DNA of 64,000 bases from Chondrosia reniformis (Eukaryota; Porifera; Demospongiae; Chondrillida; Chondrillidae), in the NCBI GenBank assembly GCA_947172415.1, contig OX359197.1, forward strand, positions 1,674,001-1,738,000, written 5' to 3'. Both the position numbers and the translations under genes were made by a program. The notes beneath the pieces were generated by a model. That model saw only the letters and a program-made list of their open reading frames with translations, ran no database searches and was not told where the DNA came from. Below, one piece after another: positions 1-64,000 of this stretch (its first letter is position 1; each line of letters starts with the position of its first letter).

Positions 1-3000
1 ACTACAACCAGCGATAACTTGGGAACTCTTTCATCATCTTTTGTGCAACCCACTTCCTCTGAGTTGTCACAAGAGATAACAAGCAGTGAGAGTTATGGAA
101 GTAGTGTTGTAACAACTAGTGACGTTCAAAGCTCAGAAAGCAGTTCTATTCCATCAAGCAGTGCAGTTCTTACTCCTAGTCCTCTTCCTAGAAGTAAGAA
201 TAATCTAAAATTAACTGACCAGTATTATAATGCTTAGAAATACTTTAAATATATTTTGTTAGTAAACTCTTTTGTGTGAATTGCTAGAATGTAGCTATAT
301 AAATCATTTGTATTATATATTTTGGTGGTTTGCAGAGGAACATGGTCACTAGCTAGGCAAACTTGGTGCATATATGTATATATATATTGCCATGTAACTG
401 ATGAGAATTTCCTCAAAAAATCCATTTTTAAATGTGTCTATGTTAATGTATCATGCTGTTTTCATTTACTTGCAGCTTGCCCCAATACATTCATCTTCAC
501 TTCCACCCCGGTTGGTGAGACTCGCACTCTAAGGTGCTCCACACTCAGTGACCTTCTCTACAGTGGTATCATATCAGCAAGGTGTGGAGGTGATGGAGAG
601 TGGGAGTCACTGGACCTATCACAATGTACATTTAGGGAGCTTCCAAAAAAGCTTCTCTTATTGAAAGCAACAGAAAATAACATTAGCAATAATGTAAGTA
701 AGACTGATCGAGTCGCTATATTCAACCCAATGAAATTGTATCTATACGTATATGTACTCATTATGATATGAATTTATTGGACAATTTACTTAATACGTAG
801 CTGATCATAAGTTAACAATTTAGATGTTTTAAACATAAGATCTCCATCAGTGATATAGTATATGCTTTACCATCAAACCTTGATTTATCATTAGCAAGTG
901 TGGCTGATGCTTTATAGTATAAACCTATATAGTTCCTACTGAAGATGAAGTGTATACAGTAATCATCTTTATGCTATAAGTATCTATATATGCTTTACAC
1001 TCTCTGTAGCCCTCACAGCTCAAAAATGGCACAGTGTATTCTGTAATTGTAATTGAAGATACAATGTCCCCAGGAACTGAAGATGGAATTGTGATGACAG
1101 CAAATAGTAGGTTTATTTTAAACACAATTAGTGTAAATATTCATTTTGTCTGGACACAATGCATGATCAGTTTTCATTGCTCCTGCTGTACTACTTAGAT
1201 TCATGTGGTTGTTGTGAAAATATTATAAGTGTGACATCACCAGTTAGTCCCTTGACATTTTGTGTCGGATCACCTGGAGCAACATCAGCCTGCAAATGCT
1301 CAGATGAAAAAACAGATGTAGTTAGTATATTACATTTATAGTATTTATATTATATATGAAATAAATATGTATTATATATATAGCTACGTATTAGGCTATT
1401 CTCCATGTTGGAATGCTATAAAGTTGCTCTCTGTAATATCATAGAAGTTTTCTTTGATATAATATATGTACAATATGTTATTAGTGTAGTGAAAAATATT
1501 TAATGGAAGGCAATGAATGCACTTTGGACACTGATGGTGATAAGGTTGCAGACTATAAAGTTAGCAAATCATTCATCATATGTAGGGAGTATTATATTTA
1601 TTTCTCTGTATGTTACTATATACAATGTATAAGTGTATATGCTTTATACATATAATGCATAGGATTCTTGTATTGGATGCTGCCAGATGGAGACTATTGG
1701 AGATATTAAATGGCCTGTAACAGCCATTGGTCAAAGTGCCTCTTTATTGTGTTCTGAGATCCACAGTTCCTTCTCAAGTTCCTTAGCAACTAGAAGATGT
1801 AATGTCCCAGGACTGTGGGAGTCAGTGGATATAAGCAGATGTACATTTAAGAATGGAACAGAGGAGAATGAAATTGTAGTAGTTGTGTCAGAGAATGGTA
1901 GAGGTGATGTAGAGAGTTTTAAAGATGAAGTTGAAACGTCTCTAAAAGTACCTAATACATGCACCAGTTATATTGTTTATAATACTTATGCAAGTAGATA
2001 TGTAGATACAAGTTGGAATGTATGCAATTATACTATTAATATAGAGTCACAAATATGTCCCAATGACAAAAATGCAATGTGGCATACCTTTATTTCAGAT
2101 CCAGAATGTAACCAAGCAGGATTATGCAATTACAACTGTAACACCAGACAATACAAGTTTTGTTGCAGTTGTCACATTTCTTACTCAAAATGTAACAGGA
2201 GCAGTATTTCAACCAGTTGAGGGCACCACTGTATACACATCATCAAGTGAGCAATACTCCATATTCTGATCTATGGTGTATATATATGGACTCTGTATGC
2301 ATATTTAGCTGTTTATCTGTTAGCTTGCATCAATATAAATGACTAGTCTTCAATAACAGCCAAAATGAAAGAAATCTTAGTCTATGCAATCCAAATAACA
2401 TTCTCTAGATTTTACCAATAATTCTAACTATTGAAAAATCAGTGGACCATGCATACATAGTCTACTTTAGCTTAGAGATCCTAGGATTTTAGATTGTTGA
2501 TGTATACACCATTAATAGATGAATGCTCATGCACACCAGTGACGCTAGGAGGTAGACAGAGCTTATGTATTGGTACTGGTATATCATGTACCTGTTCAGG
2601 GCAACAGGGATGTATGGTGAGTTCAAGTATATAAGACTTAATAACTTACGTACATATTACATGTAATGTACTTACAGTGTGTAACACCATTTGTGAGGAA
2701 CCGCCATGGTAATTGTGAAATTGACAGTGATGGAGATGGTATACCAGACTCAGAAGTTAGTATATAGTCTCACATAGCAATGAATGTACATATATATACT
2801 GTACATCTGTGATATTTACTGTTTAATAGATGAATATACCCACATACATACGTATGCATGCTTTTTTACTGACTTATATAGTATGCATATGCGTATGCAC
2901 GTGCACCTGTGTAGTCTGTATACGTACATGTCTAATCTGGTGAATATGGATTTCTTTAAAATGATCATTCCATTTTTTCATGTAGGATAAATGTAAAAAT

Positions 3001-6000
3001 AAGCCAGGAATATGTGATAAACGTAAGATTAAATCCATACATACACTCTGGTCTGAAGAACATTTATATATATACATATGTATACAAAATATAATTTTGA
3101 CAATTAAGCACTCTTGATAACTATAGCTGAAGAAGGTCAAATTACATGTCCACCAAATACTGATCAAGAATGGCAGTTAGAGTGGCCAGAAATGAAACAT
3201 AGTGAAGTAGCTCATCTGCGTTGTCCACAAAGGGAAGGTAGAAATGTTACAGGTATAAACATATAATATTATTTGGAGCTTTAGTGATTATTTTACCTAA
3301 TATACATAATATATAAACGTAACTTTTTAATGCTCTAAAGTCACATTTTGGAAACCAATTACGTACTTATATATAGGTCTTGCTGAAAGGAGATGCAATT
3401 CTGATGGGACTTGGGGTGAAGTAGATGTTAATGCATGCACTTCTCAGGAGTTCAACAACAACATATTAAAGGTACATGTACAAATGTACCAATTTAGCAA
3501 AGTAGAGTCATTTGGTTGTGTATTCAAACACTATATGTACACCGGTAATCTGGTCTGGAGGAGTTGGTGTGTCAGCAGAGCAGTGTGGGAAGGTGCCTTG
3601 TCCTAATGTTAAGCTGTCTGCAGGTCTTCTGGAGATTTTCACTGATGCCTTTGATGTATGGATGGCAGAGGATTTTCCTTATTCTTCAGTTTCTTCTTCA
3701 TCATCCTTCTTATATACTTACCTTCTTTTACAGTGTCCTTCTCACGAGTCCTCTAGGGTAGTCATTGGCCACAAATGTGTCCTCAATGTGTTGTAACTCC
3801 TTCTTCAGTACTTCTCTCTGACAGATACCTTCTGCTTTCCTTTTTAAGCATAGGATGGTCCCAATCGTTGTTGTCTCATGATGTTGGGCTGGGATGGTTT
3901 AATAATCAATAAATGCATATACGTATATTATACCCTTCTCTTTCTCTATGAATTAGACTGAATCTCTGGTAAACACACTGAATGCTACTAATGAGCCTTT
4001 GACTGAAACAGCTAAGGAGGTTGTTAAAGATATTACAGCACAACTCACTACTTTTACTGAACCAGTTGAGAATGAGACTATCCTACCAGGTGAATTGAGA
4101 ACTACTACTTTTGTACTACAACAAATAGAGAAGTTAGTTTCAATTATATTACAAAACAATACAACTATGTGTATACATTTTTGCTTGATGTCTCAATTAA
4201 GAAGTGAAGCTTATTATACGTATGTATATAGATGTACTATGTATTAATTAAAATACACTGCTTATATTACTTATTATTTTGAATAGATTGGGTGAAAGCA
4301 ACAACCTTTTTGATCCAGATAGTAATGCAACTAATGAAACTATTGAGGTAAATTGTGGCTATTGCATGCTTTAATTATAACTTTATTTCAAGTACATATT
4401 AACTTATATTTAATAAAACAGTAATATTTTATACATTTTCTACAGAATATTGCTGACATTCTGAGCAATGTACTGGATGAGAATAATAAGGCAGCCTTTA
4501 CAGCTACCAATGAAGTACCGGTTGCTAACCAGACAACCCAATCAGCGGCGGCCATACTGAGGACAACTGAGGGGATCACTAATGGAGTTGGTAGAGCTCT
4601 TACACCTTCAAAGCCAACCATTACACTCACTAGACCTAATTTTGGTAAGATATGAATGTTTGATATGACATTCTCTCATGTCCTTTGCATTTAAAGCTAC
4701 CACTTATGTTATAATCTATTTCAGGTGTTCAAGGTAGTAGGATCAATTTGAGACATCGCAGTGGTATATTATTTCCAGGAAGCCTTCTTAGATCTAACTT
4801 TATTAACCAAAAATACATACCAAAGTTGAATATTCCCTCAAGTTTCATCAAAATGGCAGTAAAACAAGGTCTGTATTTTATTATCATTAGACATTTATGT
4901 AATAATTTGTCTGCTCTAGTTAAAACTTTAGTATTAGTTACATACTTCGTCTTTGTTTCTTAACTCTCAGAAGACTCCCTTCCAATGGATCAACCCACAA
5001 CTACATCTCCGACTGATGGTTCTACAGTGTCACCTACAACTGAAACACCGTCTGTTTCCTCAGAAGATGAAGACACTGCTACTGTAGTCAACTTTGTAAT
5101 GAACAATATGGAGGAATATTTACCAATAAAATTTGAGTATGTTTTTGTTGTTGAAATGGCTGAAGCATTTCCTTAAAACAGCGCAATATTTAAATAAATC
5201 CAATTGTTATTTATTATAGAGATGGTGAAGAAGAGATAGAAGGAGAAGATGTCATACCAGGTACTCTAGTAGTCTCCAGTCAGATTGGTGACATAGAAGT
5301 CCCAAGTGTACCTGAAAACTTTACGGATAAAGTCATCATTGAATTTAATGTTAAGGTATACATACGTATATACGTATATATACATATATATACCATAGAG
5401 TACCATAATTATGTACATATAATAAGTATATATAATACCTGTATATGTAGGATGAGGTACTGAATGCTCCAGTTCCTTCTGGTAAAAGGAGAGAGTACAC
5501 TTGTGTGTTTTGGAATCCTGATGCTAACGAGGGAACTGGAGGATGGTCTAGAAGTGGAGTAACAAGACTAAACTTCACTGAAACTGAGAATGGGACACAA
5601 GTTACATGTGAAACTTTTCATTTGACCAGTTTTGTAGTTCTAGTTTCTCTGGTGGATGTAGTAAGTGCATATATATATATATAATTGGTACAATAATTAG
5701 TTTTCAATATCATATGGCAATTAAGTTAAAATTTTCACATATATATTATGTTCACGTAGACTTTAGGTGAACCATTAGCATTTGATGTTCTGACGTACAT
5801 TGGATGTGGAATATCTATTTTGTTCTTGATAATCTCAATCATATTCTTCTTGTGTTTGAAGTGAGATTTAATCTTTTTCCATGTAAATGATAATATTATA
5901 TTGAATTTACAAATACGTATGTACATATGTAATGTATGTTTATACAGATTTGTATATTATACAACTTTCTATGTACACACTTCCATATTGTATGTTTAAA

Positions 6001-8217
6001 ATAATATGTATGCTATTTACTTACAAGTTATCCATATTATCTTTGAGAGGATCATCTTTCGACTTTTAGGGCGTCTAAAGACGTCTGTCGTTACTGAAGA
6101 AGACCCTCGGGGTCCAAACGTCTGACAGCCAAGAAGAGACAACAAAACTGCGTCTATAGATGCTCTAAAATTTGAAAGATGATCCTTAGTTAGAAGATAT
6201 CCATACTGTATTATCCATATTATTCAGATATACGTACGTATGTATATATAAAATGTACCCCATTTTTTGTGTTTTCAGGAAAGAACTGATGACAAAGATT
6301 CACAATTATGTACACTTGAACTTGTGTATTGCATTGACACTGGGTCTCATTGTGTTCTTGGCTGGTGTAGACACAGCTACATCTGTTCCAGTAAGAGATC
6401 TCTAAATTACAAAATGAAGCAGTGATCAATTGATTATTATTTTTCTACCTGTTTAGACTGCCTGTAAAGCAGTGACTGGTCTGATGCACTACTTCTTCCT
6501 ATCAGTGTTCACTTGGTCACTCTGTGAAGGAGTTCTCATCTACAACCTTCTTGTTAAAGTGTTTGGAGTTAATAAAAAGAAGTGGATCTACATCTACACT
6601 GCACTTGGATGGGGTAACATTTATATATAATGATGGATATTTATAAAAATGCTTGAATGTATGTACATATGTATAACAATCTTTTCTATTTCCGGCTCAT
6701 TATTGCAATTTAAAGGTCTGCCTATTCCAGCAGTAATTGTGTCAGTTGCCATTAGACATGAGGTCTATTTCAGGAGAGCCTCCTTTGACACAAGTGATCC
6801 ATTTTATGAATACATTCATGCGTGAGCTTACAGTTCTACAATATACTTAATTTATATAATGGTATTCCTCCCTTAACTGGATGTCTTATATATACACAGT
6901 TGTTGGCTTCCTCCTCATCTTGGAGTGATTTGGGCCTTCATTGGACCTATGATACTGATAGTAGTGGTAAGGCTACAGTGAGACGTCTACAGTACCCCTG
7001 GTACTATATGCAACTATATCACTTTGTAGGTGACTGGAGTGCTGCTGTTTCTAAGTATGGCTTCATTAGCTAAGAATCAATATAGAAAGAAAGCAAATTC
7101 CAAAAAAGGAGATAGTTCAAACATGAAGGCTATTGGAAAGTAAGCACATTTCATAATGAGATAACGTATACTACATAAACATGCAGTTTTCCATGAATTA
7201 GAAGCTCACTTCATTACACAACACTTTCCTGCCTATAAAACAAACTGTGGTTCATACATTTATGTGTTTAATAATTTGGTAACCTTTACTAATGTTTGTT
7301 AGACAACTACTGAGGACTATCATCATTTTGCTACCGCTGTTCTGTTTCACTTGGGTCATTGGATTGTTTGCTGTAGCTCCAGGTCAAGCAGGACAAGTAT
7401 TTGCTGTACTCTTCATAGTTGCCAACTCACTACAGGTATTATATAATCAGTTTTCATTCCATGTCATTTCAGTGCATTTAATTTTTGTCAGCTTGTATGA
7501 TAGTTATCTTACACAGTTTCTATATTTGTACATCAAAGGGTTTCTTTATATTTGTGCTTCATGTCTTGAGGCATGAAAAGGTTTGGGGAAAGATAAAGGC
7601 TTGGTGCAAATGTGACAAGGTAAACAATGCTATATAATATTTGTGCTATGGGTAAATAAATAGTATATACCATATGGTGTAAATGTGTATATATTATTTT
7701 AACATCCCTCCTTCCTTTAAGGGTATTCTCTCTACAAGTTCAACAGGAAAAGGTATTTCTTTATTTTAAAAGTATACATTAAGTATTTTATCATTTCTAA
7801 TTCCTTTTAGCTTCATTTGGTTCCCGTTCAACCGCTAAATCAAACTTATATGCTACTACCTCAGCCAAATCCTCTGTTGGTGGCACTGAAGGGATGGGAC
7901 TTGCTGTAAAACAGGAGGATGATGATGCTGTGAGCATCAAGGACAAAGACTTTCAGATGAAACCTATATCTGGCATTCACGAAGCTAAAAATGGAGAGCC
8001 AGATAATGTGGCTGCAACATCATTTGGTTTTACTAATGCAGAATCGGTAATGGAGAAGAAAAGTCTGGGGAAAAAGGAGTCCAAAGATAATGATAAAACA
8101 GATAATAAGGAAAATGGTTCTACCGAAGATCCTCCATCCATCCCATCAGTTATTACCTTTGGTATAGATAATTCTCAGTCTTCTAGTGCGGATCCTGAGA
8201 AGCATACTGAAATATGA
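1..8217 (+). CDS. Adhesion GPCR, 3' part (paralogue A), with a frameshift
   Basis: Exons seen: 1-193, 476-693, 1010-1106, 1199-1320, 1485-1559, 1663-2246, 2519-2616, 2678-2755, 2986-3022, 3127-3252, 3377-3471, 3957-4132, 4287-4347, 4446-4644, 4725-4868, 4971-5136, 5220-5355, 5451-5660, 5760-5860, 6279-6390, 6457-6613, 6716-6821, 6900-6966, 7030-7139, 7303-7435, 7539-7619, 7722-7752, 7811-8217. All phases agree except for exon 1663-2246 (584 nt against 586 in paralogue B), which lacks 8 nt near 2069 and gains 6 near 2190. The order is Ser/Thr-rich stalk, HRM-like modules (476-693, 1663-2246, 3127-3471), GAIN (3957-5355), GPS (5451-5660, cleavage motif HLT), 7TM (5760-7619) and an acidic tail ending HTEI. 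Family hallmarks include ACW in the second extracellular loop and NSLQGFFIFV in TM7. The 5' end lies outside the window. The frameshift means this copy is either a recent pseudogene, polymorphic, or hit by an assembly error. Confidence 0.85.
3572..3868 (-). mobile_element. Retroelement RT fragment (Penelope-like), in GPCR A intron
   Basis: Read on the minus strand, the intron between 3471 and 3957 gives pieces such as KKELQHIEDTFVANDYPRG and, after a stop, HPYIKGISENLQKTCRQLN. This fits the end of reverse transcriptase in Penelope-like elements (pattern L-x-x-NGYP, then PYxxGxSExL). A LINE origin is possible. It is short and interrupted by a stop, so it is a dead fragment. The same fragment lies in the matching intron of paralogue B. 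Confidence 0.55.
5451..5660 (+). other. GPS autoproteolysis motif exon, paralogue A
   Basis: The exon encodes the end of the GAIN domain. It has CVFW, then GGWSRSG, then TQVTCETFHLTSFVVL. Cleavage in this family is between L and T of HLT, and the T-S-F-V-V-L stretch that follows is the expected tethered agonist. The usual second and fourth cysteines are absent (SGV in place of GC, and CET in place of CxC), so one of the two GPS disulfides is missing while the cleavage triad is kept. Confidence 0.85.
5760..7619 (+). other. Seven-transmembrane region, paralogue A
   Basis: Eight exons encode the helices: TM1 5760-5860, TM2 6279-6390, TM3 and start of TM4 6457-6613, TM4 and second loop 6716-6821, TM5 6900-6966 and 7030-7139, TM6 and start of TM7 7303-7435, end of TM7 7539-7619. 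The TM3-proximal Cys (TACKAV) and the loop-2 Cys (ACWLPP) form the expected disulfide pair. TM6 reads PLFCFTWVIGLFAV and TM7 reads FIVANSLQGFFIFV, close to adhesion GPCR consensus. Confidence 0.88.
6050..6184. mobile_element. Small inverted-repeat element (MITE-like) in GPCR A intron
   Basis: The ends are inverted copies: GGATCATCTTTCGACTTTTAG at the left matches the complement of the right end, which closes with GAAAGATGATCC. The core holds a second short hairpin (AAGACCCTCGGGGTCC). The same element is in the matching intron of paralogue B (about 40919-41070), so it predates the duplication; a half copy is at 54590-54663. Confidence 0.6.
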
Positions 8218-8458
8218 AAAAAAGAAAAGAGTGTTTGTTTTGAGTTAACCATTGTTTGCCAAATTCAATGACTTTTCACTATAGTTATTAGTAATAGTGA
8301 AAGGCATGATTTGTGAACACACAGCTAGGACAATAAGTAATAAGGTTGAAATATTAATAAGGAAATTCAAGTTATTTATGGATATAGTGTATATATATAT
8401 ATACGTACGTATGTCAACTTATACATAATACACACTGAAAATGACAAACATCTTTAAT

Positions 8459-8516
8459 TTACCGGAAAGGTGGCCTTAAAGACACGTAAAGGTGTCTTTA
8501 AGGTGACTTTCCGGTA
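8459..8516. repeat. Imperfect palindrome rich in AAAGGT/ACCTTT
   Basis: The two arms start and end with ACCGGAAAG and CTTTCCGGT and share CCTTAAAGACAC around a GTAAAG centre. Similar AAAGGT and CCTTAAAG words continue to about 8660 and return at 11290-11560, so the palindrome belongs to a local repeat family. Confidence 0.55.
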
Positions 8517-8779
8517 TCCAGTAAAGGTCCTTAAAGGTAGAGCATCTTTCCATATTTAAGGTAAACTTATCCCCAGGAATGCTACACTTTCAGTGACCTT
8601 AAAGACACTTTAAAGTGTACTTAAAGGTAATAGCGCCTTTACAGTTATGGAAAGGTATACTTAAATACCTTTCATATTTTCTATATTCACTCATATATTG
8701 TGCCATAAAATAAATTAAACCCAGTACAAAAATAATTAAACAAAAATTTAGGGTTTAATAAAAGTTAAGTTCAGTTTCT

Positions 8780-9280
8780 CCTTATTCTCAAACTTCAATC
8801 AGTGACCCTGGTAGCAGAGAGGAAAGATACCAATTAGGTACATATTAATTAAATCAACAGTACATGTACAGTTAATTTAAAACTTACTTCTAAGCTTCAA
8901 TTAGCTGCAGTGAATAATACTGACCCAAGAGGAAAGACACCAACTACATAATTAAATCAACATTGCACATGCACACAGTGAAACTTCTAGGCTTCAATCA
9001 GCGAATAATTCTGTTACCAGAGAGTAAAAAGACACCAATTACATACATTGCATACACTGTCAGTACACTTACTTCTATAAGTTTCAATCATGATCAGCTG
9101 CAGTGAATAATGGAAAGACACCAACTACATAATTAAATCAACATTGCACTCACAGTTAAACTTACTTCTAGACTTCAATCAGTGAATATTCCTGTTACCA
9201 GAGAGGAAAGACACCAACTACATAATTTAATCAACAGTGCACTCACAGTTAAATTTATTTAAAATCTTCATTCAGCAAAT
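8780..9280. repeat. Degenerate minisatellite of about 100-bp units
   Basis: The words CTTCAATCAG, GAGAGGAAAGACACCAACTA and AATTAAATCAACA recur in the same order about five times. The units differ by substitutions and deletions, so this is an old array. It is not seen after paralogue B. Confidence 0.6.
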
Positions 9281-10617
9281 TAACCCTAACTAGCTATAGA
9301 GAGGAGAGTGTTTGAATAACCATGTAATCAGCATCAAAAAAACTAATCATCACATAGAAACATTTTCCTGAAATATTATTAAAAGAATTTTCAAATAGTA
9401 GGCTTACAAAGAGTGCATGTGCCTCACTACTTACATTGTAGAATTCACCGTCACTATTTTAAGGTGCATCTCCAATTTGAAATAAATTAACCAATCAATG
9501 AAGAGATTACGTCATAGTTCATAAAATGGCTACCAATGAAATACCAAAAGTAAGTCACTATATAGCTTGAATGTTTACTGCCCTATATTGTATGGTATGT
9601 CCCTATATTTCAATTTAAAGGGTCCTTATAATTAGGCACCCCACAAACTTGATATACTATATGAGTCCACCATTATAAGTAGCAACGGTAAAATGGTTAA
9701 TATAAACTGAGACTTAGTAAATTAGCTAGCTACTAGTCAGATTAGCAATAAAAAGTTCTCTTAGTATGTTCTTTATGCTACTACATGTCTTGGTGTGCTT
9801 TGTGATACTAGTGCTTCCCTTCCATTTATAGATACATCGCTTATATGATTGTTGTCCCCTCCTTCTGGGGCTGCATTTATGGCCCATTTAAACTTGTCAT
9901 AGTCTGCTGGCTTTCTTCTGCTGGACACCTGAAATTCATCTCAAACTCTTACAGTTTTTAACTGTTTTGCCCTCTTTTATTCATCTACTTTTCCCCCTAT
10001 AGCTATAAGTTGTCATTTTATAAAAATGAAACATGTGATCCATATTGTTGAAAATTGCAGCTGCATGAATGTGCATGTGGGTGCTTGAATGGTTGTTTTT
10101 GTTCAAGAGATATAATGGCATACTAGGTAGTTATACAAATGTAAACAAAAATCTTGAGGAGCAACCAATGGTAAAATTCCTTAGCATTTCTCACTCTGCT
10201 GCACTATGCTACACCACAAGTCAAGTTGATACAGCCTCATGCAGAGCTTGATTTTACAATGTATTCCAACATGGATATGGATATAGAAAAAACACTCATT
10301 GTCACTTCTGTTTTCCTATCAGCAGCAAATAAACCTGTTAATAGCATTAATTGGAGACAGTGTCACCAATTGCAAGAGATAGAACTGCCTCCAAAATTAT
10401 AACAGAGAAGTCACAAAACATGCATGGTATGCCTTGTTTATGAGGATATGTATATTTTAGAACAATATTGCCCAATGAACTATCAATTCTAAGGATACAG
10501 GAAAATATCACCTTCCATCACTATGCTTTAAGTGTAAGTCCATAAAAATAGCATCACAGGTACATATTTGGGTTATTTTCTAAATATCCAATATATATGT
10601 CAACAAAAGTGAGAAGA

Positions 10618-10800
10618 TATTTGCTGTTCTGTCATGGTTCAAAGAGGTTTCAACTATTGATACAGAATTGCCCTTCAAAAGGCCATTAATAAATATAAGG
10701 AAAATTAATACCATTCCTCCGGGACCAGCAACATTCATGCCTGTCGAAAGGATATTTTGCCACATTGCAACTGCCAAAACTTCATAAGACCAGCTTCTCA
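10618..10800 (+). pseudogene. Possible hAT-type transposase C-terminal scrap
   Basis: The plus-strand reading LSWFKEV...IPPGPATFMPVERIF resembles the end of hAT transposases, which often have a Pro-rich PxxxxPxER(V/I)F motif in the dimerisation region. It ends at a stop soon after, and the upstream frame is not open. The match rests on a short motif only. Confidence 0.25.
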
Positions 10801-11350
10801 TTCAGAAGTTGGTAATAATTCCACTAGGACAGAAACACTGCATTTACAATAATCTAATTTCTACTGAAACACTATCTTCATATATATATGGCCTTACACT
10901 AATCACATACTTATCTATGCTCCATTTGCCCATGCAGTTCTCTTATTATATATATATAATTGCTTCAATTGAGGAAAATTAATGTTTAAGAGATGTATTG
11001 AAGTCATGATATTTTGACATCTCATGACCCTTACATGTACATGTCAGGTTTAGTTACCCTATAGGCTCTTTTACAGAATAGGCATATGTATAACTTATAT
11101 ATAGCATGTAGGAAAATGGTATCTTAGATTTTTCATGTTGTGCCCTTGTATATATACCAAAGCGATAGCGAATGATGCATTATCAATCTATATACATATA
11201 GCATGTGATAATGTACGCATATATATTCATGGATCGGAGTGATCTAATTATAGCAGTCTTCCTATATACATAACATTATTTAGATGATCCAGTCCTTAAA
11301 GATGTTTGTAAGTTACTTAAAGATCTGAAAGATTATCTTTCTTGTACATG

Positions 11351-11500
11351 TCTTTAATCTTACTTAAAGATTGTAAAGATACCTTTATTGTCTTTAATCT
11401 TACTTAAAGATTGTAAAGATACCTTTACTGTCTTTAATCTTACTTAAAGATTGTAAAGATACCTTTACTGTCTTTAAATTTTCTTAAACACAGTAAAGGT
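11351..11500. repeat. 40-bp tandem repeat, 3 full copies plus a partial
   Basis: Units start at 11351, 11391 and 11431, with a decayed fourth from 11471. Each begins TCTTTAATCTTACTTAAAGA and ends ACCTTTA(T/C)TG. The first three differ at a single base, so the expansion is recent. Confidence 0.9.
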
Positions 11501-11857
11501 CATCTTTAAGGATTTCTTTAAGCATCTTTACAGCCTTAAAGATGATATTCATTTACAGTGACACATGTACAGCGGTGGATTCAAGGGGTACTCTAGGAAC
11601 ACTGTAGCAAGTCCCTTCGAGCTCTCAATTTGAGTTTTTAGTAGCCATTTGGCAATTCCAAAATACTAACCAAACCATCTCACACCCTTCGTCTGTCACA
11701 CTCTTATGTTCTGACTCTGTAATACGTGCATATATTATAAATACCTCAACCTAACATTATAATTTGTGTACCTTATCACATAGAATACTTTACTTTGAAA
11801 AATATGATAATAGATCCTACCATAATTATAATTTCCAGGGTCTTTAGTAAATAAAAA

Positions 11858-12045
11858 CCATTTATAAAAATGATGTTAGAAGTAGGAATGGCAGTATTCA
11901 CAAGTGCCATATATCTAGACTTGTATATACATCTGCAAAATTAAGGAAACAAGACAGTGATTATTATGATAAGGCTAATCATACAGAAGTAAATTGCATA
12001 GATACTGAAATTTAAGTAACTTAACCACACTTCTGTATTTAGGTT
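11858..12045. mobile_element. Long inverted-repeat arm of a DNA transposon family
   Basis: This arm (ATGATGTTAGAAGTAGGAAT ... TTAAGTAACTTAACC) is an inverted copy of 13736-13925. A directly oriented copy lies at 43630-43825 before the second SH3 gene, and a short piece at 28010-28056. The pair at 11858 and 13925 brackets part of the SH3 gene, but the central hairpin at 13515-13802 suggests nested insertions rather than one captured gene. Confidence 0.55.
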
Positions 12046-12150
12046 AAAAGGTAATAACAGTACATACAATTTGTATAAATATACGTACGTACATGTGCTT
12101 AGATTGTAATTGTAAAGTCTATGAATCAATAATTTGTCGTTTCTTCATAG

Positions 12151-15100
12151 TTGCCATTTTGAGTACATCCCCTGAAGAAGAGGAAAAGAGGTTGAATGCT
12201 TTCTTTGAAAATGGAGATCAAACATTGTCAGCTGTGTTTCATCATGACATGAGGAGTGTAGTACACAATTTAGCAAACAAAAGCATGAAATTTGTGGAGC
12301 CAGCTAAACAAGGTAAAGGAAGCAGTTTGCGCTATTTCATTCTAATCATCTTACATACAATAGAGTGCAAATAACACCATTATAGCAACTCTAAATGCTC
12401 CTTGTAACTATTAGCCAACTGTATATGTTGTATTATATATATGTTACAAATTACAGCTATTTTATATACTATATATGTATAAACTCTATTCAGTTTGTTT
12501 TGCACATATTGAAAATATTGAAGGATACGATAGCATGGATATGCACGTGCAACTATGATGTTTGAAAAGGTGTTTTACTTTGAAATTCACTCTTTAAACT
12601 AGATTACCCAATTAAGTAAATAATAAATTAATTTAGACAACCCAAAACAGCTAAATCCAATTTCAATTCAACTCAGTCAGAATTTTGTCAAGGCTAATTT
12701 GATGTCCTTATTTGGCAGCAACAAGCTCACTGAAGGGTAAAATAACAATTTTCAGGGGGCAATGGTATGAGGGTGTTGAAACATTTCCCAAATGTTTAGG
12801 GGGGCAAAACTATATAAGTCCCCCTACTCCCTTCTATGCAGCCCTACCTTGTAAAGAGACTGTATAAAGCTCTTATACACATGTACAATCCAATATTGAA
12901 TCTTAATTCCAAAATCACTATAAATACATATATAATATACTATGATGTGTACATGTATAGGCTCAGAATGACATTCTGTCAGAAGAGATCATTTTTTTCC
13001 TGGTGGAATAAAAGTAGTCTTTGATTATACCAGCCAAATATGGTATGTACTACCTCCCGTCTCTGAGGCAGTGGTCTCGGAATCACATACAGTATATAGC
13101 CTCAGTGAAGAGGAAAAGGAAGTTGTCGCAAGAAAAAGAGGTACCTATTCTACATTGTATTAGTAATACTCATAGAAATATAGATTACAATTGAGAAATC
13201 CTGGTGGAATTGCTTGGAGTGTTTTCAATGAACTCATCACTTCATTACAGCCATTTCCCTTCTCCATTGACATGATGTATGAGTTCAAGCCACAAGCAAC
13301 GTCTGCTATCAGCAGTCCTGCTCGTTCACCTGTTTTCTTTGCTATGGAAAGGAGATTGCCATCTCCTAGACATGATTCTCTAGAAAGTTCAGGATCTGAT
13401 AGTGTTCATCAGTTGAAAACACATGCTGAAACTGGTCAGGTGTTTCCGGTTTCTCCTCCAATCAAACACAGGCATCCATCACCAGGTTGGTTGGTTAAAA
13501 TATCAGACTATATTCAGAAGTTGCATATATACTGAAATTTAAGTAACTTAACCATACACTTCTGTGTTTGGGCGCACCAAGCTGAAGTAGGACGACGTTT
13601 GTCATACACGTGTACCATGATATATGTTGGTTTCACAGTTATCTGACCCATTAAATTTTTATCAATATAACACATGGTTTCAATATAAATTTCCTCTAGT
13701 TTTTCTATAGTCCGCACCATTCCTACTTCAGGTTAGTGCGCCCAAACACAGAAGTGTATGGTTAAGTTACTTAAATTTCAGTATACGTTTATGCAACTTC
13801 TGTATGATTAGCCTTATCATATAATCAGTGTCTTGTTTCGATACTTTTTGTAGATGTATTAGTGAACACTGCCATTCCTACTTCTAACATCATTTTTGTA
13901 AATGTTTTCTTATTTACTTGTATTATACAAATGTGATCATTAGTCATGTAGCCAAACCAATTAGTGATTAAACCAAATAGTTGTCTTAATGTGTAAGCAT
14001 TGTATGCTGTATACTTTAAAGTTGGTCCTACAGTATATTACATAGGTTTTACTGTATAACATTATGATTTCCAAAATGTATACAGTAGTCTATCTTGTAG
14101 CCTCATTGTTGGTAGACATAGGAATGATTTGGGGTAATCCCTCCCATTAGTACTACATACGTATGTGTGTATAGCTGGTATGCAGTAAATATTCTTTATC
14201 CTACAACTACAAGTGTATTTCTATAAGGTGCAGTGAAATCTCCCAGTCACTGAGTGTAGTCACTTTGAGAGGTGTATGGACATCTCCCTGCAATGTATTT
14301 TAGAAGGTCAAATCAGTTACTGTAAATGTTTTAATGCTCGTCTGAAAGTGCCAAGTACACTATCACTACTCTGATAGCACACTCAATCATAAATAAAAAG
14401 CCATCCCAGATCTGTACTTTTCTCTACAACTATTAGAGTACGTATATCCTAATGTATCTATTTTCAAGAATTTCACTGTTTGTATGTGTAACACAAATCC
14501 ACTCTTTTTAAAAGTAAATTGACAGAAACAAGCTCATCACTTTGTAATTTTAGCACAAACAACAAATAATTGCATAACAATTTATGAATGCATTGCATTG
14601 TCTCCAAGTAGTACTTAGGGAGTTTACGTGGTAATAAATACTAATTCCAGCTTATGAATTAGATTTGTGTCCATCCACAATGGTACTACTTCATTTTATA
14701 TATTAATGTAGTAAATGTTGAGCCTGAAGTTAAAAGCTCTCTTGAAGTCCCGAATGTTGACACCCCAACCCCACCTCAGACCGTTAACGTTGAAAAGGGA
14801 CCAAAGAGTTGGTTTAAGAAGTTGACTAGCAAGTACGTTTTACATATCACACATCGGTTGTAGTCAATATTGCTTGAAATGTTTGTATATGTGTATCTTA
14901 TGATAATTATGATCTTTTTCATGTGTATCTTATGTCTTATGATAATAGTAATTAATTGAAATCTTTGTAAAAGTTTACTCAATAGAAACTCAGAAAGTAA
15001 ATTGCACGTATAAGAGTTGCAGGAATTATTCAACCAATTGTTTTCCTACCAAACAGATATTTCAATCATACATTTCTCTTAAACTAAGCGTAATGATACC

Positions 15101-15676
15101 TATAGATGGAAATGTTTACGGTGGTATAGTTTAGTAGTGTATAGTATATTCCCATGCAGGTCTTTTACTGAAATAGCATTAGAATGCTACTCCTACGTAT
15201 ATCTGTGTACCATTTGATATGTCTATAGTCTGCAGCAACTAAACATGGGCAGTGCCCTAACTGGACCACCTAAGGCTAATTTAAGACCACCTTCAAGTGA
15301 ACCATCCATCAACAACCTAGAAGCCAACCAGTCTGCAAAGTCCACTCCTACAACACCAAATAGGCCAGCTTCATCATCATCAAGTATTTCGCCAAATTTA
15401 CCTTCAGAAACCAAAACCCCACCCAACCAAAGCAAATCTTTATTCTTTGAGACATCCACAGAAGAGAAGCAAAATGTCGAATCCTTTTCTTTATCTTCCC
15501 TTCCCCAAGTATTTGCCGTATTTGGCAATACTGCCGAAACAAGTAATAAACTGAGTTTCTCAAAGGGGGACACTTTATTTGTAGAAAGAATTATAAATGA
15601 ACAGTGGCTATTTTGTGTGACCGAAGATCAGAGACGTGGTCTTGCTCCTGCCAGATACTTATGCAAGGCTTCTTGA
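12151..15676 (+). pseudogene. SH3-domain protein gene, copy A, probably damaged
   Basis: Coding exons recognised: 12151-12312 (starts AILSTSPEEEEKRLNAFF), 12961-13140, 13184-13485, 14712-14832 and 15229-15676. The last three join in frame and end in a clear SH3 domain: AVFGNTAETSNKLSFSKGD, then EQWLFCV and GLAPARYL, close to the C-terminus. Between lies a Ser/Pro-rich linker. I do not recognise the N-terminal part and saw no start codon. Exon 12961-13140 has seven T's where copy B has five (frameshift), and a 95-nt exon present in copy B (44710-44804) is missing here. A shorter protein from the last exons is possible. It lies between GPCR copies A and B, on the same strand. Confidence 0.6.
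13515..13802. mobile_element. Inverted-repeat element with arms of about 62 bp
   Basis: The left arm (CAGAAGTTGCATA, then AAGTAACTTAACCATACACT and GGGCGCA) is matched almost perfectly by the right arm in reverse complement; only a few bases after the first 13 differ. The loop is about 150 bp and non-coding. It sits in an intron of SH3 copy A; copy B has a deletion covering this region. Confidence 0.75.
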
Positions 15677-15874
15677 GAAGATTAACTTGTTTATATTTCA
15701 ACATTAAATGTACATATTCGATTCATGACTGATATATAATATGTTGTATGATTAATAATGTTCTCATGCTATAATTTGTGTGACTAATAGCTTTATATGA
15801 GACTATTTTCATTAATCGTGGTTTATCCTTACAGTTTTCGATTTTCGAGAGATTCTGGTAATTATATATATGGA

Positions 15875-15953
15875 TAGTCTCGCGTAGCCCAAAACGCTAT
15901 CTCGCCTCCATATTTATATTATGACGTCACACGGTCGGCGAGATATGAGACTA
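15875..15953. mobile_element. 79-bp insertion with 9-bp target duplication in GPCR B promoter
   Basis: The element is bordered by TAGTCTC and GAGACTA and flanked by direct repeats ATATATGGA (15866-15874 and 15954-15962). The promoters of genes C and D lack it. It carries the palindrome TGACGTCA at 15922-15929, a perfect CRE/ATF-type site. A 9-bp duplication is typical of Mutator-like elements. Confidence 0.6.
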
Positions 15954-15960
15954 ATATATG

Positions 15961-16059
15961 GAACGGTGCGGCTGGGCTTCCGGGAAAGTACTCGTACAGT
16001 GTTACTGTACTGACTTTGCAAGAATATAGAATTTGTGTTGCAATTTCGATAACTCCAGT
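15961..16059 (+). promoter_or_regulatory. Proximal promoter and 5' leader of gene B
   Basis: The block GGGCTTCCGGGAAA, followed by a short pyrimidine-purine mix and CAATTTCGA-AACTC-AGT just before the ATG, is shared with genes C (46411-46601) and D (61414-61538). CTTCCGG is an ETS-type core on the minus strand. No TATA box is evident in this copy. The transcription start is not visible. Confidence 0.45.
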
Positions 16060-19000
16060 ATGGATCATTCTGCTATTAATGGAGGTGTACTTGCTCTGTT
16101 GATAGTACTTATTTTACGTAAGTATATGAATTTATAGCCTAAATTTCTTTAATTAGGCCGGTAATCGTAGAATATGTCTCAACTATATATATATAACTGC
16201 AAATAATGCAGGCAATTATAGAGAGAGGGAGACCCTATATATATAGATTATAACTTCATGCATGCATGACTTCAATTATTTTAAGATCTGATCTGAACTG
16301 TACGACTGTAACGTCGTGGGATAAAACGCTTGCTTAAAACATGCTATATTAGTTTTTCCGTATCCTGCACGCGTGTGTTCCTTACTAATAACACCCCACT
16401 CGCAGATACCGTTTTTGTTTCTCTTGCACTGTAAGGAAGAGGGTAATTTGCTATCGTGAAAATAGGCATTATCGATCATGCAGATTTTCACTGTACACTA
16501 GACATATGTATGACATAATGGGGTGAGCCTCTGCGAGAACTTGTGATTTGTGAATGGTGACGGCCCATGCAAGCTTCAATGGAAGTTGTAGCCGTGAGCA
16601 CTGGGTGACAACAAAGCACGTATTGGACAAATCAAATGCGCATGCCTCAGCTTTGGCGTTGACGAAATTACCTGGTATTGGGAGATACTGTGTTTTCACC
16701 ACAAGAAGCAAGTAGTATTTAACACTTATCTGGTATTGGTGTTTTCGCCGCAGGAAGCCACTTATATGGCCTTGTGTCGCCGCAAGAAGCCTCCACGGAT
16801 CGAACCAGTCGAAATCAGCCATGTCGTGATCGTCGGGGCCGCTTCGTGGCCTAAATGGCCGTACATACATATACTGTATACGAGTGTATATTGGGAAATT
16901 TTCGCGTGGACTTTAATTTCACGTTATTTGCGAGCTAACTCGGACTCGCGAAAATTTCTTCCGCCATTTTTATATATATATCAATCAATCAATATCATTA
17001 GAATGCCCATTGGTACTAGGGCACGGATTGTCCCCATGCAGCACTTACAAAAATGCAAAATAAATAATAATAACACGCAAAATAGAGCTAACTGAACCTT
17101 GCATGCCACATACACAAAATAATCGATAAGAGTTCATAGATATACTGAGAAGAAATTTTCGATAAATATTCTAGAGCCTATTACACTTGATCATATGAAT
17201 TATCTAAAATAATAGCTATATATGGTTAAATTATCATGTAACTTAATTTCTGAAATAAAATTTCTTAATTTTTTTATCTGCAGCTCATGATGGAACAAGT
17301 GAGGAAGCAAGCATATTGCATTCCAATGTATAATAAATAATATTTCTATATATGTATATATACAGATTACCTTAGTATATTGTAACTTGCACTGTATCAG
17401 AGAGTACGGCAGTACTCTCTAAGTAGGGATGGCCGAAAAAAAAACATGGCCGCCCTATTCAATGTATTATCAATTAATACCTCATAAATCAACAACGATG
17501 GGATTTTCGGTTGCATTCGAGTGTTTGCAGTCGTTTTTGCATGCTTTTCTGAAACACCAAACATGTTTCGAAGCTCTACAACCTTCGCAAAGTGGTAAAC
17601 CCGAAATAGGCCAATTTCTGAAATTCCTCATTTTTTCTTCGAATTCTTTTTTCAAATGAGCTAGCGCTAACATGCGAACTTACGCAGGTACATACAAATA
17701 CGTACTAAATAGTCATGAATGTTTCCGAACTAGGGAATAGGCTACCCTAGATTTCAATGCGCTCCATCCGAAGCGTGTTACTTTTGCAAGTTCCAAATTT
17801 CGGGCCTCTTCGAACGCCATTTTTTAATTAAGTTTCAAATTCTCTGTATATAAAATAAGTAACTCGAGTTAGTATAATATTTGTGGTACTGCCGCCACCC
17901 GCGATCGAATTTCTTAGTCGCTTTGCAGGTCCTATATACAGTCGTATTCTTAACGATTATGAACCCTTTAATATCCTAAACTGAATGTTAAAGAACGGTA
18001 GAAAACATACTTGACAAATTTGTTATCTTTTCGGACGCCATTTTTTAATTTAGAGCTCTCTACTATAGATCGTCTATTCTGCTACTTTATTTCGAGTTTT
18101 CGCCAAAAAAAACTTTCAAAATAAGGGCAATACAAGTTAAATAAGAACATTCAAAAATTAAGTTAAAAGTAGGGATGGCTCTATAACAGTGACAAACTGA
18201 AACTTAACTATACACATCACTTCTATGCTTGGGCGCATCATGGATATATTAGAAGTATATAGGGTCGATGATATAGAAGTGATGTGTATAAGTCTCAGTA
18301 TGCCACTTCTGCAATGTTAGCCTTATCATATGATCGCTTTCTTGTTTTGTTACTTTTTAGGCATATATATATTATTATATAATATTATATAATATATAAT
18401 ACAATATAATATAAATAATATTATATTGTTTTCATTTGACAATTATGTTGTACGGCTTCATGTTACGGAAAGATATATATGTATATATATATTTATGTAT
18501 TATGCATGTTTAAATACAATCAAGTACTACACAGTGCAATTAGTTACAAATTTATACACGGATGCAAGTGACTCCCAAGATAATCACACTGAGGTATATA
18601 ATATAATACGGATGCAAATGACTCCCAAAAATAATCACAATCAGGTATAATAAACGCTACAGGACTTTAGCCACACTGAAATTCTCAACTTCTGCATACA
18701 GAGTAGTAGTCTCTACAGATCATATAAGGTTAAACGCATGGCCTTCCAATTACCTCTGAAAAAGATGCATCTGCATGCTATTATCAGCAAAAATTCCAGT
18801 CTCATGCAGGGGGTCTCAGTCAATAATCACTGCAGATTTGAGTTGCCTTGAGTGTGAGGTAGGAGTACCATCGGTTACTTGCATGCATTCACATAAACAA
18901 CATGGTTAGACATGATTTAGTAACTTGCACACAAGGGACATTGTTCATGAAATAAATTAAAGGCCTCAGCCTTTATGTCCCTTGTATTATTGTGTATTAT

Positions 19001-22000
19001 ATTATATACCTCAGTGTGATTATCTTGGGAGTCACTTGCATCCGTGTAAAAATTTGTAACTTGCACTGTGTAGTACTTGATTGTATTTAAACATGCTTAA
19101 TATAGCACTATATCTATATATATAATACGGGTTCATACGCAACTATTGTAACACTTAATTTACATCGTTTTTGCAAATGGCGGCGTTCAGGAAGCTTTAG
19201 TTAACGAAGCTTTTCCATCGTTATTTATAAAGTTCAGAACATTTAAGCGTCCTCAATCGTTAGTATTACGAATACATATATTAAATTACAACGATGCGGC
19301 CAAGTAGTTCGAGTTAATTCGGGGGGCTGCAGCCCCACGAGTTTTTACACTCGAAATACTTGTTCTAGATGTGCCAATCACTGTTATAGTGCCATCCCTA
19401 CTTTTAACTTCATTTTTGAAAGTTTTTATTTAACTTGTATATATATGTATATATATATTGAGAATGAAGATACAGTGGAGCACGGATATAACGAACTTCA
19501 AATTGCAGTAAATTTATTTCGTTATAACCGAATTTCGTTATAAAAAGATATATCCATACTCGTCACCGTGAATTATAGATGGAATGACTATAGCTCTAAG
19601 TCGTTTGTTCGTTATTTTGTAGTACATTGACATCAAAATAAATTATAAACGATCGCGTGATTTCGTGTACGTACGATTTTCAAGTTATAGAATGTCATGC
19701 AGGACTGTAACTAAAGAAGTTCGTTAGTGTAGTTTGTACTTTGCAATTTTCAAGCTCCTTCGCATCTTGCTTGATTTCCTTTTCTATGGCTACAATTAAG
19801 ATGTGGTAAGCTGGTAGCTCTTTCGTTATAAACGAATTTTCCATGCCAGATTCGCCCCTAAAATTTCGTTATTAACCGAAGGTTTTATGTTGTTTAAAAC
19901 CGTTTTTTCAAAACGTTTCGTTACAACCGAAATTTCGTTAAATCCGTGTTCGTTATAAACGTGTTCCACTGTATATATATATAGATTTAAAAATTAACTA
20001 TATATATATTAAATATGTACTGTAATATATCTACTCTTTATGTATATTCTACATTCCCCAAAATAAATATGCAGGTATTGACAACAGAGGAAGTGAATTC
20101 TGGTTAGCTGTTCCACCCAACAAAGTAGCAGGAGGTGACTTTAAGCCACTCTTCTATGTGACCACTGATGAGGGTACTCCTGTTCCATTTATTGTGAGAT
20201 TTAAGTTAACTGGTACTCCTTCTTCGCTTATGGCTACTAAGGGAGAAACTACTAAAATTGAAGTACCAGCTGAGCTTAAGATCAATCATGCAAACCTTCT
20301 AGGCCAAGGGAATGATATGTCTATACTCATAAACTCAACAGATGGTAGAAACCTCATTGTCTATGGACACAATGAGGAAACGTATTCTACTGATGCCTTC
20401 CTTGCACTTCCAAAATTTGAAACTAAAACTGGCACTTATGAATACTATGCAATGTCAGTAGGAGACAGTGATCAATTTGTTGGTACCTTGGTTGGCTTTG
20501 TTGTTATTGTTATTAATGAAGATAACACTGATGTTAGAGTTACACCAACACAGAATGTAGTTACATTTTTTGGCACAAATACTTTGATAAATGCTGGAGA
20601 TACAAAGAGAAGAAGGAGAGCTAATATGGGTGAAGTGTTTACCTTTGCTGCTTTTTCAGGAGATCTCACTGGCACAAGGGTCACAGCAGACAAACCAATT
20701 ACATTCCTGACTGGTCATGAATGTGGATTTATTCCAACAGAAAATACAGCTTGTGACATTTTACTTGAACAGATTCCTCCGACTGAGACTTGGGGTTTCC
20801 AGTTTGTATTGACACCACTCACAACTAGAGAAAGCAGTGAATTCAAATTTTTGGCAAGCCAAGATGGAACATCCGTTAAAATATCCTGTAATGATGCTGA
20901 TGGCAATAATGTAATATCAGAATCTCTCTCACTGAATGCTGGAGGATCTGACTTTAAAATTTATCCAAAGACTTATTGGTGTTTTGTAGAATCCAACCGC
21001 CCTATTCTAGTTGTCACAATCTCACTAGGATATACATATGATGAACCTATTACTGAAAGCAATTTAGCTGATCCGTTTATGCTCATGATTCCACCTCTTG
21101 GACAACTTAGCAATGACTACACACTAGTATTTTCTCAAAGTGATGCCATTGGAAGTTTTAACGATGCAATCAACTTTGTGCCTCAGATAAATTTCATTGT
21201 TCCTGCAGCGGATTTTGACAGAGGAGAGCTGATCTTGAACAACGGAGCTGAAGATACTTCTAGTATTAATTTCATTGCTATACATGATTCCTCTGCAGAG
21301 GTTGTGGCTTATGGAGCTCAATTTGTTCCTGATGTTGATCCTACTGCACCTACCAGTCCATTTTCAGCTCAGTTCTCTGGACGTGGAACTACCTTAGGAG
21401 TTCTGGTGTATGCTTGGTTCAGAGAAAATACATATGGATATCCTGGTGGAATGAGAGTTGACTCTATTGCTGGTGAGTCTGGTCAAATTAGGATTTAGCT
21501 TAGTAATGAATTGTCCAAGTTGTTGATTATCTCATTATCAATCCATTAAATTATATTTACACTTAAATCTGTCCAGTTCCAATCTACTGCCCAATAAGTG
21601 AACCACAACCAGTTGGCTCTGAAATATCTGGTGAAATTCTTGTTCCAATTAGTAGAACCGGTGTGGTTGAAGGCGAAGCTTGTGTCCAATTTGAGGTTGT
21701 CAATGGGACAGCTATTGGTGAGTTATTAATTCCCAAACTCTTTTTCTTTTGAAAGGAATATATATATAACTATATACTTGTTAATGTACTAACTCATTGA
21801 TGAATGAATTATCAGGTATGTATTATTATATTTTAATAAAGTTAATATAGACTATAGAGTTGAAGATGACATGTGCTGTTTTGAGGCAGGAGAAAGAACA
21901 ACTGAATGTAGGATTGTGGTGATTGCAGATGGTGATGCTGAGGAAGATGAAACACTTCACTTTAAGATAGTTTCCACTGCAGACAATTGTGTCTGTGATG

Positions 22001-25000
22001 ATAATTTAGTTGTTACAATTATCAAAGATGTTCAACGTGAGTTTGAAAACATTTTAATTATTGTAACACTGGGCCTAGGCTTTTTAATTTTATTTTCCAC
22101 TATAGCTATTATGGTACAGTTTGGAGCAATACGCTACAGTGTTGATGAAGATGCAGGAACAGCAGAATTGGTACTTGTAGCAATTGCCCCAGCTCCAGAT
22201 GGAGGATACAATGTGGATGTATCATTTGTTGACGGCACTGCTGGATGTAAGAATATTCAATAGTTATAGCCAAGGGACAATGACTATTAGCCAATATATA
22301 TAATACAAACTTAAGGCCAAGGTTGAGCCTAGGGCAAGTAATTACATTTCAGCCGAAGTTTGATTTAGGTATATATACCCTGTTACCATGGCATTCGGTC
22401 AGCCCAGGATTGAAATGGTAAAAGGTGAAGGAATGCATGAGAATTGATCCAGTGACTAAAGAAACTGAAGCACCAAAAAAGCAAATATGTTCCGTTCCCA
22501 TCCAAAGCATTCTAAATATTAATCAGCACTACACACTGAACATGGTACAATGTCCACTATTATCAGTTCATTGCCATGGCAATGGGTATAAATAAGTATA
22601 AGCATTTACATCATAAATATTACTATGTATTTATAGTATACTGTACGTTTATTTATCCACAGCTCCTGGAGACTATGATAGCACTGCACAAACGGTCAAC
22701 TTCCCAGCTGGAGCCACTACTGCCACATTATCAGTTCCTATTGTTGATGATGAAGTTTTGGAACATCATGAGACATTTGATGCTAGTCTTGCACTACCTG
22801 ATGGTACTCCATCTCAAGTCAGCCTTGGAAGAAGAGATGAGGCTATGGTAACAATCCTGGACGAAGAGATAGCTGAGGTACATTATGATCCTGCTTCATA
22901 TGAATGGGACGAATCTGTTGGAACTGGATATTTGAACATTGTGTCTAATGTGACTTCTACAGTGGATTACTCAGTAAATACAGTGTTATCCAATGGAACA
23001 GCTTACGGTATATTACCAAATATACAAACAGACCTATCACAATGTATTGGAATAGTTTCAAAATTCTAATTTCTCTTGTTTGTGTTGCAGGTAGTTTAGA
23101 TTTTGTCAATGATGCTGCTTATTATCAAGCTACCTTTGCTGCTGGAAGTAGCTCAGCTCAAGTGGGAGTTGTAATCATTGATGATACAGATATAGAAGAG
23201 GATGAAATGTTTGAAGGAATGCTTGTGTTGGGAGACCTGCATCCAGACCTAGAAGGCAGAGTGGTGATTGGAAGTCCTGAAATAGCTACTATCACTATTG
23301 TAGTTTATGAATCAAAGGATATTACAGTGCAATTTGACCGAACTGAATATTCAGTAGCTGAAAATGGAGGTTTTGTATCGTTGCAACTTATAGCTGACAA
23401 GCCAGCTCTAGAGGGTGGATATAGTGTTATGATATTTTTTGCTGATGTATCTGCCACAGGTTAGATGATATATTATAATACTTAATTGGTGCTAACTTCT
23501 TATCATTAAGGACGTTGGATTAGTCTTCACTTGAATAATGGCCATATCCTAATTGTACATATCCACACACTAATTTGAAAAGCCATCTTCTTTACTCATC
23601 TTATGCTGCTTATGCTGTATACATAAAGTATGTGAAAGAGTGAAACCAACTGTAAAGTATATACGTGCACGTATCAATGTATTGTACAGTATAAAATTTG
23701 CATAAATGATTCTATTTCTAGTTGTGAAGCTCTTATTGATTGACAAATATTTACCTGTTTGTTAAATTTAATTTGTCCATTTACGTGCGTATATGTGCAT
23801 ATGTGAAGATGTTATCTTCAGAACAGAGACAGTAGCCATAGAAGTAGGAGGACTCTTATTGATCATTTTACATGTTTGGTGGATTAAAAAGTGCTAAAAA
23901 GGATGTGTTAGGACCAATTACTCCCAAATAATGTAGCCAAAAGTGGTTATACCTGGTCTAGTTGTGAATAATACATATATACTATTGAACGTGTTCAGGA
24001 CAATTCCAGGTGGATTTACATTTTATCCGGGATGACTGTAAATGTATGTATAATGTATAATCTACATATTGGTAATGGAGAGAAAGAATTGACATTGTTA
24101 ATTGTTAATGATTAGATTAATACTATATGTTCCCAATTTTCTGCATGTATATATTATACGTATATTTGTGATAATATATTAGGATTACAGGACTATGACA
24201 ACATGTCTTTGACAGTCTTTTTTGATGAAGGACAAACAACAGCTACAGCAGATGTTAAAATTGAAGATGACACTATCCTTGAGCGTCTGGAGACATTTAC
24301 TGGACAAGTGTCACTTCCTGAAGGCACTGCAGATTTCATAAAGATAGGACCCAGTGACACAGCCACTATTGATATTACTGATAATGATGCTGTTGAGGTC
24401 AACTTTGATCCTACTATATATTCAGTCAGTGAGAATGATGGAGCAGTTGAACTAATATTAGTTGCCAATGCATCAGCATTTTATGGCTATTCTGTTACTG
24501 TTGACACATTTGATGGAACAGCTAGTAAGTAGCTTCGTAAAGTAGCCTATTATACTGGTATACAGATATTTACCAACTATTAATCAAATTGTACTTGATA
24601 TAATATCTCATTTGTGATGTTTACTTAGTTAATGGCTCTGATTACACTGGTGGATCATTTGAGGTTGAATTTCCTGCTGAGAGTACTACTGCTAGCCTAT
24701 CTGTGCCAATTTTGGATGATATCTTGCTGGAAGGAAATGAATGGTTTGGTGGTCTCCTTAGTGTTAGTGGTGTTGATGGAGTGATGGCTGGACCTGACAA
24801 TATGGCTAATCTCACTATATTAGACAACGAGGGTGCCATTATTGTAGAATTTGAAAATTCAGCTTACAGCTTCAATGAAGATGTAGGAGATGGGATCCTC
24901 ACTCTTGTAGCAAGTGCACCAGCCCCAACTGGAGGATACAGTGTGGACGTGTCATTTGTTGATGGAACTGCTGGATGTAAGCAAAAGCCACCACATCAAG

Positions 25001-28000
25001 TTATCATTAAGTAAAATACATTGTGCCTACCCTAAATACACATTTACATTGCACTCCTCAAGTGGGTGGGGTAAATTCCACAGTCAAATGTGATGACACA
25101 TACACATAATCAAGTTATATTGCAGCATTCTCCAATAATATATATACGCATATTGAAGTTATTTGCTTAATGAAATTTCTCATTTTTTAATCAGCTCCAG
25201 GAGACTACAGTGGTGCAACACAAACAGTTTTCTTCCCCGAAGGGGCTAGATCAATTGATTTTGCTGTACCTATTGTTAATGACAGCCTATTAGAAGGTAA
25301 TGAAAACTTTATGGCTAATATTGAGGACATATCGGAAGCAGCAGCTAATCTGGGAGTTAAAAAAGGAGCCAGAGACTCTGCAGAAGTTATTATCACTGAT
25401 AATGATTCTGTCCAGGTCAACTTCTCTCCAACCATGTATACTGTATCTGAAGATGGAGGATCAGTTGAATTGATGATAGTTGCCAGTGGTCCTGCACCGT
25501 TTAACTACTCTGTGACTGTAGACACATTTGATGGAACAGCTGGTAAGACATACCACAATACTGATTGAAGTACAGTGTATAACAAGCTTCAAGTATATAA
25601 ACCATAAACCTACATAGGCTGTGTGTTGTATATATACAAAATAAATATCCAATATTCACCTGGTAATGCATATTCTTTTATACATATACATAGGTAATGG
25701 TACTGATTACACTGGTGGACCATTTCAGGTTGAATTTCCAGCTGGTAGTACTACTGCTAGCCTAATATTGGACATTTTGGATGATAATCTTCCAGAACTA
25801 GATGAATGGTTTGGTGGTCTTCTTTCTGTTTCTGGTGTCGAGGGAGTGACAAATGGACCTCAATCTCTTGCCAATGTCATTATATCAGATGAAGAAGAAA
25901 TCTTTGTCCAATTTGATAGAGCTGGTTACATCTTTGATGAAGATGTAGGAGATGGGATCCTCAATCTTGTGGCAGATAAACCAGCTCCAGCTGGAGGATA
26001 CAGTGTGGACGTGTCATTTTCTGATGGAACTGCTGGATGTAAGAGTGTATAAATATGAAATGTATAAAGCTATGATTTAACTGCATTATGAGCTCTTCTT
26101 TAAATGTCTATACAGTCTTTTAAAACTTTATTTTTCTATAATTATATAGCTCCAGGAGACTATACAGGCAACACACAGTCAGTGTTTTTTCCAGAAGGTG
26201 ATAGTTCAGCTCAAGTTGCTGTTCCTATCTTCAATGATGATTTTGTGGAAGGTGATGAAACCTTCACAGCTATCATTGATCCTATAGCAGCTGATGGAGT
26301 GAGAAGAGGAGCAAGAAATTCTACTAATGTGATCATCATCGATGATGAATTTATTGAAGTCAACTTTGATCCAACCTCTTATGAAGTGAACGAAGAGGAT
26401 GGTATCGCAACCCTCATATTAGTAGCTGATAGACCATCATCAGAGCCTTATACAGTTAATGTGGTGACATCTGATGGAACTGTTGAAGGTTATATAGGTA
26501 TATTTTGCATATATTATACATATTTGTATACGTATATCAATTGCCATAACAGCTAGTTATAAATATACATACAATTGGTTAATAAATGGAATTACTAGAA
26601 CATTTAACATATATATATATATAGCCCTTTAGGTTGTAATTTTTTATATATCTACGTAGAACTCATTGATTATATTGGTGGGATCTTTTTGGCTAATTTT
26701 TCCGTTGGAGAGACTACCACCACAGTAACAATACCCATCACAGATGATGACATTGGTGAATGCACGGAAGTGGTCATGGCTCAACTAGAGTTTCCTAGTG
26801 GTATACCAACGCCGGCTCCAGCAACTCCAGGTACACCATCGCCATTTTCCTTCTCTCCTAAATATAGAATTGGTTCTAAGGACATGGCAACTATCAAAAT
26901 CAATGATACTGATCGTGAGTTGAAAATATAGGCAGTGATGCAATTAGTATAATGCTATATTATTATATGAAACACTGTTCAGCTTACTATGTTGAGTTTA
27001 AAAGTACATCACAAGTTGTATCTGAAAATGAAGAATCAGCGGAAGTGTGTTTAGTAACAAACAGAGAATGTGTTGATGATTTTCACTATTGACTTGTAAG
27101 ACAAGGAATCAGATGAATTTATGGGTAAAGCAAGTTTGTGTCTACAATCTACGATGATGAAATCATAAGTAAGTCAACTTTGAACCAACTTCTTTTGAAG
27201 TGAACGAAGAGGATGGTACCGCAACCCTCATAATAGTATCTGATAAACCATCATCAGAGCCTTATACAGTTAATGTGGTGGCATTTGATGGAACTGCAGA
27301 AGGTTAAAATTACTATTAGATTATCTGCCATACTACACGCCCTCGGGTCTCGTGACTCCAAAATCCATACACACTGAAGCGCTATGGTGTATGTGTTATA
27401 TATGGCATTGTGAAGCCTTCCAAGCATTTATACACATTTGGTGGGATTCTTTTGACCTATATAAGAACCTAGATCTACTGCAGTTATACACCGGAGTGGG
27501 TCTCTTATTGCAGTTATACACCAGAGTGGGCCTCTTATTGCAGTTATACACCAGAGTGGGCCTCTTATTGCAGTTATACACCAGAGTGGGCCTCTTATTG
27601 CAGTTATACACCGGTTATGGAACTCAGCATCTTAGTGTTGTCCCGGCTATGACGTATATATATATAAGTCAACCGAAACCGGAATATTTGCTGATAATGG
27701 CATGCAGATGCATCATCTTCAGTCTATAACTATACTAAGGTGTGAAAAGGTAATTGGAAGGCTGTGTGTTTAAACTTCTATGATCTGTAGAGACTACTAC
27801 TCTGTATGCAGTTGTGAATTTTAGTGTGGCTAAAGTCTTGTAGCGTTTAATATACCTGATTGTGATTATTTTGGGAGTCTTTGCATCCGTATTGTATTAT
27901 ATACCTCAGTGTGATTATCTTGGGAGTCACTTGCATCCGTGTACAAATTCGTAACTTGCACTGTGTAGTACTTGATTGTAATTAAACATGTACAAGTATA

Positions 28001-31000
28001 TAAAAAACATTTACAAAAATGATGTTAGAAGTAGGAATGGCAGTGTTCAGAACGGATGTGTGTGGATAACTGAGGTCTGACTGTATACGTACGTATATAC
28101 AGTGTTGCAATTCCCAGGCATGTATTATATACTTTTTATGTTTGTTGGCTTAACATGAACATGCTTGTCTCGTTATTTGACTCTGGACGAACATGCATAT
28201 ATGTAAAATGTGGCAAATGTAAAAAATCTACATTTTCTTCAATTAGTACTTGTAACATGGATATACATGTAGTCTGTAGATTCTTTGAAACCAATGGATA
28301 CATTAGACAACCTACACACTCCCTTGCCAAATAAATCAAAATTATGCTGTTTATAGAGAATAATGATAACTATAAAAGTCTGTAATGGAGATTCAGTTTC
28401 TAAGTACGTACGTATGTATATGGTTTTCCACCAAATAAATCTGCTAACAAGCACTAAGGATGGACAGTTCTCTGATGTGCACTTAATTATAGCATTTATG
28501 TAAATATATACTTTTGGAACAAATACAAGTGACTAAGCTTAGTTTTTATATTGACTGGGCATCATTACTCTATGTTTCTCTTTGCAGCAATTATTGTTAA
28601 TTTTGACCGTAGCAGTTACGTTGTCAGTGAAGGAGACACAATCAGTATAACACTTTTTGCAAGTGGTAACTTTTCGATACCATTTAATGTATCACTTGGA
28701 ACATCACAATCACCAGATGACTACAAAATAATGGGAAGTCCCATTCTGTTTACACCTGGCAAAACCTCCTTTTCATTTACGTTGGAAGCATTAGCTGATA
28801 ACATTAAAGAAACAGACGAAACCTATTCCTTAAGCCTATTGCTGAACAACAATGCATGTGGCTTGAATGTTGCATTGGGCAATCAATCCAGTGCTAGTGT
28901 TAGGATTGAGGATCCTACTGGTAAGTAGTTAATTCCTCTGTTTGAAAATATGATATTTTAATTTCAGCACACATATTTAAAACAAACAAGTCCTATTTTA
29001 TACTTACACATACGGATACTGTACTTGTATGCATATACATAATATAACAGTAGTTCATAGAGCATCAGCAACTGATTATACAACACATTTGATGTTTTGA
29101 CCAGGAAGTCTTCTTTAATAATATATACATCATACATACTTACGGATGTACATCCAATTGAAATATAATCAATGGAGATATTATTCCTGACCAACCAATT
29201 GTTTAAAATTTATTTATATCATGTCAAAGCCTTTGCAAGGCTCAGTGCCATTAACTCCCTTTCCATATATATACATATATTCAAGTATTTATGTTTGGTA
29301 AGTCTTCTGACTCCAATGCTTTACTATTAACAATATATTTCATCTATAGTGCTTCAAGTCATGTTTGAAGATGCTATGTACATTGTTCCTGAAGGAGATA
29401 CTCGAACGATTTTAATTAAAGCCAGTGTACCATATGTAGACAGCTTTAATGTTTCACTTATTCACAATGCCTCTGCAGGTAAGATGCCTACTGTGATTAG
29501 GCATATATATACATGAATGATTCTAATGTATGCCTAATTGTTCCACTTTATTTATTCATTTGTGGACAGATCTTCTTGTGGATAATACTGTCACCTTTGA
29601 GCCACTTATGGAAACTGTTAGTGTAGACCTCACAGCCTTAGCTGAAGATGTAAAGGAGTCGACTGAAGAATTTAACCTTAGACTGAGCCTAAGTCCGACA
29701 GCAGGGAGTCTCGGATTGGAGTTGGGAGATCCATCACTAACTATTATAATTATACCTGGCACTAATGAAAGTATGCTAATACATTATCCTTTCTTATCTC
29801 TTTTATCCTAACCGTGATACCATATTACAGGTATTACAGTATTCTTTGAGCCCTCAAAATACTCTGTTTTGGAGGGGGATATTGCTGAAGTGTTTCTTGA
29901 ATCTACACAGGCTGCCAGTGAGGCATATACAATCAGAGTCACCCAATTGGATGGAGGTAACTCTAATAATAATACATCTGCTTCTTAAAAGTTCTTCTGT
30001 TTAATTTGAAGGGTTTTTTACAGAATCGGCATATCATGTAGGAAAATGGTGTATTGTAGATATTTCCTGGGTATTACCTTCTAGGGAGCTAAACCTGGAA
30101 AGCTTTGGATAAAGATACAGGAGTCTTTTCTTTTCTTCTCTTTCTTTTTCTGCTCCACTGGGCCAGACAGCTGTTTCTGGAATTCCACCCTTCATCAGTG
30201 ACCCATGTACAGATTATAATCTAGTGCTTTTAGTTATCTTTCCTTTTTATTTTTATTGATTTTTGTTTTCAATTTAGAGAGAGATATTTTTTTTCACTGC
30301 TCCATTTTACAATGTACCAGTCTATTAGGTTTTTTAATTATTTAAGCATGAAGGTTTAATATATATTATTATCTGTTGTATATATACTACCAGAATCCGA
30401 CTTTGCTATACTCAATGAAAGTGAAGCAACATTTCCAGCAGGGTCTACTTCAGCTAGTATTTTCATCTTAGCCTTTGAGGATAATATTAAAGAGAGAATT
30501 GAAACATATTTTCTTAATATTGAACTGACTCCATCAGCATCTAGCTTGGGTGCAGTGACTGTTAATATCTCTGCAACTCTAGCCATTGATGATAACACAG
30601 AAGGTACATATGCTGCAAATATTCTGTCGTTAATCTGACTTATTTGGATATAAAGTGTTTTGTAACTTTATTCTTTGCTTCATGCACAGATATCCTTGTC
30701 AGCTTTGAGAGACCAATCTACACTGTTGTGGAGGGAGAGTCAATTGAGTTCAAATTGATAGCTGATAAGAACTCCAGTGAAAGTTTTAAAGTTGAAGTTA
30801 TAGCTAGCCAATTAGGAGGTACGTATGTACAGTATTTATGTACTTATAATTTATACGTATGTATGATTTAATCAGATTAACATACAGTACGTACATATGT
30901 ACGTAGTGTGTAATGGATGCAATCTAACACAGCATTTTTCAACATGCTACATGTAACATGTTGAAAAATGCTACAAACATCTAATATTAGAGGAAAAGGC

Positions 31001-34000
31001 CTATAGGGAACTAAGCCTAGTGATGAGGATACAAATGTTTTCTCCTTCTACTTCTCTTTTTCTCCACTGGGCCGTATGGCTACATATTTCTGGGAATTCC
31101 ACTTTTCATTAGTGACCCTGAGAATCTTTGTTTTCATCTGGATCTTTAGTGTATTCGGTGTATTGATAATTGGGAGTCTCTATATTTTGTCACTTAGATG
31201 TTGACTTGACTCCAGAGACAGTAAACTTTTCAATTTTTACCACTGAAGCTGTGGTGAAGTTAACTGCTATTGATGATCGTGTGCTTGAGCCAAGTGAAAC
31301 CGTGACATTGTCACTGAATATACTAACAGATCTTGGAGTCAAAATTGGGATTCCTGACACGGCTAATGTTACTATTCTCGAAGCCTTTACTGGTGAGAGT
31401 CAATACATACATACATACGTACGTATGTACGGTACATAATATGAAATCAATGTAAATTCTATAAACATCATTTGAAAAAAAATGGATGAAAAGTGGTGGC
31501 CTAGAAATCAAGCCCTGTCCACCACTATTAGTGTTATACATCCACTGTACTGTACATATGGTTATGCTTCTATACATAATTATAGGTCTCTCTGTGGAGT
31601 TTGAAGAGAGTGTTTATTCAGTTGTTGAAAACAATTGTATTACTATAAACATAATCACAAGCTCCAGTTTTGCAGTGCCCTTTAGTGTAAACATAATTGA
31701 AACATCTGTGTCAATGGACTACTTCCTGCAAGGGGTTCCTGTCACTATGTCTCCCGATGGAAGCAGCAATAATTTTACCTTTTGTGCAAGGCAAGATGAT
31801 ATAAAAGAAATAAATGAGATGTTTATCCTTGAACTTGAAGTTATTGATGATGGTGGATTAAACATAAGTCTAGGTGGAATAATGTCAACTGAAGTTACTG
31901 TGGTTGATATATCAGGTCAGTTGTGTCAATATAACACAATGTCTATATGTGTAACTTTTGATGTAATATATCTTGCATCGGGATGTTTATTGTAAATACG
32001 TATGCCCCAGATGACACTTACGTATGTACATGTATTTTCCTGTACTACGTATATGTATATAGAGCAAAATATAAGACATAACATCTATATCGGGAATTTT
32101 TACGACCACATTTTAGGGGTGTTCACGCATATAAAGTTACATATGTATGTACTTATTGCTTACACTAGTAGTCATATTATTTAAGCAGTTACAATTACTA
32201 TCAATGTAGTGGTGACTGTGAACTTCAACGAAACTGACTATTCTGTCAGTGAAGGAGGGACCATTGTAGTCCTTGTTGTTGCAGAAGGTCCTTCAGCCGA
32301 GGACTATGATGTGTCTGTAGTGTTGACCCCAGGATCAGCAGGAAGTAATACTTGCTTCCATATTTTCACAGCTGTGCCTAATTCTAATAACTGTCTTCTT
32401 TAGGTGATGATTATGATGAGGGACCACACATCGCTAGCTTTGTAGCAGGAAGTATGTTGGCAACTGTAACCATAGGAACAACTGATAGTGATTGCGTTGA
32501 GCCACTGGAATCTTTTGAGTTAAGTTTGGAAGAGACTACCTCATCAGAACTTCTAGATATTACCATTGGAACTCCATCCAATGCATCTGCTACCATTACT
32601 GATGAATCAGGTACTCATATATATATATAACATGTTTTGACACCATATGTAAGTGTATATAACCATAAACATGTAAAGAACTGTTGCATAACTACTGTGT
32701 ATGTGATTATAATAATTCTTGATTATGTAACTACTTCCTGCTTAGGTGTAGTATTAGTTACTGGACACAGGCATAACTACTGTGCATGTGATTATAGATA
32801 GATGTAACTGATTTATGTAATTACTTCTTCTTCTTCTTCTTTTATGTACTAAATTCTATATATGATGTATCTGGAGAGAAGACCGATCCATACATGCATA
32901 TACTTATCCTGCATCATTAAGTATGTTATTCTTATTCTAGAATTATCAGTCCATTTTGAAGTCACATCTAAAAACATTACTGAAGGAGAATCTATGAGTG
33001 TTGATGTTGTGGCTGATGATTGCTACAAAGGAACGTTTTCTTTCGGAATCACGGCTATTGAAGGAAAAGCAACGAGTTCGTCCTGAGAATTTACTGTACA
33101 TGTTGAATGATGCATTTTAATTATACATTTAACATATATATATTTCCGTATATTGGGAATTGAATGTGTGTGTCTGAAGAATGCAAGATTTGTCCACAAC
33201 TGCAATATTTTGACATGCCTTGATTTGACACCTCAGTAATTTTTTTCATACTATTCTTTCTCATCTGCTAGGTGATGATTACACAATTGGCAGTAATAGT
33301 ATAACCTTCAATGGTGGAGTTAGGCAGTCCCTTACAATTAGTACAACAGATGATAATATGGTTGAAGAAATGGAGGACTTTAGTGTAGAATTGTCTATAG
33401 ATGATGATGGTGGCCTTAATCTGCAGCTTGGGGAATCTTTGAGCGTTACTATTATTGATAATGGTACATATGTGTTGTTCATTGTCAATATTACTGTATT
33501 TTCTTAATTAACATCTATGAATACAGAAATATAAACAATAAATTACATGCCTAAAAGTTATTATGTAGTTAAATAGCAAACATTAACCGTTCCTGTTGAT
33601 AAATGAGTTTTTTTATTTTATTCATTTTATGGATGAATGGAAATATATAAGGTATTTGTTGTTTGGAACGAGATGACGGCTGAATTAAGAAAGGAACTAG
33701 TACTGCTAGTTGAATATGTCATTTATGTTAAATAAAATTTGAAAAGTTGCAGGATTTGAATTAAAGAGTTTTTTAAACCTTCAACTTAAATATTTGTCGC
33801 ATTGAATGATCTGTTTCTTTCTATTATACATTCCAAACTTGTTGTATGTACCTTTTTGATGTAGATGAAAGGATCACTGTTTCATTTGCCAGAGATCTGT
33901 ACACAGTTGTTGAGGGATTTAATGTAGAAATAACTTTCTCTCTTTCGGGTGATATTAGTCAATCATTTTTTGTTTTAGTAGAGACACAGAATGGTACAGC

Positions 34001-37000
34001 CTTTGGTAAGTCACAATGACTGCTTCGTGGGACTTCTTTACAGTAAAACATGTTGTTTGATCAACCTTTATATTGATTCTTATATATATATATCCATCTA
34101 CATACGTACTTAGGTGGAGTTGACTTTGACGACACTTTTCTTCAAGTTGATCCAAGGGTTGAATCTGCTGTCATTTCAACCACAATGGATGACATCTTAG
34201 AGGATGAAGAGTGTTTTCAAGTCACGCTGACGATTCCAATGAACCTGAGCTTTGTAGCCCCAGGACCAATTACTGAGACTACAGTTTGTATCAGGGATAT
34301 AGCTGGTGTGTCATTATTTGTATATAACATTTTAGCCTTTTTGACATCCAATAATGCCTTAAGTAGTAGTAGTAGTAACAGTAGTATATGTATACTTATA
34401 TGCTTCTATTCAGATTACTGTATAAATATTAATCACATGTACGTATACATAATATTTTGAAACTGTATTTATTTAGTAATTGGAATTACAACCAGCGATA
34501 ACTTGGGGACTACTGAAACTCTTTCATCATCTTTTGTGCAACCCACGTCCTCTGAGATATCACAAGAGACAACAAGCAGTGAGAGTTATGGAAGTAGTGT
34601 TGTAACAACTAGTGACGTTCCAAGCACAGAAAGCAGTTCTACTCCATCAAGCAGTGCAGTACTCACTCCTAGTCCTCTTCCTAGAAGTAAGAATAATCTA
34701 AAATTAACTGACCAGTATTATAATGCTTAGAAATACTTTAAATTTATTTTGTTAGTAAACTCTTTTGTGTGAATTGCTAGAATGTAACTATATAAATCAT
34801 TTGTATTCCTATATTTTGGTGGTTTGCAGAAGAACATGGTCACTAGCTAGGCAACACATTGGTGTATATACGTACATATATGGCCATGTAACTTATGAGA
34901 ATTTCCTCAGAAAATCCATTTTTAAATGTGTCTATGGTAATGTATTATACAGTTTTCATTTACTTGCAGCTTGCCCCAATACACTCATCTTCACTTCCAC
35001 CCCGGTTGGTGAGACTCGCACTTTAAGGTGCTCCACACTCAGTGACCTTCTCTACAGTGGTATCATATCAGCAAGGTGTGGAGGTGATGGAGAGTGGGAG
35101 TCACTGGACCTATCACAATGTACATTTAGGGAGCTTCCAAACAAGCTTCTCTTATTGAAAGCAACAGAAACTAACATCAGCAATAATGTAAGTAAGACTG
35201 AGTCGCTATATTCAACCCAATGAAATTGTATCTATACGTATATGTACTCATTATGATATGAATTTATTGGATAATTTACTTAATACGTAGCTGATCATAA
35301 GTTAACAATTTAGGTGTTTTAGACATAAGATCTCCATCAGTGATATAGTATATGCTTAAAAACAGCTTTACCATCAATCCTTGATTTATCATTAGCAAGT
35401 GTGGCTGATGCTTTATAGTATAAACCTAGTTCCTAGTGAAGATGAAGTGTATACAGTAATCATATAAGTATCTATATATGCTTTACACTCTCTGTAGCCC
35501 TCACAGCTCAAAAATGGCACAGTGTATTCTGTAATTGTAATTGAAGATACAATATCACCAGTAGCTGAAGATGGAATTGTGATGACAGCAAATAGTAGGT
35601 TTATTTTAAACACAATTAGTGTAAATATTCATTTTGTCTGGACACAATGCATGATCAGTTTTCATTGCTCCTGCTGTACTACTTAGATTCATGTGGTTGT
35701 TGTGAAAATATTATAAATGTGACGTCACCAGTTAGTCCCTTAACATTTTGTGTCGGATCACCTGGAGCAACATCAGCCTGCAAATGCTCAGATGAAAAAA
35801 CAGATGTAGTTAGTATATTGCATTTATAGTATTTATATTATATATGAAATAAATATGTATTATGTAGCTACGTATTAGGCTATTCTCCATGTTGGAATGC
35901 TTTAAAGTTGCTCTCTGTAATATCATATATAGAAGTTTTCTTTGATATAATATATGTACAATATGTTATTAGTGTAGTGAAAGATATTTAATGGAAGGCA
36001 ATGAATGCACTTTGGACACTGATGGTGATAAGATTGCAGACTATAAAGTTAGCAAATCATTCATCATATATACATATATTATCATTGGAGTATTTTTTTT
36101 AATACAATGTATATCTATATATACTTTATACATATAATGCATAGGATTCCTGTATTGGATGCTGCCTGAAGGAGACTATTGGAGATATTACATGGCCTGT
36201 AACAGCTATTGGTCAAAGTGCCTCTTTACCATGTTCTGAGATCCACAGTTCCTTCTCAAGTTCCTTAGCAACTAGAAGATGTAATGTCCCAGGACTTTGG
36301 GAGTCAGTGGATATAAGTAGATGTACATTTAAGAATGGAACAGAGGAGAATGAAATTGTAGTAGTTGTGTCAGAGAATGGTAGAAGTGATGTAGAGAGTT
36401 TTAAAGATGAAGTTGAAACGTCTCTAAAAGTACCTAATACATGCACTAGTTATATTATTTATAATACTTATGCAAGTAGATATGTAGATACAAGTTGGAA
36501 TGTATGCAATTATACTATCAATATAGAGTCACAAATATGTCCCAATGACAAAATAACAAAAATACAATGTGGCCTACCTTTATTTCATATCCAGAATGTA
36601 ACCAAGCAGAATTATACAATTAAAATTTTAACACCGGACAATACAAGTTTTGTTGCAGTTGTCACATTTCTGAATGTAACAGGAGCAGTATTTCAACCAG
36701 TTGAGGGCACCACTGTATACACATCATCAAGTGAGCAATACTCCATATTCTGATATATGGTGTATATATATGGACTCTATATACATATATAGCTGTATAT
36801 CTGTTCGCTTGCATCAATATATGACTATATAGTTTTCAATAACAGCAAAGAAGTCTTAGTCTAATCCAAATAACATTCTCTAGATTTTACCAATAATTCT
36901 AACTATTGAAAAATCAGTGGAGTATGCGTACATAGTCTACTTTAGCTTAGAGATCCTAGGGTTTTAGATTGTTGATGTATAAACTATTTATATATAGATG

Positions 37001-40000
37001 AATGCTCATGCACACCAGTGACGTTAGGAGGTAGACAGAGCTTATGTATTGGTACTGGTATATCATGTACTTGTTCAGGGCAAGGAGGATGTATGGTGAG
37101 TTCAAGTATATAAGACTTAATAACTTACGTACATATTACATGTAATGTACTTACAGTGTGTAACACCATTTGTGAGGAACCGCCATGGTAATTGTGAAAT
37201 TGACAGTGATGGAGATGGTATACCAGACTCAGAAGTCAGTATATAGTCTCACATAGCAATGAATGTACATATATATACTGTACATCTGTGATATTTACTG
37301 TTTAATAGATGAATATACTCACATACATACGTATGCATGCTTTTTTACTGACTTATATAGTATGCATATGCGTATGCACGTGTACCTGTGTAGTCTGTAT
37401 ACGTACATGTCTAATCTGGTGAATATGGATTTCTTTAAAATGATCATTCCATTTTTTCATGTAGGATAAATGTAAAAATAAGCCAGGAATATGTGATAAA
37501 CGTAAGATTAAATCCATACATACACTCTGGTCTGAAGAACATTTATATATATACATATGTATACAAAATATAATTTTGACAATTAAGCACTCTTGATAAC
37601 TATAGCTGAAGAAGGTCAAATTACATGTCCACCAAATACTGATCAAGAATGGCAGTTAGAGTGGCCAGAAATGAAACATAGTGAAGTAGCTCATCTGCGT
37701 TGTCCACAAAGGGAAGGCAGAAATGTTACAGGTATAAACATATAATATTATTTGGAGCTTTAGTGATTATTTTACCTAATATACATAATATATAAACGTA
37801 ACGTTTTAATGCTCTAAAGTCATATTTTGGAAACCAATTACGTAAGTATATATAGGTCTTGCTGAAAGGAGATGCAATTCTGATGGGACTTGGGGTGAAG
37901 TAGATGTTAATGCATGCACTTCTCAGGAGTTCAACAACAACATATTAAAGGTACATGTACAAATGTACCAATTTAGCAAAGTAGAGTCATTTGGTTGTGT
38001 ATTCAAACACTATATGTACACCGTTAATCTGGTCAAGAGGAGTTTGTGATTTCACCCTTGTCAGCAGAGCAGTGTGAGAAGGTGCCTTGTCCTAATATTA
38101 AGCTGTCTGCAGGTCCTCTGGAGATTTTCACTGATGCCTTTGATGTATGGATGGCAGAGGATTTTCCTTATTCAGTTTCTTCTTTATCATCCTTCTTATA
38201 TACTTACCTTCTTGTACAGTGTCCTTCTCACAAGTCCCCTAGGGTAGTCATTGGCCACAAATGTGTCCTCAATGTCTTGTAACTCCTTCTTCAGTACTTT
38301 TCCCTGACAGATACCTTCTGCTTTCCTTTTTAAGCATAGGATGGTCCCAATCGTTGTTGTCTCATGATGTTGGGCTGGGATGGTTTAACAATCAATAAAT
38401 GCATGTACGTATATTATACCCTTATCTTTCTCTATGAATTAGACTGAATCTCTGGTAATCACACTGAATGCTACTAATGAGCCTTTGACTGAAACAGCTA
38501 AGGAGGTTGTTAAAGATATTACAGCACAACTCACTACTGTTACTGAACCAGTTGAGAATGAGACTATCCTACCAGGTGAATTGAGAACTACTACTTTTGT
38601 ACTACAACAAATAGAGAAGTTAGTTTCAATTATATTACAAAAAATACAACTATGTGTATACATTTTTGCTTGATGTCTCATTAAGAAGTAAAGCTTATAT
38701 ACGTATGTATATAGATGTACTATGTATTAATTAAAATACATTGTTTATATTACTTATTATTTTGAATAGATTGGGTGAAAGCAACAACCTTTTTGATCCA
38801 GACAGTAATGCAACTAATGAAACTATTGAGGTAAATTGTGGCTATTGCATGCTTTAATTATAACTTTATTTCAAGTACATATTAACTTATATTTAATAAA
38901 ACAGTAATATTTTATACATTTTCTACAGAATATTGCTAACATTGTGAGCAATGTACTGGATGAGAATAATAAGGCAGCCTTTACAGCTACCAATGAAGTA
39001 CCGGTTGCTAACCAGACAACCCAATCAGCGGCGGCCATACTGAGGACAACTGAGGGGATAGCTAATGGAGTTGGTAGAGCTCTTACACCTTCAAAGCCAA
39101 CCATTACACTCACCAGACCTAATTTTGGTATGATAGGAATGTTTGATATGACATTCTCTCATGTCCTTTGCATTTAAAGCTACCACTTCTGTTATAATCT
39201 ATTTCAGGTGTTCAAGGTAGTAGGGTCAAATTGAGACATCGCAGTGGTATATTATTTCCAGGAAGCCTTCTTAGATCTAACTTTATTAACCAAAAATACA
39301 TACCAAAGTTGAATATTCCCTCAAGTTTCATCAAAATGGCAGTAAAACAAGGTCTGTATTTGATTATCATTAGACATTTATGTAATAATTTGTCTGCTCT
39401 AGTTAAAACTTTAGTATTAGTTACATACTTCGTCTTTGTTTCTCCCTTCCAATGGATCAACCCACAACTACATCTCCGACTGATGGTACTACAATGGCAC
39501 CCACAACTGAAACGCCATCTGTTTCCTCAGAAGATGAAGACACTACTACTGTAGTCAACTTTGTAATGAACAATATGGAGGAATATTTACCAATAAAATT
39601 TGAGTAAGTATTTGTTGTTGAATTGGCTGAAAATTTTCCTTAAAACAGCGTAATATTTAAATATATCCAAATAATTATTTTAGAGATGGTGAAGAAGAGA
39701 TAGGAGAAGATGTCATACCAGGTACTCTAGTAGTCTCCAGTCAGATTGGTGACATAGAAATCTCAAGTGTACCTGAAAACTTTACGGATAAAGTCATCAT
39801 TGAATTTAATATTAAGGTATGCATATTATACGTATATATTATAAATATGTGACCATCCATGCGAAAAGGGGCATATTCGCACTGTAGCAATATGTTCAAT
39901 ATGGGCGTTTTAAAAACGTCGTGGCAAAATAGTCAAAAGTGCGATTTTCTTTTAATATCACTAATTATTCGTTGAATATTATTATCGTTCGATAGTTTTG

Positions 40001-43000
40001 ATTTGATTTGCTTGAGATTGCACAATCAATGATGTCATCATTTTATTAACTAAAAGAAGTAAAGCTGTTTTACATATTGCATTTGGCAATGGTTCTGTTT
40101 CAAAGTGTCGTAACTTCGGATCCGTAACAGCTATGACACTTCGGATTGCACCATTCACTAGTATTACGGAAGCCCTTTGCAATGATATTAAAAACGCAAT
40201 TTCCGTAAATGCCCCTTTTCGCATGGACGGTCACATATACCATAGAGTACCATAATTACGTACGTATAATAATTATATATATATGGTGAATATATATATT
40301 TACCTGTATACATGAAAATATATATTTACCTTCATATATAGGATGAGGTACTGAATGGTCCAGTGCCTTCTGGTAAAAGGAGAGAGTACACTTGTGTGTT
40401 TTGGAATCCCGATGCTAACAAGAGAACTGGAGGATGGTCTAGAAGTGGAGTAACAAGACTAAACTTCACTGAAACTGAGAATGGGACACAAGTTACATGT
40501 GAAACTGTTCATTTGACCAGTTTTGTAGTTCTAGTTTCTCTGGTGGATGTAGTAAGTGTATTGGTATATACAATAATTAGTTTTCAATCACATATGGCAA
40601 ATTTAAATCTTCACATATATATTTTGTTCATGTAGACTTTAGGTGAACCATTAGCATTTAATGTTCTGACGTACATCGGATGTGGAATATCTGTTTTGTT
40701 CTTGATAATCTCAATCATATTCTTCTTGTGTTTGAAGTGAGATTTCATCTTTTTCCCTTTAAATGATACATTAAATTTACTAATATGTATGTACATATGT
40801 TAAGTATGTTTATACAGATATGTCTATTATACAAATTTTTATGCGCACACTTCCATATTATATGTTTAAAATAATGTGTATGCTATTTCCTTACGAGTTA
40901 TCCGTATTATCCTTTGAAAGGATCATCTTTTGAATTTTATAGTGTCTAAAGATGCAGTTTTGTTGTCTCTAATTGGCTATCATTACTGAAGAAGACCCTC
41001 TAGGTCCAAACGTCTAACAGCCAAGAAGAGACAACAAAACTGCGTCTATAGATGCTCGAAAATTTGAAAGATCCTTTGAAAAGATAGGTTCGACACAGTT
41101 ATATAGAAGATATCCTTACTGTATTATCCATATTATTCAGATATATGTATATGTACATATGTATATATACAATGTACCCCATTTTTTGTGTTTTCAGGAG
41201 AGAACTGATCACAAAGGTTCACAATTATGTACACTTGAACTTGTGTATTGCATTGACACTGGGTCTCATTGTGTTCTTGGCTGGTGTAGACACAGCTACA
41301 TCTGTTCCAGTAAGAGATCTCTAAATTACAATATGAAGCAGTGATCATCTGATTACTATAATTTTTCTACCTGTTTAGATTGCCTGTAAAATAGTGACCA
41401 CTCTGATGCACTACTTCTTCCTATCAGTGTTCACTTGGTCACTCTGTGAAGGAGTTCTCATCTACAACCTTCTTGTTAAAGTGTTTGGAGTTAATAAAAA
41501 GAAGTGGATCTACATCTACACTGCACTTGGATGGGGTAACTTTTATAATAATGAATATTCATAAAAATGCTTGAATGTATATATGTATAACAATCTCTTC
41601 TATTTCCGGCTCGGTATTACAAAGGTCTGCCTATTCCAGCAGTAATTGTGTCAGTTGCCATTAGACATGAGGTCTATTTCAGGAGAGCCTCCTTTGACAC
41701 AAGTGATCCATTTTATGAATACATTCATGCGTGAGCTTTCAGTTCTACAATATACATAATTTATATAAAGGTATATCTCCCTTAACTGGATGTCTTATAT
41801 TTACACAGATGTTGGCTTCCTCCTCATCTTGGAGTGATTTGGGCCTTCATTGGACCTATGATACTGATAGTAGTGGTAAGACTACAGTGAGACGTCTACA
41901 GTACCCCTGGTACCATATGTAACTGTATCACTTTGTAGGTGACTGGAGTGCTGCTGTTTCTAAGTATGGCGTCGTTAGCTAAGAATCAATGTAGAAAGAC
42001 AGCAGATTCCAAAAAAGGAGATAGTTCGAACATGAAGGCTATTGGAAAGTAAGCACATTTCATAATGAGATAATGTATACTACATAAACTTGCAGTTGTC
42101 CATGAATTAGAAGCTCACTTAATAAAAAAACACTTTCCTGCCCATAAAACAAACTGTGGTTCATACATTTATGTGTTTGATAATTGGTAACCTTTACTAT
42201 GTTCATTAGACAACTACTGAGGACTATCATCATTTTGCTGCCGCTGTTCTGTTTCACTTGGCTCATTGGATTGTTTGCTGTAGCTCCAGGTCAAGCAGGA
42301 CAAGTATTTGCTATACTCTTTATAGTTGCTAACTCACTACAGGTATATATATAATCAATTTCACTCCATGCAGGTGTCATTTCAGTGCATTTTATTTTTG
42401 TCAGCTTGTATGATAGTTATCTTACGCAGTTTCTATATTTGTACTTCAAAGGGTTTCTTTATTTTTGTGCTTCATGTCTTGAGGCATGAAGAGGTTTGGG
42501 GAAAGATAAAGGCTTGGTGCAAATGTGACAAGGTAAACTAATGCTACATATATAACAGCAATAATATTTGTGTTATATATAGGTAAATAAATAGTATATA
42601 ACATATTATTTTAACATCCCTCCTTCCTTTAAGGGTATTCTCTCTACAAGTTCAACAGGAAAAGGTATTTCTGTATTTTAAAAGTATACATTAAGTCTTT
42701 TTATCATTTCTAATTCCTTTTAGCTTCATTTGGTTCCCGTTCAACTGCTAAATTAAACTTATATACTACTACCTCAAACAAATCCTCTGTTGGTGGCACT
42801 GAAGGTATGAGACTTGCTGTAAAACAGGAGGATGATGATGCTGAGAGCATCAAGGACGAAGACTTTCAGATGAAACCTATATCTGGCATTCAGGAAGCTA
42901 AGAATGGAGAGCCAGATAATGTGACTGCAACATCATTTGGTATTACTAATGCAGAATCGGTAATGGAGAAGAAAAATCTGGGGAAAGAGGAGCCCAAAGA

Positions 43001-43130
43001 TAATATTAAAACAGATAATAAGGAATATGGATCTACCGAAGATCCTCCATCCATCCCATCAGTGACTACCTTTGGTATAGGTGATCCTCAGTCCTCTAGT
43101 ATGGATCCTGAGAAGCAGATAGAAATATGA
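16060..43130 (+). CDS. Calx-beta adhesion GPCR with IgGFc-binding-like domain (gene B)
   Basis: A cell-surface receptor. Exon 1 (16060-16117) encodes a signal peptide, MDHSAINGGVLALLIVLIL. It joins in phase 1 to 20075-21472. The following 53 exons are listed in the block entries below; every junction keeps the frame, giving 55 exons and about 3770 aa. Approximate residues: 1-20 signal, 21-485 IgGFc-binding-like, 486-2423 about 17 Calx-beta modules, 2424-2493 Ser/Thr-rich, 2494-3004 HRM/Cys-rich/calcium-loop stalk, 3005-3336 GAIN and GPS, 3337-3630 7TM, then an acidic tail ending QIEI. The closest known plan is ADGRV1 (Calx-beta array plus GAIN and 7TM), but that lacks the HRM units and the IgGFc-like head. 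The ligand is unknown. It is intact, unlike A, apart from one rescued splice site (39531). Intron 1 (4 kb) is filled with transposons. Confidence 0.88.
16534..16687 (-). pseudogene. PIF1-like helicase fragment (Helitron or similar)
   Basis: The minus-strand reading contains RLQLPLKLAWAVTIHKSQ, the very conserved motif of PIF1/RecD-type helicases, preceded by a plausible upstream strand (CFVVTQCS). The frame is open from 16870 to 16469, but nothing else of a helicase is present, and the Gly after HKSQ is lost. PIF1 domains are carried by Helitrons and some other elements. It sits in intron 1 of gene B. Confidence 0.55.
17283..17331 (+). pseudogene. Decayed second leader exon of gene B
   Basis: The sequence after TCTGCAG encodes HDGTSEEASI and matches exon 2 of genes C (48980-49036) and D (62520-62576). 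Two small deletions remove the codons for the residues after SI and shift the frame, so inclusion would break gene B. Exon 1 can join directly to 20075 in phase 1, so I treat this as a skipped relic. Confidence 0.6.
18131..19440. mobile_element. DNA transposon relic with ~62-bp terminal inverted repeats
   Basis: The left end starts TACAAGTTAAATAAGAACAT and includes AAAAGTAGGGATGGC; the right end is its inverse and closes AACTTGTA. A second, internal inverted pair (about 18510-18640 against 18985-19100; words GGATGCAAGTGACTCCCAAG) lies within. No transposase frame is visible. A fragment of the same family is at 27735-28056, and an earlier AGTAGGGATGGC at about 17421 hints at an older, larger copy. 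Confidence 0.6.
19473..19971. mobile_element. pogo/Tigger-like non-autonomous element
   Basis: Ends are CAGTGGAGCACGGATATAAC and, inverted, CAGTGGAACACGTTTATAAC, both followed by GAAC. The element is flanked by TA. The CAGTGG...TATAACGAAC end and TA duplication are the signature of the Tc1-mariner/pogo group. The inside repeats TTTCGTTATAA and has no transposase, so it is a MITE. Confidence 0.85.
20075..21472 (+). other. Gene B exon: IgGFc-binding-protein-like domain
   Basis: One unbroken 1398-nt exon, about 466 aa, starting RGSEFWLAVPP. Landmarks of the N-terminal domain of IgGFc-binding proteins are present: SGDLTGTRVTADKPITFLTG, HECGFIPTENTACDILLEQI, PPTETWGFQF and, at the end, ENTYGYPGGM. 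A basic RRRR stretch follows DTK, in a loop that could be a protease site. The exon is phase 1 at both ends. The domain is usually found in secreted mucin-like proteins. Confidence 0.82.
26983..27306 (+). pseudogene. Two dead Calx-beta half-exons inside gene B
   Basis: After a splice-acceptor-like site, 26983-27089 reads VEFKSTSQVVSENEESAEVC and hits a stop. From 27175 a second piece copies 26350-26490 (FEVNEEDGTATL, then SSEPYTVNVV) and ends in a stop. The neighbouring exons 26660-26914 and 28588-28920 join in phase 1 without them. Confidence 0.65.
27481..27620. repeat. 30-bp tandem repeat, about 4.5 copies
   Basis: Units begin at 27481, 27511, 27541 and 27571, each CAGTTATACACC(A/G)GAGTGGG followed by (C/T)CTCTTATTG; a partial unit starts at 27601. 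The units are almost identical. The array is in a gene B intron. Open frames seen on both strands are artefacts of the 30-bp period. Confidence 0.95.
27735..28056. mobile_element. Transposon fragment related to 18131-19440
   Basis: Words such as GATTATCTTGGGAGTCACTT and TGTAGTACTTGATTGTA match the inner inverted repeats of the element at 18131, and the end (GATGTTAGAAGTAGGAATGG) matches the arm at 11858. It lies in an intron of gene B, beside the dead exons. Confidence 0.55.
30931..30972. repeat. Perfect 16-bp hairpin in a gene B intron
   Basis: AGCATTTTTCAACATG and its exact reverse complement are separated by a 10-nt spacer (CTACATGTAA). No transcript signal is visible. The following 31000-31140 resembles 30060-30230 in an earlier intron, which suggests that exon-intron blocks were copied within the array. 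Confidence 0.8.
34477..37950 (+). other. Gene B stalk: Ser/Thr linker, three HRM-like modules, Cys-rich and calcium-loop units
   Basis: Exons: 34477-34686 (Ser/Thr-rich, likely O-glycosylated), 34970-35187 (HRM1: GETRTLRCSTLSD, ARCGGDGEWESLDLSQC), 35498-35594, 35687-35808 (Cys-rich, SCGCCEN), 35973-36047 (DTDGDKIADYK), 36145-36730 (HRM2: ITWPVTAIGQSASL, RRCNVPGLWESVD; then about 120 aa, unrecognised), 36998-37095 (ECSCTPVTLGG), 37157-37234 (DSDGDGIPDSE), 37465-37501, 37606-37731 and 37856-37950 (HRM3: EWPEMKHSEVAHLRCP, RRCNSDGTWGEVDVNAC). DxDGDGxPD loops are like thrombospondin type 3 calcium repeats. The sequence HRM, Cys-rich, calcium loop occurs twice in order. Exon 36145-36730 is intact here and frameshifted in paralogue A. 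Confidence 0.8.
38046..38370 (-). mobile_element. Retroelement RT fragment, copy in gene B intron
   Basis: This is the same Penelope-like fragment as at 3572-3868, in the matching intron (37951-38442). Both copies carry stops. Its presence in both shows that the insertion came before the tandem duplication. Confidence 0.55.
38443..40551 (+). other. Gene B GAIN domain and GPS
   Basis: Exons: 38443-38618, 38770-38830, 38929-39127, 39208-39351, 39531-39603, 39684-39816 and 40342-40551. The last encodes CVFW, GGWSRSG and TCETVHLTSFVVLVS, with cleavage expected at HL/T. The 39531 start is inferred: 16 nt that contain the acceptor used in paralogue A (4971) are deleted here, and TTTCCTCAG at 39522-39530 is the next acceptor that keeps the frame. 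It removes about 31 residues of a Ser/Thr-rich insert. As in A, the second and fourth GPS cysteines are absent. Confidence 0.75.
39849..40234. mobile_element. 386-bp MITE with 26-bp inverted ends, only in gene B
   Basis: The ends are GTGACC(A/G)TCCATGCGAAAAG followed by GGGCAT, inverted with one mismatch. The matching intron of paralogue A (5356-5450) has no insertion, so it arrived after the duplication. The inside is non-coding and AT-rich. Confidence 0.8.
40636..43130 (+). other. Gene B seven-transmembrane region and cytoplasmic tail
   Basis: Exons: 40636-40736 (TM1), 41198-41309 (TM2), 41379-41535, 41625-41730, 41809-41875, 41939-42048, 42210-42342, 42452-42532 (end of TM7, GFFIFVLHVLRHEEVWGK), 42634-42664, 42724-43130. 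The tail is Ser/Glu/Lys-rich, 135 aa from the last exon, and ends KQIEI. Paralogue A ends KHTEI. The helices are almost identical to those of A. Confidence 0.88.
40919..41070. mobile_element. Copy of the 6050 MITE in gene B intron
   Basis: Ends GGATCATCTTTTGAATTTTA and, inverted, GATCTTTCAAATTTTCGAGC. The copy keeps the AAGACCCTCTAGGTCC core hairpin and an extra GCAGTTTTGTTGTCTCT arm that pairs with AGAGACAACAAAACTGC, so it is more complete than the copy at 6050. Confidence 0.65.
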
Positions 43131-43905
43131 AAAAAAAGAAAAAAGTGTTTGTTTTGAGTTAACAATTTTTTGCCAAATTCAGTGACTTTTCACTATATAG
43201 GAATTAGTAATAGTGAAAGGCATGATTTGTGAACACACAGGTAGTACCATAAGTTATAAGGTTGAAATATTAATAAGGAATTCAAATTATATATGGATAT
43301 AGTGTATATATATATACGTATGTCATACTTTTACATAATACAACGGTGGGTTCAAGGGGTGCTCTAGGAACACTGTAGCAAGTCCCTTCGAGCTCTCAAT
43401 TTGAGTTTGTAGTAGCCATTTGGCAATTCCAAAATACTAACCAAACCATCTCACACCCTTCGTCTGTCACACTCTTATGTTCTGACTCTCTAATATGTGC
43501 ATATATATATATAAATACCTCAACCTAACATTATAATTTGTATACCTTATCACATAGAATACTTTACCTTGAAATATATATAATAGATCCTAGCATAATT
43601 ATAATTTCCAGGGTCTTTAGTAAATAAAAACCATTTATAGAAATGATGTTAGAAGTAGGAATGGCAGTATTCACAAGTGCCATATATCTAGTATATATCT
43701 AGATTAGTACATCTGCAAAATTAAGGAAACAAGACAGTGACTATTATGATAAGGCTAATCATAAAGAAGTAAATTGCACAGATACTAAAATTTAAGTAAC
43801 TTAACCACACTTCTGTGTTTGGGCGCACCATTCTTATATATACGTACATGTGCTTAGATTGTTATTGTAAAGTCTATGAATCAATAATTTGTCGTTTCTT
43901 CATAG

Positions 43906-46242
43906 TTGCCATTTTGAGTACATCCCCTGAAGAAGAGGAAGAGAGGTTGAATGTTTTATTTGAAAATGGAGATCAAACATTGTCAGCTGTGATTCTCATG
44001 ATGTGAAGAGTGCTGTACACAATTTAGCAAAGAAAAGCATGAAATTTGCGGGGCCAGCTAAACAAGGTAAAGGAAGCAGTTTGCACTATTTCATTCTAAT
44101 CGTCTTATATACAATAGAGTGCAAATAACATCACCATAGCAACTCTAAATGCTCCTTGTAACTATTAGCCAACTGTATATGTTGTATATACATATGTTAC
44201 TAATTACAGCTATTTTACTAAGTATGTATTTGCACATATTGAAACAATGACGGATACGATACCATGGATATTCACTGCACCTATGACCTGAAGCTGGTCC
44301 AGTACCTGTGTATGGCATTGGCTTTCTCAAGAAGCTCCTTCAAGCAAACAACACTACAATCGGGGAAGAATATATGACTGATTTCAAACCTGAAAACAAT
44401 ACAGAATATATATGATGGAGAAAGGAAGTTTACGTACGTATTTAATGATTAATGTAGTAACCAATGAGTCTAGTGGTATTTGTGTTGATATAGAGCAACC
44501 CAGGATACCAAAGACCTTGTATTGATATCTGGGATACCTTTATCATTACAAGTTACAAGTCTAAGTGGTGGCATGTATGTGTGGGTATGGTGGCATGTGG
44601 GTGTGGTGGTGTTAGGAGATTACAATTGCTGTTTTTATGATGGAATTCCTATAAAATGACACATTTGCATATACTGCTATTTGTAGTAGCTGCTTAATTT
44701 TTTTGGCAGTTAATCTCTCTGGGAAGATTCTCATAAGGAGCAAGGAAGGCGTCTGGGAACCCTCTGAAGATACAATGTTAGATATGGACATGGACCTGAT
44801 ACAAGTTAGATGTGCAGTTTACAATAATTGCACACCTTGCTGGGGTGCATGCAAAGCTTGGGCCCAGGGGTATGTGGTAAAATAACAATTTTCAGGGGGC
44901 AATGGTATGAGGGTGTTGAAACATTTCCCAAAAGTTTAGGGGGGCAAAACCAAGTCCCCCCTGCTCTCCTCTATGCAGCCCTACCTTGTAAAGAGACTAT
45001 ATAAAACTAACTTACTCTTATAAACATTCCAATACTTAATTCCAAAATCACTATAAGTACATACATAATGTACTATGATGTGTACATGTCTGTTTAGGCT
45101 CAGAATGACATTCTGTCAGAAGAGATCATTTTTCCTGGAGGAATAAAAGTAGTCTTTGATTTTACCAGCCAAATATGGTATGTACTACCTCCCGTCTCTG
45201 AGGCAGCCAAACCAATTAGTGATTAACCCAAATAGTTGTCTTAATGTGTAAGCATTGTATGCTGTATACTTTATAGTTGGTCCTACAGTGTAAATATACG
45301 TAGCTGATGCTCAATATACATACATACATATACATTTAAATTCACATGTTTTGGTGTAAACCCTCCCCATTGGTACTACATATGTATGTATAATAGCTGA
45401 TATGCAGTATATCTGTATATATACTCCATTGCCCTGGCAACCGCCTGTGTTTAAATTTCGTAACCATGATATAACAGGATTTAAGAAGCTATATACTGCA
45501 TCGGCTTCTTAAATCCTGTTATATCCTTACCCAAATATGGTAAACTAAGACGTTTCTACTTGATAAGTTTCAACTTATCAATTAGATTTGTTTCCAGCCG
45601 CAATGCTCCTGATGTATTATGTAGTTAATGTTGAACCTGAAGTTAAGCATTCTCTTAAAGTACCGAAGCTTGACACTCCAACCCCACCTCAGACTGTTGA
45701 AAAGGACAAAATAGTTGGCTAGCAAGGAAGTTCTGCATAGCATACATTACAGAGTTGTAATCAGTATAGCATCCTAAACAATATACTATAGTACTTAGGT
45801 TTACCTTATCTTTGCAGTTTATATATAAGAAAATTATATATATAAGAAATAAGTGGGTCATTTTTAGTTATTAATAATAGTGGTATAATTTAGTAATGTA
45901 TGGTAGTACTGAAATAGCATTAGAATGCTAGCGCTACTGCTATATATATATATATATCTGTGTACCATTTGATATGTCTATACTCTGCAGAAACTAAACA
46001 TGGGCGGTGCCCTAACTGGACCACCTAAGGATAATTTAAGACCACCTTCAAGAGAACCATCCGTTAACAACCTAAAAGCCAACCAGTATGAAATATTTTA
46101 CCAAATTTGCCTTCAGAAATCAAAACCTCACCCAACCAAAGCAAATCTTTATTCATTAAGGCATGCCAAGAAGAGGAGCAAAATGTCGAATCCTTTTCTT
46201 TATCTTCTTGAAAAGATTAACTTGTTTATATTTCAACATTAA
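43906..46242 (+). pseudogene. SH3-protein gene, copy B, broken
   Basis: Recognisable exons: 43906-44066 (one nt short, stop soon after LSAV), 44710-44804 (ILIRSKEGVWEPSEDTM), 45098-45209 (EEIIFPGGIKVVFDFTSQIW, frame intact here), about 45626-45720 (stop after KIVG) and the last exon to about 46240. The middle exon with the FNELITSLQPF segment is deleted, and the SH3 domain itself is lost by a deletion inside the last exon. Copy A has different lesions. It sits between genes B and C, the position copy A has between A and B. Confidence 0.75.
45468..45525. repeat. Perfect 22-bp hairpin with 14-nt loop
   Basis: GATATAACAGGATTTAAGAA followed by GC pairs without mismatch with the arm ending CTTAAATCCTGTTATATC. 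It lies in an intron of the broken SH3 gene B. It could be a MITE remnant or a small-RNA hairpin; the sequence does not decide. Confidence 0.8.
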
Positions 46243-46410
46243 ATGTACATATTCGATTCATGACTGAAATATAATATGTTGTATGATTAATAATGTTCTC
46301 AGGCTATAATTTGTGTGACTAATAGCTATATATGAGGACATTTTCATTATTCGTGGTTTATGGGTACTATATCCGTACAGTTTTGGTTTTCGAGAGATTC
46401 CGGTAATTAT

Positions 46411-46601
46411 AGAATGGTGCGGCCGGGCTTCCGGGAAATATATTAGACATATAGAGAACCTGCAAGTAACGAAAGTAAGGCGTATATAAGCGCTCTAAGC
46501 AGCAGACGGTAGAATAAAGTGCTCGTCTATATATACAGTGTTATACTGTACTGACTTTGCAATTATAGAATAATTTGTGTTGCAATTTCGAAAACTCCAG
46601 T
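46411..46601 (+). promoter_or_regulatory. Proximal promoter and leader of gene C
   Basis: It shares GCGGCCGGGCTTCCGGGAAA with gene D and, one base changed, with gene B. It also shares TATAAGCGCTC and AGCAGCAGAC and GTAGAATAAAGT with gene D but not B. The start site is not visible. Confidence 0.45.
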
Positions 46602-49600
46602 ATGGATCATTCTGCCATTAATGGAGGTGTACTTGCTCTATGCATAGTACTTATTATACGTAAGTATATGAATTTATAGGCCGGCAATCGTGTGTCTCAA
46701 CTAAAATATTCTGCAATCCAGGCAATTATAAGAGAGCGAGACCCTAAATAAATTGATTAAACTTCATGCACGTTGTGTGTATAAGGGACTCCAATTATTA
46801 TATATATACATAAGATCTGAATTGTAACAACGCTAACTGTAACAATGAAACTCGTGGGATAAAACGCTTGCTTAAAACGTACATGCCCATGCATAACTTT
46901 TACCGGATCCGTATATAACTCCTGCCGCGTTAGTTCCTTATACGCTTACACCCTATACCACCTAATAGTACCGTTTTTCGTTGCCCTTGCACTGCAAGAA
47001 AGAGGGTAATTTGCTATTGTGAAAACAGGCATTAAGGTGATCATGCAGATTTTCACTGTGTATAATAGTAACATTTATTTTATATCTGCTGCTATTTTAA
47101 ATACTTTTCTGACAATAGAGTTGATAATACAATATAGGCTCCATCCATATTATTATAACTTACATTTGCATGGTTGTGACTTCAGCAGAATTATTATAAC
47201 ATAAATGTCAACCATATAATATATATATATAGATTGATCAACATGGAGGTCTTCTATACATGTATACATATATATGTATAATTTGATCAGTTTAATGAAG
47301 TAGAGGAGGGTGTTGCAATTTGACCTTTGAATTGACCTTTTACGCTTGTGTGCATGCATGTTAGGAGGTTTCTTCAAGCCATGTGAGTTTATAGTCTACA
47401 AATCCAAAACATTAAAGGTCAGTTTAAGGTCAAGTTAAAGAAAGCATCATGGTATATACAGTGCAAGTTACAATATACTAAGGTAATCTAATATAATATA
47501 AATAAATAAATAAATAATATAATATAATTAATTAATTCATATGGCTCCAAGAAAGAACCTAAAAACAAAATGGGCATATCATCATAAAGTTTAGGGTATA
47601 AAACTCATTTTAAATTAAGGGATTTTTGATTTAGGCCTCCGTTTGTTAGAAAACAGAGGACAAAGTCTGCATATAAAAGGCCATAGGACTATAGAAAACA
47701 TATGGGAAATTTATATTGAAACAATGTGTTATATTAATAAAAATTATCAATTTGTCATATAACTGTGAAATCAACATATATCATGGTACATGTGTATAAG
47801 AAATGTCTGGCGAAGTTTTGCTTAATTAAATGAGCAAAATAATCAAGATATAATGAAGAATTCAAAGTTACGATTGCGCAAGCTGGTGATGTATTGTGAT
47901 GTTCTTCTATTGCGTCACCAACACCTTCGTATGTCGCTCCGTACACACATTTTGAGAATCTTGTGACGTTGCGAAAACGTCACCGTCTCGTTGCTAAAGA
48001 AGATCATCCTTTCGAGAACGGCTATGACAAGTCGACGCTCTCCTACGAGAAGGAGCTACCGAATAAGAGAGTTGTAGCGAAGGTTAGATAAAGCGTATTT
48101 GTATACGTTCATACTAAGTTTAAGCCAAAAGTGTTGGTATATATATTGATGTCAATCAATCAATCAATCAAATCCATACAGCCATATCTCCTATACAGGA
48201 GGTAGCCACTAGTCTACAGTATTAACATATTTTGGATAAAGAGAAAAGAAAATTAAAGAAAAATAGTAATAATAGTCAAGATACATCAGAGATCATCACT
48301 CCACCGCTTTCTAGGCCGTCCTCTAGGTCTCCTTCCTGGTACTTCATCTAGGAACACTCTCTTTACCAGTCTGTCCTCTTGCATTTCTGTTACTTTCTTG
48401 TACCATTCCTTCTTCTTCCTATCCACTACAGAGAGTACAGCTTCTTGATCCAGCTCCCTTCTAATGTCTTCATTCCTCACTCTGTCTGCTCTAGTGACTC
48501 CTTCAACTCTTCTCAAATATCTCATCTCCAGTGCTTGTATATTACTCCTGTGCCTCTTCTGTAGCGTCCATGTCTCACACCCATATGTCAGTGTTGGTAT
48601 AATGACTGCATTAAAGACTCTCATCTATCATATATTGATGTAAAGAAATAAAAGAAATTCGTTTAGACGACCATAGTAAAACTGTGGTACTTTAAGCTCC
48701 GTCATCTCTTCTTATGTTTTCTATTACTTATCCATGTGTGTACGTGTGCAGGAGTGTAATTGGATACGTAGGGGTGGATTTGGATAAATATGCGTGCGTG
48801 CAAGCTCATGAGTTGAGTTGAGATGAGTTGAGATAATGAGTTTCACTATAATGAGATTCCACTCTATATACAGTGCAAGTAAATTCATGTACACATTCAT
48901 ATATATATATATATATTAATTGTCCATGTGTAGGAATAAGGAGTGCTATATTAAGCATTTTCTTCATTTTTATCTGCAGCTCAAAGTGATGGAACAAGTG
49001 AGGAACCAAGCATTGAATGGTTGCATGTATTCCAGTGTATAATCTAGACTACGTATATGAATATATTACATGAACACTATATAACTTTAACTATTAATCA
49101 GCCGCGTTAAGGTAGTAGGGGGGCTATCGTGTCGAAATCAAAACGACACGAATTTTGGTACAGAGGTTAATATTTTTCGTAGCTGGATTTTTAAACCCGT
49201 CTGTACTTCTAAACTTGAATTATTAAAGGAATAAGACAGCGTTATATTGTGTTCAATTTTAAGCGTTAATTGCCTACTTGATGTTGAGTGACTCTCTTCT
49301 TTACTTTCGGCATGACAGATTCATTCAGAAACACTTACGGAGGTGATAGATAAATTAGGTGTGAAATCAACAATTAATGGGGCCCAAATTCGACCGAGTT
49401 AACTTTCTCCTCTGGTGAATAAACGTTATAGTCGCTGGCCTTTAACTAACTGATTATTGTATACAGTATGGATAATCCTACGATTTTGATGTTTGTTTAA
49501 GGCGAAAATAAGGTAAGACCGTTTTTTCGTAGTTAATAATATAGAATCAGTGTTAACGAAGGTGTTGCAAATCTAACTAGTCTGTTGCGTTGCAACCGAT

Positions 49601-51379
49601 GCAAATGCGGACAACTTGTCTGTAAAGGCACCCAAAGCGTGCACAAACTGACGGGAGCGAATTGGAATACTCGAAGTTTTGATGAAGATATTGCGATTTT
49701 TTGAAAACAGAAATTATTCCAGATTACAAGTGAGAATGGCGATTCGCTCCCGTAGTCCTGTGAACCCATGCTTGTAGATTTATAATGTCATATTAATATT
49801 CTACACAAACTTATATACTTGTACTAACTTATATAGTATATAATCATATACATACATGTACGTATATATAGAGCAGAGCTGCACTAATTAATGTATATAT
49901 ACCTATGAGCAATTAACTTTAAGCAAGCTTTAAAATTAGTATTAAATTTATAACCATGATATTATGTATTATGTCTGTATATATACATAAATTATGAAGT
50001 AGAAAAGTAGCATTCATGCATGCTCATTCTGTCGCATGGTCTATGTATGCAGTCTGTTTTGAAGGTACTCAGAGATCATTTACTGTGTCTGAGTTAGATG
50101 GACAGTTTTGTATCAATATAACAAGAGTTGCTGATGAAGGTGACCCACTGTCTGTGGGCTATCAAACATTAGCCACTATGGGAATAGGATTTGCTTCACG
50201 TGAGTATTATTATATATAAATGTCATGCACTACAATGAAATCTGACAGAGATGAAGGACAATGGAAAAAACTGTTCCACAAAAGCAAACGCACCACCACC
50301 AACTATTCCATTCACATGTAGGAATCCATAACAATAACTAACTAACTAATTCCTATAAAATGCTGTTGGAAATTTTTAATATTATTTAGCAAATTTTGAC
50401 TATATCCCTGTACCTGCCGGTGGAAGTGGATTTGAAAGACTGCGATTTGAGGATGATAGTGAATCAGAGGAAGTTTGTATAACTATCCTGAATGATACAC
50501 ATGGATGTGAAGGACCTGAAACGTTTAGTATTATACTTGATGCCAATCCAGCTGATAGCAATCCTTGTGGTGATGAGGTTATCATCACAATTACAGATAC
50601 TCGTAAGCTCTGAAAATAACTCATTCCTAATTATTAATACTCTGGAATCGTATTAGATACATTTATGTTAATTCTAATTGTCTGCTTATATTTCATTGCT
50701 TGTAAAAATCCTAATAAATAGAGATTTCAATGCAATGCAATTTGGATATCATGCACATGTGCATGGCTAATTCAAGCAAATTTCATTATTCTAAATAGGT
50801 TTTAATATCACTATTATGTAGATACATAAATGTTGATCATCCAGTCCTTTCTTGTCTGACACCTGTAGCTGTTAACATTCTCTTTGACACAAGAATAGTG
50901 ATCCAAGAGAATGCAGAACGTGTTTCATTTGCTATGAGTAGACAAGCTGGAATCACACATTTGGAATACATCACTATTAGATTATCAGAAAACAGTTCTG
51001 ATCCAAAGTGTGTGGTAAACAGAAGAAGTAAGTTTGTAGGGCTGTTGTGAAATCTTACATCAAATTAGTTAAAGTAAGGAAGTGTATGGACTCAAACAGG
51101 CCAGTGTGAAAGGATATATGAATCTTGTCTTAGGATGTGCAAAAGGAATAAAGTATATACACTTGATTCAAAACAAAGAACAGATAGTTATATTATTTAT
51201 ATATCTGGTCATGATTATCGAGCACAGCAGAAGTGGAAGCGAGGTTTTATGATCCGGTCAGTAGGGAGTCGAATTGAGATTGAGGTGTCAACAAGAATTT
51301 TTTGGGGCCCATTTCCAAATTTTGTGTCAAGTATAGCTAAAGTTGCAGTATTAGTAGTAGTAGTAGTAGTAGTAGTAGT

Positions 51380-51411
<32 letters not shown>

Positions 51412-54400
51412 TATGAATAATGCAATTTGTATCAACTATAAATTCCCAAGTATTATGAACTTAAACAACTAGCTACCTATATTTCTTAATCTATTCTTTT
51501 TGTATTAGGACCTTACACGTTTCAGTATGAATGTAATGATCCTCAGTGTTCCGATGCTGAGATAGGAGGATCAGACACAAGATCTGATCAGTTAGAGTTA
51601 CTTCCTGATAACACGATATCTGATGGTCGTAGAGAGTGTACACTTGTAGCTACTCAAGTCACTGACTGTTTGATTTCCTTTCCACAAGGAAATGTTGTTA
51701 CAATAGTTGTTGAAGATGATGAAGGTAAGTGCAATCCATAATAAACTCTATCTTTGTGTCAGCTTTTGAATTAGTGTTGCTAATACTCAATAAATTAGTC
51801 TTTAATCCAATAAAACATTTATATGTACTTCTCCCTATTTCATTACGATATACATATATTGGTAAGTACAGATGTTAGTGTATAATACTCAATTTTACCG
51901 TACTAAATATCATACACTATAACCTCTGATTAACAGACAAATTAGCTATGGTAGCTTCCATATATCCTTTGCGAAGAGGCTCATTTTTATACTGCCATAT
52001 TCAATCATTTTTATGTACGCATGATGAAGAGTAGGATCTACACCTCGTATATATCATTCTACAAGTTTTTTCTGTATATGTATACGGGACGTACGTACGT
52101 ACATATAGCATACGTATATATGTACTGTATGTACACGTATACAGCATTTAGCTTGTACTAATTACAGTAATGATATTATATAACTAATTGAATCCTAAGT
52201 AAAGGTAGCAATCACATTAGTTGTAACTACTAAACCAGTTTGACACCAATTGTATATATGTGATTAGAATGGAACTGTTCATACAAATATGATATTATAT
52301 TTTTGGAAACACAATTAACAGTCCATGCCAACATATTGAGGACCATAATTGGTTTATTGTATTTGAAACTGAAACAAAGAAATAACCACTTTTGACCCCA
52401 TCCTAAGTATATAACAGATTTATATAGATGAACTTTATATGGATAAAGTTTACATGTGCATACATAGTATATTATTTGAAGGTTTCACCCTTGCGTTGCA
52501 TGCTTTGTTTGAGCATTAAACAGTTACCTAAGTATATACAACTCCACTGTTTTGGTGCATTGTCTAATATTACAATTTATAATTCCTGTTACATTAAATA
52601 GCCATACTAGTGGGTTTTACATCTGACTTTGAGGATATCGAGGAAAATGAGATGCTGAGACTTACAGCTCAGTCAAGTGTACCTGTAACTCTTGAATATT
52701 CTGTCTTTGTTCTACTAAAGGAAGTGAAGGACCAGCCAGCTAAAGGTACGTACATATACTTTTGTGCTTTATTGACTCATACTATTGAAAATGTTTTTAT
52801 TTCTATATTAGCAAATATGGACTTTGTAGATGAGGTTTTAGAGCTGACATTCTTAGCTAATGAAACTATGGCTACTGCAGCTGTGGGGATCATTGATGAT
52901 AATGTTCTGGAAGACCTTGAACAATTTGAGGCTACATTTAACAAAACATTCCATACAGGCGTATATACAATAGCTTTTAATAGTAGAATGGATGTTGTGC
53001 TGATCCAGATTTCTGATGAAGATGGTAAGGAATGATGTTAAAATATATTGTTCAAAGTGCCTGTGTGTGTTTGCATACATACAGGTACGTACATACATAA
53101 GTGTTACATAATTAATATATTGCCATATACCTTCCATTTGATTAATGAAACATTTTTATTGATGTACGTAGAAGTGATTGTTTCCTTCCCAGAAGACCTA
53201 TCTGTGATTGAGGGTAAAAGTCAGTTGAGTAAAGAACTGTCTGCTCAAGGAGAATATGGAGTTCAGTTTTGTATTCAAATTGAAAGCAGAATGAACACAG
53301 ACATAATTGATGCTTTAACAGTTGCTACAGGTAGCTATATATATTGTTAGTTCCAGACCTTTTAAACTCATTTGCTATACATGTATCATGTATTTGAATT
53401 AGTTATATATAGCTGTAAATGTATTTATGAAATAATATATATATATATATAATATGTAGATATTTTACCATTAAATGTGTGCATGAGTTAAATATATATG
53501 TGCATGTATACTTTTATCCTTACCTAACTATATACATGTTGTGTAGCATGTATATATCTTCCAAATATATATAGGTGTTGTCGATTTTGAAGAAAAGAGA
53601 GAAAGAGTCTGTTTTCAACCTAATAATGGTGGAGCCTCAAAACCGTTTAACATTAGAATAGTGAATGATGATATTCCTGAATTAAATGAAACATTTTTTC
53701 TTGAGTTGTTTAACGATGAACGAAATTCTGAAGGAGGGATACTATTTGAAGGCAGAGTTAGGTTTATGTCTTTCAGATCAGATGTACTTATAATAGATGG
53801 TAAATCAAGTTGGTTGTATGGTATATGTAAAATAGTGAATATTATATTAAAAGGTAATTGAATCTGAGCTAGCCTTAACATACTGAAAGCAACATTAAAT
53901 GTATTATTAAATTTGGTTTCCTTCCCTTCTCACTTACATAATTCTGCTATGTATTATATAATAATAAATCCTGTAATGTATTCTATTTATATTATATTAC
54001 TGTTTGTTATGATTAATTACTTGTATCTGGTGAGTAATGATTGAGCTGCATGTGTTAGCTAGAAGGAGTGAAGAACCTTGAACTCTAGTGAAATCGCTAA
54101 CCTACTCTTGTAGTAAGATACTACCACTGAAATAAAACCATTTGCTTGGAAAGGAACAATAAGAGCTGCTGAATGGCCAATAATGTTGTTGCAATTATCA
54201 GAGTGACGCTTTAATTTTTACTATTTTATGTCTAATAATGAATATTTTACATGCCTTTTTTGTACTTCAGATGATGCCCCTTACAAGGTTTTCTTCTCTC
54301 AGAGTGAATATCATGTGGAAGAGTTTTCTGGTGCTTTGGATGTGGAGATAGAAGTTGACAGGGATCACATAGGCACTAATATCACTGTTATGATTGAAGT

Positions 54401-57400
54401 GGTTTCAAAAGAGGGTTCAATGTATGCTTCAGGTTTGTAAAATAACCATATTATAACTGGTATAGACCTACATACATATATAGGCCTGCTGTGTTAAATT
54501 TGGGTTTTGGAAGAATAAGATCAGAGAATCTTAATAGAATAAGGGTTTCTTCTAGCTATATCGAACTTATCTTTCTAGACTCACTAAATTTAAAATGTCT
54601 GACACTCAAGAGACACAATATAACTGAGTCTTTAGACGCTCTAAAAGTCGAAAGATGATCCCTTTCTAAAGATAAGAATCTTTATCCTTAGACCCTATGG
54701 TAGCCATTTTAAGGTAATATAGTAAACTAAAAAATGGGAGAATCTTGCTGAGAAATCAATGAGATACAGATATATATACGTATGTACAGTATATATAACG
54801 TATAAATGTGAGCAAGAGATCTAAATGCCTATATATATACAACTTCCATTTTGAAGAATGTTGGTTTGAATACCTAATTTGTCTTGATCAAGACTGGTAT
54901 GTACATAATGTGCATATGGAACCTGTTGACCAATTGACCAGTAGTAGAATCTTTATTTTTGACTGGAATATTATGCTGTATTTAATCTACACAGTATAAA
55001 TTTCCCCACTTTTTATTCACATGCACTAATTGTTGTTGTTCTGTCAAGCATTATTGCTAATTTGAAAATGTTATATTTACTGAATATTGTCAATTTAATT
55101 GAATGGTTAACTTATTGTTTGCATGTTTTTCTTATATAGGATATATGATATTTGTGTTTCTCTCTAATTGCAGTTAATGGGAAGAAAATAGATGTCTTTT
55201 TACTAAAGAATACTTTTATTATACCAGAGAATGTTAGAAAAATTAATGCTACAATTAATACAGTTCCAGATGATGAAGCTGAACTTGATGAAAAGTTTGA
55301 AGTTATACTAAGTGTCACCAACGAGACTATGTTTACAGAAGTAGACCAAAACAGAAATCAAACGGAAGTTACAATTATTGATGATGGTAATTATTTTAAT
55401 TAATTGAAATTTAACAATTTTGCTAATATTTTCCTATTTAATTTACTCTTTAGATGAGTTGGTAATTGAAGCTGTATTTGAAAGAATCATAGTCGAGGGA
55501 GAACAATCTATTTTAGAAATATCTATGAATATTTTAAGTGATTTTTCAGTACCCTTTTCATTGAGAATTCATTTAATGAATGACTCTGCATTAGGTCAGT
55601 AACTGCACATGTGATTTGTGTTTTATTTTGCTGTGATGGATAGCTGTAAATGAATAGCTAACTGTGTATTATTGTAGCACATTCGTAGGTGTGTTGACTT
55701 TGAGAGAGAGAATATTGTTATATGACTTGATAGTAATATCTGCATGGCTGTTCACTTTAGATGTCGTTTTTCATAGAATATGAAGATTTTCAAATTGGTA
55801 ATACAATTGTTGATGTTTCCTTGGGAACCAAGGAAGCCACATTTCAAATTGAAATTCTTAATGATGATATTCCAGAAAAGTGTAATGAATCATTTATATT
55901 CTCAGTTTTGGAAAGTGGTTCCAGTGGTCTGATGTTTGATTTGACTGAAGCTCAAGGAACAATATCTATTCGTGATAATGAAGGTGAATAAATACATTTA
56001 ATTATAAATTGTTTATACTTACATATGTACTTTTAAGTATTGATAGTCTACACTTCTACTCACAGTACATGTTGCTACAATGTACATGTGTTATCTTTCA
56101 TACATACTGTGTAGCCCCTCTGAATAAGAGGCAGAATAAATCCACAGTCTGACATTTAGTTGGCTTTAGTCTTAAACTATATTTTCATTGTAATAAGTTA
56201 ATCACACTTTTACCATACCTTTTTCTGCTTATAAGTAAAAGCCACATAGCCTTACTTGCTGGTAGATAGGCCACTCATATACAGTGGAATCTCATTATAG
56301 TGAAGCTCAATGGGGACCAAAATTAGTTTCTTATATTGAATATTCATTATATTGAATGTATATAATAGTATATAACTTTTGCTGGGACTAGCAAAGTACT
56401 TCACTATACTGAGACATTCACTATAAGTGATTTTGTAATAATGAGATTCTACTGTATTTCCATTTAAGCCATACTAAATGGTTCCAAAGTCCAAAACAGC
56501 TGTTTATGGCTCAACCATCTTTTGGAAGTGGTGATGGGGAGACTCTGGTTCTCTTTATAGCTCTTTACACTCCATTAGTATGTGTAGTAATTATATTTAA
56601 TTTATCTGTGTATAGTGGTTCACACTGTAACCGATCTCATGTACATGACTCCAGAGGATATAAGGAGTGGTCTAGTAGACATTTATGTCAGCAGAAGTGA
56701 TTGCATTGCTAGGAATTCAACTGTGTTCCTAGCACCAATGTCCAACTCAGCAGTAGGTATGTACACACATACATATGTACATATATTTCTATCCACATGA
56801 AATGCTTGATTAGGTATTTAATATCTATTCCTATAGGGCCTGGGGATTTCCCTGATGAAACCATTAAAGTTTCATTTCCCCAAAATGTCTTCAGCATGTC
56901 AGTTCCAGTTCCCATATCTGATGATATGATTTCAGAACTGGAAGAAACCTTTTTTGTTGTTCTTATCCAAGCTGAGGCTGGACCCTCAGGGTTGGTAGAA
57001 GACTTGATTGGCACTCCAAATGCTACAGAGATTATCATCCAAGACGATGGTACAGTATTTTACTGTTTTTATTTCAACACTATGGTGGACCCTCACTATA
57101 TGTTACCTCTAGAGATAGGCTTACCTTAAATATTGTCAAATGTCATATAATCAAGGTCTCCTGTATATTACTTTAAATCTAGACATGTACAGTTATTCTG
57201 TGTTAAAAGTCACTTTAGTTTTGTATTAATTTCCTTATAAAGTGTAAACATTTAATTATAACTTCCATACACCATATATATGTACATATATAGGTATGTA
57301 GATGTTCACATATGTATTATATACCAAGGTATATTGTAATTCTTCCTTATATATGTGAAAGATAATGAGTTGTTGTACTGTTTAATTTCACTTGTTTTAG

Positions 57401-60400
57401 ATATGCTAATGGTTGGATTTAGTGAACCAATTTTTTCTGTTTCTGAAAATAATGGATCAGTAACTGTAACTGTTGTTACAGATAAGGATTTCTCATTTGA
57501 CTTTACTGTCAATGTCACAGTCAGTCCAGGAACTGCTGAAGGTTTGTATTGTAGTTTTAGACTGTACGTATATAGACGCCTACTTCCTACATAACATACA
57601 GTACTTCTAACATTTCCAGTACAAACCTTTGGAATTCCAACTTGTAACTTTTATAATTCTTACAATGATATAATTGTACCTTTCAGTGACTGATATAGCT
57701 CTTGGGGAGAACATTGTAACATTTACTCCTGGAATGAAAGAAGGTTCTGTTGAAGTATTTCTGTTCGATGATGAAATAGCTGAACAAAGAGAATTTGCAA
57801 ACCTGGAGCTCTCAATTGTAGGTGATCCACCAAGAGACATTGGACTACGCATCAGTAAATCTACAATTAGAATTCTGGATAATGAAAGTAAGTCGATAAT
57901 AGCTATTGATTACATTGGAGTTTTATGTACATACGTATTTATAATTTTTTTACTTTAAATAAACATACTACAATTGATGCATTACAAATTTAAGTAAATA
58001 TCATACATTTGTGTGTTTTCACAATTATTGTATAGTACTTGAAGTTAATTTTGAAAAGGAACAGTATGCAGTAACAGAAGGGCAGTCTATTAATGTTACA
58101 ATTGAAGCCAATGTTGAAGCTAGTATGCCATACTCTGTATCAGTAACCCCAGGGGAAAATGATGGTAAGTGTCATAAGCATTATATTAATTATCTAAGGC
58201 AGATGAAACTCAAGCTAAGGTTAAGTGTTCTGTGGTAATTTTGGTCTGTTCATTAAAAGTTAAATACTCATCTGTATTTGTAATTGAAATGTATTTCATG
58301 TAATTTCATTATCTCTTAATTTGACGTCACTTCCAACTCATAACCTGACACATTTCACAGATTTTCAGTTGGATACTGCAAGTGTACAGTTCCTTCCTGG
58401 AGACACTTCCAAGTCATTCGTATTTACAGCCAAAGAGGATGATATAAAGGAGCTATTAGAGACAGTTACGCTTGTTTTGATTCCCCCAACACCTGATACT
58501 GTCACAGTTACAAAAGGAAACAAAAGTTTAACTGAAGTTACAATTGAAGATGCCACAGGTTTGAACTCCTCAGTGTATATATAAGCAGATCTTGCAAGTC
58601 AGCCTTCACCTTATTGTATATATAGCAAGTTTTTGACGTTATCATTTTCATGTAACAAGTCCTGTATTTTTGTGAAAATAGTCCAACAGAAGTTATATAT
58701 AATAATAGTGCACGTGCTTATGATGATAATCTAACTAAGCATGTGTATACATTAGGCTATAGCCTTTTGGTTACATATACGTACGTATATACGTATATCT
58801 TGAAATATTGAGTTTGTTCTGGTGCTTCTTAATTTAGCTTCATGTACTCTTCCTGGTGGTTCTGTGGTGGAAGATGGGGCAATATTTAAATCTGGAAATC
58901 CCTGCATGCCAGATTGGTAAATAAATATTCTGTAATGTCCCTATTTCCATGTAAGTTTTAAGTGATATATGTCAGTATATACTTTCTCTATAATCCATCA
59001 GTACTTGCAAAAAGGGAGTTGCAACTTGTCCAGTAAGTCAGTTAGCCTTGCTATATTATATATGTAGATATCCTGTTTCTATTAATGCATATATACTGGA
59101 ATTGGTCTGGGTCTTGATTAAGCTAATTCTCATTGCTTGGGCAATTGTAGCTCAGTGGCAGAGCACTAGTGGCCATAACCAGCTGTTCTAGCTGGGTTTG
59201 ATTCCCAGCAATTGCTTCTTTTGTATTCTTGTTGATATTGAGACTGATTATAGTTACTTTTAGTTTGATTACTCATACATATTTGTACATATACACCCAT
59301 TTTACATACGTATTCATAATCTTTCCATATAAGGAAATCACATGCCCTACTTGTGATGCAAGTGCTAAAGTATTGACAGCTCCTGATGGTGAATGTTGTG
59401 ATATTTGTTCCTGTCCGTATAAAGGGAGAGACTTTACACCTGGAGAAACCTTTGCTTTTGGAGATGGGTGTAACACATGGTAAGCCTTCTTTTTACAGTT
59501 CATGATCATCATGTGACCTAGATTAATCCCTCCCACTAATGTCCCTTGAAGAGCACAAAGAGCTAATTGTAATAACTGCAGCAGTCCCCTTAATGGAAAC
59601 TATAGTTTCCCCTTTGCCACTTATAAGATATGGTCAAGCCACAAACATCTGTTTCATCTACATAGTTATGACTCATCAATTATTGCATGTGTTGGAAGTA
59701 TATATTGCATGGTAACGGACACTCAACTAATAAATACACTCACAGGTTAACAAGCCTGCATGTGGTCCTTATGAGTATATTAGGAGACTGCCAAAATGTG
59801 ACTGTATACACTGTACAATGAAAAATAGGGAATTTAAAGATCAGCTTTATAGATCATAAAGTCCCCATGGCCAGACCTATACCTTTTCAACATATATATT
59901 GTACAATTTCTTTGTGTGTGTATATATATAAGGAGAGATGTGTATTTTTATATTGTGTGTAGTAACTGTGCAATGGATGGAAAACGTACTTGTACTCATG
60001 ATAACTGTGGTAAGAATCGTGACCTGTGACTGAACATATATTATACAATTGACCTATATACATTTATATCTTGGTTTTATATATATATACGTATGTATAT
60101 GTACGTATATACATATGTAGCCTGTGTTATAAGAGTATATATATATATATATATATTCAATTTGTTATTTAGTACCTTTGCCAGAGTGTTCACATGATCT
60201 CTGTGTTAACTTGAATGATGAAGCACAGATTAATACTTACTGCTATGTGTAAGTGCATATATAGCTGTACAATGTCTATTTCATTTCCATTCTAGTGAGT
60301 ACTGCACATACACGAATTATATTCAACCATTTTAAATACAAGATCTTACAACATTTAATTAATACAACATACCAATGGATCCATCACTGGTTTTCCCTTG

Positions 60401-60653
60401 ATTTAGAGATGCTGATGTCTCCCTGGGAAGTGTCCAGTATGTGCATCCATCTGGTGTTAGCTTCCCTGTTACAACATGCGCTTCCTGCTATTACAACAAA
60501 CAAGAGAAGGTCATTCCAAGAAGGTGCAGAACTGCCATGGAATTTGAGTGTAGAGTGCAAGCCTTTGATAGACAAACATGTCTGAATGGACTTGGAAGTT
60601 GCATCACCAAGTATTCCAGATATGCAAATGTGTGTTACATAAAAACAGGATAA
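46602..60653 (+). CDS. Secreted Calx-beta protein with VWC-like C-terminus (gene C)
   Basis: Exons: 46602-46659, 48980-49036, 50053-50199, 50390-50602, 50869-51027, 51509-51724, 52602-52745, 52812-53024, 53172-53330, 53575-53799, 54271-54432, 55174-55386, 55454-55594, 55777-55983, 56616-56756, 56837-57049, 57401-57541, 57687-57887, 58036-58164, 58361-58558, 58838-58916, 59002-59032, 59334-59479, 59963-60009, 60173-60248, 60407-60653. The frame is kept at all joins (about 1320 aa). Order: signal peptide almost identical to gene B, short acidic segment SDGTSEEPSIEWLHVFQ, nine Calx-beta modules (residues about 40-1112), then VWC-like Cys-rich modules (CTCKKGVATC, CDASAKV, GECCDICSC; NCAMDGKRTCTHDNC) and a last Cys-rich segment. 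No membrane helix or GPCR part follows. Probably an extracellular adhesion or matrix protein. Some exon ends are inferred from frame and GT-AG. Confidence 0.82.
47800..48105. repeat. 300-bp dispersed repeat, inverted copy at 63325-63625
   Basis: Words such as GACAAGTCGACGCTCTCCTA and CGAGAAGGAGCTACCGAA appear here and, inverted, at 63360-63410. On one strand both copies allow a short reading containing ATYEGVGDAI, HHNTSP and NSSLYLDYFA. The function is unknown; the element may be part of a LINE, since a LINE RT end follows at 48286. Confidence 0.6.
48286..48624 (-). mobile_element. LINE reverse-transcriptase C-terminal fragment
   Basis: The 112-aa minus-strand reading has LTYGCETWTLQKRHRSNIQA, then RRVEGVTRADRVRNEDIRRE and, at the end, GRRPRGRPRKRWSDDL. 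This is the typical end of the RT region of jockey/RTE-like non-LTR elements. Nothing of the catalytic part is present. It is intact over this stretch, so a recent 5'-truncated copy. It lies in intron 1 of gene C. Confidence 0.85.
49037..50052. other. Gene C intron 2, no gene seen
   Basis: About 1 kb of AT-rich sequence. The stretch 49090-49770 has somewhat higher GC and a 78-codon minus-strand frame without recognisable features, likely an unclassified repeat. No TIRs were visible. Confidence 0.4.
51350..51411. repeat. Trinucleotide tract, (GTA)n then (GCA)n
   Basis: About ten TAG/GTA units pass directly into about ten GCA units in an intron of gene C. The tract changes one base of the unit half way, which suggests two rounds of slippage. 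It gives false poly-Val and poly-Ala frames. Confidence 0.95.
54590..54663. mobile_element. Half copy of the 6050-type MITE
   Basis: The end TTTAGACGCTCTAAAAGTCG followed by AAAGATGATCC matches the ends of the elements at 6050 and 40919. It lies in the intron before exon 55174 of gene C. Confidence 0.5.
56282..56454. mobile_element. Short pogo-like MITE in gene C intron
   Basis: The left end CAGTGGAATCTCATTATAGT is matched by the inverted right end (CAGTAGAATCTCATTAT), with TA on both sides. A fragment of the same kind lies near 48826-48866. It is a different subfamily from 19473-19971. Confidence 0.75.
59141..59215 (+). tRNA. tRNA-like sequence (tRNA pseudogene or SINE head)
   Basis: A 75-nt cloverleaf can be drawn: 7-bp acceptor stem GCAATTG/CAATTGC, D arm GCTC-AGTGGCA-GAGC, T arm CTGGG-TTTGATT-CCCAG. 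A box (TAGCTCAGTGGC) and B box (GGTTTGATTCC) are well preserved. The anticodon stem has one mismatch, position 33 is G rather than T, and the variable loop is 9 nt, so normal tRNA function is unlikely. It lies in the sense direction in a gene C intron. Confidence 0.5.
60407..60653 (+). other. Last exon of gene C, unrecognised Cys-rich end
   Basis: It encodes about 82 aa ending CYIKTG and a stop. Cysteines occur in TTCASCYY, RRCRTAMEFECR, RQTCLNGLGSC and NVCY. I do not recognise it as VWC or a cystine knot, although a C-terminal Cys-rich assembly domain would be usual after VWC modules. Confidence 0.7.
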
Positions 60654-61413
60654 CCATGCACATTTCTTGTTTGCTCACAATTTTTGTTGATTAATTATAT
60701 AGGTACCAGATTCAAGGAAGACTTCCAATAGGTTCAGATGTTTCTTAAACAAGAGACAGGGGACCAGCTCAAGTTAATGTATATCTTCAGGACACACTCT
60801 GACGAGATTGTCTGTTTACTCGTATAGGTAATTATACTTTATTAAGAGGTTGATTAGTGTGCAAGTTATAAAACCATTAAATTTATGAAATAATTTAGAA
60901 GTAGGATCCATGATAATGCTTGCAAACAGTGACTGGCACATCTGGACCAAGATCATTGTGTGATCATTTGATAACCATAAACCCATACATATCACTTTCA
61001 TCATAATAACCAAAGCGTTGCTTCTTGACTATATACTAGTGTTGTCATCAGTATACACGTAGACTATGTATGTAGCTAGTTCTTGTTAACCAAATTATAT
61101 TATATTGCATATACGTATGCAACTGCAAGAAAGTTATATATATAGACATATGAAAGGGTGTAGTGTATAGTATAAGTATTTATTTTTCTCTTTTTTGAAT
61201 GGTTCTTTGCATGGTTCAGTTAACGAAACTGGTGAAATATGTTGGAGGCGTGGCATTACAATGGACCCTGTTAAACATAGAGCAGTTGAGGTAAGGTTGC
61301 TTGCCTGCTCCTATAACGCCTCATGCGCGAACGGTGTTCTGTTTTCGAATTTTATGCGGTACTAGAGTAGCCAATCAATAATCGGCCGGATCGATTTTCT
61401 CGATCCTCTAGAT

Positions 61414-61538
61414 GGAACGATGCGGCCGGGCTTCCGGGAAATATAAGCGCTCAAGTTCATAAGCAGCAGACTGTAGAATAAAGTACTCGTACAATGTAAC
61501 TGTAATAACTTTGTGTGGCAATTTTCGAAAACTCTAGT
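61414..61538 (+). promoter_or_regulatory. Proximal promoter and leader of gene D
   Basis: GCGGCCGGGCTTCCGGGAAA, TATAAGCGCTC and AGCAGCAGACTGTAGAATAA match gene C nearly base for base. The gene D start lies 885 bp after the gene C stop. Confidence 0.45.
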
Positions 61539-62576
61539 ATGGATCATTCTGCTATTAATGGAGGTGTACTTGCTCTATGCATAGTACTTATTTTACGTAA
61601 GTATATGAGTTTATAGCCTAAATTTCTTAAGGCCGCGTCCGGCAATCGTAGAATATGTCTCAACTAATAATCTGCAATGCAGGCAATTATAAGGAAGGGA
61701 GACCCTATATATATTGATTAACTAGGGGACTTCAATAATTATAAGATCTGATCTGAACTGTAACAACTGTAACAATGAAACTCGTGCATGGGATAAAACG
61801 CTTGCTTAAAACGTACATGCCATATTTTCTGTATCCGTAGACTATATAACTCCTGCACGCGTATACGCTTACAACCTACCTCCTAATATAAGCACCGTGT
61901 TTCCCCTTGCACTGCAAGAAAGAGGGTAATTTGCTGTTTTCAATGCTTTGCTGCCAAAAGAGTATATATAATTGGCTCCATATGTATATTATAATATAAC
62001 TTGCACTTTCACTGGTTGTGACCTCAGCAGAATCATGAGTAAGTACATTTTGGGAACTGTGACGGCAAAATCGGACTCTACCAAAAAACGGACTACCGGG
62101 GGTGCGTTTTAGGTTGAACATTATACATTACATAATCAACCTGGAGGTCTTCTATATATTTGATCAGCTTAATGAAGTAGAGGAGAATATTTAATATGCT
62201 TTTCCCATCATATAGATGTGCAATGACTTTAGGTGTTGCATGCAATTTGACCTTTGAATTGACCTTACACGCTTGATTGTGTGCATGCATGCTTAGGTTT
62301 CTTCAAGCCATGTGAGTGTCTATATGATCCAAAACATTAATGGTCAATTTTAAAAGAAGGCATCATGGCATAAATAGGCGGAGTAACATTAAACAAGAAG
62401 AGAATCACATTCAAGCCATGCCCTCCATGGATAAATATTCTAGAGCCTATTACACTTGATCATATGAATTATCTAAAACAGAAGCTATATAATATGGTTT
62501 CTTCATTTCTTATCTGCAGCTCAAAGTGATGGAACAAGTGAGGAAGCAAGCATTGAGTGGTTGCATGTATTCCAGT
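61539..62576 (+). CDS. First two exons of a fourth family member (gene D), partial
   Basis: Exon 1, 61539-61596, encodes the MDHSAINGGVLAL leader, and exon 2, 62520-62576, encodes SDGTSEEASIEWLHVFQ, both in the same phases as gene C. No further exon is seen up to 64000, so the rest lies outside the window or the copy is a 5' fragment. Intron 1 holds sequence similar to intron 1 of genes B and C (words GGGTAATTTGCT, TGACCTTTGAATTGACCTT). Confidence 0.7.
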
Positions 62577-62995
62577 GTATAATAAATAATGTTTCTATAT
62601 ATGTTTATATTATATAATTTTATGAACACTTTATAGCTTTAAAATATCATGGCACTGAGGTGCATATAGATATTGCAGTGCCACAGTATCTAGTGCCTAT
62701 ACAAAATGCATGCACTGATCATGAAGCTCTATATGGTATAAGTGATACATATACCAACCTACATGGCTTTTATTTGTGTTTTGTTTCGGTAAATGTGATT
62801 CTTATATATAGTAAATTCTGTATTTGGAAGTCAATAACCAAAGCTTAAGGGTAGTATTACCATGGCTTAACAAAAATCAATAACCTTTTGTATATAATTT
62901 CAAACAATTAGCTACCATGGATACCATGTAGATCACTATACTTATAGACATTCGCTATGAGCAATTTCGTTACTGTATGTAGTACACATGGATAA

Positions 62996-63153
62996 GAATA
63001 AAGCCTTGTTGAACATCAGCAACATTAATTTATTAATTCTGGACGTTTCAAAACAGAGGTCTTCATCAGCAATACATGAGGAATGGGAATACAAGTCAGT
63101 ATAAATAGGAAATTAGTAAATTCATGTTGCTGACACTCAACAAGGCTTTATTC
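62996..63153. mobile_element. 158-bp inverted-repeat element
   Basis: The ends GAATAAAGCCTTGTTGA and, inverted, the same word are followed by a shared TCAGCAACAT. The centre holds GACGTTTC...GGTCTTCATCAG, the complement of a hammerhead-like core (CTGATGA ... GAAAC). Confidence 0.65.
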
Positions 63154-63324
63154 TCATAATGATCGCAACAAACACTCCTTATTCCTACACATGGACAAGT
63201 AAAATATTAACAGATAACGTAAGAAGAGAAGACAGAGCTTAAATTACCAAAGTAATACTGTCGACCAAACGAATTCAGTCTTTCGCATCAATTTAGGAAC
63301 AACTCTGCCTCAAACTTGACGGGG

Positions 63325-63625
63325 ACGTATACAAAAACGCTTTATCTAACCTTCGCTACAACTCGCCTGTTCGGTAGCTCCTTCTCGTAGGAGAGCGTCG
63401 ACTTGTCAAAGCCGTTAACAAAAGGATGATATCTTCTTTTGCAACGATAAGGTGACGTTTATGCAACGTCACAGATTCACAACCCTGTGCATGTACAGAG
63501 CGACATACGAGGGTGTCGGTGACGCAATACAAAAACATCATAATACATCACCAGATTGCACAATCATAACCTTGAATTCTTCATTATATCTCGATTATTT
63601 TGCAATTTTAATAAAACAAAATTTT
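63325..63625. repeat. Inverted copy of the 47800-48105 repeat
   Basis: The core (GGTAGCTCCTTCTCGTAGGA, GAGCGTCGACTTGTCA) is the reverse complement of the other copy. The plus strand has a reading with ATYEGVGDAI and HHNTSPDC that resembles the minus-strand reading there. Confidence 0.6.
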
Positions 63626-63817
63626 GCTGTGTAGTACTATATAGTTAGAGTATATAGTTTAGTATATAATATAGTATAAATATATTAAATTTTAGCAATT
63701 ATTATTATATATCTTTCCATAACATGAAGCCGTACAACGTAATCGGCTAATGAAAACAATATAAGGGGCTGCCCCTAAAAATGATCAGAATAGGTCAGGT
63801 GGACAATTCTGTTTTGT

Positions 63818-63863
<46 letters not shown>

Positions 63864-64000
63864 TGTGCACAACTGCATGCATTAGATTATAACACCTAAA
63901 ACAGGTTTTGACTTAGAAGGAGGTTCTTCCCAAATGGCTCAATCATAAATTACTATTATTCATCAATTCTCCCATATATTCCATACTTACAGTAATATGT
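63626..64000. repeat. AT-rich end of window with (TA)n tract
   Basis: No gene is seen. A TA run lies at about 63822-63859. AACATGAAGCCGTACAAC and GAAAACAATATAA at 63722-63763 are the inverse of 18422-18470, part of the 18131 transposon family. Confidence 0.6.

Follow-up and report, generated by a model that had tools for sequence, protein, structure and literature searches.

Three neighbouring genes of the sponge Chondrosia reniformis (B, C and D) start with almost the same first exon and continue into different proteins. The question is whether they form one family, how its members came to differ, and what such a family would do. The window, that is, the whole stretch of 64,000 nucleotides analysed, contains the leader starts of B (16060), C (46602) and D (61539). 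The best reading, with a rough probability of 60%, is a recombining array in which predicted adhesion or recognition receptors and their secreted partners all begin with a common leader.

Leader and upstream regions

The leader MDHSAINGGVLAL occurs in seven copies genome-wide, all on a single strand and in one tandem array, the leaders spanning 156 kb. The four copies outside the window start, in window coordinates, at -21565 (A), 87626 (E), 109836 (F) and 133921 (G). Allowing three mismatches at most, a 39-nt pattern of the leader matches seven times in 117 Mb, always in the array, against no match for the reversed-pattern control. The six-frame genome search with the leader peptide gave the identical seven sites. 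The tandem family noticed earlier in B, C and D thus extends to seven genes. The idea that the leader is a mobile promoter was rejected because every copy found (7/7) sits in the array.

All seven leaders have a strong donor ACGTAAGT after 58 nt, and hence the leader exon ends in phase 1. The unconstrained gene finder chose an earlier and weaker donor GTGTAC (25-nt exon) in each of them; the GTAAGT donor was imposed by hand in the final models, as it matches the consensus and retains the hydrophobic stretch of the candidate signal peptide, which was judged by eye. A microexon of 15-18 nt (P-HDGT or P-QSDGT, the two types mixed among the array genes) is predicted after the leader in all seven genes and is followed by differing bodies.

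The mean pairwise identity among the seven genes, gaps counted, is 0.97 in the leader exon, 0.78 at positions -60..-1 and 0.50 at -120..-61; downstream of the exon it is 0.50 at +59..150 and 0.75 at +151..255. The motif TATATAAG lies 111-129 nt before the ATG in four of the seven genes (C, E, F, G), has a one-base variant in D and is absent from A and B. The promoter block that had been ascribed to B, C and D is only partly shared and not uniform, A and B differing from C-G. In B the block is broken just 5' of its aligned part by a B-specific insert not present in other copies. An SH3-domain exon precedes the B leader; by tblastn, A too is preceded by an intact copy, and C, E, F and G by degenerate ones.

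Gene architectures

The features within the window are listed in Table 1, together with the parts of D that lie beyond it. Pfam was applied to B (in two pieces), C and G, and the 7TM regions of A, D and E were assigned by homology to the exons of B. The models encode 4196 (A), 3550 (B), 1233 (C), 3475 (D), 2309 (E) and 1417 (G) amino acids; they are free of stops partly by construction, since the gene finder bars in-frame stops.

Table 1. Predicted features of the array, in window coordinates
Feature	Position	Strand	Basis
A, 3' part: S/T stem, HRM-like exons, GAIN, GPS, 7TM, cytoplasmic tail, stop 8217	1..8217	+	gene model; exons align to B, D, E with conserved splice sites
SH3-domain exon 5' of B leader	15245..15676	+	Pfam SH3_1 2e-5, SH3_9 5e-6
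B upstream (promoter) block, as aligned with A	15954..16059	+	alignment of 7 upstream regions; blastn A-B
B leader exon, likely signal peptide MDHSAINGGVLALLIVLIL, phase 0-1	16060..16117	+	leader searches, gene model; donor imposed by hand
B microexon (PHDGT), phase 1-1	17284..17298	+	gene model
B head exon, IgGFc_binding, phase 1-1	20075..21472	+	Pfam PF17517 1.4e-46
B Calx-beta array, model exons all phase 1-1	21577..34305	+	13 Calx-beta stretches, E 1.1e-169
B Ser/Thr-rich stem exon	34477..34686	+	gene model
B HRM domains and GAIN region	34970..39816	+	Pfam HRM 1.5e-15 (2 stretches); GAIN 0.0041, under cut-off
B GPS and seven-transmembrane exons	40342..42532	+	Pfam GPS 3.2e-9, 7tm_2 1.2e-46
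B cytoplasmic tail, stop 43130	42634..43130	+	gene model, exon homology
C upstream (promoter) block, as aligned with E, TATATAAG at -119	46437..46601	+	upstream alignment
C leader exon MDHSAINGGVLALCIVLII	46602..46659	+	leader searches, gene model
C microexon (PQSDGT), phase 1-1	48980..48997	+	gene model
C head, 4 exons, 'CFEG' type, common to E	50053..51724	+	gene model, comparison with E
C Calx-beta array, model exons all phase 1-1	52602..58558	+	6 Calx-beta stretches, E 7.6e-46
C VWC-like exons (58838-58916, 59002-59032, 59334-59479, 59963-60009)	58838..60009	+	chosen by hand; VWC 5.5e-5, Pacifastin_I 4.4e-5, both under Pfam cut-off
C Cys-rich secreted end (60173-60248, 60407-60653), stop 60653	60173..60653	+	gene model; without Pfam match of its own
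D upstream (promoter) block, as aligned with C	61441..61538	+	upstream alignment
D leader exon MDHSAINGGVLALCIVLIL	61539..61596	+	leader searches, gene model
D microexon (PQSDGT)	62520..62537	+	gene model
D body beyond the window: Thr-rich repeat; FN3; HRM/GAIN/7TM	64873-69519; 69971-75262; 76477-86735	+	gene model, exon homology

The claim that one leader heads different bodies agrees with the models: B is predicted to have an IgGFc head, a Calx-beta array and a 7TM region, and C a Calx-beta array and a secreted end. A has the same layout as B, an IgGFc head and Calx-beta array followed by HRM, GAIN, GPS and 7TM. E combines a C-type head with 7TM, and G combines an IgGFc head with a C-type secreted end. 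F has an IgGFc head; ordered receptor exons were not found there and inverted fragments are present; a leader is therefore no guarantee of a working gene.

The IgGFc head exon is open across 462-467 codons in all four copies. Neither the head nor the secreted end has a match in NCBIfam. The PDB search with the B head produced a single weak match, which was set aside: 64 residues aligned with an S-layer lipoprotein at E 0.00098. A third HRM domain of B reaches 1.3e-7 once two stretches are joined by eye; its first half is absent from the model, and exons 32189 and 39421 were picked by score only. The weak spots elsewhere are the pairs other than 1-1 in A and E, the D exon 80384-80431, and F beyond 117.3 kb. 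A 30-bp minisatellite (27479-27612) is situated between exons of B. In the window no RNA family matched at the gathering threshold, and four opposite-strand or intergenic open reading frames had no match in Pfam.

Stalk and 7TM exons of A could be traced in B, D and E: 60 of the 63 non-terminal transfers retain both AG and GT, one miss being in B and two in E. The tail exon of D is shortened. All four receptors contain the GPS sequence TCET[FV]HLTSFVVLVSL with the HLT cleavage motif. In C there is no Pfam match to 7tm_2 or GPS; G has no 7TM by Pfam, and 3' of its end there is just a separate divergent remnant. By their predicted domain order, A, B, D and E are adhesion GPCRs, and C and G are their secreted relatives.

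Exon phases and exchange of modules

The ectodomain exons are in phase 1-1 in 98 cases out of 102 (A, B, C, E, F, G), as predicted by a gene finder without phase preference, although the 98 include two exons, in A and B, that fall in a minisatellite and are probably not real. Among the stalk and 7TM exons of A, B and E the corresponding count is 1/32. The earlier note had suggested that nearly all ectodomain exons share this phase and could be swapped without a frame change, and these counts bear it out.

Exchange itself has left traces. Firstly, E-like DNA in G (86% over 699 columns, 135198-135876) ends at 135876 within a truncated head exon, and just past this point the sequence is A/B-like, with 93-94% identity over 2.1 kb. 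Secondly, B-like DNA (96.9%) ends at 142788 and C-like DNA (94.3%) begins at 142791. Finally, leader introns and 7TM introns point to conflicting relationships: their identities are 0.698 vs 0.926 for B-D, 0.685 vs 0.903 for A-D and 0.969 vs 0.897 for A-B, the contrast being significant in all six pairs (Fisher p from 6e-7 to 4e-28, with sites taken as independent and identities rounded). The signs are opposite, and thus rate differences alone are insufficient. Judging from the sequence, module swapping between array genes has happened, and G is a chimera with two sharp junctions.

The dN/dS ratios are 0.36-0.58 for the IgGFc heads and 0.24-0.50 for GPS and 7TM. In some segments with few changes they are near or above 1 (0.49-1.20 in one Calx-beta exon, 0.31-1.23 in two HRM exons, 0.42-0.97 in the tail, and 1.09 in five VWC-end exons, based on five changes). 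Overall, the anatomy of the array and its history of swapping can be predicted with high confidence.

Comparison with adhesion GPCRs

The order HRM-GAIN-GPS-7TM, the HL-T cleavage motif and the modular ectodomains are as in adhesion GPCRs (class B2). The best solved matches to the 7TM region are ADGRL3 and ADGRD1 (1e-41, by sequence comparison with solved chains only). The array departs from the known members in its ectodomain with IgGFc_binding and Calx-beta, its leader shared across a tandem array, and its sister genes with a secreted end in place of 7TM. ADGRV1 (VLGR1) is an adhesion GPCR with a Calx-beta array and resembles the array genes in this respect. However, its 7TM region is distant (44.5 bits vs 146 for ADGRL3), and the array has HRM and the IgGFc head. 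Membership in ADGRV was rejected on the 7TM region, with 1.1e-10 for ADGRV1 vs 1e-41 for ADGRL3 and ADGRD1, again by comparison with solved chains only.

In sponges, 40 adhesion GPCRs have been described in Amphimedon, at least eight of them with HRM (PMC4302439); 'Calx' and 'IgG' do not occur in the main text of that paper. The legend of Figure 1 in PMC8242945, on GPS-GPCRs of Halichondria panicea, names IgGFc-binding, Calx-beta and GAIN among the domains drawn, so receptors of a similar build may have been depicted there before. That repertoire consists of transcripts only, and section 13 of the paper describes no gene array, leader or secreted counterpart. The view that no described family has this exact combination needs qualifying: the parts are of known kinds, such as the HRM adhesion GPCRs of sponges (PMC4302439). 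None of the open-access titles listed describes the array itself, which is no proof of its absence from print.

One possibility is that this is an ordinary lineage-specific expansion of adhesion GPCRs, serving as microbial pattern receptors or matrix sensors. Tandem duplication and gene conversion would then have produced the shared leader and the mosaic bodies as side effects, and self-recognition would play no part. Indeed, sponge GPCR genes are described as altering their expression under microbial elicitors (PMC6208332; also PMC11229196), and SH3 remnants upstream of six of the seven leaders mark simple segmental duplication. The 7TM, IgGFc, Calx-beta and secreted-end modules also occur on other chromosomes, so the array is one of several. 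On the other hand, the secreted forms with receptor head types in the same array, although compatible with such an expansion, are not explained by it alone. We consider it somewhat unlikely.

Comparison with aggregation factors and other alternatives

For sponge aggregation factors, Grice et al. (2017) reportedly described Calx-beta clusters with domain shuffling. The array is like the genes of these factors in being a tandem cluster in a demosponge, with Calx-beta arrays and shuffled domains, and a gene with IgGFc, Calx-beta and VWD is found on the same chromosome (C9:5.658-5.667 Mb), approximately 4 Mb from the array. Yet four members of the array terminate in 7TM and others in a VWC-like end, Pfam detects no VWD in C, the B ectodomain or G, and none of the 77 VWD matches listed for the genome falls in the array. 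Calx-beta being present and VWD not found, the array was not classed with the aggregation factors, and it is improbable that it is the aggregation factor locus of C. reniformis. Among the VWD matches listed, 37 are on C4.

It is also very improbable that the array is a single complex locus in which the leader of one gene is spliced to the body of another, by protocadherin-like choice or intergenic splicing, so that the repertoire is widened at the RNA level. With ectodomain exons in phase 1-1 such joins would keep the frame, and the mixture of microexon types fits them; but all seven genes come with a separate leader and microexon, distinct 3' ends are present in A, B, C, D, E and G, and no constant region is common to all genes.

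That C, and with it G, is a truncated or assembly-split receptor gene is most unlikely: damage does occur in the array, as in F, and the five VWC-end exons that C shares with G give no indication of constraint on five changes, but the same end exons are present in both genes with conserved splice sites, the promoter and leader of D directly follow C (the leader 0.9 kb after its stop), and the published assembly has QV 69.8 (PMC12181767). The VWC-like exons of C recur in G at 98-100% identity, the end exons having been picked by hand in C and by likeness to C in G. The last exon of C has relatives at 12 further places, on C2, C3, C5 and C9, with 75-93% identity, some listed with a stop inside the match. 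The proposal that C is a genuine secreted form and not a split GPCR is supported by the common end in G and by these relatives.

Possible function and its meaning

If the locus is a recombining array of receptors and secreted partners, its seven mosaic genes would owe their origin to a 5' cassette that was duplicated several times and comprises the upstream block, the signal-peptide exon and the microexon. Phase-1 ectodomain modules would have been exchanged between array genes, as would two alternative 3' cassettes, HRM-GAIN-GPS-7TM in A, B, D and E or the VWC-like/Cys-rich secreted end in C and G. Each gene would be transcribed from its own promoter, and every product would enter the secretory pathway by way of the leader. 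With their long heads, the proteins may bind an extracellular partner, be it other cells, matrix or microbes. In A, B, D and E, binding or pulling would then uncover the tethered agonist that follows the HL-T cleavage motif, and signalling would result, while the secreted C and G, having head types common to the receptors, could act as soluble ligands, linkers or decoys.

The recognition or adhesion role as a whole is a tentative prediction. Aggregation factors hold sponge cells together, are said to act via transmembrane receptors, and in demosponges have been linked to allorecognition (PMC8066720). Counting against recognition, genes for cell adhesion and aggregation factors were reported as not significantly enriched in a graft study of another sponge (PMC5450542). 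A bolder version, which we regard as decidedly unlikely, is that the array links receptors and ligands in one recognition locus. Ectodomains resembling those of aggregation factors (IgGFc head and Calx-beta) would sit on signalling adhesion GPCRs, adjacent genes would yield secreted proteins with these same heads, and recombination in the array would go on producing new matched or mismatched pairs under one leader.

If this were true, the locus would hold the missing cell-surface receptors that read aggregation-factor-like molecules. With receptor and secreted forms that have head types and a leader in common, and with a gene of this head family that also has Calx-beta and VWD some 4 Mb away, the array offers concrete candidates for the transmembrane receptors of aggregation factors. 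It also records clearly how genes of the recognition type are remade, namely by the swapping of whole phase-1 modules among neighbours.

The leader exon and the upstream regions

A leader exon encoding the peptide MDHSAINGGVLAL[LC]IVLI[LI] is present at seven sites, all on the same strand, each opening one of seven tandem genes, here named A to G. Genome-wide (117,379,552 bases in 15 contigs, of which C9, carrying the array, has 7,702,672), the 39-nt leader pattern with at most three mismatches has just these seven matches, the reversed control having none, and a six-frame search with the leader peptide returned the same sites. This bears out the proposal of the earlier note that the genes form a tandem family with a shared leader. 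For analysis of the array, C9:1620001-1848000, which includes the window (C9:1674001-1738000), was read as a single stretch.

The donor ACGTAAGT lies 58 nt into the leader exon in all seven genes and is a phase-1 donor. When left free, the gene finder chose in each of the seven genes a donor lying further 5' (GTGTAC); the GTAAGT donor, which retains the hydrophobic core, was fixed by hand. We read the leader as a putative signal peptide. It is followed in each gene by a predicted microexon of 15 or 18 nt, encoding PHDGT in A, B and F and PQSDGT in C, D, E and G.

Mean identity over the 21 pairs is 0.97 for the leader exon and 0.78 for the 60 nt upstream of its ATG (gaps counted), against 0.685-0.969 for the first 440 nt of the leader intron (gaps left out). 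Thus the leader exon looks constrained, and a core upstream block is common to the array genes. The sequence TATATAAG is found 111-129 nt before the ATG in C, E, F and G and as a one-base variant in D, and is absent upstream of A and B in the alignment of the seven upstream regions. Hence the promoter suggested to be shared is so in its core block, but is not uniform as a whole.

An exon encoding SH3 lies 5' of six leaders (all except D), intact before A and B and decayed before the rest; it is apparently a marker of the duplication unit. The upstream block of B contains an insert with inverted ends that the other six lack in the alignment and that, judged by eye, looks like a small mobile element.

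Coordinates of the array features and their relatives (window coordinates, those below 1 or above 64000 lying outside the window, unless a contig, C1 to C9, is named)
Feature	Position	Strand
Leader of A	-21565	+
Leader of B	16060	+
Leader of C	46602	+
Leader of D	61539	+
Leader of E	87626	+
Leader of F	109836	+
Leader of G	133921	+
SH3 exons	15245-15676; -22290..-21862; 46000-46208; 87033-87228; 109140-109545; 133184-133552	
Insert upstream of B	~15870-15960	
Minisatellite	27479-27612	
Thr-rich repeat of D	64873-69519	
ORFs in the F region	119004-119399; 125214-125373	
Inverted tail and TM7 fragments of F	121566-121969	
Receptor-like exons 3' of G	151218-158400	
7TM or secreted-end sites elsewhere	C2:7.69-7.92, C7:7.08-7.10, C1:6.39-6.52, C3:6.26-6.33, C9:4.26-4.34 Mb	
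Relatives of the last exon of C	C2 (1), C3 (5), C5 (1), C9:4.26-4.34 Mb (5)	
IgGFc, Calx-beta and VWD gene	C9:5.658-5.667 Mb (1347-9305 of the stretch C9:5657501-5667500)	

Gene bodies and splice phases

The bodies behind the leader differ, as had been noted for B and C. Gene B encodes, in order, an IgGFc_binding head (PF17517), Calx-beta (13 stretches), a Ser/Thr stem, HRM, GAIN/GPS, 7tm_2 and a cytoplasmic tail. Gene A has the same module order, and the two heads are 93% identical. Gene C has a four-exon head (CFEG), Calx-beta, and a VWC-like and Cys-rich end with the stop at 60653; it has no 7TM. Gene E combines a CFEG head, its own Calx-beta set and a 7TM end. In D, a 4.6 kb Thr-rich repeat (open throughout, 598 Thr in 1548 residues) and FN3 domains are joined to the common HRM/GAIN/7TM end. 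Gene F has an IgGFc head and Calx-beta; within 117600-132600, GAIN/7TM exons were not found in order, just a lone tail exon along with pieces of the tail and of TM7 in inverted orientation. Two ORFs of this region have no Pfam match, the second recurring at -41841. Gene G (model of 1417 aa) has an IgGFc head, Calx-beta and a secreted end of the C type. Downstream of it, CFEG exons (81-90% identical) are followed by HRM, GAIN/GPS and 7TM exons (45-90%), possibly a leaderless remnant or an eighth receptor gene. A minisatellite of 30-bp units, with an open frame reading LLQLYTRVGL, occupies the same place in A, B and G, its copies in A and G being longer than that in B.

As the gene finder forbids in-frame stops, the models are stop-free partly by construction; the IgGFc exon is open across 462-467 codons in all four copies independently of this rule. 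Phases were counted in models made without phase preference, D and the later models with a small phase bonus being left out. The near-universal phase 1-1 of ectodomain exons holds (A 31/31, B 24/25, C 10/11, E 15/17, F 9/9, G 9/9), two of those counted, in A and B, being likely false exons inside the minisatellite. Only 1 of 32 exons is 1-1 in the stalk and 7TM of A, B and E.

The end of C probably does not stem from an assembly-split receptor gene, since this end is also present in G, with the same splice sites, and relatives of its last exon lie at another 12 sites (75-93% identity); C thus appears to be a secreted form in its own right. Five end exons are 97-100% identical between C and G, and the last carries an indel. 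The VWC match (E 5.5e-5) is under the Pfam cut-off, and the end is therefore called only VWC-like.

Exchange of modules

Module swapping between the array genes, for which the common phase would allow, has evidently already happened. Gene G is, to judge from its junctions, a chimera. Its segment 135198-135876 is E-like (86% over 699 columns) and stops within a truncated CFEG exon; from 135876 on it is A-like (93%) and B-like (94%) over 2.1 kb; further 3' it is B-like (96.9%, 479 columns) up to 142788 and C-like (94.3%) starting at 142791. Its leader is closest to that of F by leader-intron comparison, and it joins a microexon of the C/D/E type to a head of the A/B/F type.

Leader introns pair up as A-B (0.969), C-E (0.927) and F-G (0.915), with D apart. 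Among the receptors, the pairs A-D, B-D, A-E, B-E and D-E have leader-intron identities of 0.685-0.783, and all six pairs have 7TM-intron identities of 0.897-0.926. The difference is significant in all six, but that of A-B has the opposite sign, so rate differences alone are insufficient to explain it. The C2 copy of the secreted end has FN3 exons 5' of it (20 kb read), one 72% identical to D. Both 3' ends thus occur behind both kinds of body: FN3 with 7TM (D) or, probably, the secreted end (C2), and Calx-beta with 7TM (A, B, E) or the secreted end (C, G).

By dN/dS, the heads and the receptor core are under constraint: over six pairs each, IgGFc heads gave 0.36-0.58 and GPS and 7TM 0.24-0.50, and the CFEG head, compared between C and E, gave 0.53. 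Two early Calx-beta-like exons gave 0.30-0.42 (3 pairs). One Calx-beta exon ranged over 0.49-1.20 and two HRM exons over 0.31-1.23 (6 pairs in each case), the cytoplasmic tail over 0.42-0.97 (10 pairs). Between C and G, dN/dS was 0.42 in the last end exon and 1.09, on 5 changes, in the five others. In several parts outside the heads and the receptor core, the test has low power or indicates relaxation.

Known relatives

Genes A, B, D and E are, by domain content, adhesion GPCRs: B matches 7tm_2 and GPS, and the HLT motif is present in all four. ADGRV1 is the known Calx-beta receptor; the 7TM of the array is distant from it, the best solved-structure matches being ADGRL3 and ADGRD1. HRM-bearing adhesion GPCRs have been published from sponges (PMC4302439), and Calx-beta in adhesion GPCRs is dated before the animal/choanoflagellate split (PMC12716839). 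Since the domains listed in a Halichondria receptor figure (PMC8242945) include IgGFc-binding, Calx-beta and GAIN, some of the architecture described here may already have been depicted.

The same 7TM (84-91%) or secreted end (75-93%) occurs elsewhere without the array leader; these sites are likely further arrays. Sponge aggregation factors reportedly (Grice 2017) unite Calx-beta, VWD and Wreath, their genes forming a tandem cluster with shuffled domains. The array is not classed among them because VWD was not found there (profile search of C, the B ectodomain and G, and the genome matches listed). A gene on the same chromosome, ~4 Mb away, is a candidate aggregation-factor-like gene: it has an IgGFc head (39% identical to that of B), Calx-beta, a VWD match that passes the cut-off and an additional region at the C terminus, and 10 of its 12 predicted exons are 1-1. 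Among the matches listed, 37 to VWD lie on one strand at C4:1.49-1.59 Mb, possibly one large gene with VWD repeats, or an array.

Possible function

Each array gene would be driven by its own promoter, and the common leader would direct the products, with long adhesive heads, into the secretory route. Receptors would signal upon exposure of the tethered agonist; the secreted forms, having the same head types, may serve as ligands, linkers or decoys. Recombination between neighbours would remake heads and ends with the frame kept. Sponge GPCR genes respond to microbial elicitors (PMC6208332), and a graft study (PMC5450542) reports adhesion and aggregation-factor genes without significant enrichment. 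Our confidence is high in the anatomy and swap history of the array and low to moderate in its role in recognition, where the heads may be directed at other sponge cells, matrix or microbes.
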